64,000 bases of DNA from NCBI GenBank assembly GCA_964030785.1, contig OZ034975.1:39393569-39457568 (forward strand), written 5' to 3'. Shown here piece after piece: positions 1 to 64,000 of the stretch; the first letter of the stretch is position 1; each line of letters starts with the position of its first letter. This DNA comes from Siderastrea siderea (lineage: Eukaryota > Cnidaria > Anthozoa > Scleractinia > Rhizangiidae). A program made the translations under genes and the position numbers. Under the pieces are notes generated by a model. The model was not told the origin of the DNA. It saw nothing but the letters and a program-made list of their open reading frames with translations, and did not search any database.

Positions 1-10
1 GAAGCTCTTT

Positions 11-595
11 TTAGTCGGATTTTGTTTTCTGAAGACATCGACTAGCGAAAATTCTTCCATCATTGTGACAACTTTTGACAACTTTATCCCGATAAATAGT
101 AGGTTTCCATGGGGAACCATCTTTTTTATCTACCGCTTCCAGGGTAACATTCCAGTCACCACCTATAATGAGGCTTCCAGTGTCCGTATTGGATACCAAG
201 AATGTAGTCAAATTGTGCAAAAAACCTAGCTGTTGTTGTAAGTCGTTAGGAGCATAAATATTGCACAGAGAAATGCTGGCGGTATCGGTTCGTAAGTCAA
301 TTGACACAATTCTTCCATTCCGATCTTTGTTACAATTTTCAATAGTATGTCCAAAGGAAGGGTTAATTAAGATACATACACCTCGACTATGTGTTGAACC
401 GTGTGAAAAGAAAATATCACCTCCCCATTCATTTCTCCACACATTTTCATCCTTTCGCTCTGAATAAATTTCTTGAAGAAAATAGAATTGACAATTTTGA
501 TCTCTTAAAAAACTGAAAATACTACTTCTTTTTACTCGATTTCTCAAACCCCGAACGTTTAAGGACATGATACAACATTTACTTTGATCTGTCAT
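11..595 (-). pseudogene. LINE ORF2 N-terminus, APE-type endonuclease, frameshifted
   Basis: This frame of 194 codons is the N-terminal apurinic-type endonuclease domain that nicks target DNA for LINE integration. Family motifs are visible in order: SLNVRGL near residue 11, FLQEIYS near 39, NIYAPND near 112 and IIGGDWNV near 142. The start is an ATG at 595, following the ORF1 piece by about 480 bp. Near positions 60-75 the meaningful frame changes: the annotated frame ends in nonsense and a stop at 11-13, while the neighbouring frame reads EEFSLVDVFRKQNPTKKSF, typical of the next endonuclease segment. A one-base indel therefore breaks ORF2. The family call is firm; activity is excluded. Confidence 0.85.
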
Positions 596-1072
596 AATGG
601 AAAGTTGAAATGATTAGAAAAAACGGACTATAAAAGTAATTGTTAATTAACCTACTGTCTGCAAAACTTTTAACTAGGAAAGGGTATAGCCGATAACGTA
701 ATGAACTACATAACACAGTAACATAAACGAGACACAATACACATAAATCGACCGAGAATAACACTAAAACATTGAAGGTAACAAGGGAGAACAATACACA
801 CACACACACTTAGAACATACAAATACAATGAGAGGTGAAAGTTCTACACTTAATCCGTACTCACCGCCCCAAAGCGAATTGTTGGGCATTCATCTGCATG
901 TAGACGTGCTGCATCCCCAAGTGGCAATATAATAGAAACGAAAACTAATGCAAATTACGTGTATCCGCTAAAATTAGCATAATATACAGGGAAGAGTTTA
1001 TACAAAATAAATATATAACCAAAACTCAAGAAAAATACGATATCTGAAGGTTATCTAAATTGGACCGTAAAG

Positions 1073-1254
1073 TTATTCTAGAGGTGTGTCCGGCGCAATG
1101 TACTTGCCATTAATAAACAGTTGATCAGGATGCGCTTTACTAAAATGGGCCTTGTAACCTTTGCTTAACGCGTCTTGAAATTTCTTCTTTTGTTTTTTCC
1201 TTAAATCATAAAGTTCTTTAGGAATATCATCATATACGAAGAAGTCCTTTCCCT
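1073..1254 (-). pseudogene. LINE ORF1 C-terminal fragment
   Basis: About 60 codons end in TAA at 1073-1075. The peptide is basic (YDLRKKQKKKFQDALSKGYK, then a FINGKYI stretch), as expected for the C-terminal RNA-binding part of LINE ORF1 proteins, and it precedes ORF2 on the same strand. It has no start codon and begins abruptly at about 1254. Assignment rests on composition, the FINGKYI-like ending and position, not on an alignment. Confidence 0.6.
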
Positions 1255-2110
1255 ATATTATGTTGAAGGTGAACACGTGTAAACATGACGTTCGCCGGCA
1301 ATTTTCCTACGCTTGAAAACTTCGAGTGAACGCGTTGTTTTCCTAAACATTTTCCGTTGTTTTCCCGAGTAGTTGAACGCGGCATTTAAGGAAGTTTAGC
1401 AGTTGCAATTGTTGACTGTTAACAGAAGAAAAACATGATATTCGCATAAAATTTTTCTGCCCTCGATAACTTCTGGGGACGACGTTGTTTCCCAAACATT
1501 TTCTGTCGTTTTCCCGAGGGGTGAACGTGGCGTTTGTGGGACGACACACTCATGACTATTCTCTATTCGCACACAAAACAAGACATTCGACTGCAAATTT
1601 TCCTGTGCCCCAAGCCATCCGCCAGAATTAAATCTAGTAGAATTAAATCAAAGCCACGCAAAATATTTTAATGTGAACATAGACTATTAGCAGTCCCTTT
1701 CTGTACAGCCGAGAACGCGCACGAAATAGCCGACCGAAAAAGCCGGCGAAATCATGACCGAACGAGCAATAAGGGGCTGGGGGAGTCTCTTCTCGATTTT
1801 CTCCTCGCTCCAGTCTCGCCGCGCTGTTGATATCTCGCGTCCTCGGCTCTTAAAGAAACAGCTAACAGTCTAATGTTAGCATTAAACCTTCGACATTAAA
1901 GCGTCGAAAATCAAACCAGTTTGTTTGCCTTGGGAGGGGAGGGGTACTCCGGGAACGTGCTGCTGGACAAGGTATGGTTTTTAGCCTCTCGGTCCTGAAC
2001 ATGGTATAGGATTTTATGATAGTCTCTCCTAACGTCAGAGTTTGAACTTGTCCTAAACAGGGTATGTCGCACGATTGTCGCCGTTAAATATGGCTTATAC
2101 AATTACTGTA
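1255..2110. other. Intergenic, small duplicated block
   Basis: No gene is supported here. Two related blocks of about 65 bp (1325-1390 and 1480-1545) share the words AAACATTTTCCGT/AAACATTTTCTGT and GTTTTCCCGAG, about 155 bp apart. Around 1970-2060 lies a GGTATGGTTTTTAGCC / GGTATAGGATTTT motif that recurs at 24460-24510, so both are probably copies of one dispersed repeat. Confidence 0.5.
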
Positions 2111-2119
2111 GTCAGCAGT

Positions 2120-4000
2120 CCTAGATCTGGCTGGTACCGTTCTTTTCAGGTGATTTGGTCACTTTTGACAGTTTGCTTATCTAGAATGCCTTGGTTGTGA
2201 CAACTGATTTGAAAATTTGGGCTGGTTTGGTCAGTTCCGTCAATCTAGCCTCATGGACCGCTTTGGACATTTAAACCGGGTCCATTTCTTCATTCCAGCT
2301 GTTCTAGTCAGCTTGATCGGTTTGGTCATTAAGGCTGGTTGAGACATTAAGGTTGTTGTTGTACGTCTCAGGTGGTGTGGTCAATTTTGACACTTAGCTT
2401 GCCTTGGATGTCTTGGATGTGATGACTGGTTCGGAAATTTGGGCTGGTTTGGTCAATTCTGCCAGTCTGGCCACGTGGGCTAATAAATTTAGACATTTAA
2501 ACTGGTTTCAACGTTTAGGCCCATTTGTTCATTATGGATCAGTCTGGCCAATTTTGGTTGGTTTGGCTATTAAGACCAGTTGAGACATTAAGGCTTGCAT
2601 TATACCTTTCACGTATTTTGATCACTTTTGACAGTTTGCTTGCCTAGGATGCCTTGGGCATCACCACTGAGTTGGAAATTTGGGCTGGTTTGGTCAGTTC
2701 TGTCAGTCTGGCCACATTGGCCACTTGGACATCTAAACTGGTTTCGACAGTTTGGCCCATCTATTCATTCGAGATGGTTTGGCCACTTTTGGTCGGTTTG
2801 GTCATTAAGGCCAGTTGAGACATTAACAGTATTGCTGTACTTCTTAGGTGGTGTGGTCACTTCTGACAGTTTGTCTATCTAGGATACCTTGGAAATAACA
2901 ACTGGGTTGGAATTTTGGGCTGGTTTGGTCACTTTTGTCAGTCTGGCCACATGGCCACTTTGGACATTTAAACTGGTTTCGACATTTAGGCCTATTGTTC
3001 ATTCTGGATGGTTTGGCCACTTTTGGTCGGTTTGGTTGTTGTACTTCTTAGGTGGTGTGGTCACTTCTGACAGTTTGTCTATATAGGATGCCTTGGACAT
3101 GACAACTGAGTTGGAAATTTGGGCTGGTTTGGTCACTTTTGTCAGTCTGGCCCCATGGCCACTTTGGACATTTAAACCAGTTTAGACATTTAGGCCCATT
3201 TGTTCATTCTGGATGGTTTGGCATCTTTTGGTCAGTTTGGTCATTAAAGCCAGTTAAGACATAAATGGTGTTGTTGTACTTCTCAGGCAGTGTGGTCACT
3301 TTTGACAGTTTGTTTATCTAGGATGTCTTGGGCATGACCACTGAGTTGGAAATTTGGGCTGGTTTGGTCAGTTCTGTCAGTCTGGCCACATGGGCCACTT
3401 TGGACATTTAAACTGGTTTCGACATTTAGGCCCATTTGTTCATACTGGATGTTTTGGACACTTTTGTCATTAAGGCCAGTTAAGACATTAATGGTGTTGT
3501 TGTAAGGTGGTGTGGTCACTTTTGACAGTTTACTTGCCTAGGATGCCTTGGGCATGACAACTAAGTTGGACATTTGGGCTGGTTTTGGTCATTTCTGTCA
3601 GTGTGGCCACGTGGTCCACTTTGGATATTTAAACCAGTTTCGACATTTAGGCCCATTTTTTCATTCTGGATGGTCTGGCCACTTTTTGTTGTTTTGGTCG
3701 TTAAGGCTAGTTAAGACATAAATGGTGTTGTTGTACTTCATTTTTACAGTTTGTTTTCCTGGGGCTGGTTTGGTCACTTGTGTCAGTCTGGCCACATGGG
3801 CCACTTTGGTCATATCAACCGGTTTCGACATTTAGGCCCATTTGTCCATTCCAGCTGTTCTGCTCATTTAGGTTAATTTTGACATTTAGGCAACTTTAAA
3901 CACTGAGGCTTATTTGTTCTCACGGTCTAGCTGGACCTTTCAACCGGTTTCAAATGTTAGGCCAGTTAGACATTAAGGTCCATTTTGAAAGGTTAGGAAT
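2120..4000. repeat. Degenerate ~0.22-kb tandem satellite, about 8 units
   Basis: The word GGCTGGTTTGGTCA recurs at about 2220, 2444, 2684, 2920, 3123, 3358, 3578 and 3763, giving unit lengths of about 185-240 bp. Each unit also holds GTCAGTCTGGCCAC, a GACATTTAGGCCCA block and TTCTGGATGGTTTGG. The units are diverged and differ by small deletions. Open frames inside are by-products of the repeat. The plus strand is rich in G and T. Confidence 0.9.
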
Positions 4001-4737
4001 TAAGGTCTAAATTGATAAGTTTGTGTGCCAAGTGTTGATTTTTCAACAGTGATTAGTCATCATCTACTGTCGTTGAGTTTCATCTAGTGATAAAGTACAC
4101 AACAGAATATTTATTGTTTTAGATGAAGTCTACTTTCATTAATGTTTTGCACATAACATTTATACATTGTTCCCAGGTGCACGTATTCTGTTAAATATAA
4201 TTCATTCACCTTGAAAACAAGTCAGGACTTGCACTTAAGAAGGTTGATTATTTCAGGGCTAGGTCATGTGCTTTTTTTGCAACTAAACATACAAAATCCG
4301 TGATGAGAAAAATTGGAAAAGAAATGCAGATGATGCCCAACAACCTGTATGCACGCAAGAGAAAGGTGTCACGAACAAGAATGTTTGATCCTTGAACTTG
4401 TCACTACATGTTGTTCATAGCATACAAGACTGTTTTGGGTTGACCATTGGAACTATCTTGTTTTCAACCAACAGTTTGTGATTATCCACAACTTGACGAA
4501 GCAACAACTAAAATAATACCCCTTAAAGGGACCGTAACATACCGTATTTTCCATGAAATCAATGGTGCCGTACCGGTAAATTAGAGTCATGGCTACCAAC
4601 GCTAGTGAAATGGCTACGTGTGAGTTACCTGGTACAACAATAGCGTACCTGGGCCTGGGTGTTCGAAAGCTGATTAACGCTAATCCACGACTAAAAGTTA
4701 ACTAGGGTGTTTGTTGTGCTCATTAAAAAAAGAGCTT

Positions 4738-4943
4738 TTAACCCTTTAAGCCCCAAGAGTGACAAGCATCTAATTTCTCCTTACATTATCACTAGTTGAT
4801 CATATATACGGGTCATGAGAATAAAGGAAGTGATCACCAGAGATGAAATGTGTTGATGTTTAATCAAATTCTCCCAACTAGTAACATAAGAAATATATAG
4901 AGAACAGTGAGGAGAATATGCATGTGGATATTAGGGCTTAAGG
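4738..4943. mobile_element. MITE, TTAACCCTTTAAGCC family, copy 1
   Basis: The block begins TTAACCCTTTAAGCCCC and ends with the inverted GGGCTTAAGG. It shares internal words (AATAAAGGAAGTGATCAC, AGAATATGCAT) with a better preserved copy at 53245-53429 and a fragment at 14345-14450. The three copies, one inside the giant transposon, show that this is a dispersed short inverted-repeat family. Confidence 0.65.
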
Positions 4944-6897
4944 AGGCTCGAAACAGTTTTGTTGGGCGCGCGCAGACTGGGTTCCAATTTTCCCGTGAGA
5001 CTCAAAAATTAAAACAAACAAACAAAAATGGCGTCGCGCTCTCGTCTGAATTTAATATTTTGCGCCGGTCTTTTAAAAGCTGCGTGTAGGCAAGGTTGAA
5101 AACGACTGGAACTTAGGTGACAATTCACTTGAATCACGTCCTCTTCAATGTTACCAGCGCGATCGCCAACTCAGCCGCATATGAAGCGCAGTAAGCTTAT
5201 ATTCAGAGGCTGAACTGTGCTAGAGAGGACGGTGACTTCAAAACTCTCTCATCTCCAGTGAAATCGTATAAAGGCCCTAGAATAGTCGCCTTTTTACCAT
5301 TAGTTTCTTTAACTGGCTGTTTTGACCACGGAAGCCTTTTCTACGTCCAGGTCGCAGGAAAAAAGTCTGGCACCGTTTCCGTGCCAGGGCAAATTTTTCG
5401 CGAACTCCGATTCGTATTTCTGAGAAAACATTCCCATTTAGAAAAAAGACAAAAATTAAAAAACAGGCACACACACACGTTTACGGTGTTGTTAGCAAAA
5501 ACAATGTAGACTACAGTAAAAGGTTTTTGTCTTCACATCATGAAATAACAGGGCAAGAATTTAAAACTGAAAGAAAAAATTTGTGTAACAAAATTAAATT
5601 TGCAGTGAGCGAAAAAAAATACCTTGTGAAACAGACAGATTTTGACTCAATAGAGAGACTTATTCATGTCGAAATGTTGACAAACCAGCCGCTACAAAGA
5701 AAATATTACAAACAATGAGGTGAAAGATTCGCTTTCTATTTTGCTGAAGTGGTAGTTTCAATCTCAGTTTCACCGTAAATCTGTTTACTTGCGAAACAAA
5801 ATTAAAAAGCGAACAAGAGAATTTCAAAACAATTCATCGCGCGCTATATTTTTATCAGCAGTCAGCTCGCTAAAAACAAGTTAGTTTTTTCAAGTTAGTT
5901 TTCTGGGAAATACTCCACATTTCCGGATAAAAGAAGTGCTCTCTTATTTGCTTAATTAAGTGATAGTGCGATAGTTTGGTGGTAATACGTTTTTTTTCCG
6001 TAATGCTAAAAGAAAAACCGACCTGTAGAATAATTTCAAAACATTACCGCGCACTATCTTTGTAAATTCGTTTGGTACGAAATACTCCAAATGTTCGGAT
6101 AAAAGAAATGGTTTCTATCTTTCCGAACTGGTAATATTGATAATTTGACTGTTATTGGTTTTTCCTGGGGCGAAAACAATTCTTCAAACCCTCAAAGCGG
6201 TTCTTTTTAAATTGAGTTTTGATCAATCAATCGAACAAGTTTCATCAACAGAGAATTCTTGACAACATTGACACTTATCAAAGATCATCAAAGGTAGTTT
6301 TGTCCTCGTTTCAATACATACCTCTACATAAGGGACGTCTTCAATGTATTGTTTTTATAGTCGGAAATGTTGTCTTTTTGTTAATTCTGTCCTTCTGCTC
6401 CTTTAAGACATATAATCCCGAAGTGGTGTCCATGTACGCGTTACTCAATCCTGATCTCCGTTTGAAGGACAACCTTGCCTGATTGCAGTATTTTCGAAAC
6501 TCCGTTGTTTTTAAGATTTTCAAGCACATTCCACTTTGGTAGAAGTACTTGCTCTCCATCGCATTCAATCGCATACGTTTCCAATCCTCGTTTAGGTTAA
6601 GAATCGTTGACATGTAAATAATTGTACAGTGGTATAAACAGTAAGCTAAAGTCCACCACCGCTTTCGAAAACATGAAGCTGATATTTGTGAACGAACGCT
6701 GCGAACGTTTGCAAACATTTAGAGATAAGTTCAGTTTTCACGGAGTTCAAATAGGCTCTTCAGGCAGACGATAAATCAAAACAAGTACAGAAAGCAGCCT
6801 GTCTTACCAGGATTAAGACAATCTTTGTTTCCAAGGTGTAAAAGAAGCATTAGTCGCCATTCTGAGCGAAGTGCCGATGAATTCACTTGAGATAGAA
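4944..6897. other. AT-rich intergenic DNA, nothing recognised
   Basis: Only short frames occur. A minus-strand frame at 6341-6718 (125 codons) lacks recognisable motifs or clear splice sites. I see no repeat structure beyond poly(A)/poly(T) runs. Confidence 0.5.
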
Positions 6898-8343
6898 TCA
6901 AGCTGCACGAGGAGGAAAACATTCCGCTATATTTGGTGCCAAGGATTCAATGATTTGAAAACAAACGATGTAATGTTCTTCGACAAGCACCGATCCACCC
7001 AAAACGTCACCTTTTGAAACGTAAAGAAAGACATCAGGGCGAAAGAAATGCCCAACGAAATAAACCTGGAATAAACAGACTTGAAACCGCGTGCCGAGAG
7101 TGGCGTGACAATTTCTGCACATGCGCAATTGCCTATCCTGTCGTGTCGAAATTTTCAACATTTTGTAACTTAGGAAGAACATAATTTCGCTTCCGCTCGG
7201 TAAATTTCTTTGATTTCTTGCGTGTTAACTCTTATATGCCCAAAGAGTTTTTCAAGCGAGACTAAAAAAATTCTGTCGTACGGGAGAAAAGAAAGGAGGA
7301 CGTTTCACCGGCATGCTTTGCGCGCTCAGTCAATTATGCGAATTTGTGTTCAAAATGGCGTTCGCGAAGTTGCCCTCCCGCCATTTTTGGTCCGTTTTCT
7401 CAGGTAAGAATCTCGCTTCAATGAGCCGCTACTACAATACCTTTTCAATTTTTGAAAACTTTAGTCTTTGTTCGTTATTTTAGCCGCGACAAAGAAGTAT
7501 TTGTTCGGGAAGAGAGCTCGTAATTGTTTCACAAACATATATTACATGGATCGCTAGGTCTTTCGTTTTGCATTCGGAATGATTGGTCGGCTTACGTTTT
7601 GCTCCATTGTTCCGTTTTCCCTTAAGACCTAAAAACAAAACTCACCTTTATGCAAAGTTAGATCATTGAACGTTCTTCAAACGCTTAGGTCGCCTAAGGT
7701 CTCCAGGTTTTAGAAAGTTACGGCGGTTTGAAATTGTGCTCGAAATAGGCGCCATTTTCACATTTTCACCGAGGAAATGCTACGATTTGAAACCTTGTAA
7801 AACCTTTGCAAAGTCATTACAGGCTGTTGCCTACATATTACCGAACCAGGGATGCTTAATAAACATCAAAAAGACATTTAGCGTGTCAAAAACTCGAGCT
7901 ACTACGAAGGAAAGTTACAGAATCTAAATTTCGAACTCAGCTGGTTCACGAACACATCGCGACATTTGCCGCATATTTGACTCTGAAAGCGAGAAAACGT
8001 TGAACAAGAGAACGGAAACTTGACTTACCTCAAAGAAACAACTTGCTTTCACTCTACAAACAATCGGGGATCTCTTGTTTTCTAAGCAATCCCTGATTTC
8101 CTTTGTGTAAAGAAACAACACAAGCCGTCTTGAGCGAAGATCTGACGGGAAACTCACGTGTCCAAGCACGCTTATTAGGTTTAGAGAAGCTACTCCACTA
8201 AAGGAATATTCGAATTGAACGTTTGAATCAATACAGTGGACATAAAGCAAGTCTGCTGTAGAGAAAGGAACGCAATTTCCATCAACAATTTCCATCGCCT
8301 CGAAGAACTCTCCACTCGCAAATGCAACAAATGAGAAGGTCAC
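6898..8343 (-). CDS. Two-exon hypothetical protein, 160 residues
   Basis: Exon 1 (8343 to 8029) starts with ATG, encodes 105 codons and ends at a strong donor, GAG|GTAAGTC. Exon 2 (7065 to 6898) follows an acceptor TTTATTCCAG|G, encodes 55 codons and a stop, and continues in phase 0. The joined protein has no stop or low-complexity region. It looks soluble, with alternating hydrophobic stretches such as FSFSGVASL-like and YIVCFQIIESLAP segments. I do not recognise the family. Two short inverted copies of a GGACGTTTCACCGGCATG block flank it (about 7298 and 8360-8405), so it could be cargo of an inverted-repeat element. Further exons between the two cannot be excluded. Confidence 0.45.
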
Positions 8344-8406
8344 GTGATAGACGCTTTGATAATATGCTTTGACTAGGCGCGCAAAGCATGCCGGTGAAAC
8401 GTCCTC
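7294..8406. repeat. Inverted pair of a 40-bp block around exon 1
   Basis: The word AGGAGGACGTTTCACCGG with the following CATGCTTTGCGCGC occurs on the plus strand at about 7294-7338 and inverted at about 8366-8406. Similarity ends soon on both sides. The pair encloses 1.1 kb including exon 1 of the two-exon gene. It could be the ends of an old inverted-repeat element or two shared promoter-like blocks. Confidence 0.6.
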
Positions 8407-9303
8407 CTTAGGAGAAAAGTTAAAGGTAAATTCGTAAAAAAGTGTTTTTTGCTGAAAGTTTTCGACAGAATTTTCTTTAACTTAATCCTCAGGTAGCTTA
8501 CTAGAATCAAAAGGCCGTATGCAAAATTTAAAGAAATTTCACCGTCAAATTTTCAAGCAAACTCATGATATCTCTATTTTATGGTCATACTTCGAAACCC
8601 AACTGCGTTGCCATGGCAACAAATTTCTTAAGGAATCTACAAAAAATTGACACTTTGATATTATCGTTATTTTAATTTTGTGGCAAAATTTGATCATGAT
8701 TGGCCAACTCTAACCTAAATATTTTAACTCCCAAATATAATGCATCGAAAAAACAAGAACCCTTTCGAGCCACCTTAAAGGGTTAAAATAAGGTCATTTT
8801 GAGCCTATGGTAAAGAAAACTCTAATTCTAAACTAAAGGCGAAAAAATATTTTGGTTAAGTCTTAATTGATTAGCAATCAAACTGGAATCAAAGTTTACT
8901 CTAATCCTGGCTTAGCTTAGTCATGCTTTGGACAACAGGCCCCTGGAAACCATTGTATCTTAAGGACAAAATAATTTGGGCCATGCCTGACAAAAAGGGA
9001 CCTTATTACATATTTTGTTACTGTTCCTCTGTGGAAAGTAAAGATAGACCACTGTGTGTTATTAGTGTAATAACAATCACAGAAAATTTGCCTCTAAATC
9101 AGTAAAGTCAGCAGTCAGAAACTGGTTATTGTACAGCCTCAGATATGGTACGGCTAGTTAACCCAAGTTTCTACTGAAATGACATATTTTTCATTAGGCC
9201 CCTTTTAGTTTGGCACAGCCTTTGAATATGTTGTTATTATTTTAGAGTCTAGTCATTAACAGGTTTTTGCCAGTGTTTCTGCTTGACATAAGCAATTCTC
9301 CAC
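8407..9303. other. Intergenic, no gene seen
   Basis: Only one short frame (8923-9105) occurs, without supporting features. GGACAACAGGCCCCTGG at about 8930 resembles the end of the dispersed GGGCC..TTGTTCAAA inverted-repeat family seen whole at 47309-47526. Confidence 0.4.
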
Positions 9304-9985
9304 TCAGCTTGTTACAGCAAGAACAGTTTCCCTTTTGAAAACTGTTTCTCCAGAAGCACATAGTGATTTGATTCTTTGAACAGGAATGAAACAAGCAGGC
9401 CCAAACACATCAAAGGTGTTACACAAGATTTCCACAGGAGCTCCAAATGTGTAGTGTTCAGGGTGTTTTGAATACTTGTTCACTCGGGCAATATAAAATT
9501 CATATCTCTGGTCTTGTGAATTGGACAACATTGATTTAACTTTAATGCGATGACGGAAGAATGTCATAACTTGTCCTGGTCTCACATCATCACATCCTGT
9601 GGTGGCAGCTAGAGACCCTTCTGTTCCTGCCCAGTTAGCTAGAACAAATGAATTCCTTGTGGTCTGACTTTGCTGTGATCCATAAAGCAGTGAGCCAATT
9701 TTAATGGCTTTGAATTCTGAGACAGTGAAGGGCATTTCAATGGTAGTCCTTGTATCAAGTCCCAAAAGCTCCCGGCACACTACTTTAAGTGCATTCAAGT
9801 CATCACTGTCTAGAGTTTCATCTTTAATGGCTGATGCTGGACAAATGCAACTATTTGATGTCCAGTCACAAGAACTTAAATATTGAACAGTTGCTTCCCT
9901 GTGTTCTTGAAGACTAAGATACTGTTCTATTGGTTGCTGAGTAACTTTGACTGATCCTGAACTCTGGCAATTATCAAAAAACTCT

Positions 9986-11437
9986 TTAAAAGAATCCAGC
10001 CAGATACATATCAGGGTACTTAAAGTCCTTGACCTTAGCCTGCATCAAAAACCTTCTCATTAACTGGATCTCAATTGAACAGTTGTTTGTATGATACGAG
10101 CCCAAAATGCCATTGAATCTCTCAAAGCTAAAACACCAGAAGGAATGAAATGGTCCATAATCAATAAGGCATTCTTTCAAATGTCCATGAAGATGCATAT
10201 TAGGAGTGACAAGATCCTTTCCATACAAATCCTCAAATGTTTTGCAAAATTCCATTAAGTATCTATCTCCAATTTCAATATCATTATCAGTCAGAACTCT
10301 CTTCCCAAGATACTTGCAAGCAAGAACAAAGTGCCGCCAACACTCAAGGTGGTTATCAGGAAGAACTCCTTTCAGGGCAAACACTGAATACACTATTGTC
10401 CAATTTTTCCACTGATCTGCCGTGAATCCTGAAAAACTGCATGAGATCTTTCCCGGAATACGGCCAATATCTTGCGGGACTGCCATGGAATCTACTAGTT
10501 CTTGGATTCTTTGAAAGTCCTCATCACTTATGAAGTCATTCTTCTCATTCAACCACACATTTTTCATCATGTGTTTGGCTGTCCCGAGGTAAAGATTATG
10601 CATGGGATCCACGACAAAATAGCGTATACAGTCAAAGTACTCAAGCTCTCGTAAAACTGAGTACCTGGCACCTAACTCTGAACAAAGTCGTTGCTGTGAT
10701 GCAGCACTTGTTTCTTCCAATGTTCTCTTTGCAGAACACTTATGTTCTGAAGAGTTTCGAGGCTGCCAGTTCTCTCGATCAAAACCACTGAATTCAAGGT
10801 CTCCTCCAGAATTAAAATGCTTCTTACAACGGGAACAACCTTGAGATGCCATGTGACCAAGGAATCCTCCAATTTTCCTTGTAGCTGGAATATCTGCTGA
10901 AACACAGATTAAGCCGACTTTGATCGGACGTTTAAATAAACTTCCATAGACAGAGAAACGTTCTTTGCAGGCCCAGAGTGTCTTCAATTCCTGAACAAGT
11001 GGTTCCAAAAAAGTGTTTGCAGTAAGTTTTGGTTCTGAAGGGCCAGGTAAAATGCCAACAACAATAATGTTCTCCATTTTATACCTCTCATGCCGAGGAA
11101 GGTTGAGTAACACAAGGTAAACTACTCCAACAGATCCAGGGGAATGTTTGTGTGGCCAAAACCAGTCAACATTAAGCATAACAGCTAAGCTGTTAATGTT
11201 GCAAAAAAACCCAGATGATGAGAGCTCCTTCCAGACATTTACCTGATATATGTCTGTTTTGACATTGTCAGGAACAATTTGTTTCCTCCATTCTTGGCAC
11301 TTCCCTCAAAAGCCAGGCCTACTAAGGAGAACCTGTAGTGATTTGATCACAGAATTGTAAGGATATACCATCCTTGGGTATAAAAATGTCTTTGTCCCAG
11401 TGCGCACAGTCTTTAGGAGTATTTCATCACATGGTCC
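9986..11437 (-). pseudogene. EnSpm transposase core exon (Tnp2 + DUF4218-like)
   Basis: This is the longest preserved piece of the dead CACTA transposase. Reading from the acceptor at 11437, it encodes LLKTVRTGTKTFLYPRMVYP, a stop at 11306-11308, then an open run from about 11305 to the stop at 9986. The Asp of VDPMHNL and neighbouring acidic residues belong to the predicted RNase-H-like catalytic fold. A Cys pair in CSRCKKHF precedes them. Just downstream the sensible frame (WLDSFKEFFDN) is shifted by one base, so the ending at 9986 is an artefact of a frameshift near 10005. Confidence 0.8.
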
Positions 11438-12404
11438 CTATAAATAAAGAGCAAACAGCCAAAATAAAAAATATGAATTGACAAAAATGACATTTAGAAT
11501 GTTCTTTTCAAAAGCGACATGTATTACCAGCAATTCCTTCAGGCTAAGCTCATTGATATACATGAAAAAAATAAATAACTAAATAAGGGAATATTATTCC
11601 TCCAACACTTCTTTCTTCACTAAAGTTGGGTTTTGAAACAATCAAATCAAGTGGTAAGAGAAGGAAAAATGTCAACAAGTCCATTGAATCTCACTTTGAT
11701 AATAATAATGAACATGCAAATTAGGAGGGTGTCTAACAACTTTGTAAAATTGTGACCAACTGGGGATAAATCCTAAGTGTTTCTGGTGAACAATAAATAA
11801 CTAGTGGAGTGGTATTTGACTGTCAAAACTGACACTACAGGTCTTGTCAAGAGTGGTTTGCTAACAGGAAATAAATAAACTTGCGTGAATCACTTAACAA
11901 CGATTTAATTTTTTCAAGCCTCACAACTGCAATGCAATGTAATTCTGGTTACAGTAGTTTTCCATTGTTGTGCTGTTTTACCGTATAAAAGCAAAGAGAA
12001 CGGGCAAAATATTACAGCACATCACACTGTACAATCCCAGTTTGACCGGTTTTTTGCTGAAGGAGGACGAAGCAAAACAAAATGCAGTGGAATAATAAAC
12101 CTCTTTTTCATTATTTTGGTCGATAATATGCACGGATGTTTTACTCCACATGTATTATCTACCAAAACACCAAATTAGTGTTTGTATCACCGCATGTTGA
12201 CCCTGAATGAAACTGATTGCATAATAATTTGACTTTATGACTTTATATATACATGTAGTTTTGTGACACATGGTAAGGAATTAGCCAATCACTTAGGTGG
12301 GGAGGGGCAAGCTAAGTTTCAATTAAAAGTTCTTACTAGTTTTCCAATGGATTGCTAGGGATGGTGGGGATTGGATTTATTGGTAGACAATAGAAGTAGA
12401 CTTA
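11438..12404 (-). other. Intron of the EnSpm transposase pseudogene
   Basis: AT-rich non-coding DNA between the donor near 12405 and the acceptor at 11437-11438. Nothing else is recognised in it. Confidence 0.6.
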
Positions 12405-13291
12405 CCTCGCTTATTCCTGTGTGGGTGCCTTTGACCATGGCACAAACCTACACCTAGCTGACACTTGCCTCCCACAGCGGCTCTGGATACAGTCTTTGTA
12501 ATCATATAAAGTCTTGCATTTAGGGCAGACAACATATTTAACAAAGTCATCATTGTTCATAAGTCCAAGATGTTTCTTGAGCTTGTATAGGGTATTGGGC
12601 ATGCACCTTGCTACTTTAGCCATAGCACTGTTCTAATCAAAAGTCCCAACAATCCAGAAAAAACGACTAAGAAACTTAAGCAGCATCTCCACTGCTGAAT
12701 CACTGACAGAAAATCCGCATTGCCATGAAAATAAAAATAACAAAAGCCAATAAAGAAGCACGCCAGTTTTCTGGGGTAATGCATGTAGCCAAGAGCTCAG
12801 TTGTTGGCAGTTTCTTGTTCTTGTCACTGGTTTTGATCAAAGTCTTCTCCTGGCTCACTGTCCTCCTGACAGCTCTCCCAGTTCTCACTAACAGAGTCAC
12901 CAGAAGTGTCTTGATTGCACTCAGAATCACCTGAATCATCATCGTCGAAATGAGCTAAATCCTCCTCAGTAAACCGCTTTCTTAATCTGTCCCTTAACCT
13001 CTTTCTGAGATCTGATGGCAACATGGGTTCAGCGTCAAATCCTGCGTCAACATCCCCTCAGTAATCACTCCTAACATCCGATGACACATCCGATTCCTCT
13101 GGTGGCTGTGTATCCAATGTATCATTCAAACTGTCGAAGAGATCAAAGGCGGTCTCATCAGATTCCGGTGCATCGTCTCCACAAGAATGTGATCTAGATC
13201 CAGAGTATGAGTAGCTTTTTCCGCAGCGAGAACACTCAATGCGACGTCTGATCCTTTTCTTTGACTTTCGAGGCGAAGTTCGTTTCGGCAT

Positions 13292-13616
13292 ACCCAAATC
13301 TTTCGCTTGAAACTCTCCTGTTTGCTACGATTTTCGAGAGAACTTGACAAGAATTTCTGTTTTGCCGCCGTAAAATGAAAAGCCGCTGATCAAAAATTAT
13401 TCTCGGCCCAAATTCGTCCCCAGGGTATGGACGCGCATCCCGGTTTTTCCCTGTTGGCCAATAGAAGCCTCGGTATTATTTTATGGGCCAATCACATCGC
13501 TTGTTTACTGTTTGCGCGCCATTGTTAACTTTTGCAGTCATACTTGTCAAACATTTCATCATCGATCGTCGATTTGGAAGGCTGTGTTTTTATTTCTTGA
13601 TCTTTGGAGCGATAAG
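13292..13616. promoter_or_regulatory. Divergent promoter region between two transposon-like genes
   Basis: The EnSpm frame begins at 13291 leftward and a coiled-coil protein frame begins at 13617 rightward, so this 325-bp gap must hold both starts if both were expressed. It contains GGCCAATAGAAG and GGCCAATCACATC, two CCAAT-box words about 40 bp apart. No TATA box is evident. Confidence 0.4.
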
Positions 13617-13977
13617 ATGTCAAGTAACCGGATGAACGGAGGATTGGAATTTCGAACGATTCTTACCAGAATCAATGAAGTCAAAAGCGTGCTTCAACAG
13701 AGCGAAACACGTTGAGCTAGCAAAACAGCTGGGTGAAGTGAATGACTCTTTACGGGTCATTGAAGGCAATCATGCCGACTTCTCGGACGCCGTTTTCAAA
13801 ACGATACATGACATTCAGACAGCCATGGACAATGGGTTCAAGGCGATGGAGGCAAAATTAGTTGCCCTAGAGGCTAAGCTTGAAGGTAGAGATGAAAACG
13901 CTGCTGGACCCACTACGCCGTCGCCTCCCAGCTCAGGCAGGAAAAGAAAGATTATTCGTCACCCAGATCTGTCGTGA

Positions 13978-15078
13978 AGCAAGTTTAAGGTCAAAATGAA
14001 AGCTCAGTACGCTTAAATAGGAACTTTGAGATATGTTTACTTCTTGTGAGGTAAACTATCTCGAGATTCTTTTCAAAAACAGAGTTTGAAAGCCGTTTCA
14101 CTTTCAAATTACGCGCCGCACGTAAGCAATTTTTCACACCTTTTGTTCATGGAATCAAAGTGCAATACCGGATCCCCCCTATAGTTTAGTGCGAAAAGGC
14201 TGAAAGAAACTAGTGACTGAAGCGTTTGTTAGGAAGGATTTCCTACTAAGTAAAAACCTGTGAGCTACCACAAGATAGATAGGTCCTATTAGTGACCAGT
14301 GTCTGACTTCTTACAATTTTTCACAACTTGATCATTTCACAACATGCATGCAGTAATAGAAGTGATCACCAAAGAAGAAATGTCTTGATGTTTTAACAGA
14401 TTCCCCTAGATTTCTCATATAAGAAATACAGTATATGAAGGCCATTATAGGAAATCTTCAGCATTTCGTGAATTTTAGTAAATGTTTCTGCTATCTGGAA
14501 CCAGTAAAAGAAACCAATTATTGTGTGATATAATTTACAGGGGAATAAGACAGCTATCCCTCATTTGAGAAAAAAACTGAGCAACATCAACCAAGGGGGA
14601 CAACTTAGTTTTGATTTAAGATACAATGTAGTGGAAGATTCTGAATAACTGGGGTTTACTTGCCTATTAACCATCTGAAACAAGATGTGGTTTGAGATAG
14701 TGGGGGATTTGAAATTGGGCTGTTGGCAGTCCCGCTGTGGATAGTCAAGAGGGTGAGTAAAAGCCGGAGCATGAGCTATCAGCAGCACGGGGGAGACGCG
14801 GATCAGTCCCCCTCCACTCATTCAATCCAGGTTTCAGCTTTTTCCCTCGGCTATTTTATGCGTTCTCTCGGCTATCCAGAAAGGAACTGCCAGTAGTCTA
14901 AATCAAAATATCCAGGGTTTGCTACACCTTCTTTTTATTTTAGACTTGTTTAGTTTGTGTTAAAGTCCACATCAGATATGAGCTGCAAGTTTTATAACTT
15001 GCTTTCCCACACAAACATTCATGCATGTTTTGGTTGGTTGATTGCTGAAATTGTCTCTTACTGGTTTTAACTTCACAG
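13978..15078. other. Intron-like gap with a partial MITE
   Basis: No coding exon is evident. At 14345-14450 the words GAAGTGATCACCAAAGA and ATATAAGAAATA mark a partial copy of the TTAACCCTTTAAGCC MITE family. Confidence 0.45.
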
Positions 15079-16197
15079 CATTATATCCGTTCCAAGATGG
15101 AGCAGTTGGGACTCTCGTGGAGTACTGATAAGAAGTATGTTTTTAATTGTGATGTTCATAACTTTGCTGAAAATGCTGAGATGATCTTTGGTTACAAAAT
15201 TCCCCACTGTAGGGATAGGTTGTTGTTACATAAACATGCCCATTTTGTGGTGGTCCCAAAATCTGCTGGCTACCTTATGTTTTAAAATCCATTTAGAATT
15301 GTTAACCAGTATTTTTTAATTGAGTATCCACTGACAATCAAATGCCTTAGGATGGACTTGCAAATTAAAAGTGGATCAAATTCACCATGGCTGACTGGCC
15401 TTGACCCTCCTGTAGCTTAACATTTCATATGTGCATTTTATGAAAATTCTTGTGGTGCAAGAAATGACATAGTTTCTCCTTAACCAGCATCAGAGTAAGT
15501 CTCCTTTAAGAGATGTTTCAGGGAGAAGGTTCTTTGTTATGTACAAAACAACTTCAAGAATATTTTAAACTGTTGGTTTTTGTCAGCAACAAAGGTTTTA
15601 TTTATGTAGTTTTAGATAGAAATTATGTTCCGGCTATCTTTCAATTTAAAACTCTTTAAACGTGGGTAAAATATTAATAATGACTGAAATTAAAGTTTGT
15701 GAATTTTGACAAAGTTTTCATGCTGACAGAAAATGAAATGCCCATTACATGGCAAGGCCATCTTATCTCACTGGTTTCGTATTAGACACTGTACTTTACT
15801 GCATGCTATTCACCACCTGTTTGGTCTGTAATGGGGAAAACTGACATGGGGTACGTACGTCTTCTCTGATTTGTGTATGGCCAGGGCTTGAACTGGACTG
15901 TTGAGGCAGCAGTCCATCTAAAGAGGTAGCTTGAAACAATCAAGTTCAAGGTTTGATTTCAAAAGCACATTAAAATTTGGATGATATTTTTTTCAGGGAA
16001 AATGAAGCCCCTAACCAGGCAATTTTCACAACTTTAATGAAGGAGATCATGGAAGTGGATCAAATTAAGAATGACCCACTCTGTACAGAAAGGCGCATGC
16101 TGGGTAAGTTATGATTGTGCCCTGTAGAAAATATACTCAAACTATTACTGTTTTAGTGAAGTTATTTAAGGGTGTTGTTTCATTTATTCAGGATATT

Positions 16198-16983
16198 CAC
16201 GGTTGTCCCTAACAGCCGGCAGCCGGCAGAATTAACCGGCTACTTGGGTCATTTGTGCCGGCTACTTTCGTGATATATATATATATATATGTATTTTTAA
16301 AGACAAATTAAGGAACAAACTTTGTTCCTTTACTGGCACAGATATACAGCTATTTCAATTAATGTTGGCGGAAAACCTACGCGATAGGACCACTAAGTGA
16401 TATGGGTAAGTTATTCAAAACTTTACCAAACGTATCTATGGCTCACCCCTACACAAATAAATCACATAGGCAAGTGCTCATGGTACTTCGACCCATCCTG
16501 TGGGAGTGACAACCGTGAAATTACAGCAGAATCACAAACGATTTGCATCTACCCACACTTCCTTTCGGTCTTGTCTCGTGAGCTCAATGCTTTAAAATCC
16601 GACAACGTTAATTGAAATAGCTGTATGAAAATGAAACTTATTTCCCATTGCAGTTTATTGACTTAAAAATAATCTGCTTGGCACAGAGATGCACGATTAT
16701 TAGTTCATTACGTTGAGTTCTGGGAATTACATGTAGAAAGCCACTGAAGGCATGAGTTTATACAAATAAAATTGAAAAGTTATAATTACTTTTGGAACTG
16801 ACATTATTGGAAATTTGTGCTCAGAATCAAGGAAACTCCGTTTCTGGGGACTTAAAATGTAAAAATTTCCTGGGGGGCATGCCCCCAGACCCCCCTAGAA
16901 GGGATCACCTTTGGCGCTCGATAATCACCATCCGGCTACTTAGAAATTTTTGCCAGCTACTTGAAAAGTTGTGGACAACCGTG
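16198..16983. mobile_element. Inverted-repeat element, CACGGTTGTCC ends
   Basis: The element begins CACGGTTGTCC (16198) and ends GGACAACCGTG (16983). GATATT flanks both sides as a likely target duplication. It contains CCGGCTACTT words near both ends in opposite orientation, an (AT)n run near 16275 and the CCCCCAGACCCCC-rich block near 16880. It lies in an intron of the broken coiled-coil gene. No transposase is encoded. Confidence 0.65.
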
Positions 16984-17380
16984 GATATTGATGTTGAAAC
17001 ATAAAAGATCAGAGTGCTCCATACCTGTTGAAAAAAAAAAACAAGTTCTTATGTGATAACAAGGACAGTACTTACCTAAAATGTCTTGAAGCTCTTTGAA
17101 TGAAAGACAGAACATTCATTTAAATACAATGTATCTGTAGGCAAAATATGTACACAGTAATAAACAGCAAAAATGTTTTGACACGTTTGTTGATGACACA
17201 TGGATCAAATAGTTTTGTCTACAAAAAATAGTTTAAAAAATAATGAATGGTGGTAGCAGGTTTTTTGTTTTTTTGTTTTTAGATGCCATTTCCCAGAACT
17301 TTGTCTCAGTCAAGAAGCCAAAAAGACAAGAAGAAAATCGGACTTATGAAAAATATCAGCAAGAACAGAAGAGAAGCCAT

Positions 17381-17935
17381 TTTCCTTCCGTTGACCGATC
17401 GGTGAACTCTGAAAAACACGCTATTTTCCTTAAGTTAACCGAACGTTTCCGTTGGAAAACATGCCTTTTCTTGAATTCACCATCCCCGAAAGTTCTAGAA
17501 AACACAACGAAAACGTCTGTGAATGTCGGAATACAGGCTTTTTTCCGTGCGTTAGCCGCTCGGTGAACGCTGGAAAACGAGCTTTTTCCGACATTTACTG
17601 GCGTTAACCATTCCGGCAAACAAGGGAAAATGCAGGATTTCACTTGTGAACTGCGGTGAAAACCATGTTTTCCAGTGAGAAAACTTCAGTGAATGCTGGT
17701 TAACAAGGCGTTTGCCGAGTGTTAACCGACCGCTGAATGCCAGAAAACGCACGTTTTCTGGCGTTTGCAGTACAGGAAAACTACCGGATAATGGAACGAA
17801 TACCGCAATTTCACCGACCCGAAAACATTTGGAAAACCTTGGATTTTCCGGTTGGTGAACAACAGAAAATGCTAGTAAATGCCGCGTTTTATGTAAATTT
17901 GCCGCGCGTTTTCTGAACCGGAAAACACCACTTTT
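17381..17935. repeat. Region dense in GAAAAC / GTTTTC words
   Basis: About 550 bp carries many copies of GGAAAAC, GTTTTC and GAACGCTGGAAAACG-like words in both orientations, for example GCCAGAAAACGCACG followed by GTTTTCTGGCG at about 17737-17765, a near-perfect hairpin. It reads as an irregular array of short inverted and direct repeats. Its left edge interrupts the last exon of the broken coiled-coil gene. Confidence 0.6.
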
Positions 17936-19045
17936 TTTGCCGTGTTGGTTTTATCGTACACAGTAACATATGGAAAGAAAATTTCTTCGAAAAACGACCC
18001 TTGTCCTCTTTCGGTCTTAAATTTTCATAAACAAGTTTGCGCAACTGGGAGTGCGAATGGCTAACGTCTTCTCAAATTACTATCTAATACATTTGTTTCT
18101 TTCACCTCTTGTCTTGACCTAGATTTATATCATTTAGTACTATGCAGACAGTTATTAGTTGACCTTAACTTAGGTTTCAGTTTTAGATTTAATTTAAAAT
18201 TTTTATGGAGTTGTCTTGTTCTAGTGTCAGTTTGACTTTTTAACCGACGAAGTCGGGTTAGAGCAGTCGTGACAAGACCGTGGACTGGTTTGGCCGGTCA
18301 AAATACGTCGTGTAAGGCTCACAAGGTGTGCATTTCGCTATAGCCCACGGGATGGGATGACGTGAGAACAAGAGCGGACGAGTCGCCATTTTAAATTGGC
18401 AGGTCAAGAAAGGTGGAAGATTTGCTTCGACTGTGTTGTGGTATAATTTTGTGCTGACCTCTGAACATATAGAGAAGAAGTTGTACACAGACATCGATTA
18501 GTACACACGCACGTACGATAGGACAAGGGTCCACATAAAAAGTATCGTAGGTATAGAAGCACACGTCCGCCGAGCAGTGTTGGCTTTGGCCGGACTGAAA
18601 TATCTGTGCAATAGTATTGAAAGAAAGCATGGAGGACTGATAATAACAGGAGGTGAAGTCCAGTGGCACTGTTGATGCTGGTGGGACCAAAGTGTTGCTG
18701 AGACATTGTAAGGATAGAATCGTCCTCAGTAAATGTTATCAGAGGAAAACTCTGGTGTATGTTGTTGTGCCAACGTTAAGAAAGGTTATTGGCAGGTGGG
18801 AGATGAATTACTACACGAGGCTGGATCTTCTTGGATAGTATAAGCGGCATATAAGGATATACAAGTTAGTCTTTTTAACTTGTCTGCTTTACTTTTGATT
18901 TTGAACCGATTTGTTCGATTTTAGAGATCGAGACACTGACTTGCTGACTCCAGAAGACCAAAGCGGATTTAACGATTACGTCATAAGACATGCTTTAACA
19001 TGTCTGAGATAAAGCGACGACTTCGCTTTTCTACTAATTTCCCCA
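17936..19045. other. Intergenic, no gene supported
   Basis: Overlapping short frames occur on both strands (18258-18838) without motifs or convincing splice sites. A direct pair CGACGAAGTCGGGTT (18244) and GCGACGACTTCGCTTTT (19012) is noted at low weight. Confidence 0.35.
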
Positions 19046-19585
19046 GATTCTGTCTTAATCGATAATCTGTTTTTATAGTGCCATATTCACAACAGTATAT
19101 AAATTCATTGCTCACAACTCTCGGTAACGGCATGTTCAGTTGTGGACAAAATTTATCTTTAAATTTTAATTTTAATTCAACAAAATATTCAAAGCGGTAA
19201 GACAGATGAGCTGAGTCATCAGATTTTAAACATTACGTTATTCGGTAACGCAAAAGACAAAATACTGTCGCAATTTTCGTCACACCGGTTAGCACGTTGA
19301 GATTCTGACGATATGTTTGTCTTTAACGATAATCATGTTTTTAGAGCGCCCTATTCACAACAGTATATAAATACATCACTCACAACTCTCGATAAAAGCA
19401 TTTTCAGTTGTGAACAAATTTATATCGACATTTAATTTTTTAGTTTAATTCAACAAAATTAAATATTCAAAGCGATAAGACAGATGAGGTGAGTCATCAG
19501 ATTTTAAACATCACGTAATTCGGTAACGCAAAGGGCAAAATACTGTCACAATTTTCGTTACGCCAGTTAGCACGGCACGTTGAGC
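19046..19585. repeat. Two tandem copies of a 268-bp block
   Basis: The word ATTCACAACAGTATATAAAT begins at about 19085 and again at about 19353. Both copies continue with CTCACAACTCTCG, a TTTTAATT tract, CAAAGCG(G/A)TAAGACAGATGAG, GTCATCAGATTTTAAACAT and ACTGTC(G/A)CAATTTTCGT. Few substitutions separate them, so the duplication is fairly recent. Confidence 0.85.
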
Positions 19586-20669
19586 CAAGTAAAAACATTT
19601 ATCAAGGGTGGAGTGGGTCAAAACGACTGGTAAATGCCTATAATGCACCTGTACAATAGAGCATAGCAATGATTTATTTCGTATTTGTATCCACAATTTG
19701 GCTTAAGGAGCCCTTGACATGATTAAAGGAAACTGTGCATGTCGATCAACCGTAAAAATGTGGTTACTTTTATATTTGGAAATTGATCGCCCATTTTTTG
19801 AGATGCGTCTGTTTTGAGAATTGTGATGGCTTTTTTGTTCAGAGTCTTGAGGAAGACTGACCAAAAGACAGCGAAAAATGATCTTGAGTGAAGAATGCAT
19901 GAGGTCATGGCCGTAGTCTGTGGGGCTACGTTTGGTGAGGAAAGGGTGAATAATTCAGTTGACCTCCTTTCCAGGGTATTGGTCGCCTTTTGAGTTGGTC
20001 AAATTTCAGCGTTAGTTACAGTTACGCACTTTTGCTGCAACTTGCTGTTACAGATGCTTGAATGTTACTGAACCTGCAGTCACGCCTCGCGTGCTTTCTT
20101 TTCGAGACGAACCAACACTTCGTCGGTTCTGCACGCTTTGCGGGCCTATGTTTAGCCTGTAGCCTACTAGCCCGATGGTTGCTCTATCTCCAATTTTGGT
20201 CCGACTGGGTTTTTAGCAGGATTTTGTCTTGCATTCTAAGGGTATTGCTGAGTAAACGAAAAAGCTGTTTTCGAAACAGGTACTTTCCATCAGCGCTCAG
20301 TGTGCTATAGTGGAGGGGGAAGTATTGACAAGAATGATCGCGTGTGTTGTTTTGTCCTCAGAGTATGTCTTAAAAATCGCAAGTAAGCTAGTCATTTTTT
20401 CAACATAGGTCAAGCACGCAATGCGTGCCTATGTTTTTAGTTGATGGACCTGGACCTGTGCTTGTAAGTGATTGGCTAGGACATGATAAAGTGTGTTGTA
20501 AACAGCAATTAGAAGGTTTACTATATCTGATATTAACGACTGTCCATTCTCAAATAACATAATAACATAATATACAGATGAATGTGTAATGACACTAATC
20601 ATAGTTTAGTCAGGGACAAGAGTTACCCCTTCAATGACTACATGTAAGGCAGGACTAAATATCACATAC
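19586..20669. other. Intergenic, nothing recognised
   Basis: Only short frames without support. The downstream exons expected for the acidic minus-strand gene were not identified here. Confidence 0.35.
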
Positions 20670-21916
20670 CTAGCCTCAAAAAAATGTTGTGTGCCATCAG
20701 GAGTCTCATCGCTGTCATTTTCATGCATACTCCATTCACTATCATCACATATGCTGTCACTATCCTCATCACTGGAAATGTCACTCTTGTTTAGTTCTTC
20801 CAGGAAGACACTCACACTGGGCAAAGATTCAGATGGAAAATGTCATTGGTCACAAATTATCTACTTTAGAATGAAAAAAATCCTCTGCAGACTTTCCATC
20901 AGGTCAAACTAAGAGAATCTAAATTTGTTTTTGTTTTATAGAACTAAAAGTTAGTTTCAGCTACATTCCAATTGTACATGGCTGGCAAAAAAGTTATTTT
21001 TTGGAGCCCTTAGAACTTTCTCCACTATAAGAACATGGACAGTGTAAGCCAACAACACTTGTCAGTGTAACCTCTGCTAGTGGATATCTTCCATTGACAG
21101 ACACTTTTCCTGAGTGGAAACTCAGCCGAGGTCTTAGCCTGAGCCACATACAAACACTGCATTTTTTACATGTACCTCTTCTCAGCAGATACCTCCCCTA
21201 TTAGGGGACACTAGAATATGGTCCAAGAATATGTTTGAATGACAAGACAACATTTTATAGAGGTAACTAGAAACTGATTATAGAAAAAGGGAGCATACCT
21301 TTGTTCCAGATCTGCAAAATGGTGGTTGTCATAAACAAATGCACTCTCATCTTCTTCACTTGCACTGTCACTACCAGCACTGGCACCTTGATCTTCGTTT
21401 TCAAGAACAGAGAATGGATTTCCAGGGAGGCTATCGTTCCTTTGGTCGAACAATTGCAACCGTGTCCTCTCTGGATCCCCTTGTCCCGTGATATCAACAA
21501 TACTTGATTGACATAAAAAAAAATCAGGTATCAGACATTTGCAGTGACCAGATACAGTCAACTCTTACTGTAAAGGAAATGTTGGAACCCCATAAAATAC
21601 ATGTATTTTGATGTCAATAATTTCAGATTATCCATCAAAGGAAGAGCCACAACCAACACACAATGGGTGAATTGGTCATACTTGAATCAGATTTCATTTG
21701 TAAAAGTATACTAAAACCTTTGTTGCAAAAGCTACATGTAAATAATATATATGAACGGAGAACAATAAAATATTATTTTGAATAAACTTATTTTGAATAA
21801 TTCTTCCGATCAAAGACTAATACCTGTCTGAGAGTGAGTGTGCTTGAGTGTCCTATAAACTGTAATGCTGGAGAAGCAAATTTAGGCATAGCCCCTGCAC
21901 GAAGTGGAGTGGACAT
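20670..21916 (-). CDS. Three exons of an unknown acidic protein gene (5' part)
   Basis: Exon a (21916 to 21824) opens with ATG (MSTPLRAGAMPKFASPALQF) and ends at CAG|GTATTAG. Exon b (about 21500 to 21299) encodes IVDITGQGDPERTRLQLFDQ and an acidic run with DSASEEDESAF, ending in phase 2 at a GTATGC donor. Exon c (20816 to 20670) continues in phase 2 after a CCCAG acceptor (SVFLEELNKSDISSDEDSDS) and ends in phase 2 at GTATGTG. Exon b to c join cleanly; a to b do not match in phase, so an exon may be missing between them. No continuation was found below 20670. Serial acidic exons of constant phase resemble the N-terminal exons of the giant transposon's plus-strand gene, so this may be the stub of a related element gene. 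Function unknown. Confidence 0.45.
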
Positions 21917-22850
21917 GACAGGAGGATCATCATTGTCATAATAATAACAATAATAATAATAATAATTAAAAACAATATTATAATTATAATAAGAACCTTC
22001 CCAGAATGCTCTGCACCAGAAAAATTTCAATGCAAAATAACTTAGTTAATTTGTGGTCGAAGAAAATGCTGTACCATGTGTTATTTACAACTTCGTGAAA
22101 GTTATCCCTCATGTTAACGTTAGGGTGATGACGTCATTATTCACGTGACTATGGCAAAAAATATGTTTTAGCTCACTGCAACAACAGGCCTCCATCAATT
22201 CAAAAGCAGATAACGTGCCCTGACAGTCATTGGAATGGGCAATATGGAAATTGCCAGTTGACATCTGGCAGTTGAAAGTTAAGGTGGCTCTGTACAAGAG
22301 CATTTCCCAGGGGACTGGTAAGGAGTCAGTAGCTATGGTAGTTTAAGGCGGAGAGAAACAAAGCTTGGCTGGTTAATAGAACTTCGCATGAAAGTAACGA
22401 CCATGATATGCTCACTGTTGTGACGTCATTGGTCACGTGACCAGAGCGCACAGAAAATTCAAATCACTTTAAAACTGCTTTAAGCTCAATAAATTCGTAA
22501 TTTCTCACAGTAATATTGCAGAAAAATTGCAAGTTATTCAAAAACGCCCATTATTATTTTTTCTTTTGAAAAAAGCACAATGAAAAATGAACCTTAAACT
22601 TTTGATAATCCCCTGTTTTGTGAGGTTTTAATATAAATGTAAAAACGAATCAGCATATTTGGTTTCAAACTATGCTCTTTCTAACTACGTTAACAGTTTT
22701 TTTTTTAAATTCCTTTTCATATAGCTTAGGGATGTGAATTTGCAGGCACGCGGAGTACTGGGCACCAATGTCACGGATTGCTCAGGAAGACTGGTGCACT
22801 TTTTAGGCGCGGCGCCATAGCTAGCGACAAAAGCTGAAAAATGCACTTAA
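21917..22850. other. Upstream region of acidic gene, microsatellite
   Basis: An AATAATAAT-type microsatellite lies at about 21940-21985. The remainder is AT-rich with no frame of note; two GTCACGTGA/TTCACGTGA words (about 22130 and 22432) are E-box-like. Confidence 0.4.
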
Positions 22851-23870
22851 GAGCGGCTCTCTGTAACTTTCACCTAGGACCATGCAAGATAGAAAAATCG
22901 AAAATTGCCAAACTTTGTCACAATAAAGGTCTTCCCAAACCATTTATAAAAATATAAGTTTCAGTTTATTTCGGTCAATATTTTACCGTTGCGACGACTT
23001 TATCATTCTGATGGCTCGGGAGCGAGTAAAAACGACTTGAAAGTGTCACTTAAATAAACCGCTCGTCTTGAATTGTGAAACAGGAATATCAATATCAAAG
23101 CCATGTAGTATAAGTAGGATATTCCCTTGTCATGTTTGCTTTGTCAAATTTGAATTCGATCAAAACCAGAATTTTTGAGAGATTTTTAAAATTTAACCGT
23201 TTCGAGCGGCATAGTCGCACGCTAAAAAATGTTGAAATTCAGGACCAAAAAAAGCACTCTGGTATATGGCTTTCGCAGGTGAGACTACACTTGTTGGAAT
23301 AAGCAATCTTTCCTCTACGATTTGATGAAAAAAAATTTTTGGGTAAATGAAATGGTAAATTTTGGGAGCGCTTTATCTACACCCTATTTTCCAAGTGAAG
23401 ACGACCTTTTGACCTTGACTGGCGGGGAAGTAATGACCAGCGTTTTCAAATAGCACGCGCTAATTCCATTTTTTAGAGAAAAGTTCCACAATGTTTGGCA
23501 CTTACTAATTAATTGAACCTCAAATAAAGTCATCAGCCGCAAACAGGACACGTTTTCGCTAGCAAATAACTTTGGTTGTCAGTGATTAACATCGGCAAAT
23601 TTGCATAAATTTGAAACATTTGTTTTTCACAAAAAACTCGTTTTTTTACCTTCATTGTTTCTAAAGTAAAAATGCCAAAAAAAACAGTAAAGCATTACCT
23701 AACTATCTATGTAGCAAATCGTACCTTAATAACCATATTTTGTGAAGAACTGACGAGATTTCTAGTAGCCGCCCGTAACAACTGATGACAACCGTTGAAC
23801 ATTTTTGGGTAACTGTTGGATGTACAGTCACGCAATACACAGATACACAGTGGTCTTAGATTACAAAACC
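22851..23870. repeat. Left inverted arm of the TTAA element
   Basis: Matches 27380-28399 in inverse orientation, with scattered substitutions and small indels. The inner limit is near the shared GGTCTTA(G/A)ATTACAAA word. Confidence 0.85.
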
Positions 23871-24344
23871 ACATGGCCAGGCAAAATGCAAACAGCTGTC
23901 AGCAGTTATCGTAAACAGCGAATCTCCAATGTGCAGGAATGGACGAGAAACAAAAGAGATGTCTAAAACTTTGCCTCCAGTGCAATGAATTGTTTTAAAA
24001 TACAAAGCAGTCTTTATAGAATTAGTACTGTAGAATGTAAAATTCTCTCTCTTATCTCTCTTAACCAAAGAAAAATAAGAGCCAAATAAAGTTACCGGTC
24101 ATTATACCTGAAGTTGCGAAGTACTTCCACAATCCTGATAATGTAACAAACATGCCTCGTGTCAAAAAATCGCGACACAAATCTTGCACGTGGGTTTAAC
24201 TGTTTGGAACGCCACCAATCTGTCAAACCTCATAAACTACCATGGCTTTGTGTGGGTATTCGGAAATAGTTGGGGGAAGTTGTGGGGTTAGTTCAGACAA
24301 CCCAGCGGAATGTCCAGTGTGTTACTTACTTCTCAGTTAACTGA

Positions 24345-24425
24345 GAGCGAGGGCCGTACTGGGAGAATATTGCCCGAGGTCGTTCAACAAAGACTGAGGG
24401 CAATATTCTCTCAGTACGGTCCCGA
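24345..24425. repeat. 80-bp hairpin repeat
   Basis: GGGCCGTACTGGGAGAATAT with TTGCCC is followed about 25 bp later by its near complement GGGCAATATTCTC plus TCAGTACGGTCCC. It is a self-complementary miniature element or its remnant. Confidence 0.7.
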
Positions 24426-25869
24426 GACAGCGAGAGTTTAATAAGAAGAAGTGGCGCCAAAGGGTATGGTTTTTGAGCCTTTTTGATCTGAAATAGGGTA
24501 TAGATTTTAACCATTTTGGTCTGAAATAGCGTGAGGTTTGTGCACTCTGAAATGGGATCTGGTAAGGTTCTTACAAGAAGCTATCTTTTTATTAATTTTC
24601 TTCTCCAAAGAACTGAAGTTTGATTAACGTTGGGAATTTGAAGCCCTTCTCAACTGTTTGCGCAAAATACTTTTTGCTGTTCGCTCTCTTTCTCTGCCTT
24701 AAAATAAGAAAAGAAAGGACAAGAAAAAGAAAACCGGCGGAGGCACAAATCTTCCGAAAAAGGTTGGCTCGCTTGGCGCAAAGTGCCGAAAGCGTGGATT
24801 TTCCGGCGCGAGCTACACACGTCCCGCGCGTTCGTATGATGCATCAAGAAATATGTAATGTTTTGCGCTCGGTCTTTAGCTTGGATACAACTGTACATGC
24901 CGCCACCAGGAGTTGTAAAATCTTGCCTAAAGGCCAAATAATACGGAAAACATTCGTGCAACTATTCGCGCAACGATGTTGCGCTTATTATCACCTCCGC
25001 GTCGCGTGTTCAGGTTGCAGAAAGTTAGTTGCTTCTACTTTTCGAAAAATAAAGATTTGTTGCGTGTATAGGTGAGAACACTCTCAACTTGTAACGTATT
25101 CTTGTTGTGCGACACGTTGCACGAAAATCTTGCCGGTATTACTGAAGCGAGATAATGCAATAACTCCTGGTATCCACCATTTGTCCACATTTGTTATCAC
25201 CTGGGGCGCAATACCCCTCTCTCCATCTTGGGGTACATCCATAGATAAGTGAGGAGTAAACGAAGTTATGCACCGCCCAAATTAAAAATTCTGTCAAGAT
25301 ACCCGCCTGTTACAATGAGACATATTTGGCAGCTAGGGTGGATGAATACTTCCAAGGGATATACTCCTTTTGACATAAAGTAACGAAGACAGGAAAACTC
25401 AATGTAGCTTGGCACAGATTCCGATGTTTGACGATGCTCGGAACTGTTTTTTTTTCTGATTTTGAAAGGCATTTTTGAGGTCAATGAAGTTCGTTTGGGT
25501 TTGACAATATGCCCGCGACGCCGGGAAAGGTTTGGAATCCGCTGGAGATCCTGTAAGAAAAACTGCAGCTGTCCAAGTGAAGTGTCCGTTAAATATTTAG
25601 GTCCGTCAAATATTTAGATCCAATTTGCAGCAAATTATGTGGTAGGGTAGATAGTAGAGAATTACAGCAATCGATCCGAGAAGTTGCAAAGGTGTGTATT
25701 AGTATACCGCAGTTTTTGTGTGACAGGAACTTTGTGGTAGTAACTAGATTACGTAGATGATAGAAAGCTGTTTTGTACAGTTAATTCACTTGCTTATTCA
25801 TAGAAAGGGCATTTTCAAACCATACGCCAGTGTTCTTGGCTGACTATTTATATAGCAGCCGTTTATATA

Positions 25870-26690
25870 CCGTATTTTCTCGATTAAACGCCGGACCCCG
25901 AATAAACCCCGGGTTCAAATAAACGCCGGGTCCACAGGGCCGGGTTTAAAACAAACGACCCCGGCGTTTATTCGGGGTCCCGGCGTTTATTTGAGGTCCC
26001 GGCGTTTATTCGAGGTGGGTATATTAAATCAGGATTACGTGTCGTGACTGCATACTAGTCCTCTTTCTACCATTATATTTGAATTTATACACTTATATTT
26101 AAACCAAACTACCTTTACAAAAGTACTTCTATTAAAACAGATGAAACAAACGACGCATCAGGTATCGTATCAATCTCTTTTAAATCATGGTAACTTTTCT
26201 GCGGGCTTGTACAGCAAGCAAGGATGATCTCTAGGGTCTCTCCAGCGTTTCTCCAGCAGTTTCTTGCAATTGAACCGTTCCATAATTTTGCCTTTCTCAG
26301 AACTGATGGAGATGGAACCTCGCCACCACCTTGTTCAAAATTTCTTTCACAGTACATTTGCTGTCGAGCAGTTACCGATACACTTCATCCGTGTTTCATG
26401 CACGCCGAGAAACGTAACGTTGAGAAGAGTTCAATCCCTGTTTCTGTCAATGATGTTTTTTTTAATCTTTTTTTTGTTTTATGAATAACTTACCAGATTC
26501 ACTTAGATGAAACAAAGTTTTTTAAACGTTTTTGCTGAAATTTTGTTCTTGGTTAAATCAACTTCCAATACTGAAAACTGCATTTAATAAATAAACGCCG
26601 GGCCCCGAAACGCCGGGTTCGAATAAACGCCGGGTCTACGAGGCCGAGTTTTAAATAAACGCCCCCCGGCGTTTAATCGAGAAAATACGG
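25870..26690. mobile_element. 821-bp MITE, CCGTATTTTCTCGATTAAAC ends
   Basis: The tips CCGTATTTTCTCGATTAAAC and GTTTAATCGAGAAAATACGG are perfect inverted repeats, flanked by TATA on both sides. Subterminal GGCGTTTATTCGAGG-like words repeat several times in both orientations (25890-26010 and 26590-26670). No coding capacity. It is nested inside the TTAA element and so is younger than it. Confidence 0.8.
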
Positions 26691-27379
26691 TATATATGTA
26701 GTCGACGTAGGCAGTATCGTGGAAGCCATTGAAGCACACCCGCAAGACAGTTTTTCATTACCTAGTGTTCGCAACACTAAAAACGGAGGTTTAAAAAAAA
26801 AAGGCTTGGGGTCATCTACGTTTGTTTATCAGGAAATGTTTTTAGGGCAAGCGGGCCCCGCATACCCCTATAATTGATTTTTTTTTGTTTAGAATGGTTA
26901 AAAATAAAACCATCAGCATTAAATTTATCACAGGCACTTCTATTTAGAAAAGTGGCACTTTTTGGAGTAAACAACAGCAACCAAAAAGCACACACACAAA
27001 GAAAACAAACAAACAAAAAACGAGTCATGCCCAGAGATGGTAGCCAGACAATATTCCAGGAGACAAGAGTAGGAAAAAACATCGGACAGATTCTGCCGCA
27101 GGATAGCAAAGAAAAAAAGCAATAATAAAAATCCAGGCATTTCATCTCAGGAAGTCCTTTTAACATGTCCGATGATCAATCGCGTCGCTTTTATATGCCC
27201 TTCCTCTCATCCCCTCTCCTCACCGGCTCTATATGTTGCAAGTTGTTGAGTACTTTCAATAGCATCCGAGCCTTTTCTGCTGCCTTGTCTTTCTGTGAAC
27301 TGTCCACACTTTTAAATCGAGGATCGTATGTGTGGCTCCAAAATAGCACGGTAAAAGTAAGGATGGGACCTCTCTGGTT

Positions 27380-28399
27380 TGTAATTTAAGACCAGTGTAT
27401 ATTGCGTGACAGCAACGTTTTGGCGACCACCCAAAAATGTTCGACGGTTGTCAAGGGCGGCCAGAAGAAATCTCGACCTTTCTTCATCAAAAAAGAGTCA
27501 TTAAGGTACGATTTGCTTTATAAATAGTTGGGTAACACTTTATTGGTTTTCTTCACCACTCTTTTGAAAAAAACTGAAGGCAGAAAAGCGAGATTGTTGT
27601 GAAAGAAAAATGTTTCAAATTTATGCAAATTTGCCGATGTTAATCACCAACAACCAAAGTTTGCCTTGACCAGAAAGCGTATTTGCTAGCGAAAACCTGT
27701 CCTGTTTTCGGCTGATGACTTTATTTGAGGCTCTATTAATTAGTAAGTACCAAACATTGTGATACTTGTTTTAAAAAAGATGGAATTAGCGCGTGTTATT
27801 TGAAAACGCTGGTCATTACTTCCCCGCCTGTCAAGGTCAAAAGGTCGTATTCGCTTGGAAAATAGGGTGTAGTTAAAGCGCTCCCAAAATTTACCATTTC
27901 ATTTACCCAAAAATTTTTTTTCATCAAATCGTAGAGGAAAGATTGCTTATTCCAACAAGTGTAGTCTCACCTGCGAAAGCCATATACCAGAGTGCTTTTT
28001 TTGGTCCTGAATTTCAACATTTTTTAGCGTGCGACTATGCCGCTCGAAACGGTTAAATTTTAAAAATCTCTCAAAAATTCTGGACTCGATCGAATTCAAA
28101 TTTGACAAAGCACACATGACAAGGGAATATCCTACTTATACTACATGGCTTTGATATTGATATTGCTGTCTTCGCAATTCAAGACGAGCGGTTGATTTAA
28201 GTGACACTTTCAAGCCGTTTTTACTCGCTCCGGAGCCATCGGAATGATAAAGTCGCCTTAACGGTAAAATATCTACTGGAATAAATTAAAACTTATATTT
28301 TTATAAATGGTTTGGGAAGACCTTTATTGTGACAAAGTTTGGCAATTTTCGATTTTTCTATCTTGCATGGTCCTAGGTGAAAGTTACAGAGAGCCGCTC
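27380..28399. repeat. Right inverted arm of the TTAA element
   Basis: Inverse match of 22851-23870. It starts near TTTGTAATTTAAGACC and ends at the GAGAGCCGCTC tip next to TTAA. Confidence 0.85.
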
Positions 28400-28403
28400 T
28401 TAA

Positions 28404-29300
28404 GAAACAGGACAAAAATAGGGTACAATACCATGGTAAAAAGTGTAATAGAGGGCCATAAATATGGCTGTTTGTACCACGTCATAATATCAACTATAAA
28501 CGACTCTCTGAGATTCCCCAACTATTCTATCATTCATTTTAAGAAAAGATATAAGGTTTTTTATGTTTTGATCTGTTTATTTAGGTTTTAAGAGGCGACC
28601 TTGCAGTATTTCGTAGCCGTGGTAAAGTTAACGCGTTGAAGTGTCACGGCACCACCATGGTGCCTGAAAGGCTAAAATAAATCTCGCGTTACCATCCTGA
28701 ATATATCGTTTGAAAATTGCCTATTAGCCGCAATATTTTTATCGAAAAATGATTTTGAGACTGGTAACTGATACTGATACTTGGCCGAGGTAATATTTAA
28801 TTACAAACAAAATTACGGAAATGTGTAGCCGTCTTAGCCATCTCAGTATGGTTTCATCAGACACACAATAAGTTTCACTTTAAACTAACGCGTTTATAGG
28901 CCTTTATACGCTTTTGTTAGTCACTCTGGTACCAATTTAAAAAAGGCAGTGTTTACCACGGAATTCCTCAGTATCAGGACATAGGACACTTTATTTAACG
29001 TGGTAATATACTTAGCCATACGGCTAGTTGACAGATATTCCACGACTAATGTTAAGTTAAAAATTAAGATCAAAATCAATTAAAATATAAAACTGATATT
29101 ACCGACTAAATACTGTTGACGATGATATTATTAGATATGATATAAATTAAAATAGTAAAGGGTTAACGACAAGGTCCTCTTATTAAAGCAAGCTAAATAA
29201 ATTAAGACTTCCACTCAAGCTAAATAAATTAAGTCTTGTCTTTTACCACTAATTAAAGAATTAAGGTCCTTCTTCTTTTTGGAAACATTAGCGCTGCCAA
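28404..29300. other. AT-rich intergenic DNA
   Basis: No gene or ordered repeat seen beyond AAGCTAAATAAATTAAG, which is repeated twice near 29190-29235. Confidence 0.4.
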
Positions 29301-29535
29301 TATGTGAAGGTTCCGTCAACAAAAAATTTGAGGCGCGTAGAAGTCGCCGGGCCGTTCTCCCGTTAGAGCAAGGTTCAAGAAATGCTGCGTTTTACCACGA
29401 GTTAACATATTCGCCCCTTAGCTTGTTCCTCTCGGAAACCATTTTTTTTCCTGGTATGTAAAAGTTTTTTTTTTTTAATTTTTCAATAGCCATTGTTCAA
29501 GCGTATTGGGTCTGAATGTTAAGCCCTCCCCGTTA

Positions 29536-29722
29536 AGCGGCCTTCACACTTGAAACCTGAATGTTGGCCAACTCTTGACACATGGCAAACTCAAATTGAT
29601 GTGTGTGAACGACACAGCAACATGCTGGCAAACTGCTGGCGATAAATAGAACTTGTCTCTATTCTCACCAACTTTCTCCCAACACGAGTTGGCCAACATT
29701 AGTTTGAAGTGTGAAGGCCGCT
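29536..29722. mobile_element. Harbinger-type MITE, 187 bp
   Basis: Ends AGCGGCCTTCACACTT and AAGTGTGAAGGCCGCT are inverted repeats, and TTGGCCAACT words follow inside in opposite orientation. The flanking TTA on both sides (29533-29535 and 29723-29725) is the 3-bp target duplication expected of PIF/Harbinger elements. Confidence 0.85.
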
Positions 29723-31886
29723 TTAGAGCGTACAAAAAGCTCACTAACTTACCGGTGGTAAATGGGTGTTAACAACTGATGTTAAAGAAAACGTTTTTCT
29801 TTCAAAAGGACACTTGTTTTATTGACGAACCTCCGTTAGTAACGAATTCATAACATTCTACAATGCTTGGGCGCTAAGTTCATTCGACGCGGAAATTTGT
29901 TGTCGTAGGTTAACAAAGATATTCTACTAACCCTGCAATCGGGCCTTGTTTCCCTGGAAAACATTGTTCGTGTATATGGAGTTCTATTTTTATTATTGTT
30001 GTTTATCAATACCAATTGTAAAAGCGTATTGACTCTTAAAGCTTACCGAAAACTAAAAACTCCGGTGGTGGAGAGGTGTCAAAAACTAAACCTTATTCAC
30101 CATGACCTTAACTGCCCAGGTAGATGTCACAGAAAGAATATTTCCTTGAAAACGAAAGTTTTTTATACACGAAACTTCGTTAGATCCACAACGTGTTACA
30201 ATGCTTCGACACTACAATCTATATTGGGTGCTCAGCTGCTTCGACACAGAATAGCTTGCGGCCGTCCATGTTGTACAGAAACACGCTTTCATCTACGATG
30301 GGTTCTAAAGCTTCAAAAGACGTACTCCCTGACTTTTTAGTGCGGATAAAACCTAAGGACGCGCTCCAATGTAACTACTAGATGATCTCTGGCTTGTAAA
30401 AACAAATACGTTGGATTTATAAATTTTTTAAGCCGGACATTTTAAAGAATGGTAGTAAGGGAAGGTAGAAGGTTGAGAAGGATATTCTACTAGCTCTGGC
30501 ACATGAAAGCCTTCCACGTGAATAGGAAAGAGTTTGTGGAGATTTTCAAAGGGTCGGGTAAATATTCGATGAAATTGCACCAAAATGCAGTCGCGACATG
30601 GCCGCTAGTAAACTCACAAAAGCTGTCTTTGTAAGGTACTGCACGGGTGACTAGATGACGTCTCCGGGAAAAAAACTTTTAATAGATGCTGCGTTTTACT
30701 ACCAATTAACCTATTCGAGTTTTATTCCTCTCGGAAAACATTGTTCGTGGTATATGAACATTTTTTTTATAATTATTTTTCCCCAGCTATACCAACATTA
30801 AAAGCGTATTGACTCTGCCCATATAAAGAGGTCCCGTTAAAGCTTACCGAAAGCTAAAAACTCCGGTGGTGGAGGGGTGTCAAAAACGTAACCTATTTCA
30901 CGATGGTCTTCGTAGAAAGACTTTTTCCTTCAAAAGGAAAGTTTTGAATACAGGAAACTTTGATAGTTACGCATCCATAACGTGATCCAATGTTCAATTA
31001 CTACGATCTATATTGGGTGTTGCAGCTGCTTCGACACAGAATAGCTTGCGGCCATCCATGTTGTACACAAACACGTTTTCTTTTACGATGGCTTCTAAGG
31101 CTTGAAACGATGTCTAACCTGAACTTTTAGTGCGGATAAAACCTAAGGACACGCTCCAATATATCTAGGAGATGATCTCTGGCTTATAACAACAAATACG
31201 TTGGACTTATAATTTTTTTAAGCCGGACATTTTAAAGAATGGTAGTAAGGAAAGGTAGAAGGTTGAGGATATTCTACTAACTCCGGTGCATGAAAGCCTT
31301 CCACGTGAACAGGAAAGAGTTCATGGAGACTTTCAAGGGGTCAGGTAAATATTCCATATGAAGTTGAACTAAAATGCAGTCGCGACATGGCCGCTAGTAA
31401 ATCGTAAAAGCTGTCTTTGCAAGGTACTGCACGTGTGACTAGATGATGTCTACAGGAAAAAACTTTCGACAGATGCTGCGTTTTACTACCAATAAAATTA
31501 ACGCATTCGAGCCTTATTTCTCTGGGAAAACATTGTTCGTGGTATATGAACATTGTTTTAATAATTATTTTTCTATACCAGCATAAACAGCGTATTGACT
31601 CTGCCCATATAAAGTCGTCCTGTTAAAGCTTACCGAAAGCTAAAAGCTCCGGTGGTGGAGGGGTGTCAAAAACGTAACCTAATTCACCATGGCCTTAAAA
31701 TACCTTGTAGATGTCATAGAAAGACCTTTTTTCCTTCAAAAGTAAAGTTTTGTATCGGGAAACCTCGGTAGTTACGCATCCACAACGTGATGCAATGCTT
31801 AGATACTACGATCTACATTGGGTGTTGCAGCTGCTTCGACACAAAATAGCTTGCGGAAGAGTTGATGGAGATTTTCAAAGGGTCAG

Positions 31887-31890
31887 GTAA
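31887..31890. repeat. Target duplication GTAA, left of giant transposon
   Basis: GTAA directly precedes the left tip AACGCCCTCC and recurs directly after the right tip GGAGGGCGTT (58286-58289). The uninterrupted repeat units read TCAGGTAAATATTCC (31341-31355, 59075-59089) and have it once. Confidence 0.85.
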
Positions 31891-31940
31891 AACGCCCTCC
31901 AAACTAAAATGTGGCATTACGATTTAGGCAAATTCAGTGT
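31891..31940 (+). repeat. Left terminal inverted repeat
   Basis: The first 50 bases match the reverse complement of 58236-58285 at 46 positions; the mismatches are at offsets 26, 36, 41 and 48. Three of the four are A/G transitions. Confidence 0.93.
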
Positions 31941-32164
31941 AAAATTACCATGTCACATTGAAAAGTTTTGATATTCCGAAAGAAACTGGCTAAATAAAAG
32001 GAGGAAAATGGGGCTTCCGTGAAGTTCACGCGGAGGAAGAGAACAAATTTTCCAATTCTGTCAAAAGCCTTTATTCTACTCACTGTTGCTCTTTATTTCT
32101 TAGAGACTACAAAATTACTGAACCCCCAATACTTACTGAGAAAAAACGAAAAGTTACCTCTGAT

Positions 32165-33235
32165 TCTAAAGGGATTCAGAATTTCTGAACCCCCTAACAC
32201 TTAACTGTGCAAAAAGGGCTGTTTTACGAGGGTTCAGAAATTCTGATCCCCCTAACACTTAATTGAATAAAAATGACTGGTTACCTCTGAAAGTAAAAGG
32301 GTTCAGAAATTCTGAATCCCTTAACACTTAATTGAATAAAAATGGCTGGCTACCTCTGAAAGTAAAAGGGTTCAGAAATTCTGATCCCCCTAACACTTAA
32401 TTGAATAAAAATGGCTGGCTACCTCTGAAAGTAAAAGGGTTCAGAAATTCTGAATCCCCTAACACTTAATTGAATAAAAATGGCTGGCTACCTCTGAAAG
32501 TAAAAGGGTTCAGAAATTCTGATCCCCCTAACACTTAATTGAATAAAATGACTGGTTACCTCTGAAAGTAAAAGGCTTCAGAAATTCTGAATCCCCTAAC
32601 ACTTAATTGAATAAAAATGGCTGGCTACTTCTGAAAGTGAAAGGGTTCAGAAATTCTGATCCCCCTAACACTTAATTGAATAAAAATGACTGGTTACCTC
32701 TGAAAGTAAAAGGGTTCACAAAATCTGAACCCCCTAACACTTAATTGAATAAAAATGGCTGGCTACCTCTGAAAGTAAAAGGGTTCAGAAATTCTGACCC
32801 CCCTGCTACTCAATCAAACAAAAAGGACTAGTTACCTCTGATTCTTCATGGGTTCAGAAATTCTGAACCCCTAAGACTTAAATGACCAAAAAGGGCTGGT
32901 TACCTCTGACTTTTGAAGGATTCATAATTTCTGATCCCAGCTAACACTTACATGGACAAGAGGGACTGGTTACCTCTGACTGTATAAGTGTCCAGAATTT
33001 CTGAATCCCCAAACACATATCTAATGACAAACGGCTAGTTACCTCTAACTACAAAGAGATTTAGAAGTTCTGATTTCCCACCCCTTATTGACTAAACAAG
33101 CTGGTTATTTTGAGTTATCATTAAGGCCTCACAATTTTCAATTCCCTGTCACGTATAATAACTGATTGAAAAAGGCTGGTGACCAGACCTATTGAGAATT
33201 TCTGATCCCACATCCCTTATTGAAGTTCTGATCAC
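32165..33235 (+). repeat. Left subterminal satellite, 69-bp units
   Basis: The core TTCAGAAATTCTGA recurs at 32233, 32302, 32371, 32440, 32509, 32577, 32646, 32715, 32784 and 32853, almost always 69 bp apart, with decayed units to about 33235. Each unit also contains CCCCCTAACACTTAATTGAA and GGCTGGCTACCTCTGA. The core with flanks, GGTTCAGAA-N-TTCTGAACC, is palindromic. The position just inside the terminus suggests an array of transposase-binding sites. Confidence 0.92.
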
Positions 33236-33747
33236 CAACATACAATGGTTCCAAAAAATGGCTAGTAACGTCTAATCAAAGAGAAGTCAGAAATGCTGTA
33301 GTTCCAGAAAAAATCCTCCACATTTCTAACAGAATGGATCAGAAAACTCCAAGAGAATTGAGAAATATATATATAAAACAAGGTTGCAATTTTCAAAGGG
33401 ATAAGGACGGTTTAAAAAAAACAAAACAAAAACAAACACAAAAAACAAATGAGCAAACCAAAAAAACTAACAACAATGAACTTTCCTGGGGATGGGGGTA
33501 TGGATATCACCTGGAACTACACAATTCTGAAAGGATTCTGAATTTCTAGTTCATCCGAACACAATGAAAAAACCAAAAAACAAAACGAAACAAAAACAAA
33601 AAACAGTTTGACAACTACAGTCCAAAAAGGGAGTCAAAAGGTATGATTCCCATCCCTGAACTACACAAAAAGACATGCTTAGGAAAGCCTTTGCACTTGC
33701 TTAGCCTGTATCGATGGTAAGCCTTCAGAAAGCAATGCAATATTATT
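33236..33747. other. 3' flank of the ParB/methyltransferase-like gene
   Basis: Between the left satellite and the stop codon. It has an A-rich stretch (33410-33480, 33565-33605) with AAAACAAA runs and a GGGGTATGGATATCACCTGG block resembling one at 50520. No coding sequence. No canonical AATAAA was found for the minus strand. Confidence 0.4.
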
Positions 33748-36700
33748 TTAATTGTCATTGCATTGCATTTTCTCCCTGATGTTTTCAAGGAGATGCCACT
33801 TGTCCTCCTCTTTTGTTTGCGGATCCACATAAATAGCCTGCCTTTTCATTTGCAGACCTGCAATCATGGCATTACCTGAAAATCAGATAACACTTTAATT
33901 AACTTTAAGTAAAATTTAACCCATAGTCAACAGTGCATTAATATACTATAAATATATCAAAATTCTAGTCAAATTCAGAGATTAAAATTGTTGTATTCCA
34001 AGGCGTTTCTTGGAAAAATAGAGACAACTGACTGTAATGGTACTGAATTTTTTTTTAAATAGGTAAGCATGGAAGCGAAATTGTTCATTTATTAACAACA
34101 TGTATGATAACAAGGCTGTTGCTTGTTGTTCTTATTGAATGTTGGTAAACATCACCGATCTTTTTGGTAAAATGCTTTCTTACTATTTCCCACAATGTTA
34201 GCATAGATCTTGGTTGATTGCATGCCAAAAAAAAAAAACATTCATTCAAACTTAGAAATAATCATGAATATAATAGAAATTAGAGTCAGTTCTTATCAGG
34301 GGATCTTCAATGGCAAGTAGCTGAAACAGTTTACAATGGAAAACAAGTTTACCGTTTCCACTGCCAAGGTCAAGGATGAGATCCCCCTCCTTTGAAAATG
34401 AGGTGATCAGCCACTCATAAAGCTCTAGTGGCTGGTGGGAACTGCTTCTCAACACCTCAATGGCATTTGTTGTGGCTCTTGAAACATGCCTCTCTGTAAG
34501 TTTGTGGGACACTGCCCAGTGGCCCACAACAAAACAATCGACCACTTCAGTCATAAGCAAGTCTGGAAAAAAAAAACCCAACATCAAATTTTCTACAATG
34601 AAATAACTTAAATTACAAATTTAAAATATGTATTTCATTTATTAAGTTGTTAACTAAAGCTTTCTTGTTTTATTTTATACACTTGGGTTTACTGTTTGTT
34701 ATTACCCCGCCGTCAGGACGGGGTCTAGTAGTACCCGTTTTTTTTATTTTCCATTTTTTTGGTGGTCACTTGCCCCAGACCTCCGGTTTTTGCTCGGCCA
34801 AACATACTCGTCGCGTCTTTTGCTACACAGGCCGTCGTCGCGTCTTTTGCTACACAGGCTAGAGCGTGTATCTTGAGTGACCATAATATCTTTTACACCC
34901 CGAGGGGAGGGGGGAACGGCGGGGTAATGCCCCTGGGGCTTTTCTTGTTGAAAGAAAAAAATGTCAGGTTTTTTTGTGTCTGTCCTTTCTTCTCTTTATG
35001 ATAATAAACTTCATCTTAAAATTCCGAAACTGACATTAACATGTTAAATTCATTGCCATTAGTTACAGCACAACTAGGACATAACGTGATTCATACTGGG
35101 GAAACTAGCCATTTGCATTTCTGGCAAAGCCTGATCATTTTTTGGAAAAAATATCTTATGGAAGGGAAAGGGGAATTATTTACCCTTTGTTCTTGTTCCC
35201 ACATTCTTGTTCACTATAAATCCGCGCTGAGTTTTGGCAGCGCCATTGGAGGAGACTGCCTCCTCAACTGGGTGAGATACTGCTGCATTGCAAACTAGTA
35301 TCACGTTGAAGATGGTCATGAGCCTTTTAAAATTGACCCTGACCACCAAATCCACTATGTCTTTCACTTCTGTAACCACATCCTGATGAAAGATTGAAAT
35401 ATAATTGACATTAAACGCTGCTAACACATCACATGTTTTAAGATGGTAACGATTTTCTAAATACCAGCAAAATTAAAGGTATCAGGTGCTAGCATTGTGG
35501 AGGCATAGTTAGCAGAATTCTTGTGGAAAATTAAAATGTATGTGACATGTATAAATATCTTGCAAACTTGGTAGTATTTTTTAAAGGATTTGACATCCAA
35601 CACTTTTCCTCCCTGGTGAAGTACAGTACAAATATTCTGTGTCTTGTATATAATGCACAATAACATTTTTTTCGTTAGGCAATGCACACGCCCACTGATA
35701 AAATAGCTGATTAGAATCTGTCCCATAGTTGATTAAGGGGCTAGATCATGCGGTGTGACTACACTTTTGGTGCAACAAAAGCTGTCAAAACTCTTTCGCT
35801 CTTCATTGTACCTGATGGAAAAAAGAGCACTTGTGCAGCTAGCGTATTAACATACAAAATCTGAATGGGGTTTAATTGTATGATGCAATAGATAATTACA
35901 ACGAAATGTATTTTAATGAAATTTACTTGCTGGGTTGTTTGGAATGAAGACACCTAGTAATTTTAGTGATGATAACCTAGTTTAAAGCAAAGAAACTGCC
36001 ACTTTTGGCCAACACATCAAAAACATAAACAGCACGATTCACCAAATGGCCCACAGGATTGTATGGATTGTGACTGTTTCGCCAACACAGCAGACAGCAT
36101 GAAAAACAGTGGCCAGCTTTTTTTTAAGATTGTTGGTTTTTACTGAATGTGTCTAAGACATGACCTGGCCCCTGTAATTATTTATCCACTGACCTCAGAA
36201 TTGTAGCCAACATGCCCAATTGTCAGGAATGCCCCATTTTCAAGGCAAGAAGATGAGATGTCCACATCTTCATACCTTACAAACAGAACATGGCCTTTGC
36301 TAATACCATCCGGACCTGCTATCACCCTCTCATTTGTCTCCTCTTCATTGGTGTTGTTGGCTTTGTTTTTCAGGTGCTGCAAAAACATCTTAAATTCATG
36401 TAGCTTCTCGAAATCACCCTATAAATGAAATAAGTATTAAAATAATATTCGCTTACGTGTAGTTGACCAACAGAACATTGTTAAAATAAAAAAAAATTAC
36501 CCACTACAATTTAAACAATGATTATGTCACTCCTGCATTTGAAGCTTGCATTACTAGCATTTAGAATCAATTCTAAAATTAAGAAAACTTGGACATTGAA
36601 ATACCTGTTAAAAGATTAAGTTAAGGGCTAGCTGACAGAAGCTGTCTGTGGAAGTTAAATTACGTTTACCTTAAAGCGTAGAAGCCTTTCCGAACGAACA

Positions 36701-39700
36701 CTGTCTCCAAATTTTGTTACAGCCTCCTGCCAGTTCTCCAGTTGGAAAAATTTGGCCACTGCCTCTTGCACTTGTGAAAGAACTCTCACATTGTCAGCTT
36801 GATGTTTAAGTTCTTTCAGGCTTATTTCCCTTTCCTTCAACTACAAGATAAGGCATCAGGTTAAAAAAAAAATGGAAATTAAGGCTGAAACAATAATGAT
36901 TTTGGTTATGCAGCAAATTTTCATGAATCAAAAGGGCATTAATTTTGTCTTTGAAGTGGACAAGGATAGCCCTTGTCATAGACAGTTGAAATTGTTTTTA
37001 ACGTGGACCTTCCATTATGTAGCAGGGAATTTATGGGAAAAATACTCAGTCTACGCTGTAAGTTAGTTAACATGACAGCAGTTTTCTTATCGATGATTTT
37101 TCATGAACCTAAGTCAAGACATGGACAAGTTATGTGCAAGCCAACAATTTTGAAAAAAACTTGGGCTAATGTTTTGTCAAGTCCTTTGCCATGGTTGTAA
37201 ATTGAGCACAATCCATTCCATCCTGCTTAAGACGCAAAATTTATTATACAGCTATGCTTCCATTTAACATAATGTAAAGGGTAAATTAAAACTACATGTA
37301 TCCTTTGTCTGATTAGACTTACAACACATACTCCCCAATTTAGGCTACTGCCTGCTGTCTGGATTGCACTTTTTCTTTTGATCTGACAAAATCAGTGATT
37401 GTGTTTTCTTTTTCTGAAACTTAATGATTCACAGATTCACACTTTTTGTAGGCCCAAAGAAACAAGAGCAGTCTGGCTTGACATCTTATTTAGTGCTTTA
37501 TGTTCAACAGAACTTGCTTTGCAGACCAGTCCATTTGTACATGTAAATAGAATGCTCCATTTTGAAAGTCTCATTCTACAATTTCTTCCATGAGCTGAAA
37601 ATGGTATGTACCATTTTGAAAATATTCAAAGCAACATGGCATAATAATTCATCATTTGGATCAGTGCATTCTGTTTACTACTGACAAGTAGTAAACAGTC
37701 ACTGGGATGTGACAACACCACAATGCTGATATAGATTCCTGCGCCCAGTAAACAAACAGGATTGAGCCAACCCAGGCTAAGTGTGAATTTTACATTCAGT
37801 TTGACAGCCAAGCCATGAGGATTCCTGAAAATGTTTTGACATTGGTTGCTTTCAAACAGTCAGTTGAAATTGGCCTTGAAAACTCTTTTTAACAAGGGAA
37901 GGGAACTTTTAATCGCAGGTTAGCATTTACCCAACTTTTGAACAACAGGGCCCTAGTCATTAAATGCTATGCTTGTACATATAATTATGTATCTCAATGA
38001 AAATCTATTAAATAGCGATTCCTGGCTCAAGTCCCCAGAAAATTAGAACTTCAAGTTTTGGCCCTGACTGAGCCCCAATTTCTGGTTCCTCCTGTATACT
38101 GACAGTAAAAGACGAAGAGTGCAGCTTTAAGTTAACTTTAATAACACACCTCACCTTTATCAACAATGAGAGTTTCTGCTCATCCTTCAGGCTACATAAC
38201 GGCTTCATGTGAGACTGCTTCAGGCTCACAACGCCCCGCACAACTTCTCCCCCACTAATTTTTTGTTCCTTTAATTTTCCCATCTCAAACAATGAGTTAA
38301 CCTCTTGGAATTCTTTCCATACATCTTTTCCAACTCTGGCCATGACAAAAACGTCACTTAGTGCTTTTTTCTGCAACATTACGTCAATAAGAAAACAAAT
38401 TCACTGCTTATATGTGATTCATATTTTTTAGAAAGCAAACAATTTAACACTAACTTTAATGCAAATAAAACTCACTACCGGTATGTTGGTATTTCAAATT
38501 ACTTCAGTAGTCATCATTTACTGCACCTTTCAATAACATGCAGACTCCAAAATTCACAGCTCAACCCACAAATGCATTTTTCCATACCATCAATCAAACG
38601 TTCGGTGGCTCCTCCCAGCTTCTGACTACTGCTGAGCACTGTTCGTATCATGAGCTTTTTTGCAGTTATCTGCCAGGTCAAGCCTGATTGATTGTTGAAG
38701 TTCATTGTTGGAATATTAATTACTTTATTTGTTTCAATAATCCACATTTCAAATCAACAATGAAAGTTTCATTAATATTCAAACTGAAACTCAATCCCAT
38801 ACTCATTTTTAATTCGATTACTTCAGGCTAGAGGCTCGTTGGAATTTGCCTGGTTTCCCGATTTGCGTAATCCACTCCCAACGGATTCTCACGATGTTTA
38901 ATTTTTAGTTCGGGTTTCCTAATTAATGTAATCACCTCCTTTCAGTCCCATCAAAATGCTCAAAGTTTTTTCCCTGTTCTGTTTTGTTTCAAAAAGCTGG
39001 TAGTGAGAGAAAAGAAGAGAAAATTTTCTAAGTCAGATGACCTTTGTACATGTAGTACAATTAGGGGAAACCTGTAAAATTTCCACATGCCTGAGGCCAA
39101 CGGGTGGAGTTTCATTTTCATTATTTCATTCTTTGTTTGAAAGATGGATTATTGAATCCAACAAACAAATCAATATTGCAGTAATCAACTTCAAATTTTT
39201 ATTTTGTACTTGCTTGAACTGGCTGATGACTGTAAAAAGTCTCATGATACGAACAGCTCTTGGCAATAGTCAGATGCTGGGAGGAGCAGCCAAACATTTG
39301 ATTGACAGTAGTGAAAAATGCATGTGTCCGTTGTGCTTTGAATTTTAGAGTCCGCATGTTATTTAAAGGGCGCAGCAACAGCACTGTAGACACCAGCAGA
39401 TAAGCCGCACCCCAAGTTTAGAAGCTCAATTTTTTTGGGAGGGAGGGGAGGGGGGGAGTCATGAGTCATGTGAAAGTTCCCTGTAAAAGAGCTCAAGCTC
39501 TGGTTAATGCAAGCAAGACTCCACATGGTAAATACTGATTAATAAGGTTGTAGGAAGTTGTAGAAAAAAACAAAGGGCCATTAACCAAACAAAATACTTG
39601 AAGTGAGAGGCTGTTGGAAAAACTGCAAATAACCTTACAGTGTCATGTGTGTAATGTGAATTCCTTGTGTGGCTCACCACTAAGCCATCAAACTTTCAAA

Positions 39701-42700
39701 AGTTCTAATATTCTTATTGTTTCATGCCATATGTATTCTTCTTTAAGCAAACTGTAATTCACATTGAGCATTGTTTTATGGACTCTTACAAAACCTTCTC
39801 CAACAAATTACAATGGTACAATGGTAAGCAATAATAGTAAATACACTGTATGCCCACCAAAACATCTGAAAAAGATGATCCCACTAATTTTTTAGTAATG
39901 ATCGCCAACAATAAAAAAATTGCTTTTTTTTAGTAATGTTCCACCAATGTTTGCCACTTTCATCTCATTTTGAATATACCGTAGATGTACAGTTACCTAG
40001 TGATTGTACGTAAGGAGCAATTTTATAAAGAAAATCCAGCTTTATTAACAATGGTGTCTGTCTTTTTCAAATTAATGCAAACAACCAAAACTAGAGGTTA
40101 CCTCTTTACATAATATTCGAGAACAGTCATCCCTCCACAACGGTCTTGGTTCTGGCGGATCACCTGCAACATCCTCTTCTCCAAACAACTGCATACGGCA
40201 GCGCTCAACCTTATGTATCAAATGAAAACATAATTTGATTTAATTTATCTTTGGTCACCATAATTATAGTAATACTGCAACTTATACATGTACATAAAAG
40301 TCAACAAGAAAAAATTGTGCGATGTTTATCCTATACAGAGAAAGAAACAAAGAAACATGTAATCTATATTACCAAATTGAAAACATACTTCACTTACAGT
40401 GAAATTTCTTTTAGTACATTACGCTTTCTTCTAAGTATATTACATTCTTTACTGCCACAAAAGTTTGAGGAAGGCATCTCAGTACTTCTAAGACAAAAGT
40501 TGACTGGTCCTTGTATGACAGAAAAATTAATGTTTTGTACACAATATTGTGTCACTAAACTAACTGGATGTGTATCTAATTTGCCAGAAAAAAAATGAAA
40601 TGAAAAAAAAAAACCAATTCTCATAAAAGTTTGTCTGACCTCCTCTCTGTAGGTGATGTCATGTTGAAACATTGAGGATTGTTGATGCATCCCCCCTAGA
40701 TACACGGCTTGCTCGTCGGAAAGCCCAACATAAATGCGGCACATACGACCAGCAAAGTGTGGGTTGTCGGGCTGCTTCTTGTTCATTCTTTGGGTGGCCA
40801 AAGACAAGTGAGTTCCCCCAAGCACTTCATATGTGAATGAATCCTTTTGGTCATACTTCCATTGTTGCTTGTTGGAAATGCCTTTGGCCACCACGAAGAG
40901 TGCCCCATAGCTGCCAGCTGGATTCCGTTCCAATTCAGCCTCCAGGCTGTTTATGAAAAGCTCATTTACTCGTCTAAATTGTCTTCCTTTGGGTGGAAGT
41001 ACCAATTTGTTGGTTGGAATAAAATAAGATGTAGCTGCCGCAAAGAAAAATAAATAAAATAAATATTTTTGGGAAAGTTATAAATAAAAAGTGGACATTT
41101 TAGGCCCGGTTCAAACGTCGAACTTTACATGTGCCAAACCTAATTGCTATTTTGGTCGACCTAAATAATTAAGTTCGACAGTTGATTCAGACGTCGACCT
41201 TAATCACTCGAACTTAATTCTCCAAAACAGCGGTAAACAATCATCAGTTGTGCAATATCAGGTCTCATAAAGCATAGGAATACAATTAACAGGAAAAAAA
41301 GCTTTCTTTTATTATAGTTGTAATATTTAGATATTACGGTTTAAGAATTCGTTCGCCAATTTTGGGATAAAAACAGTTTTTATCGATTTTGTTATATTCT
41401 GTTATTTCAGAATAGCTATCCACAAAAAAAATAACAAGGGAAAACAATTAGACTTTCATGCAGTCTGTTATAAGTAACGATTCTTGTCGATAGCACGTTT
41501 ACAGTTTGCGCGGCCCAGTTCTCTTTTTAATCAGATGCAAGAACGTTGAATGCATGACTGATCACGGTTTAATAAGTGACTAGTCATGCTTATCGGTTTT
41601 AAGCCAATCACTAGCACTGTTATATTCAGAAATACATTAACGTAATTCATGCATTAGGTTTGGCACATGTGAAGTTCAACGTCTGAATCAAAGTTGAACT
41701 TTTGCCGTTCTATTCGACTTGCACAGTCGAATAGAACGGCAGGGTTGACCCAAATACAAATTTGTCAAACTTAATTGATTCATACGTCGAACTTCACATG
41801 TGCCGAACCTAATATTATTAGGTTCTGCACATGTACACTTCGACGTTTGAACCGGGCCTTAGGGTTAAAATTACAAGGATAGGTAGTGGTCTCTAAATAC
41901 CCCCCAGTTTTTCATATCTTGACCCACCATTTTTAAAATCTACCTAAATACTTTTGACAAATTCTCGCAATTTTCACTTTGACCCTTGCCCTTCTTTGCC
42001 AAGTAACTTTTCACCATGACTACGATATGAATGAAGAGTCCTTTATGTCAAATGAGACACTATGTTTGAGTATTTGTGAGGGTATTACTGTTTTTCTTTG
42101 CCATATCTATTTATATGCTCATTTTGCTCTTCACAGTTAAGTTTGTCTAATTACAGGTTGGAATGTCTGTTCTCTGTTAGTATATTTAGGCCAATTTTTT
42201 GCTTTCTTTCCTTGTTAGACAATTAACTCACCAAGAAGTCTACTGCCTAGCAACGGTGTTTGTTTTGCTTGATGTTCCATTATCCAATGGATCCCGCTTA
42301 AAAGTATACCACAAAGGGCAAACGGCACACTTTAAACCGCGGTTTGCAGTCCGCAGGAAACTTCAATCTTTAATAGGGTCTCTATTTTATTATCAGTTCT
42401 CACGGACCGTTTATTTGTTCTCGCTTGTCCTAGTAAGGTGGCATTGAATTCCCGCTAATACCTCCACTATTCTGTTTAGAACAAGAAAATAATCGAAATA
42501 AACGGTACCAAGAGGAACACAAATCTGTCACCATTTCATTGAAGGTCGATCACTGACTGCACATGCACGAAAGCTTATAAGCTGAAAGAATCTTATTAAA
42601 AACTATTGAACTAATTTCCATTCACTTACCACTAACAAGACATTCTTCACATGAACGTTGTATTTCGTCGTCTTGCTTGCTTTTCTTGATCGGCAAATCG

Positions 42701-44362
42701 ACATCGGGGGTAAAAGCAAGCCGTTTTTTGCGCTTTGCTGGTTGGTTCCTTGAAACGGGCGTTTCAGTTGCTTCATTTAAGTCTTTAGTTGCTGCATCTT
42801 GAGTATCAACATCAACAACACCATTTTGCGGAGTAGAGGCACTTCTTCCGTTTGGAGTAGATGTGTCCTCTACATGTAGCTCTGCGACGGAAGGCTCGAC
42901 GGATCGATGGACAGGTTGGTTGGAAGGTTGCTCATCTTGTTCGTCCGGTTGCTTCTTATTCAGTTCTTTCAGTTGACCAACGGCGTGTGAAAGCTCTTGG
43001 GCCAGTTGATTTGCGGCTTTACTAGCGCATGCGTCAAAAGGCCGACAGGAGTGGAAACGGTCAAAGTACATCGCTGGGAGCAACGCAATCTTCACCCGTT
43101 TGTTAGTTGACTCACCTCTCTCGAACTTCAGCTGTGAAATGAAAAAAATAAAAATTAATCCTGGCTCTTGTCGTGAAAAAATGTAATCCTGAGGAGTTTA
43201 GCTTTTTCAATGTTGAGCGGTGGCAGGAAGCCTGCTCTCAGAGTGGGAAAATTTAAGCTTTAATCTTCAACCCTTTCAGCATTTTATAGCCCTTTTAAAC
43301 TCACAGAACCAGGAGGACACCCTATCATACATACTGACCACCAAGCTATAGTGTGACCTGCACTGGAACCACGTAGAAAATAACTGACATGCTTATTTTT
43401 ACCGTTTTAACCACAGGTAAGCAAAGAGTAATATGAGAGTTGGTAGGGAGTTGAAATTCGATCGAAAATAATCGGCGGTTTTGCGCCGAAAATACACAAA
43501 ATCAAAATAAAGTTTGAAAAACCTTACCTGCTGTGAGTTTGCTGTGTTTTTATCGCTTTCCCAAGCTTCTGGAGGCCGTTTTGGACGATTTTCTGCTTAA
43601 CGGTCGATGTGACGGCATGTCACCTACTAAAGAGAGCTATTGTATGTGACATGCCGTCGCATCGACGGTATTTGGAAAAGCGATAAAAACACAACAAACA
43701 AACAAACAACAGGTAAGGTTTTTCAAATTTTATGTTGATTTCAATGTATTCTCGGCATAAAACCGCCGATTATTTTCGATCGAATTTCAGCTCCATACAA
43801 ACTCTAATACAAACTCTCTCTCCTGTGTTTCACCCAGGCTACGAGAAAAATTTAAGCTTAATAAGAGCTGAGGTCAGTGATCGGTCACAAAAGGTTGTTT
43901 TTCGTTTCCTAACTTGACTATATCTGAATCTTTAGTTAATATGGCTGAATGAGGTCTCTATTTATCTCTGTAACTTCCGAAAATAACGAGGTAAGGTTAC
44001 TTGTGACGCCGCTTACACATGAAAGCAAACCCTGTGTTTAATATCCAAGTGCTACGCGACCGGGAATGGGGGAATGATATGGCGTCTTGGAACAAAACTT
44101 GTCTGACCGGCAGGACCGGCAAAGAGGAAAAGAAAAACAGAATCAAAAATCAACCCACAAGAAGACAGTTGAAAGCCAAAAGCTCAGTTCTTACCTGGAT
44201 CATCTCTTTTCCTGACTGGTATGACACTTCGGTATCTATGTCTAGCAAAATCCCATACTCTTGCTCATTTCTACTCTTTAAAGGCAGACTGTTTCTGAGA
44301 ACTTTTGCTTTGCCATCTACAACTGAAATTGTCCACAACTTTTCTTTGGTAGGCCTCGTCAT
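33748..44362 (-). CDS. ParB-like / N4-N6 DNA methyltransferase-like fusion protein, 773 aa, 10 exons
   Basis: Exons: 44362-44195, 43131-42630, 41034-40640, 40209-40102, 38370-38155, 36840-36670, 36418-36194, 35382-35184, 34562-34353, 33875-33748. All have GT-AG borders, matching phases and no stop; the total is 2322 bases including TAA. Residues ~140-220 have basic nuclear-signal-like runs (PAKRKKRLAF, PIKKSK). Residues ~224-370 resemble a ParB/sulfiredoxin-type domain: YEVLGGTHLSLATQRM parallels the ParB GxHR-type box, followed by YVGLSDEQAVYLGGMHQQ. Residues ~595-773 match the C-terminal half of N4/N6 methylases: HQPLELYEWLITSFSKEGDL, then the SAM motif LILDLGSGNG, then GLQMKRQAIYVDPQ. No DPPY/NPPY catalytic box is seen where exon 7 ends, so catalysis is doubtful. 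ParB-methylase fusions are known in phages and bacteria; the many introns show long eukaryotic residence. Confidence 0.8.
34701..34928. mobile_element. MITE in intron 8, ATTACCCCGCCGT ends
   Basis: ATTACCCCGCCGT at 34701 and ACGGCGGGGTAAT ending at 34928 are perfect 13-bp inverted tips. The interior contains GTCGCGTCTTTTGCTACACA in two tandem copies. No coding capacity. Confidence 0.7.
38520..39375. mobile_element. Foldback MITE in intron 4
   Basis: Arms 38520-38760 and 39140-39375 are inverted copies (AATAACATGCAGACTC against GAGTCCGCATGTTATT, and TGTTTCAATAATCCA against GGATTATTGAATCCAACA). The centre is unrelated AT-rich DNA. Frames within it are by-products. Confidence 0.8.
41103..41858. 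mobile_element. Harbinger-type MITE in intron 2
   Basis: The tips GGCCCGGTTCAAACGTCGAA and TTCGACGTTTGAACCGGGCC are inverted, and TTA flanks both sides, as for PIF/Harbinger elements. Internal copies of ACATGTGCC(A/G)AACCTAAT occur in both orientations near the ends and centre. Confidence 0.85.
43434..43820. mobile_element. Foldback MITE in intron 1
   Basis: The left half (GAAATTCGATCGAAAATAAT with CGGCGG, then TTTGAAAAACCTTACCTG and ACGGCATGTCAC) is mirrored by the right half around about 43625. Nearly the whole 387 bp is self-complementary. Confidence 0.85.
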
Positions 44363-45212
44363 TTTGAAGATGAGCTACAACGAACGTGGGACACTTATTC
44401 TGAACTATTAACTGGTTCGCACAAACGTTTACGTGCCGCGAAGTGATATGACTCAGCTCCAAGTCCACGTGCACGGCAAGTCGGGGAATGTTGAAAGGGA
44501 ACGCCTCTCAATTAGAGGTGTGATGTTTTTACCCTTTTTTGTGGGCAAACACCGGAACCGTGCAGAAACAAAGGCTGTTATTAAACTTATATTGTGTTTG
44601 AAACATTTTGCGGTATTCTTTTCATCGACAAAATGCAGCCGGTAATTGGAAAGCTCTGTCTAAAAAAGACGGCTCTTTCTTGATCAGAAAGACATTGCGA
44701 GAAGAAAAAGCCGTAAATTAAAAATAATATTACTCAGCGAATTCGCGGCTTGACACCGGACTTGACACCCGACCCTGACAATAGCCTGCGAATACAGCCG
44801 CCTCTCCGCGCTCCGGCCGCTTGCCGCGTTCGAGGCGGCTGTATTCGCAGGCTACCCTGACACCCGACCCAAAAACTTGGCTTGATGCCTTTTCACTGAG
44901 TGCTCTGGAAAAAAAATCAAATCAGAAATACTTCAGTGAAAACCCGGAGAACGAGGGGATGAATGTAATCGGAACACTGTCTTTCTGATTCTATTTTGTA
45001 GGTCCCACACTATTTTTTGCTTTAAATTTAGTACCGGTTAAATTTGTCACGTTGTAACTGATGACGTCAGCCTACACCCCTGGGACAATAAGCGGTCTTT
45101 CTCTTTTTCTGTACCGAAAAGTGTCAGTATCAGAGTCAACAACGACAACCTTAGTGTGGAATCGAGCCTGGAAATCGAGTGCTGTTCCGAAATGAGGTGA
45201 TTTGAATCAAAA
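44363..45212. promoter_or_regulatory. Shared divergent promoter of the giant transposon
   Basis: The ATG of the minus-strand gene (44362) and of the plus-strand gene (45213) face away from each other across 850 bp. The interval is comparatively GC-rich near 44740-44880 and includes a 74-bp palindromic MITE. GATGACGTCAGC at 45061 is a CRE/ATF-like site about 150 bp upstream of the plus-strand ATG. No clear TATA box was seen. Confidence 0.6.
44773..44862. mobile_element. 74-bp palindromic MITE with 8-bp duplication
   Basis: TAGCCTGCGAATACAGCCGC with CTC (44782-44804) is mirrored exactly at 44832-44854, with a 27-bp GC-rich loop. CCCTGACA flanks both sides (44773-44780 and 44855-44862). An 8-bp duplication is typical of hAT elements. 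It sits inside the divergent promoter. Confidence 0.85.
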
Positions 45213-47704
45213 ATGGAGCATTCCTGCAGTCATGATCTCTCCTCAGAGTCATATGAAGTATTTGACGATAGTTTCGATAATCCCAGTTTAAGCGGCCCGT
45301 GCACCCACAGCACTCCCATCAAGAAAACTCCAATCTCTTTTCCCGAGGATCCAGAAGTCTTTATTAGTTCAGATTCAGAGCCTGAGATTGAAGTTTTTGA
45401 CGAGAGTACGTCTTCTGGTAAGTGCATGATATCCCTAGAGGTGATTGTTTCGCAACTGAGATATCATAAGAAATAGGCAATTCATAGATTTCTGTTATTT
45501 CCAGTTGCCGATGCCAGTTCAAGCCATGTATCCTTCGAAGTTTGTGATCAGAGTTTTGAAGGTAAGTTTCGATCATATTAGATATTTAAAATTATTTTTT
45601 TTGACATCGATAAAGTCAGAAAACTGCGATAAGTGCGGAGCGACTAACTGACTGACTAACGTATTTAATAACGCACTGAGGAAGGGTGTCGAAATAATTT
45701 TGCGAGCATGTGAACCCGAGGTCCTTTTTTGCTAGCACACTCTGTCTTGCGCGCAACGAACAGTTTGGAAACAGAAAGATCACGATACTCTCAGTTTGAA
45801 TTTTCCAGTTGCTGTTTACTAGTAAACCAGCTTGCTTTCATTGCTGACTGACACCTTCGCATCTGATCACGGGATCTGATGGAAGCCAACTGAACTTTTA
45901 GCAATCCTAAACATTTTAATTAAGGTTTCGTTCTTGTTTGCCCTGACATTCAGATGACGTTGTATTAATTACATATTTATTTCAAAACTACATGTATACC
46001 AAAAATACGCTAGTTACATAATGAAAACAGTCGATCCACTATTCTCAGAAGTCCAGCTTGCGAGCATTTGCTCAAAATTTTTTGAGCTCGAGCACCGGAA
46101 GACGACGCCCATTACCACCAAGAACACCAGATTTGGCGCGTTCCTTTTTCAAATTTTCACCAATGAAATGATTTCTCCTGCGTGTGTTTGTTTTTTGTGA
46201 AGTTAGTACTCAGTCTCTCGCTGTTACGCCAGTTCAAAATGGCGGTCAATGGAGGATAACATCAATAGGCAACGGCTCCGATTCTTACCATCTCATTCCT
46301 TTCCGAAAAAGTTCTGCGATCAAAAGACCTGTTTAAACGACTAATTTAGGAATCTGAGGACTCGATTGGGGAGCAGGAAAGTTTCCTTCAGAGAGGAAAA
46401 TTAGGGTTTGATGGTATGTCAAAAAGAGTTTAAAATTTTTCTGGAAATTTTTTATGTTATGCCTGTACATGTCATACCAGTGCGAGTTAAAAGCGGTGGT
46501 TGATTGATGAACTGAGGGGTTTAAAACTGATAAGCTTATGTAGTTGTTCTAAACGAAGCAAGTCTCTTTTAATTAATTTTGTGTGTTGATCTTGATTTCA
46601 GCTGAAAGCATCTTGGAAGCAAATGATGCATGCGGGAGTAAATGTGGTGAGTATCAAGAGCCCCACAGCACAACACACACATTTCTTTTGGTGTGCATTG
46701 TTGAGAACTTAAAAAGGAAGGTCATTACGTGTCCTTATTTCTTGTTTTGTTTCTTGAGTGCCTTGTGTTCAATATCACGGTCACATGTACAAATGCATGA
46801 GTGGCTTAGTTTAATTGTGTAGTGACTTCCCATTCACACCAATTGCAATGTCCTTTCCAGACATTCAAGAACCAAAGGAAACTCCTGAATCTTCTCTGCA
46901 ATCAGGCAATAGCAAAGGTAAGTTATTATCTTTGGTATTTTAAAAGGTGTAGCTGCCAGTCTGTTCATAGCAACCTATGTGTACATGACTGGACAGATGA
47001 ATTGCACTTATACCTGTAGTTGAACCTCTCATAGGCGACCATCCAAAACGTCAAGCCTAAGTGGTCGGTTATAGGAGGTGGTGGCTTACAAGAGATCAGA
47101 CCTCAGGGAGTCAAATTTTTGATTTCTTAGTTTGCCTAGTTTCAGAGATTTACTTTCAAAACAAGTTTGCCAAACATTTTGCCATGTACATGTGTGTATC
47201 AAAAGGATTTTACAATAGGATTTGAGCACTGTATTTCAGTGTTAATATTTTTCAACTGTGTAGCAAACAGTTACTGGTGAGGCATGAATAGCAGAGAATT
47301 TGGGGGGGCCTGGGCCAGGTTGTTCAAAGCAGGGTCAAGCTAATCCAGGATTAGTGCAAACTAAAACTCTAAATCTACATGTTTACAAATTGACTTTTAT
47401 TAGCTGTTCTCAAATTATTTATTTAACTTAACAGTGAAAACTGCATTTAAACAGGAGAATCAGAAACCTAGAATAACATTTAACCCCAGATTAGTGTTTA
47501 CTGGCTTTTGAACAACTGGGCCCTGAAGAGAAGGCTATGCAAATTATTGTAATTGTTTTTTTCAAAAGTAGTGTGTGCCAAATCTTTGTGTTATGATTGT
47601 AGTTCCTTTTATGTTGAGTAAGCTTAGTTACACAGATACTGATAATTTCCAAATAACAAAAAGTTTCACCGTATCAATATCAGGAAAGTGTGCAGATGAA
47701 AAAG
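45213..47704 (+). CDS. Shared N-terminal acidic exons (A-E) of the plus-strand transposon unit
   Basis: Five small exons all begin and end in phase 1: A 45213-45417, B 45505-45561, C 46602-46646, D 46861-46917, E 47684-47704 (21 nt). Borders are good (for example TTTCCAG|TT and GAAG|GTAAGT). Products are Ser/Asp/Glu-rich (SDSEPEIEVFDESTSS, VCDQSFEG, EPKETPESSLQSGNSK), without a recognised fold; low complexity and probable disorder suggest a regulatory or interaction tail. Because every border has the same phase, any exon may be skipped without losing frame, and the chain can join either the DBF4-like exon at 47737 or the DUF7869 exon at 48945. The intron between E and the DBF4-like exon would be only 32 nt, so E may be used only in the longer form. 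Confidence 0.7.
47309..47526. mobile_element. MITE, GGGCC..TTGTTCAAA ends
   Basis: GGGCCAGGTTGTTCAAAGC on the left is mirrored by GGCTTTTGAACAACTGGGCCC on the right (two bases differ). CTAATCCAGGATTAGTG and CCCCAGATTAGTG words repeat inside in opposite orientation. It lies in the intron before exon E. Confidence 0.7.
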
Positions 47705-47736
47705 GTAACTGTATTCTAATATATTTGGATCCACAG

Positions 47737-48488
47737 ACTTTGAGCCTTTCACACCTTTAACATTGTCAGGGAAGAGAGTTTTCCTGTTTCTGAATAGTTG
47801 TAAAAGCACTACCCGCAGGATAGAGGACTTTGTTAAATATCATGGAGGTCATACTACAATTTTTCTTCAGAAAAATGTGGATGTTATAATAATGGATAAG
47901 ACATTACAAACAAAAACATCACTTTTGAAACAAACCTATTTAACAAGATCACAGCAATTGATGGAAAAGTCGATCAAGAAAAGTGGTTCATCTTCAGTTG
48001 AAGCATTTGCTGCAAAATGGAAGATTCCAATAATTGATCATGATGACATTCTTCGTTTATGCAAGAAAGCCATGCGTCAAGAAGAATTACCTGTGGGGCG
48101 TAGAAAAAAACTCCAGGCACCATTTATAAAGATGGAAGATCAAAGTAGAAAGTACAAACCCGAGTTTTTTGAATTTAAGAGGTTTCCTTTCATAGACACC
48201 ACAGTTCCATTGCCTCTTTCACCTTTTGATACATGGCACAAACTCAATTCCAAAGTAAACAAGAAAATCATTAATGAAATAAAGGTTAAGCAATATTTTT
48301 GTGAGTTGTGCAATGAACATTATGAAACACTTCAAATGCACTTAGATACTGCTAAACACAAAAATGCAGCAATGGATGATGCCCGTTATGCTGGAGTGGA
48401 TACTTTAATTAAACAAGGAGTTTGCTGGGAAGATTTTGTTAAAAGTGTTGACAAGAAAAGTGCAGCAATACCATGTAATAATGAGTAG
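47737..48488 (+). CDS. DBF4-like protein, terminal exon with motifs N, M and C
   Basis: This single exon (acceptor GGATCCACAG|AC, stop TAG at 48486-48488) encodes about 250 residues matching the conserved core of DBF4, the activating subunit of CDC7 kinase at replication origins. In order: a BRCT-like motif N (SGKRVFLFLNS... FVKYHGGHTTIFLQKNVDVI and KWKIPIIDHDDILRLCKKA); motif M (APFIKMEDQSRKYKPEF ... RFPFIDTTVPLPLSPFD), which binds the kinase; and a DBF4-type zinc finger CELC-X9-H-X5-H (to residue TAKH), with the exact spacing of the family. The long C-terminal tail of animal DBF4 is absent. Animal DBF4 genes have many introns, whereas here all motifs share one exon, pointing to a processed (cDNA) capture. 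AATAAA lies at 48871-48876. With exons A-E the protein would have 378 residues. Confidence 0.85.
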
Positions 48489-48870
48489 TTCAGACCATCC
48501 ACAGATAATGTGTTCATACCAGCAACCAGGACACCTGGACACATACACACACAAACTGGCTGTTTTGCAGTGAACTTTTCTTGACTAGTAATATTCCTGA
48601 ATTATTATTAACAGTGGTAAATTAAGGTAGACAGTTGAGTATGTAAGAGATACAAGTTACCATACCAGATAGCGAGAGGTTAGGGATACATGTAGCAGGT
48701 GTCTACATGTACTGTTCAGTTTGTTTATCACATGAAAATTATCAGCTGCTGTACATGACAACTAAGATAACTAAAATTGTACATTGTAAATATCATGATT
48801 TTTAAAAAGTATACATATTTGCAGGTTTTGCAGGAATATTGTAATCTAATCTCTGTCAAGTTATCTTTTC

Positions 48871-48876
48871 AATAAA
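48871..48876 (+). terminator. Poly(A) signal after the DBF4-like exon
   Basis: AATAAA, 383 bp after the stop codon, is followed by a T/G-rich stretch (TTCTGTTGTTGTTTTTTG). The next splice acceptor (48943-48944) is only about 70 bp further, so cleavage here would compete with splicing to the DUF7869 exons. Confidence 0.6.
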
Positions 48877-48944
48877 AGTAGCATCGCAGACTTCTGTTGT
48901 TGTTTTTTGTAGCAAGAACTCAATTCAAAATGCATTTTTTGTAG

Positions 48945-51900
48945 TGCGAGATGATGACTGCATACTGAGGTTGCTGGCGGTGTCTTGTTGTGATAAAAGA
49001 TGTATGAGGAAGTTGTCAGTAGAGGACATACATTCCACTGAATTGCACTTCTGCAGTAAGGATCAAACAGAAAAACGCAACTATGTGCTTGATTATCTGT
49101 CAGGCCATAGTCAAGTTCTAGACTCTGGCGAATATGCAACTCAATTTAAAGTCAAAATGAGAACAGTATGTAGAGAAGCCTGGCTGTTGATACACAGTCT
49201 AAACAAGGAATGGTTCAGGCGGGTATTTAACAAATTCAAGGAAGGTGCTGTTGAAGTGGAACATGGCAACAAAGGCCAGAAGAAACCATCACAAAAGAGC
49301 AAAGATTGTATAGCATGGTTGCAATTTTTTGTGTCGTGCGTTGGCCAGTACCAACCAGATAACAAGACAATCCATTTACCTTCATGTTTCACAAGATTGA
49401 GTGTTTACCAACGAATGTGTGAAGAAAATGAATCTTTCAGTGGTCCATCCATTGGAATTTCCCAGTTCTATGCTATCTGGCGGGATCACTTTTCACATGT
49501 CCTAATACCAAAGGTAAGGCTTGAAGGCTGAGTGGATTTCAAATAATATGGATCATTCAACTATCAAACACAACTTTTAAGTCCGACTGGATTAGTTACA
49601 TTTGTTTATCTTGTGGTTCAATTTTTCTTTTGGTTTGAAAGTTTCAACCCGTTAAATATCGTTTTCTCCTGTCTTCTGAATCCAACATACACACAGAAAT
49701 GAAAATTAAAAGTTACATGTATGTAAATTTTTCATAATCAATCAAAACATAACACACCACACAGGACAGCAAGTTGCCTCTGCCTACCTGATCAAAATCC
49801 AAGTAAGGAAAGTCACTGGACTAAAATATTGTTAGAGACTATACTCTGATTGCCCAAAAGTGGATTTGAAATCATTACAACTAACTGAAGTTCAAAACTG
49901 CAGCAACAAAGTTGCTTCTAATTCTAATGTTGCAACAGCTTTGAAACCAGACACAGGGAAACCTCAGTCTAGGTTTCTATCTACAGTTGATTTCATTGAA
50001 CCTCTCTCTTTTTTAAATCGCTTTAATTTCCTCTTTGCTTACAACAAAACAAGAAAGGAAACTAATGATGCAAAGATTACAGGGATACAACAAACTGTTT
50101 CCAAGGGAAAAAAACCAATATTTGGAGTTAAATTATGACCAGCCGTTCGTTTATTTGTCTTGTAGCCAGATAGCAACATGGCTTTATCCTTTTTAATTAT
50201 ATAACAGGAAAACCGGTTCACTAAATGTACTGATTGTACAAGATACAAAGAGGAGAAGGAGAAAACTCATGACAAGAAGGCCAGGCAAGAGATAGACAAA
50301 CTATTAACAGAACATATGGACTTGGTCTGGTGAGCCTTATTGTAAATAAAGTCATAATGTGTGGTTACAGAAAATATCCCTACTCCCCCTACAGAGGGTG
50401 TTTTGGGTTTGAACCCCCGCCCCTATGGAAATTCCAGCTTAGGCTCCCACTTTCCTTTAAAAATTTTGGCCTATAAGACCCCCCCCTCTTCCTTGAAATT
50501 TCCAATGACCCTCTGTGGTGGGGATATGGATATTTCCTGGAACAACACAATCAAAGCAATTGTAAAATCTTGGTTATAAAGTTAACAGGACCTGTAAAAA
50601 CTGGAATTTGGTTTGCACTCAAAATCTCAGAATACATTTTTCGCTAACTTAAAGTATTGACAGGAAAATGGTTGTTACACCACTGAAAAAAGCTTCAATA
50701 GAGCTTGGTGGTGTCATGTGAATACAAAAAATAGTCAGAAATCCTAAACCAATAGTGGGCTTTCTTCCTACTACAGTTTATTCAAACGTCATTTATAAGA
50801 ATAACTTTTTCTGTGTGAAATATATCTGCTAGTCATGAAAGCCTGCACACATTCTGATCAACCAAAATACACTTTTAGAAAATGATGTCTGCCCAGTGTT
50901 TGTACAATATTTTAGGCCCATGAATGGTTGTACACTGTAAGTCAAGAACTTTCATTCTCAAGGACTTATTGTCACTGACCAAATGTGTAGTAAACAATTA
51001 TGTATGAATCACACAGTCCCTCATTTCTATCTGTGTCAGTGATAGTCCTTTTTTACATGTATGTATGGTAACTTCTGGTGTCAGTGGTGCTGTGCATTTC
51101 ATTTTGGGTCACCTGATAGTGTTTTATAACAATCATAAAAAGGTTGAGTTGCTTTTAGTAGATCTTCCTGTGTAATTGACAAATGTGATGCTGGGATGAA
51201 ATATTTTCCTTGACTTGATTTGTCAGCTTATACACAAAATCCAAAACTATTATTATTTATTTGCACAGGAGAGAGAGGAGGGTCTATTACCTCCATCGCT
51301 ATAAGGCTCGTCGATATCCGTCAAAATATTTGACCATCATTGATGATGCGATGGACCAGAAGACGACCTGCATACCACGTGTGCGGCGTAAAACCAAGGC
51401 CACCTGTAACCTGGCAACAGTTGGCACCCACTTAGTTGGGGCCATTTTTCACAGTGGCCAATCACCACATGGAAAGGAGGTGTTTGGATCATTTGACTAT
51501 TATCAGTGGCCACATGACCCAAACTTGACAGCGTCTGTTTTGCTGGCTATGTTAGTGAGATGGTGTGAAAAATATCTACTTCCACCAGTGTTGTACCTGC
51601 AGTTAGACAACTGTGTCAAGGAGAACAAGAACCAGTATATACTGTGGCTTCTTGCTCTTCTTGTGGAACTGGAGATTTTTGAGAAGGTAAAAGTGTGTGC
51701 TTTTCTTTCTGTCTCAGGATACATAACACCAATTTATGAATAATTATTCATTAAATCAGCTGGCATTGCCTGACAAACATATCTTGGTGCCCAAAGAAAC
51801 CTGTACAACTATATGGGCACCAATAAAATATCAGATCAACTTCTTTCATGCTAATTATTAGTAATTTGACAAATTCACGATAAACTTTTCATGAAATACA

Positions 51901-54900
51901 GTTTGATTAGCTTCCACTCAAGAAGAAGCTCCTAAATCACTAGTATAGAATTCTGAATTTCATCAATTTGTGGACTTTTGTTGAATGGCCAAGAGACCTT
52001 CTGTATAATCTACTGGCAAAATTATTAAAGGAGAGAGTTAAAAGTTTACCTTGTTCAGATTTCCGTATCCTTGCAATAATTGTTTAACATTATCTTTCCG
52101 GGTTTCGGTGTTAAAGTAGCCACACTAATTCTGAGAAAGTATTTGACAAACATTTGTCTGAAGATTCATAAAAGGGGAAATTCACTAAAAATAGCATTAA
52201 GATAGTACTTTACAGTATATACAGTGTACAATGCATTTGCATTCATTTAGACACAGAATGTCTGCAAAGATATTGATCAGTGATCCTGTCATATCACAAG
52301 CAAGTTTAAGTACACATTGCCCGTGGGATTGTATTTAACTATTAATAGGCATACATGTATAGCCAAGCTTTTATTGCTAGCACAAAATCTTTGTCAACCA
52401 ATTGTTAAACTTTGTCACATGATTTGGGATGTTAAGGACGGTGCCTCCTAATACAGATGTATTTTTACAAAGGATATGAGTACGGGGGAAAAGTAGATCT
52501 TAGCAAGGGTTATTGGAATCCAAAAAGAAAAATATGGGTAACCACCCATTTTTTCAGAGATAATTAAGCAACCAAAATTCGAAAAAAGCATTAAAATACA
52601 CAGAATGTATGGCAATTTCTTTTCAAATTTAAGCTCAATTATCTCTGAAAAATGCACGGTTACCCACAATTTTCTTTTTAGATTCTGATAGCCCTTACTA
52701 AGATCTGCCTTCTCCTAATATTGTATTAGGGGGCAAATCCCTTACGTAAAGCCGAATATACCGAGAAGCGCAAAACGTATGCGCAATAACAAAAGGGGGC
52801 ACTGTCCTTAAGGTCATGGGAAATGAAGCCACATTCTTGATTTAGGTCGAATTTCGTCAAGGTCACTATTAAAATAACAATGAGGATTCTGTGACAGATC
52901 AGGAAGTTTGCAATTCCACAACATCATATCCTGAAAATGCACTTTATTTACCTTGACAGTAATCAATGGTAACCTTTATGATAAATTTGTGATTATTTCT
53001 TGACTTCTTTACTTTCAGATCCGATTGAACTTTCTCCCTGTCGGTCACACTCACGAAGACATCGATGCCTTCTTTGGTGTATTTTCAAAGTATTTAGTAC
53101 AATTAGATGTCTACACCGTAGAAGGTATGCAGTGTTACAAATCAGGAATATTTGTATGTGATGTGTGTGAACTAAATTGCCAATCCAAAAACCATGGAAC
53201 CTTGAGAGAATTACCAGTACTGCAAAATTAACATTGCCAAGTTTTTAACCCTTTAAGCCTTAAGCCCCGATGAGAATGAAATTTCTCTTTACATGAATAC
53301 TACTTGTTTGAATATTCAAGTGACAAGAATAAAGGAAGTGATCACTGAGGATAGTGACTAGTTTCATACGAAATGTATAGAGATCAGTAATGAGAATATG
53401 CATTTTTATATCAGGGCATAAGGGGTTAATTATTGTTTAATTCTGGGTTCAACGCCTTCACTCTGACCCTATAGGCCCTGCCTTACATGAAGTTTTGGAT
53501 ATGCTACCAAACAAGACCCTCTTAATGCCAAGGCAATTGCTGGTCTGCCAAGCTAGGCACCTTTTTTCTACACTGCATACAAAAGTATCATTGGTTATAA
53601 AAAGTGACAAGGAGAGACCTTTAATATATGACTTGTGCAGATGATTAATATGTTCTTGGAAGTTCCAATAACATTTGTAAAGTAGCATTAACAAGGCTTT
53701 ATTGTGCCTTAAACACTGCACTTTATTGAAGTTTAAATCTCGTTATAGATTTATTGAGAGCTATGGCAAGCTGTCTGGCAAACATCGAGGCATCCCCCTT
53801 TTTACTTGATGTGGTGTTCAATATTAAAGAATGGCTTTCACCACATGCTGAAGAGCTCCATTCACACACCCAGCCAAAATGTTTCAAATTTGTCAGGGAC
53901 GAGCAAGGGCACTGTGTGATGTATTACAGGAACTATTCCCATATGAAATGGGAGGGACCTCAACAACTCCTCAAGGTATGGAAAAATGTAAATTAAGCCA
54001 TTGACTGACATATGTATTGTTAAATTTATCATCTGATGTCAGTTCTTCTGCTGATAAGTCATCTGCAAATTGAGTGACTAACAAAATTAACGTTAGTGTA
54101 CAAACATTCAGTTCTTCAGAACTAATTTACAAATAAGTTCTTCCATCAGTGAACTAACTTGTTTTTGTTGCAAGGCTTAATTATAATCTTGTATATGGAG
54201 ACCAACCGTATTGGTGTCAATATGAATTGCCACTCGCTCTTTACTTAGCAGGAAAGCTTTAGCCTTCCTGATTAGCTATGTGTACATTGTCCTAGTTACT
54301 TCCTTATGAACAAAGGCCACGAATAGTTCTTGGGCTTTCAGCCTGGAAAAACTTCAGCTTAAGACAGCAGTACCTTATGCGCAGCCACATACAAAACAAA
54401 GAGTGCAGGCGCGCTACTAATAATAAGTCTTATTATCGTGCATAAAAAATGGCAATACTGTTATTATACAACAGAAGCTCTAATGCCCGTTACGTCAACC
54501 TGTATCCCATTTTGCTCAGTTTTGCTTAGTGTTCAGTTTTTTAGTCATTTACCGCAGTGACTGGTTATCTTGAGATATGACACACCTTTACTATCTCAAA
54601 CCCCAGCTATCTCGAACAAGTTTTATTTTCCTATGAGAGTTCTATGTAGCAGGGTTAAGTTATAGTGTGGACACATTGTCTGTCTGCCACCTTTCAGATA
54701 ACTGAAATCTAACATTCACAGATCAATGCTTTTAATCACTGCACATGCAAATTATGCAACACAAGTAATTTGTACTAATCAATGTACACATTAATGCAGC
54801 TTAATATCTAGATCTGATACTCATAAACCATGTTTAAAAAAGAGGGCTTATAACATCTCCATCTTTTGTTCTTCTGAAGACTGTCCCAGCAGGAAAGCCA

Positions 54901-56153
54901 AGTCTTGTGCAACCCACCATCAACAAGATTGATGTGGAAGCTCTGAAGAGAGACCTCAAAAAGTTTGAGGACAATTATCCTATTGGGGTTTCAAGAGCAT
55001 GGGCCCAGTGGCTTCAGGATGTGGACAAACTCTTGGAGTTACCACTTAGCTGGGAATGGCCTCTAGAAATTCTTCAGAAGTGCCAGAAAGTCAAGCCAAC
55101 AGTTGAAGATGAGGCCATTCCTGATAATTTACTAGCCATGCGTGAGAAAGAGACAGAAGGGACTCAACAGGTACATTTTTTCTAGTGATATTGTTTAGTC
55201 TGTGGAGTAACAAACTTTTGAATAGTGAATTGTAGATTGCAATGGTGCAACAAAATTATCAATCATATATTTCACAAAATAATGTGGAAAGATTGATTGT
55301 TTAATGGAAATATGATTCTGAAACTCATGAATTCTTCATATGTTACAAACATGGATTTTGATAATGAAAATAATAATACCAATAATAAAAAATTAATTAA
55401 AATAACAGATATTATAGATAACAAGTTAAAACATGAAAAGCTATAACAAAAACTACTACTGTTTTGTCTCACCTGCTTTACTTGGCATCAAGGTCATGAA
55501 TAGAAACAAAGCAAGTTGAACATGTATTTGCAATTATTGTTTCTTTCAAATTTCAGCCTGTTTATGAGAAGGTTATTTGTTTCATTTATTTCTTATGGAT
55601 AAGTATAACTAAAATATTAAAATAATGCATTGTTAAGCACATTGTACCAGCATTCTGTATAAGACATTAAGCACACTGATATGCCTTTTTATATGTTGGA
55701 TGCTGTATTTCACTGCCTTCCTTGGCAAAGTACATGCTATTCCTGTTACACATAAAATAAAGCAGTCTGCATTTTTGGTTGCCTCAGATCTACACTGGAC
55801 GATACAGGCCACCACAAGAGCGTGAAAACCCAGTTGAAACTGTAGATGACTGCTTGGAAAGCGTTGAGGTGGGAACATTTGTTGCTGTGAACCTGTCCAA
55901 TTGTGATAAAGTGCCAGTTATTGGAAAGGTGCTCGAGGTGGATGTGGAGAAAGTCAAGATACATTATTGGAAAGGGTCATTTAAGGGAAAGTGGTGTTCA
56001 CAAAATGTTCCAAGGAGTCAGACTCCATGGGTCGATGAGCTGCCCAAGAGTTGTATTATCTTGTGCTCATTCACTCTAACTGAAGAAAGCAAGCTGTTGC
56101 CTTCTACAAGGAAACATCTTAAAGATGAGTATGCCAAATTAAAACAAAAATAG
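48945..56153 (+). CDS. DUF7869-type protein, probable DDE-like transposase, 7 exons
   Basis: Exons G-M: 48945-49513, 50208-50329, 51269-51686, 53019-53124, 53749-53975, 54880-55170, 55788-56153 (stop TAG). All borders are GT-AG and all phases match; 2099 coding bases plus one from the upstream phase-1 exon give 700 codons including stop. With exons A-E the protein is 827 residues. Visible: a Cys-rich start (SCCDKRCMRKLS), a basic Cys segment (FTKCTDCTRYKEEKEK), then the DUF7869 core with three acidic clusters, YLTIIDDAMDQKT, LYLQLDNCVKENKNQY and LNFLPVGHTHEDIDAFFGVF. Their order and spacing fit an RNase-H-like DDE/D nuclease. The C-terminus (YRPPQERENPVETVDD to the end) resembles a small chromatin-reader-like barrel (VGTFVAVNLSNCDKVPVIGK). 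There is no in-frame ATG near the first exon start, supporting splicing from upstream. AATAAA lies at 56179. Confidence 0.82.
52436..52807. mobile_element. Foldback MITE with TTAA duplication, intron I-J
   Basis: GGACGGTGCC at the left tip and GGCACTGTCC at the right tip are flanked by TTAA (52432-52435 and 52808-52811). Internal arms AGAGATAATTAAGC / GCTCAATTATCTCTG and GGGTAACCACCC / GGTTACCCAC are inverted. TTAA fits piggyBac- or Kolobok-derived MITEs. Confidence 0.8.
53245..53429. mobile_element. MITE, TTAACCCTTTAAGCC family, copy 2 (intron J-K)
   Basis: Begins TTAACCCTTTAAGCC and ends GGCATAAGGGGTTAA. Internal words AATAAAGGAAGTGATCAC and AGAATATGCAT match the copy at 4738-4943. Confidence 0.75.
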
Positions 56154-57040
56154 TGGTTTTTTAATGTAAATATGAACTAATAAATCTTCCAAATTTTAAC
56201 TTCAAAATTTAAACTCTTGATAGCCAGGTTTTAAATATTAGGGTCCTTCCAGTTCCAAGCACGTGGGACTAAGAACATGTTTAATACTCTAAGGCAAGGC
56301 CATCAAATACCATACAAGTCATATACCGTTAGAAAAGAGTGTCAACATGGTAATTTTATTTCATTTCTAATTCAATGGTTTTGCTTTTCCCATTATTTTT
56401 CTCTTTGTTTGGTTTTGTTTTGGTTTTACGGAATTTCCTTAACATCTGTAGCAATCAAATTTATAATCTCGTGGAAGTCTATATCCACATGTATAAGATA
56501 ATCTACATTATTTTGGGAAATTGTTTATATTGAGCCGTTACATGTATATCAAGTCAAATCGTGAATATGAAAAACAAATGTAAGGACTCTTTTTATACTT
56601 CAAAGGACTACATAAATTATAGCTGTATATAACTGGCTTTTCTTTCTGTTTGAAGTGGACGTGTGTTAACAGTTTATTGAGAAAATTTAGAAGAATTGTG
56701 CAGTACAGGCATTTTATTGTTAGGAAACCGCCATTGAACAGATTTCTGTTTTATTCTTCTTTCAATGTTCTGTGAAACTACACTGGAATAATATTTATTA
56801 TAATTGTCATGACTTGCATTGTGAAGGTTTCAATGCAGTTAGTGTCAAAATCTGATCATAAACTTGTCACTTTTAGTCACTGATAAGTTCTTAATTCATA
56901 AAATTAATAGTTAATTCTACCAGTCTAACTGGGTTGATAAATTTGGTTGATTTAAATGTAACACTAAAGACGAAGATAAAGTTAATCATCTGAGATATTG
57001 ATTCAGTCTTGCTTACTGAAGCCTAAAAATATTCAAAAAC
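56154..57040. other. 3' flank of the DUF7869 gene
   Basis: Contains the AATAAA at 56179-56184 and then AT-rich DNA with no coding frame, up to the right satellite. Confidence 0.5.
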
Positions 57041-57044
57041 TTCC

Positions 57045-57890
57045 CGAGGCGATCACAAATTCTGAGGTTCATTGTTCTGAAACTTTTCTGGAATCTTTAT
57101 GGGTATCAGAAATTCTAAAAACTCTCTAGAATCTTTAGGGGTATCAGAAATTCTGAAACCTCTTTGGAATCTTTAGCGGTATCAGAAATTCTGAAACCAC
57201 TCTGGAATCTCTAGGGGTATCAGAAATTCTGAAACCTTTTTGGAATCTTTAGGGGTATCAGAAATTCTGACACCTCTTTGGAATCTTTAGGGGTATCAGA
57301 AATTCTGAAACCTCTCTAGAATCTCTAGGGGTATCAGAAATTCTGAAACCTCTTTGGAATCTTTAGGGGTATCAGAAATTCTGAAACCACGCTGGAATCT
57401 CAAGGGGTATCAGAAATTCGGAAACCTCTCTGGAATCTTTAGGGGTATCAGAAATTCTGAAACCTCTTTGGAATCTTTAGGGGTATCAGAAATTCTGACA
57501 CCTCTTTGGAATCTTTAGGGGTATCAGAAATTCTGAAACCACTCTGGAATCTCTAGGGGTATCAGAAATTCTGAAACCTCTTTGGAATTTTTAGGGGTAT
57601 CAGAAATTCTGAAACCTCTCCGGAATCTTTAAGGGTATCAGATTTTCTGAAACCTCTCCGGAACCTTTAGGGGTATCAGAAATTCTGAAACCTCTCCGGA
57701 ATCTTTAGGGGTATCAGAAATTCTGAAACCTCTCTGGAATCTTTAGGGGTATCAGAAATTCTGAAACCTCCCTGGAATTCTTAGGGGTATCGGAAATTCT
57801 GAAACCTCTCTGGAATTCTTAGGGGTATCAGAAATTCTGCAACCTCTCTAGATCTGTAATCTTTATGGGTATCAAATTCTGAAACCTCGT
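57045..57890 (-). repeat. Right subterminal satellite, 38-bp units
   Basis: About 22 units at 38-bp spacing (for example GTATCAGAAATTCTGAAAC at 57141, 57179 and 57217) carry the core TCAGAAATTCTGA, then CTCTTTGGAATCTTTAGGGG. In reverse complement a unit reads GGTTTCAGAATTTCTGATAC-CCCTAA, parallel to the left satellite's GGGTTCAGAAATTCTGAAC-CCCCTAA. The two ends therefore carry related arrays in inverse orientation. Confidence 0.92.
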
Positions 57891-58235
57891 TGATTCTGGA
57901 TATCTGTTGGGTTCTTATGTGTGGATCCGACATTAGTATGTGGTCGATACAAAACACAAATTTTCGGGAAAGAATTTCGTGTTTCCTCTCAAATCACGAA
58001 ATCTCACATCGTATTTTTAGGATGATTTGTAGACTCGGAGCAAACAACAAAAATAGCCCTTTGTATAAAGAGGTGATTTTTCATTTCTGCAAAAAAGTCT
58101 TGTATCATTTTTTGCGAAATTTCCACTTTTTTCCAAAGTAATTCAAGAAGTAGCAATGAGCGAAAATCGTTTTCAGACAAAGGTTGCTAATCTACCCGTA
58201 AAAATGAATCATTTTCGTGTTGTGTCTTAGTATAT

Positions 58236-58285
58236 ACTCTGAATCTGCCCAAATCGTAACGCCACATTTTAGTTTGGAGGGCGTT
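58236..58285 (-). repeat. Right terminal inverted repeat
   Basis: The reverse complement begins AACGCCCTCCAAACTAAAAT and matches the left end at 46 of 50 bases. It is followed outward by GTAA (58286-58289) and the resumed 0.79-kb repeat unit. Confidence 0.93.
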
Positions 58286-59240
58286 GTAAATATTCCATAT
58301 GAAATTGAACTAAAATGCAGTCGCAACATGGCTGTTTGTAAATCACAAAAGCTATCTTTGCAAGGTACTGCACGTGTGACTAGATGTTTTCTACGGGAAA
58401 TCAACTTTTAACAGATGCTGCGTTTTACTACCAATTAAAGTATTCGGGCCTTATTTCTCTCGAAAAACATTGTTCGTGGTATATGAAGGGTTTTTTTTAT
58501 AATTAATATATTGTTTTTCAATTAAAAGCGTATTGACTCTGCCCATGTTAAGTCGTCCCGTTAAAGCTTATCGAAAGCTAAAAACTCCGGTGGTGGAGTG
58601 GTGTCAAAAACTAAACCTTATTCACCATGGCCTTAACTGCCCTGGTAGATGTCATAGAAACAAAATTTCCTTGAAAAGGAAAGTTTTTTGTACAGGAAAA
58701 TTTGATAGATCCACAACGTGTTGCAATGCTTCGATACTACAATCTATATTGAGTGCTCAGCTGCTTCGACACAGAATAGCTTGCGGCCGTCCATGTTGTT
58801 TAGAAACACGTTTTCATTTACGATGGGTTCTAAAGCTTGAACGTACTCCCTGACCTTTTAGTGCGGATAAAACCTAAGGACGCGCTCCAATATAACTACT
58901 AGATGATCTCTGGCTTATAACAACAAATACTTAAGATTTATAAATTTTTTAAGCCGGACATTTCAAAGAATTGTAGTAAGGGAAGGTAGAAGGTTGAAAA
59001 GGATATTCTACTAGCTCTGGCGCATGAAAGCCTTCCACGTGAAACAGAAAGACTTTGTAGAGATTTTCAAGGGGTCAGGTAAATATTCCATATAAAATTG
59101 AACTAAGATGCAGTCGCGAAATGGCCGCTGGGAAATCACGAAAGCTGTTTTTGCAAGGTACTGCACGTGTGACTAGATGATGTCTACGGGAAAACAACTT
59201 TTAACAGCTGCTGCGTTTTACTACGAATTAACGTATTCGG
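58286..59240. repeat. 0.79-kb tandem repeat, right part of the array
   Basis: The sequence continues the unit broken at 31890 (ATATTCCATATGAAATTGAA matches ATATTCCATATGAAGTTGAA at 31349). Landmarks TGCTGCGTTTTAC at 58416 and TGCTGCGTTTTAC at 59209 give a 793-bp period. Orientation is the same as in the left part. Confidence 0.9.
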
Positions 59241-60990
59241 GCCTTGTAGAATTGGGTTTCCCATCAAAAATTGTGAAATTACCTCAGCGGATCAAATAAA
59301 ACACGCTTAGGAATTCTATAAAGGTTTGGTCGCGGAAAAAAAGAAACGGTATACCTACCACAATTTGCTTATGAGCCTTTGTAGTTGCTCTTGACGATGC
59401 CTATTCAACAAACGGCCATAGAATTCTCTAAACTGTGAAACGTAAGCTTACCATTCAATTTCAGAGGGGTTTGTAGGATCGATTGCTTGCGATCGTTGTG
59501 GCTATTAAAGTTAAGATCCCTGCTTTCCCATTTATTATGAGTTCAATTGTGGTGGTGAAATGAGATACAAAATTGTTATGAATTAACCACGGCCTAAAAA
59601 AAAAGAGACTTTACTGAAATGGACAAATATTTTATTCAATAGATTGCCATAGCTTGGGAAATGACAGAAACACCATATCTAAGTTTGATGGCATCGCTCT
59701 CAAAAATCGACTGACATAGATTTCAAGCAAATTCCTCTTTTTTATAATTGGGCGTTATACAACATGGAACAAAATATCCGTTTAGCTTGGACGGTACACT
59801 GATCACAAACGTTTCATTATACCATGATTGCTTTTTCAAATTTCGCCTTTACCCTAGAATTCGGAATCTAAACAAAAATTGTGAAATTATCTCCGTTGGT
59901 CAAATAAAGACATGTTTAGAAATTCGACAAAAGGCTTGCTGCCCTTCCCCCCCCCTAAAAAAACCGTTTAGCTGCTGCAATTTGCTTAGCAGCCGTAATA
60001 GTTGCCCTTGATGATGCCTATTAAACAAACGCCATAGAATTCCCAACTGTTAAACCTAAGCTCACAATTCCATTTCAGAGAGGTTTGTAGGGTCGATTGC
60101 TTGTAGTTGTTATGGCTATTAAAGTTAAGATCCCTGCTTTCCCATTTATGATAAGTTAAGTTGAGGTGGTGAAATAAGATAAAAAACTGTTATGAATTAA
60201 CCACCGACTAAAAAAACAGTAAAAGCGGAGAAATCTTTTATTCGATAGATTGCAACAGCTTGGGGAAAGGATTAAAACACCAGATCTAAGTTCGAATGCT
60301 CTCAAAAATTAAACAACATAGATTTCAAGCATATATACCTCTCTTTTTATAATTGGGCGGAATACAACATGAAACAAAACAACTGTTCCGCTAGGATGGT
60401 ACACTGATCACAAACGTTTCATTTACACCATTGCTTTTGCAAATTTCGCCTTTATCCAAGAATTCGGTTTCTCATAAAAAATTGTGAAATTACCTCAGGT
60501 CAACTAAAACGTGCTTAGAAATTCTATAAAGGCTTGCTCGCGGAAAAAACCCTCATAGCTACCGCAAACTGCCTAGCAGCCGTGATAGTTGCCCTTGACG
60601 ATGCCTATTAAACAAACGGCCATAGAATTCTCTAAACCGTGAAACCTAAGCTTACAATTCAATTTCAGAGGGGTTAGTAGGATCGATTTCTTGCAGTTGT
60701 TTTGGCTTATTATGCTTAAAGTTCCCGGCTTTGTCATTTAGGATGAGTTAAGTGGTGGTGGTGAAATGAGATACAAAACTGCTATGAATTAACCACAACC
60801 TAAACAAAAGAACCTTTAACGTTTATTTAATAGATTGCCATAGCTTAGGGATATGATAGAAACACCAGATCTAAGTTTGACTACTCTCAAAAATTGACTA
60901 ACAAGATTTCAAGCGTATGTACATCTCTTTTTTAATTGGGCGAAATACAACTTGGACCAAAATAACTGTTCGGCTTCGATAGTGCACAGG
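59241..60990. repeat. ~0.6-kb tandem repeat, about 3 copies
   Basis: GATGCCTATT(C/A)AACAAACG followed by CCATAGAATTC recurs at about 59396, 60012 and 60599 (spacing 616 and 587 bp). Other shared words are AAAATTGTGAAATTA, TCAGAGGGGTTTGTAGG, TAAAGTTAAGATCCCTGC and TGGTGGTGAAATGAGAT. Frames within it are by-products. Confidence 0.88.
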
Positions 60991-63618
60991 GGCGTAGCTA
61001 GCCTTTAAGACATTAAGCCCGGGCCAACAGGAATTTCTGTGAGTTTTTTCAGTAGCCAAAAGGCTATTATTATTATTATTATTATTATTATTTCTTCTAC
61101 TGTTTTCGTTGCTACTATTCTACAGTTAAACCTCACCTTAAAAACGTAACAAGTCATGACTTTCAAAACAATATGTGTTAAAAGTGCTAATAGATTGTGC
61201 TCCAAACAAAGAAAAGGCTTTGGTCTAAAACCTTGAAACAGTTTTGCAAGTCCGAGCACCCAACCGGCGTTTTTTTCCCTTGTGCGCTCCTAATTTTCAG
61301 TGAGAGAGGATATGCCCCAAACGAAAACCAAGTAATTGTTTTGAGTCAGTTAGCAAAAGTACTAAGTAATTTCCTGTATTTAGCAATAGAGCAAAGTACA
61401 TCTTTAGCAGAGATGCGAATCTTTCATACATAACAGTTTTTATGATATAAAGCGAGTTGGGCGCTTGGCGAGGGGGACAAGCCGAAGAACCTACAGGACA
61501 AAGTAAGCTGCACAATTGAATTTTGTACTCTGGAAGACACACGTGTAAGAGAAGTCGCAATTAGCGTATCAAAAAAACAATACCAAAACATTAGAACAGT
61601 TCCAAAAGTATTGTCGCCCCTTCTATGAAGTAGAGTTGTATCAAGGACAGTTAAATCTGTCAGTTCATGTGGAATGGTGTTATAAAAAAATGGGGTATGC
61701 CAATCACAAAGTATTAACCCTCACTACTTTAATTTGGAACTCCATAATACATTTAATACAATAAATATTATACAACTTCATGACAATCTTATTTTAATAA
61801 TACTATTGAGTGCAAGAGCTTATTTTTTTAATGAACACATACAAGTAAATTGCAAGAACGGTCACCGCCTAACCTGGGGCCCGTTTCTCGAAACTCCCGA
61901 TAACTTACCGGGCCCGGTAAGTATTTTTTCAAGCTCATTTATTTATCAGCTAATGGTAATTATTGGCACAAACTTAGCGATATGCTTCACGAAATTATAA
62001 AGATTAAAATTTAGCTTTCAAAATCAATAAAAATTGGGATCAATTTGGCTTTCTGGGAAACCGGACGCGGTTTCAACAAATCGGCCTCGCTAAGATTACC
62101 GCGCCCGACATTACGAAACGCACCCGATAGTCAACTCACCACGGACAAGAAGTCGACCCCGATTTCTAAATCGAGTTCTGTTTTCCATGTTTAACCTCGA
62201 GCTCGATTTTTTGAAATATCGGACTCGAGTAAAATTTTTGATTCGAGGTCTATATCTAAACCGGGCTCGATATCTACACCGGGCTCCATTTTGTTGTCGG
62301 ACTCGGTTTTATCGCGGTATACCAACTGAGCACTCTTCTTGTTTTAACACGGTCTAGAAGACGAAAAATAAGGAGTCTCCCCTCCCCTGTCTCCCTTCTT
62401 AACTGCATCGTCACTCCCTGTTCCTGGACTTTTAACGGGAAAATTTACAATCAGCAATTTGCCATTCTCAAGTCTCCGTATTTAATAAAGCTTATTGTTA
62501 TTGTCAAGCAAGGTGTTTTATACCATTTTTCTATCTAGATACAAAAAAATTACAAAACATACAAGAAATCTAATTAGTTGCTACCATATTAACTATGTTT
62601 TTAAAAGACACTTAAAATTCTAATTTTGAACAGCGAATGCTACTACTTTACTTAACACTTCAACTGTAACGTTTTTATCTGATTATGCATGTAACTGACC
62701 AAAAGAGGGGACCTTCTCTTTAGTAACCGGGTGACCGTTGGTGTTACGGATGTTGAACGAGTAGTACAGTGAGAAAAGATCAGAAAAACGAAAATTGTGG
62801 TAATTAATTCTGCATATATTTTGCAGTGTTTTCGTGATTTGAGTATTTCCCTATTGCTATACAAAGTGCGAGAAACCTCTTTCAATAAATTACTAATTAA
62901 AACTTTTTTGTCTATTTTCTATTGTCAGTTACGGCATGTATCTAGATTTGGGGTTAATCCCCAGCTTCATCTGGCTTCTTGGTACCGGAAAAAAAATTGA
63001 TAGTCAACCATCAAAGAAAGCGAAAGTGAGACGCAATTGCTTGATGTATTTTACACACTTTATGACGCGACTTAAACCATTTGAACTACTCAACCTACGA
63101 AACTAGGGAAAAATCTGTGCGACCGTTTTCAAGTAAATCATGTTTCATCTTTTACGGGCTGATTTTGGTCATTCCTGCAACTTTCTCCAATATTTTAAGC
63201 AAGATAAACTGAACACTTAAAAACTTAACTTTCTCTTTTCAGTTGTACGATCTTTTATGAGTGCAAAACATTCTTAACCGACACTGAGTGTCTTAGGTGG
63301 ATGCGATTTTAAGATATTTCTATTTTTTAAAAACTGCTAAAATACAGCACACATTATTCAAAAAGTTCGTAATTTGCATTGAAAGATCTCTTAACTGCCC
63401 TTACAGATTTTATTTTTTATATTGATTCCTCTGTATATATATATGAAACGGCGGTGCTTCTCGTACGTAACACTTGTTAAGATTTAATTTAAAATGATAA
63501 GCATTTGACCATGTACGGGCTGATTCCCAAATGATCGCTACGATCGCTCGAATAAATGTTCAGCAATCGTTGTGATCATGTGAAACTACGCTTCAGCGTT
63601 CCGGAGGCAAGCAGCTAA
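60991..63618. other. Intergenic, microsatellite and a possible decayed MITE
   Basis: A (TTA)n run lies at about 61068-61093. Between 61875 and 62128 GGGGCCCGTTTCTCGAAA and GAAACGCACCC are loosely inverted with CCGGTAA / TTACCGCGCCC words, suggesting a decayed miniature element. GCTCGATAT and related words repeat at 62200-62300. No gene seen. Confidence 0.4.
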
Positions 63619-63825
63619 TTACAGGGAAATGTCTACTTTTTCAATAAAAACTTTAACAATCAGCCAGCCAAGTGTTTCTTCTGCCTTTTTTTCCAAGAGG
63701 TCGAGCGGCACTCCAGTTCCGAACATCTGCCCCTCCACGATTTGTTGATCCTCTAGTGTGATTACGGAGTCCGTATCTCCAGAGATGACGAACCTGCGAA
63801 GGTCGGAGAGATTGCAATAAGCGAC
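63619..63825 (-). CDS. Possible terminal exon of an unknown gene
   Basis: Reading leftward from an acceptor AGCAAGCAG|GTCGC at 63826, an open run of 68 codons ends in TAA at 63619-63621. Its composition looks coding (YCNLSDLRRFVISGDTDSV, then MFGTGVPLDLLEKKAEETLG). The upstream exon would lie beyond the window's right end or unseen. I do not recognise the family; the SGDTDSV string resembles a polymerase B motif, but the surrounding sequence does not. Confidence is low because a single short exon is weak evidence. Confidence 0.35.
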   Translation of the reverse strand, partial: VAYCNLSDLRRFVISGDTDSVITLEDQQIVEGQMFGTGVPLDLLEKKAEETLGWLIVKVFIEKVDISL

Positions 63826-64000
63826 CTGCTTGCTAGTTAAAGTTCAATTTAAAACATATGTCACGTGAAAATCATTTAGTTATAGGCTGTAAGGATAATT
63901 GATTTCATCTTAGTATTTTTATTGTTCATAATTTGTATTTCAATTGAACCCCCCGTCCCCTCCCCACCTATCAATCTTTTTCTTTGTGCGTTTGTGTATG

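Follow-up and report, generated by a model that had tools for sequence, protein, structure and literature searches.

Within the window, the whole 64,000-nucleotide stretch of Siderastrea siderea DNA analysed here, lies a transposon with three genes, which we term M, D and T (Table 1). We found that the outermost 50 bases of its two ends match at 46 positions and that GTAA stands on both sides. The flanks are part of a tandem repeat of ~0.79 kb, which supplies empty sites: the unoccupied target TCAGGTAAATATTCC is intact in two neighbouring units. An earlier description made without database searches (the sequence-only reading) had claimed a complete 26.4-kb element with exact ends, terminal inverted repeats (TIRs), a GTAA target-site duplication (TSD) and built-in empty sites, and all of this held, the ends to the base. 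With TIRs, a TSD, empty sites and repeated copies that share these tips, the element is almost certainly a cut-and-paste DNA transposon. Its unusual features, which that description did not name, are a DBF4-like gene, arrays of palindromes close to the ends and a NIPBL-like tail on T.

Table 1. Features of the transposon and its insertion site (positions in the window)
Feature	Position	Strand	Basis or remark
Whole transposon, 26,395 bp	31891..58285	+	TIR, TSD, second copy; tips AACGCCCTCC..GGAGGGCGTT
Left TIR	31891..31940	+	46/50 match to right end
Right TIR	58236..58285	-	46/50 match to left end
Left target duplication GTAA	31887..31890	.	
Right target duplication GTAA	58286..58289	.	
Empty site, neighbouring tandem-repeat unit	31341..31355	.	
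Empty site, neighbouring tandem-repeat unit	59075..59089	.	
Left array, 11 CAGAAWTTCTG sites	32177..33003	.	mostly 69 bp apart
Right array, 16 CAGAAWTTCTG sites	57145..57839	.	mostly 38 bp apart
Gene M, 10 exons, 773 aa	33748..44362	-	N4/N6 DNA-methyltransferase-like C terminus; ParB-like middle by eye only
M exons	44362-44195, 43131-42630, 41034-40640, 40209-40102, 38370-38155, 36840-36670, 36418-36194, 35382-35184, 34562-34353, 33875-33748	-	
Gene D, DBF4-like, 344 aa	45213..48488	+	zf-DBF 1.1e-11; human DBF4 4f99_B 6.3e-12
D exons	45213-45417, 46861-46917, 47684-47704, 47737-48488	+	
Gene T, DUF7869 transposase	48945..56153	+	PF25273 7.2e-30; 390 relatives; exon models
T exons	48945-49513, 50208-50329, 51269-51686, 53019-53124, 53749-53975, 54880-55170, 55788-56153	+	
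Last T exon, C-terminal domain resembling NIPBL C-terminal tail	55788..56153	+	family profile 1.1e-13; window ORF alone 1.7e-4
237-bp block missing from C8 and C266 copies	34704..34940	.	
222-bp block missing from C8 copy	43175..43396	.	

As the sequence-only reading had suggested, we searched the source genome (831 Mb in 402 contigs), using the leftmost 60 bases of the element. This search returned 25 matches, comprising eight two-ended copies and nine single tips with no partner in the 10 kb fetched around each. A second full-length copy (contig C8; 25,870 bp; TSD TTTT) could be aligned with the window element from the first base to the last, with 127 mismatches in 25,887 aligned bp (0.49% divergence). 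We found no match to the window in 300 bases of flank on either side of the C8 copy. Because this copy aligns end to end and has different flanks, the window element is not explained by an assembly join. An exact 4-bp TSD was present in five of the eight two-ended copies (GTAA, TTTT, CGGT, GCAG and TCAG); in two diverged copies the TSDs were off by one base (TTGT/TTGA and CTAT/TTAT), and the copy on C266 lacked a duplication and was bounded by two left ends. We also saw derivatives in which deletions have removed part of the coding capacity. The 237-bp block missing from the C8 and C266 copies is probably a later insertion in the window copy. A candidate third giant, a 25.6-kb copy of the GT family on C4, proved to be an 8.2-kb element with no T match and a nested Polinton-like insert. 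Because only two giant copies of the window family were found, we infer autonomy only as probable; to that degree, the further copies, their 4-bp duplications and the built-in empty sites bear out the proposal that the element is autonomous and recently mobile.

The window element belongs to a broader group of elements whose termini are related. The tip motif AACGCNNTCCAAACTA matched the genome 152 times, compared with 5 matches for the reversed control. Among the 100 matches listed, neighbours no more than 40 kb apart faced inward in 19 pairs, outward in none and the same way in 14. An exact 4-bp TSD flanked 13 of 15 newly fetched inward pairs (mismatched-pair control, 1 of 210) and all four of the other inward pairs, giving 17 of 19 among the 100 matches listed. 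The ends of the window element sit in a tandem repeat, where assemblies fail, which could point to an assembly artefact or a chance arrangement of unrelated repeats; given that a separate 25.9-kb copy has different flanks and its own TSD, and that exact duplications border most of these inward pairs, we regard this as exceedingly improbable. A locus on C5 (9745045-9777521) yielded candidate termini only: one tip departs from the motif at 3 of the 14 specified bases and the other at 4, and no TSD survives (CAGA/ACCA).

The T protein matched the Pfam profile PF25273 (DUF7869) at 104.4 bits, against a gathering score of 26, and this family was present in all 120 relatives listed of 390. No Pfam family other than DUF7869 was detected in the three T exons scanned. 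DDE/D transposases have an RNase H fold with three acidic catalytic residues. Across 41 relatives, the D of IIDGMDQ and the E and D of VGHTHEDID were invariant and the D of LQLDNC nearly so, which makes them candidate catalytic residues if T is, as is probable, a DDE-type transposase. In the T family, the C-terminal ~95 residues resemble the tail of the cohesin loader NIPBL (6wg3_E; 1.1e-13), and the likeness is confined to this C-terminal tail, with no match outside it. This common tail suggests that transposases acquired a domain from the cohesin loader or vice versa. In the open-licence PMC literature, we found no paper on DUF7869 and, by title, nothing on NIPBL and transposase domestication. 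The first exon of T is probably 45213-45417, which is phase-compatible and would hence be common to T and D. The 5′ end of the T gene model is uncertain.

Uninterrupted frames after splicing had been reported for all three proteins, and this is true of our exon models in both giant copies, with the 5′ end of T as qualified above: the M, D and T frames are open in the window and C8 copies, and the splice sites are kept. Codon differences between the two copies (silent/replacing) numbered 1/4 in M, 1/0 in D and 2/10 in T, which gives no sign of constraint, but such a small number of recent differences does not allow a test.

The C terminus of M matched PF01555 at 21.0 bits (3.5e-4), under the Pfam cut-off of 26.7. 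Four relatives of M likewise fell under this cut-off, and the match was absent in P0144; the relative P0141 matched a PHROG methyltransferase at 3.6e-5. Comparison of M with solved methyltransferases gave a weak match (0.6), and no DPPY-type motif was evident on visual reading of the relatives. Given the score below the gathering cut-off and the lack of an evident motif of this type, we did not accept M as an N4/N6 DNA methyltransferase. The sub-cut-off match, its absence in P0144, the weak likeness to solved enzymes and the motif reading together suggest that M may be inactive as a methyltransferase. A GGTH motif seen by eye suggested ParB, and PF02195 had no match in the genome or in M and four relatives (E ≤ 10). 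Profile–profile comparison, a weak test with an M profile of 4 sequences, placed GGTH on the GNHT of 7 bacterial or phage ParB proteins at 0.9% probability; against 4 ParB-methyltransferases, with the same weak profile, only the methyltransferase end aligned (1.2%). We treat the ParB likeness as a lead only.

DBF4 is the regulatory subunit of the CDC7 kinase and acts as the trigger of DNA replication. D matched human DBF4 (4f99_B) at 6.3e-12 as a single sequence and at 2.7e-15 as a profile of 19 relatives, in an alignment that spans 4f99_B residues 5-133 and includes the CCHH finger. D therefore has both the CDC7-binding motif M and the zinc-finger motif C of DBF4, in which the N-terminal BRCT is motif N. 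The zf-DBF domain was found in 18 of the 19 D relatives. The BRCT of D scored 20.0 bits (8.3e-4), just under the Pfam cut-off of 21.3, and BRCT was found at E ≤ 0.01 in 11 of the 19. Unlike human DBF4, D is transposon-borne and, at 344 aa in our model, short. In the open-licence PMC literature, with papers judged by title, we found no account of D or DBF4 as a standing transposon gene.

The giant element with three genes described by the sequence-only reading stands, but not as a lone element, as several loci in the group share its gene plan. The order M(−)–D(+)–T(+) recurs in diverged loci, including a 21,929-bp element on C3 (23812357-23834285) with related tips, ends that agree with each other in all of their first 29 bases and the TSD CCAC. 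Its exon identity to the window element is 55% for T, 34% for D and 36% for M. D lay within 45 kb at 8 of 34 T loci (~0.08 expected), each time upstream on the same strand, and M at 6 of 34 (~0.06 expected), five of them upstream on the opposite strand; both were within this distance at 5 of the 34. At the other 26 T loci, many of which are short or distant matches, there was no D within 45 kb, and T was absent within 45 kb of 13 of 21 D loci and 11 of 17 M loci. We consider it very likely that D is genuinely homologous to DBF4 and belongs to the regular gene set of these elements.

Sola elements make 4-bp TSDs, as do the window element and most of the two-ended copies and inward tip pairs. 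Kolobok elements duplicate TTAA, at odds with the TSDs found here (GTAA, TTTT, CGGT, GCAG, TCAG and others). The 4-bp TSD and the opposite-strand methyltransferase-like partner point to Sola1, compared by description only. The closest known system is Sola1-1_Ec32, a giant Sola-1 of 21.5 kb in the brown alga Ectocarpus, which by its description is similar in size and has an opposite-strand gene with an N4/N6-type methyltransferase domain (PMC12477816). M also lies on the opposite strand; its methyltransferase part is weakly supported, and the ParB part of the Ectocarpus partner is unconfirmed in M. The window element could accordingly be an ordinary giant Sola1 with known kinds of genes, and D a passenger captured by chance and unused in transposition, a reading to which the TSD, the opposite-strand ParB-methyltransferase of Sola1-1_Ec32 and the weak methyltransferase match of M all lend themselves. 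We think this unlikely. Wherever D adjoins T (8 of 34 loci), its position and strand are the same, and in the C3 element, at 34% identity, its frame is still open and recognizable, which sets it apart from a neutral passenger. Moreover, the text of the Ectocarpus paper contains none of ‘DBF4’, ‘palindrom’ and ‘subterminal’ (PMC12477816).

Other families fit less well. The KDZ group (Zisupton, Kyakuja and Dileera) also consists of giant DNA transposons, often with extra genes and up to 30.3 kb long in Ectocarpus (PMC12477816). Zisupton, the one KDZ member for which the source gives a length, duplicates 8 bp (PMC12730594), against exactly 4 bp at the window element and at 17 of 19 inward pairs among the 100 motif matches listed. 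Of the families that the sequence-only reading had named for comparison, Kolobok and Zisupton thus do not agree with the TSDs. EnSpm/CACTA and Plavaka have CAC or related ends and 2–3-bp TSDs (PMC12730594) and are at odds with the AACGC ends and 4-bp TSD. The TTAA of piggyBac (PMC2872659) likewise disagrees with the TSDs here, and the known coral MITEs (CMITE), which are piggyBac/TTAA elements, are distinct from the window element (PMC2872659). Teratorn, a piggyBac element fused to a fish herpesvirus (41–182 kb; PMC6431247), is likewise a giant element of animals that a cut-and-paste transposase mobilizes; its viral genes and piggyBac transposase had no match among the eight ORFs of the window element scanned. 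Large size and a captured cellular replication gene would suit an alternative in which the element derives from a virus, like Polinton or Teratorn, and is not a transposon. However, eight element ORFs scanned against Pfam (E ≤ 0.1) gave no capsid, polymerase or packaging match, and viral-contig pattern scans, which have limited sensitivity, produced 23 candidates for M and 33 for T with no confirmed relative, leaving a viral derivation highly improbable.

D retains the stretch with which DBF4 binds and activates CDC7. Whether D acts through CDC7 is, on sequence likeness, close to an even question, with the balance slightly against. D could instead help as a BRCT-like and zinc-finger DNA-binding or repair adaptor, or as a dominant-negative block of CDC7. 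The kinase contact of D is deduced from its sequence, and BRCT domains are often repair adaptors, both of which would suit such a role; the matching stretch, however, is the part of DBF4 in 4f99_B, a structure solved with CDC7, and we hold these CDC7-independent roles to be doubtful.

The element contains 27 CAGAAWTTCTG palindromes, each no farther than 1.4 kb from an end, and none occurs elsewhere in the window; of the two-ended copies, the two that have diverged most contain one and none. These subterminal palindromes provide defined candidate binding sites, and M is a possible, if tentative, binder of the arrays. In the mechanism that we propose, T would bind the TIRs, excise the element and insert it at cuts staggered by 4 bp; the palindromes near both ends, with their GAAATTC core, would be bound by M (or T), which would mark or pair the ends; and D would recruit or mimic the host replication kinase. 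Transposition would thereby take place in S phase or next to origins as they fire, so that cut-and-paste would raise the copy number. As T often adjoins a DBF4-like gene, the jumps of these elements may be synchronized with chromosome replication. As a whole, a complete, probably autonomous DDE-type cut-and-paste transposon with these proposed roles for T, M and D is a reading in which we have good confidence. A bolder version, which we rate as improbable, is that an ancient group of giant animal transposons would use its own DBF4 to drive or time the firing of host replication origins at the element and so couple jumps to S phase, with family-specific arrays as parS-like docking sites for M and a common origin of the NIPBL tail and the last T exon. 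Copy gain by cut-and-paste elements is tied to replication timing, with Ac and Tn10 as textbook cases, and such timing could be controlled directly by a transposon lineage with an S-phase kinase activator of its own. The two near-identical giants, together with the short derivatives and built-in empty sites, make the system testable in cultured cells.

We found that the giant transposon recognized in the sequence-only reading is exact to the base, with inverted ends and the same four bases at either side (see table), and that its target is intact twice in the ~0.79-kb tandem repeat flanking it, providing the built-in empty sites claimed. Searching the source genome (831 Mb, 402 contigs) with the 60-bp left tip yielded 25 matches, corresponding to eight two-ended copies and nine single tips, each of the latter lacking a partner within the 10 kb examined around it. 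One two-ended copy is the predicted further giant with the same tips (contig C8, 42776641-42802510; 25,870 bp; target duplication TTTT). It aligned with the window element end to end, with 127 mismatches over 25,887 aligned bp (0.49%). Blocks of 237, 222 and ~65 bp in the window copy are absent from it, and when we sought similarity past the tips, its flanks were unlike the window. The remaining six copies are 1.7-10 kb long. Exact 4-bp duplications flank five of the eight copies, and two diverged copies show a 1-base difference. The copy on C266 (C266:104086-109832) has no duplication and its two left ends face one another, perhaps through aberrant transposition or rearrangement. Together, the copies show that the element is mobile, with these tips and a 4-bp duplication.

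Features of the window
Feature	Position	Strand	Basis
Giant transposon	31891-58285		46/50-bp inverted ends, GTAA at either side
Last exon of the transposase gene T, homologous to the C-terminal tail of human NIPBL	55788-56153	+	Profile of the T family alignment (A1)
Second transposase-like frame, outside the element	9304-11305	-	Transposase_21/tnp2, 9.7e-11

As had been proposed, GT-AG exon models gave three open frames after splicing: a transposase gene (T, plus strand), a DBF4-like gene (D, plus strand, 344 amino acids) and a weakly methyltransferase-like gene (M, minus strand, 773 amino acids). T encodes 698 amino acids counted from 48945, or 767 if it begins with the phase-compatible exon 45213-45417, which we infer to be its first. 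This exon fits the phase of both D and T, so the two genes may share a promoter and N terminus through alternative splicing. The C8 copy retains the splice sites and frames of all three genes, one T exon being re-registered because its intron differs by 2 bp. Codon differences between the two giants (silent/replacing: M, 1/4; D, 1/0; T, 2/10) gave no evidence of constraint on any of the three genes, the copies being too similar for these counts to serve as a test.

D is the surprising and testable gene carried by this giant transposon. It contains a DBF zinc finger (1.1e-11) and a borderline BRCT match, and it resembles human DBF4 (4f99_B) both in a single-sequence search (6.3e-12) and with a 19-sequence profile (2.7e-15), the match covering the CCHH finger and a stretch starting PFIKMEDQSRKYKPEFFEFKRFPFIDTTVPLPLSPFD. 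Of 20 proteins matching D at E<=1e-3, including the window's own, 19 are annotated with zf-DBF; the only named source is Acropora cervicornis. In the open-licence papers searched, we found no DBF4 gene as a standing transposon component. Five further open frames, each of 290 codons, resemble DBF4 and share 31-33% identity with D (C4:3132654, C3:10192960, C5:4808491, C13:16779940 and C2:67377809). They perhaps represent another element family; four of them have no DUF7869 match within 45 kb.

The gene plan recurs in the genome. Single-exon searches returned 42 T, 23 D and 21 M matches, which merged within 6 kb into 34, 21 and 17 loci. D lay within 45 kb of T at eight of the 34 T loci (0.08 by chance), upstream and on the same strand every time. 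M did so at six (0.06 by chance), five times upstream on the opposite strand; in the one exception, on C11, it lay downstream and shared the strand of T. Both genes accompanied T at five loci. No T lay within 45 kb of 13 of the 21 D loci and 11 of the 17 M loci. This either argues against the genes being strict partners or results from decay and the limited sensitivity of the searches. In a diverged relative on C3 (C3:23812357-23834285), the T, D and M exons are 55, 34 and 36% identical to those of the window.

T matched the DUF7869 profile (7e-30) and has 390 relatives at E<=1e-3 in the protein database. All of the best 120 carry PF25273, and those named come from cnidarians, echinoderms, hemichordates, molluscs, sponges, lancelets and a protist, the nearest being Montipora (stony corals, Acroporidae; 78-79% identity), so that a coral close to this genus is the probable host. 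Three acidic motifs (IIDGMDQ, LQLDNC and VGHTHEDID) show no or almost no variation across 41 aligned sequences from these 120, as would be expected of a DDE enzyme. The C-terminal ~95 residues resemble the tail of human NIPBL (1.1e-13 with a profile; 1.7e-4 for the window frame alone), a tail restricted to one NIPBL isoform. Transposase and cohesin loader may have exchanged a domain.

Palindromes cluster near the ends of the element. All 27 CAGAAWTTCTG sites lie within 1.4 kb of an end (11 left, 16 right), with none mid-element or in the 37.6 kb of the window outside it. The count is likewise 27 in the C8 copy, and it is 26, 28 and 14 in the three exact-duplication derivatives, 22 in the C266 copy, and 1 and 0 in the two most diverged copies; in the derivative with 26, 11 sites are farther than 1.4 kb from either end, beyond a stretch unlike the element. 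The GAA[A/T]TTC core persists in other families, where the arms differ from those of the window element but are likewise symmetric: CC..GG for the C3 element (11 sites across the regions examined), TGCA..TGCA in an 8.2-kb element of the GT family, which has related tips (10 GCAGAAATTCTGC and 12 GCAGAATTTCTGC), and CGCA..TGC[A/G] at a C5 locus. This co-variation with retained symmetry suggests a dimeric DNA-binding protein whose specificity varies by family.

Only four relatives of M were found at E<=1e-3 (7,999 candidates sharing most words scored), from corals where named. PF01555 matched M at 3.5e-4 and three relatives at 0.026, 0.018 and 1.5e-4, all under the Pfam cut-off, and did not match the relative P0144; PHROG methyltransferase matches in three of these proteins ranged from 3.6e-5 to 4.8e-3. 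These matches weakly support an N4/N6 methyltransferase at the C-terminal end. Profile searches and profile-profile comparisons did not support a ParB part. In the proposed scheme, T would be the DDE enzyme of transposition, the palindrome arrays would be docking sites, D would tie the reaction to S phase via CDC7, and M would bind or mark the arrays. A published parallel for this last role is Sola1-1_Ec32 of Ectocarpus (21.5 kb), which encodes a ParB-like and N4/N6-methyltransferase protein opposite its transposase strand (PMC12477816). The authors of that paper suggest that proteins of this kind may bind their own transposon and modify it epigenetically (PMC12477816).

The target duplication disfavours Zisupton, EnSpm/Plavaka, piggyBac and Kolobok. 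In its target duplication and partner gene the element agrees with Sola, a likeness of features, and we name it a DUF7869 giant transposon, Sola-like and possibly a member of Sola.

Related tips occur elsewhere in the genome. The C3 element (21,929 bp from its end positions) has inward-facing ends AACGCTTTCCAAACTATTTTCAGTTTTTC and a CCAC duplication, and 14 of its first 16 bases are as in the window tip. A general tip motif, AACGCNNTCCAAACTA, matched the genome 152 times, compared with 5 for the reversed control. Among 100 places listed, 33 neighbouring pairs lay within 40 kb: 19 inward, none outward and 14 in the same direction. Of 15 inward pairs newly examined, 13 had an exact 4-bp duplication, one had 5 bp (TTACA) and one had none, compared with 1 of 210 mismatched control pairs. 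The other four were exact (C8, TTTT; C3:30.04, GCAG; C3:23.81, CCAC; C5:26.04, TCAG). A GT-family element at C4:59656402-59682046 (L063-L065; duplication AGAA) hosts a ~17-kb nested Polinton-like insert with frames that we named by eye as polymerase-like, integrase-like and capsid-like. At C5:34121471-34173130, 13 tip motifs (12 AACGCTTTCC, 1 AACGCCTTCC) run in one direction at ~4.3-kb spacing; this is a single transposon end amplified into a tandem array.
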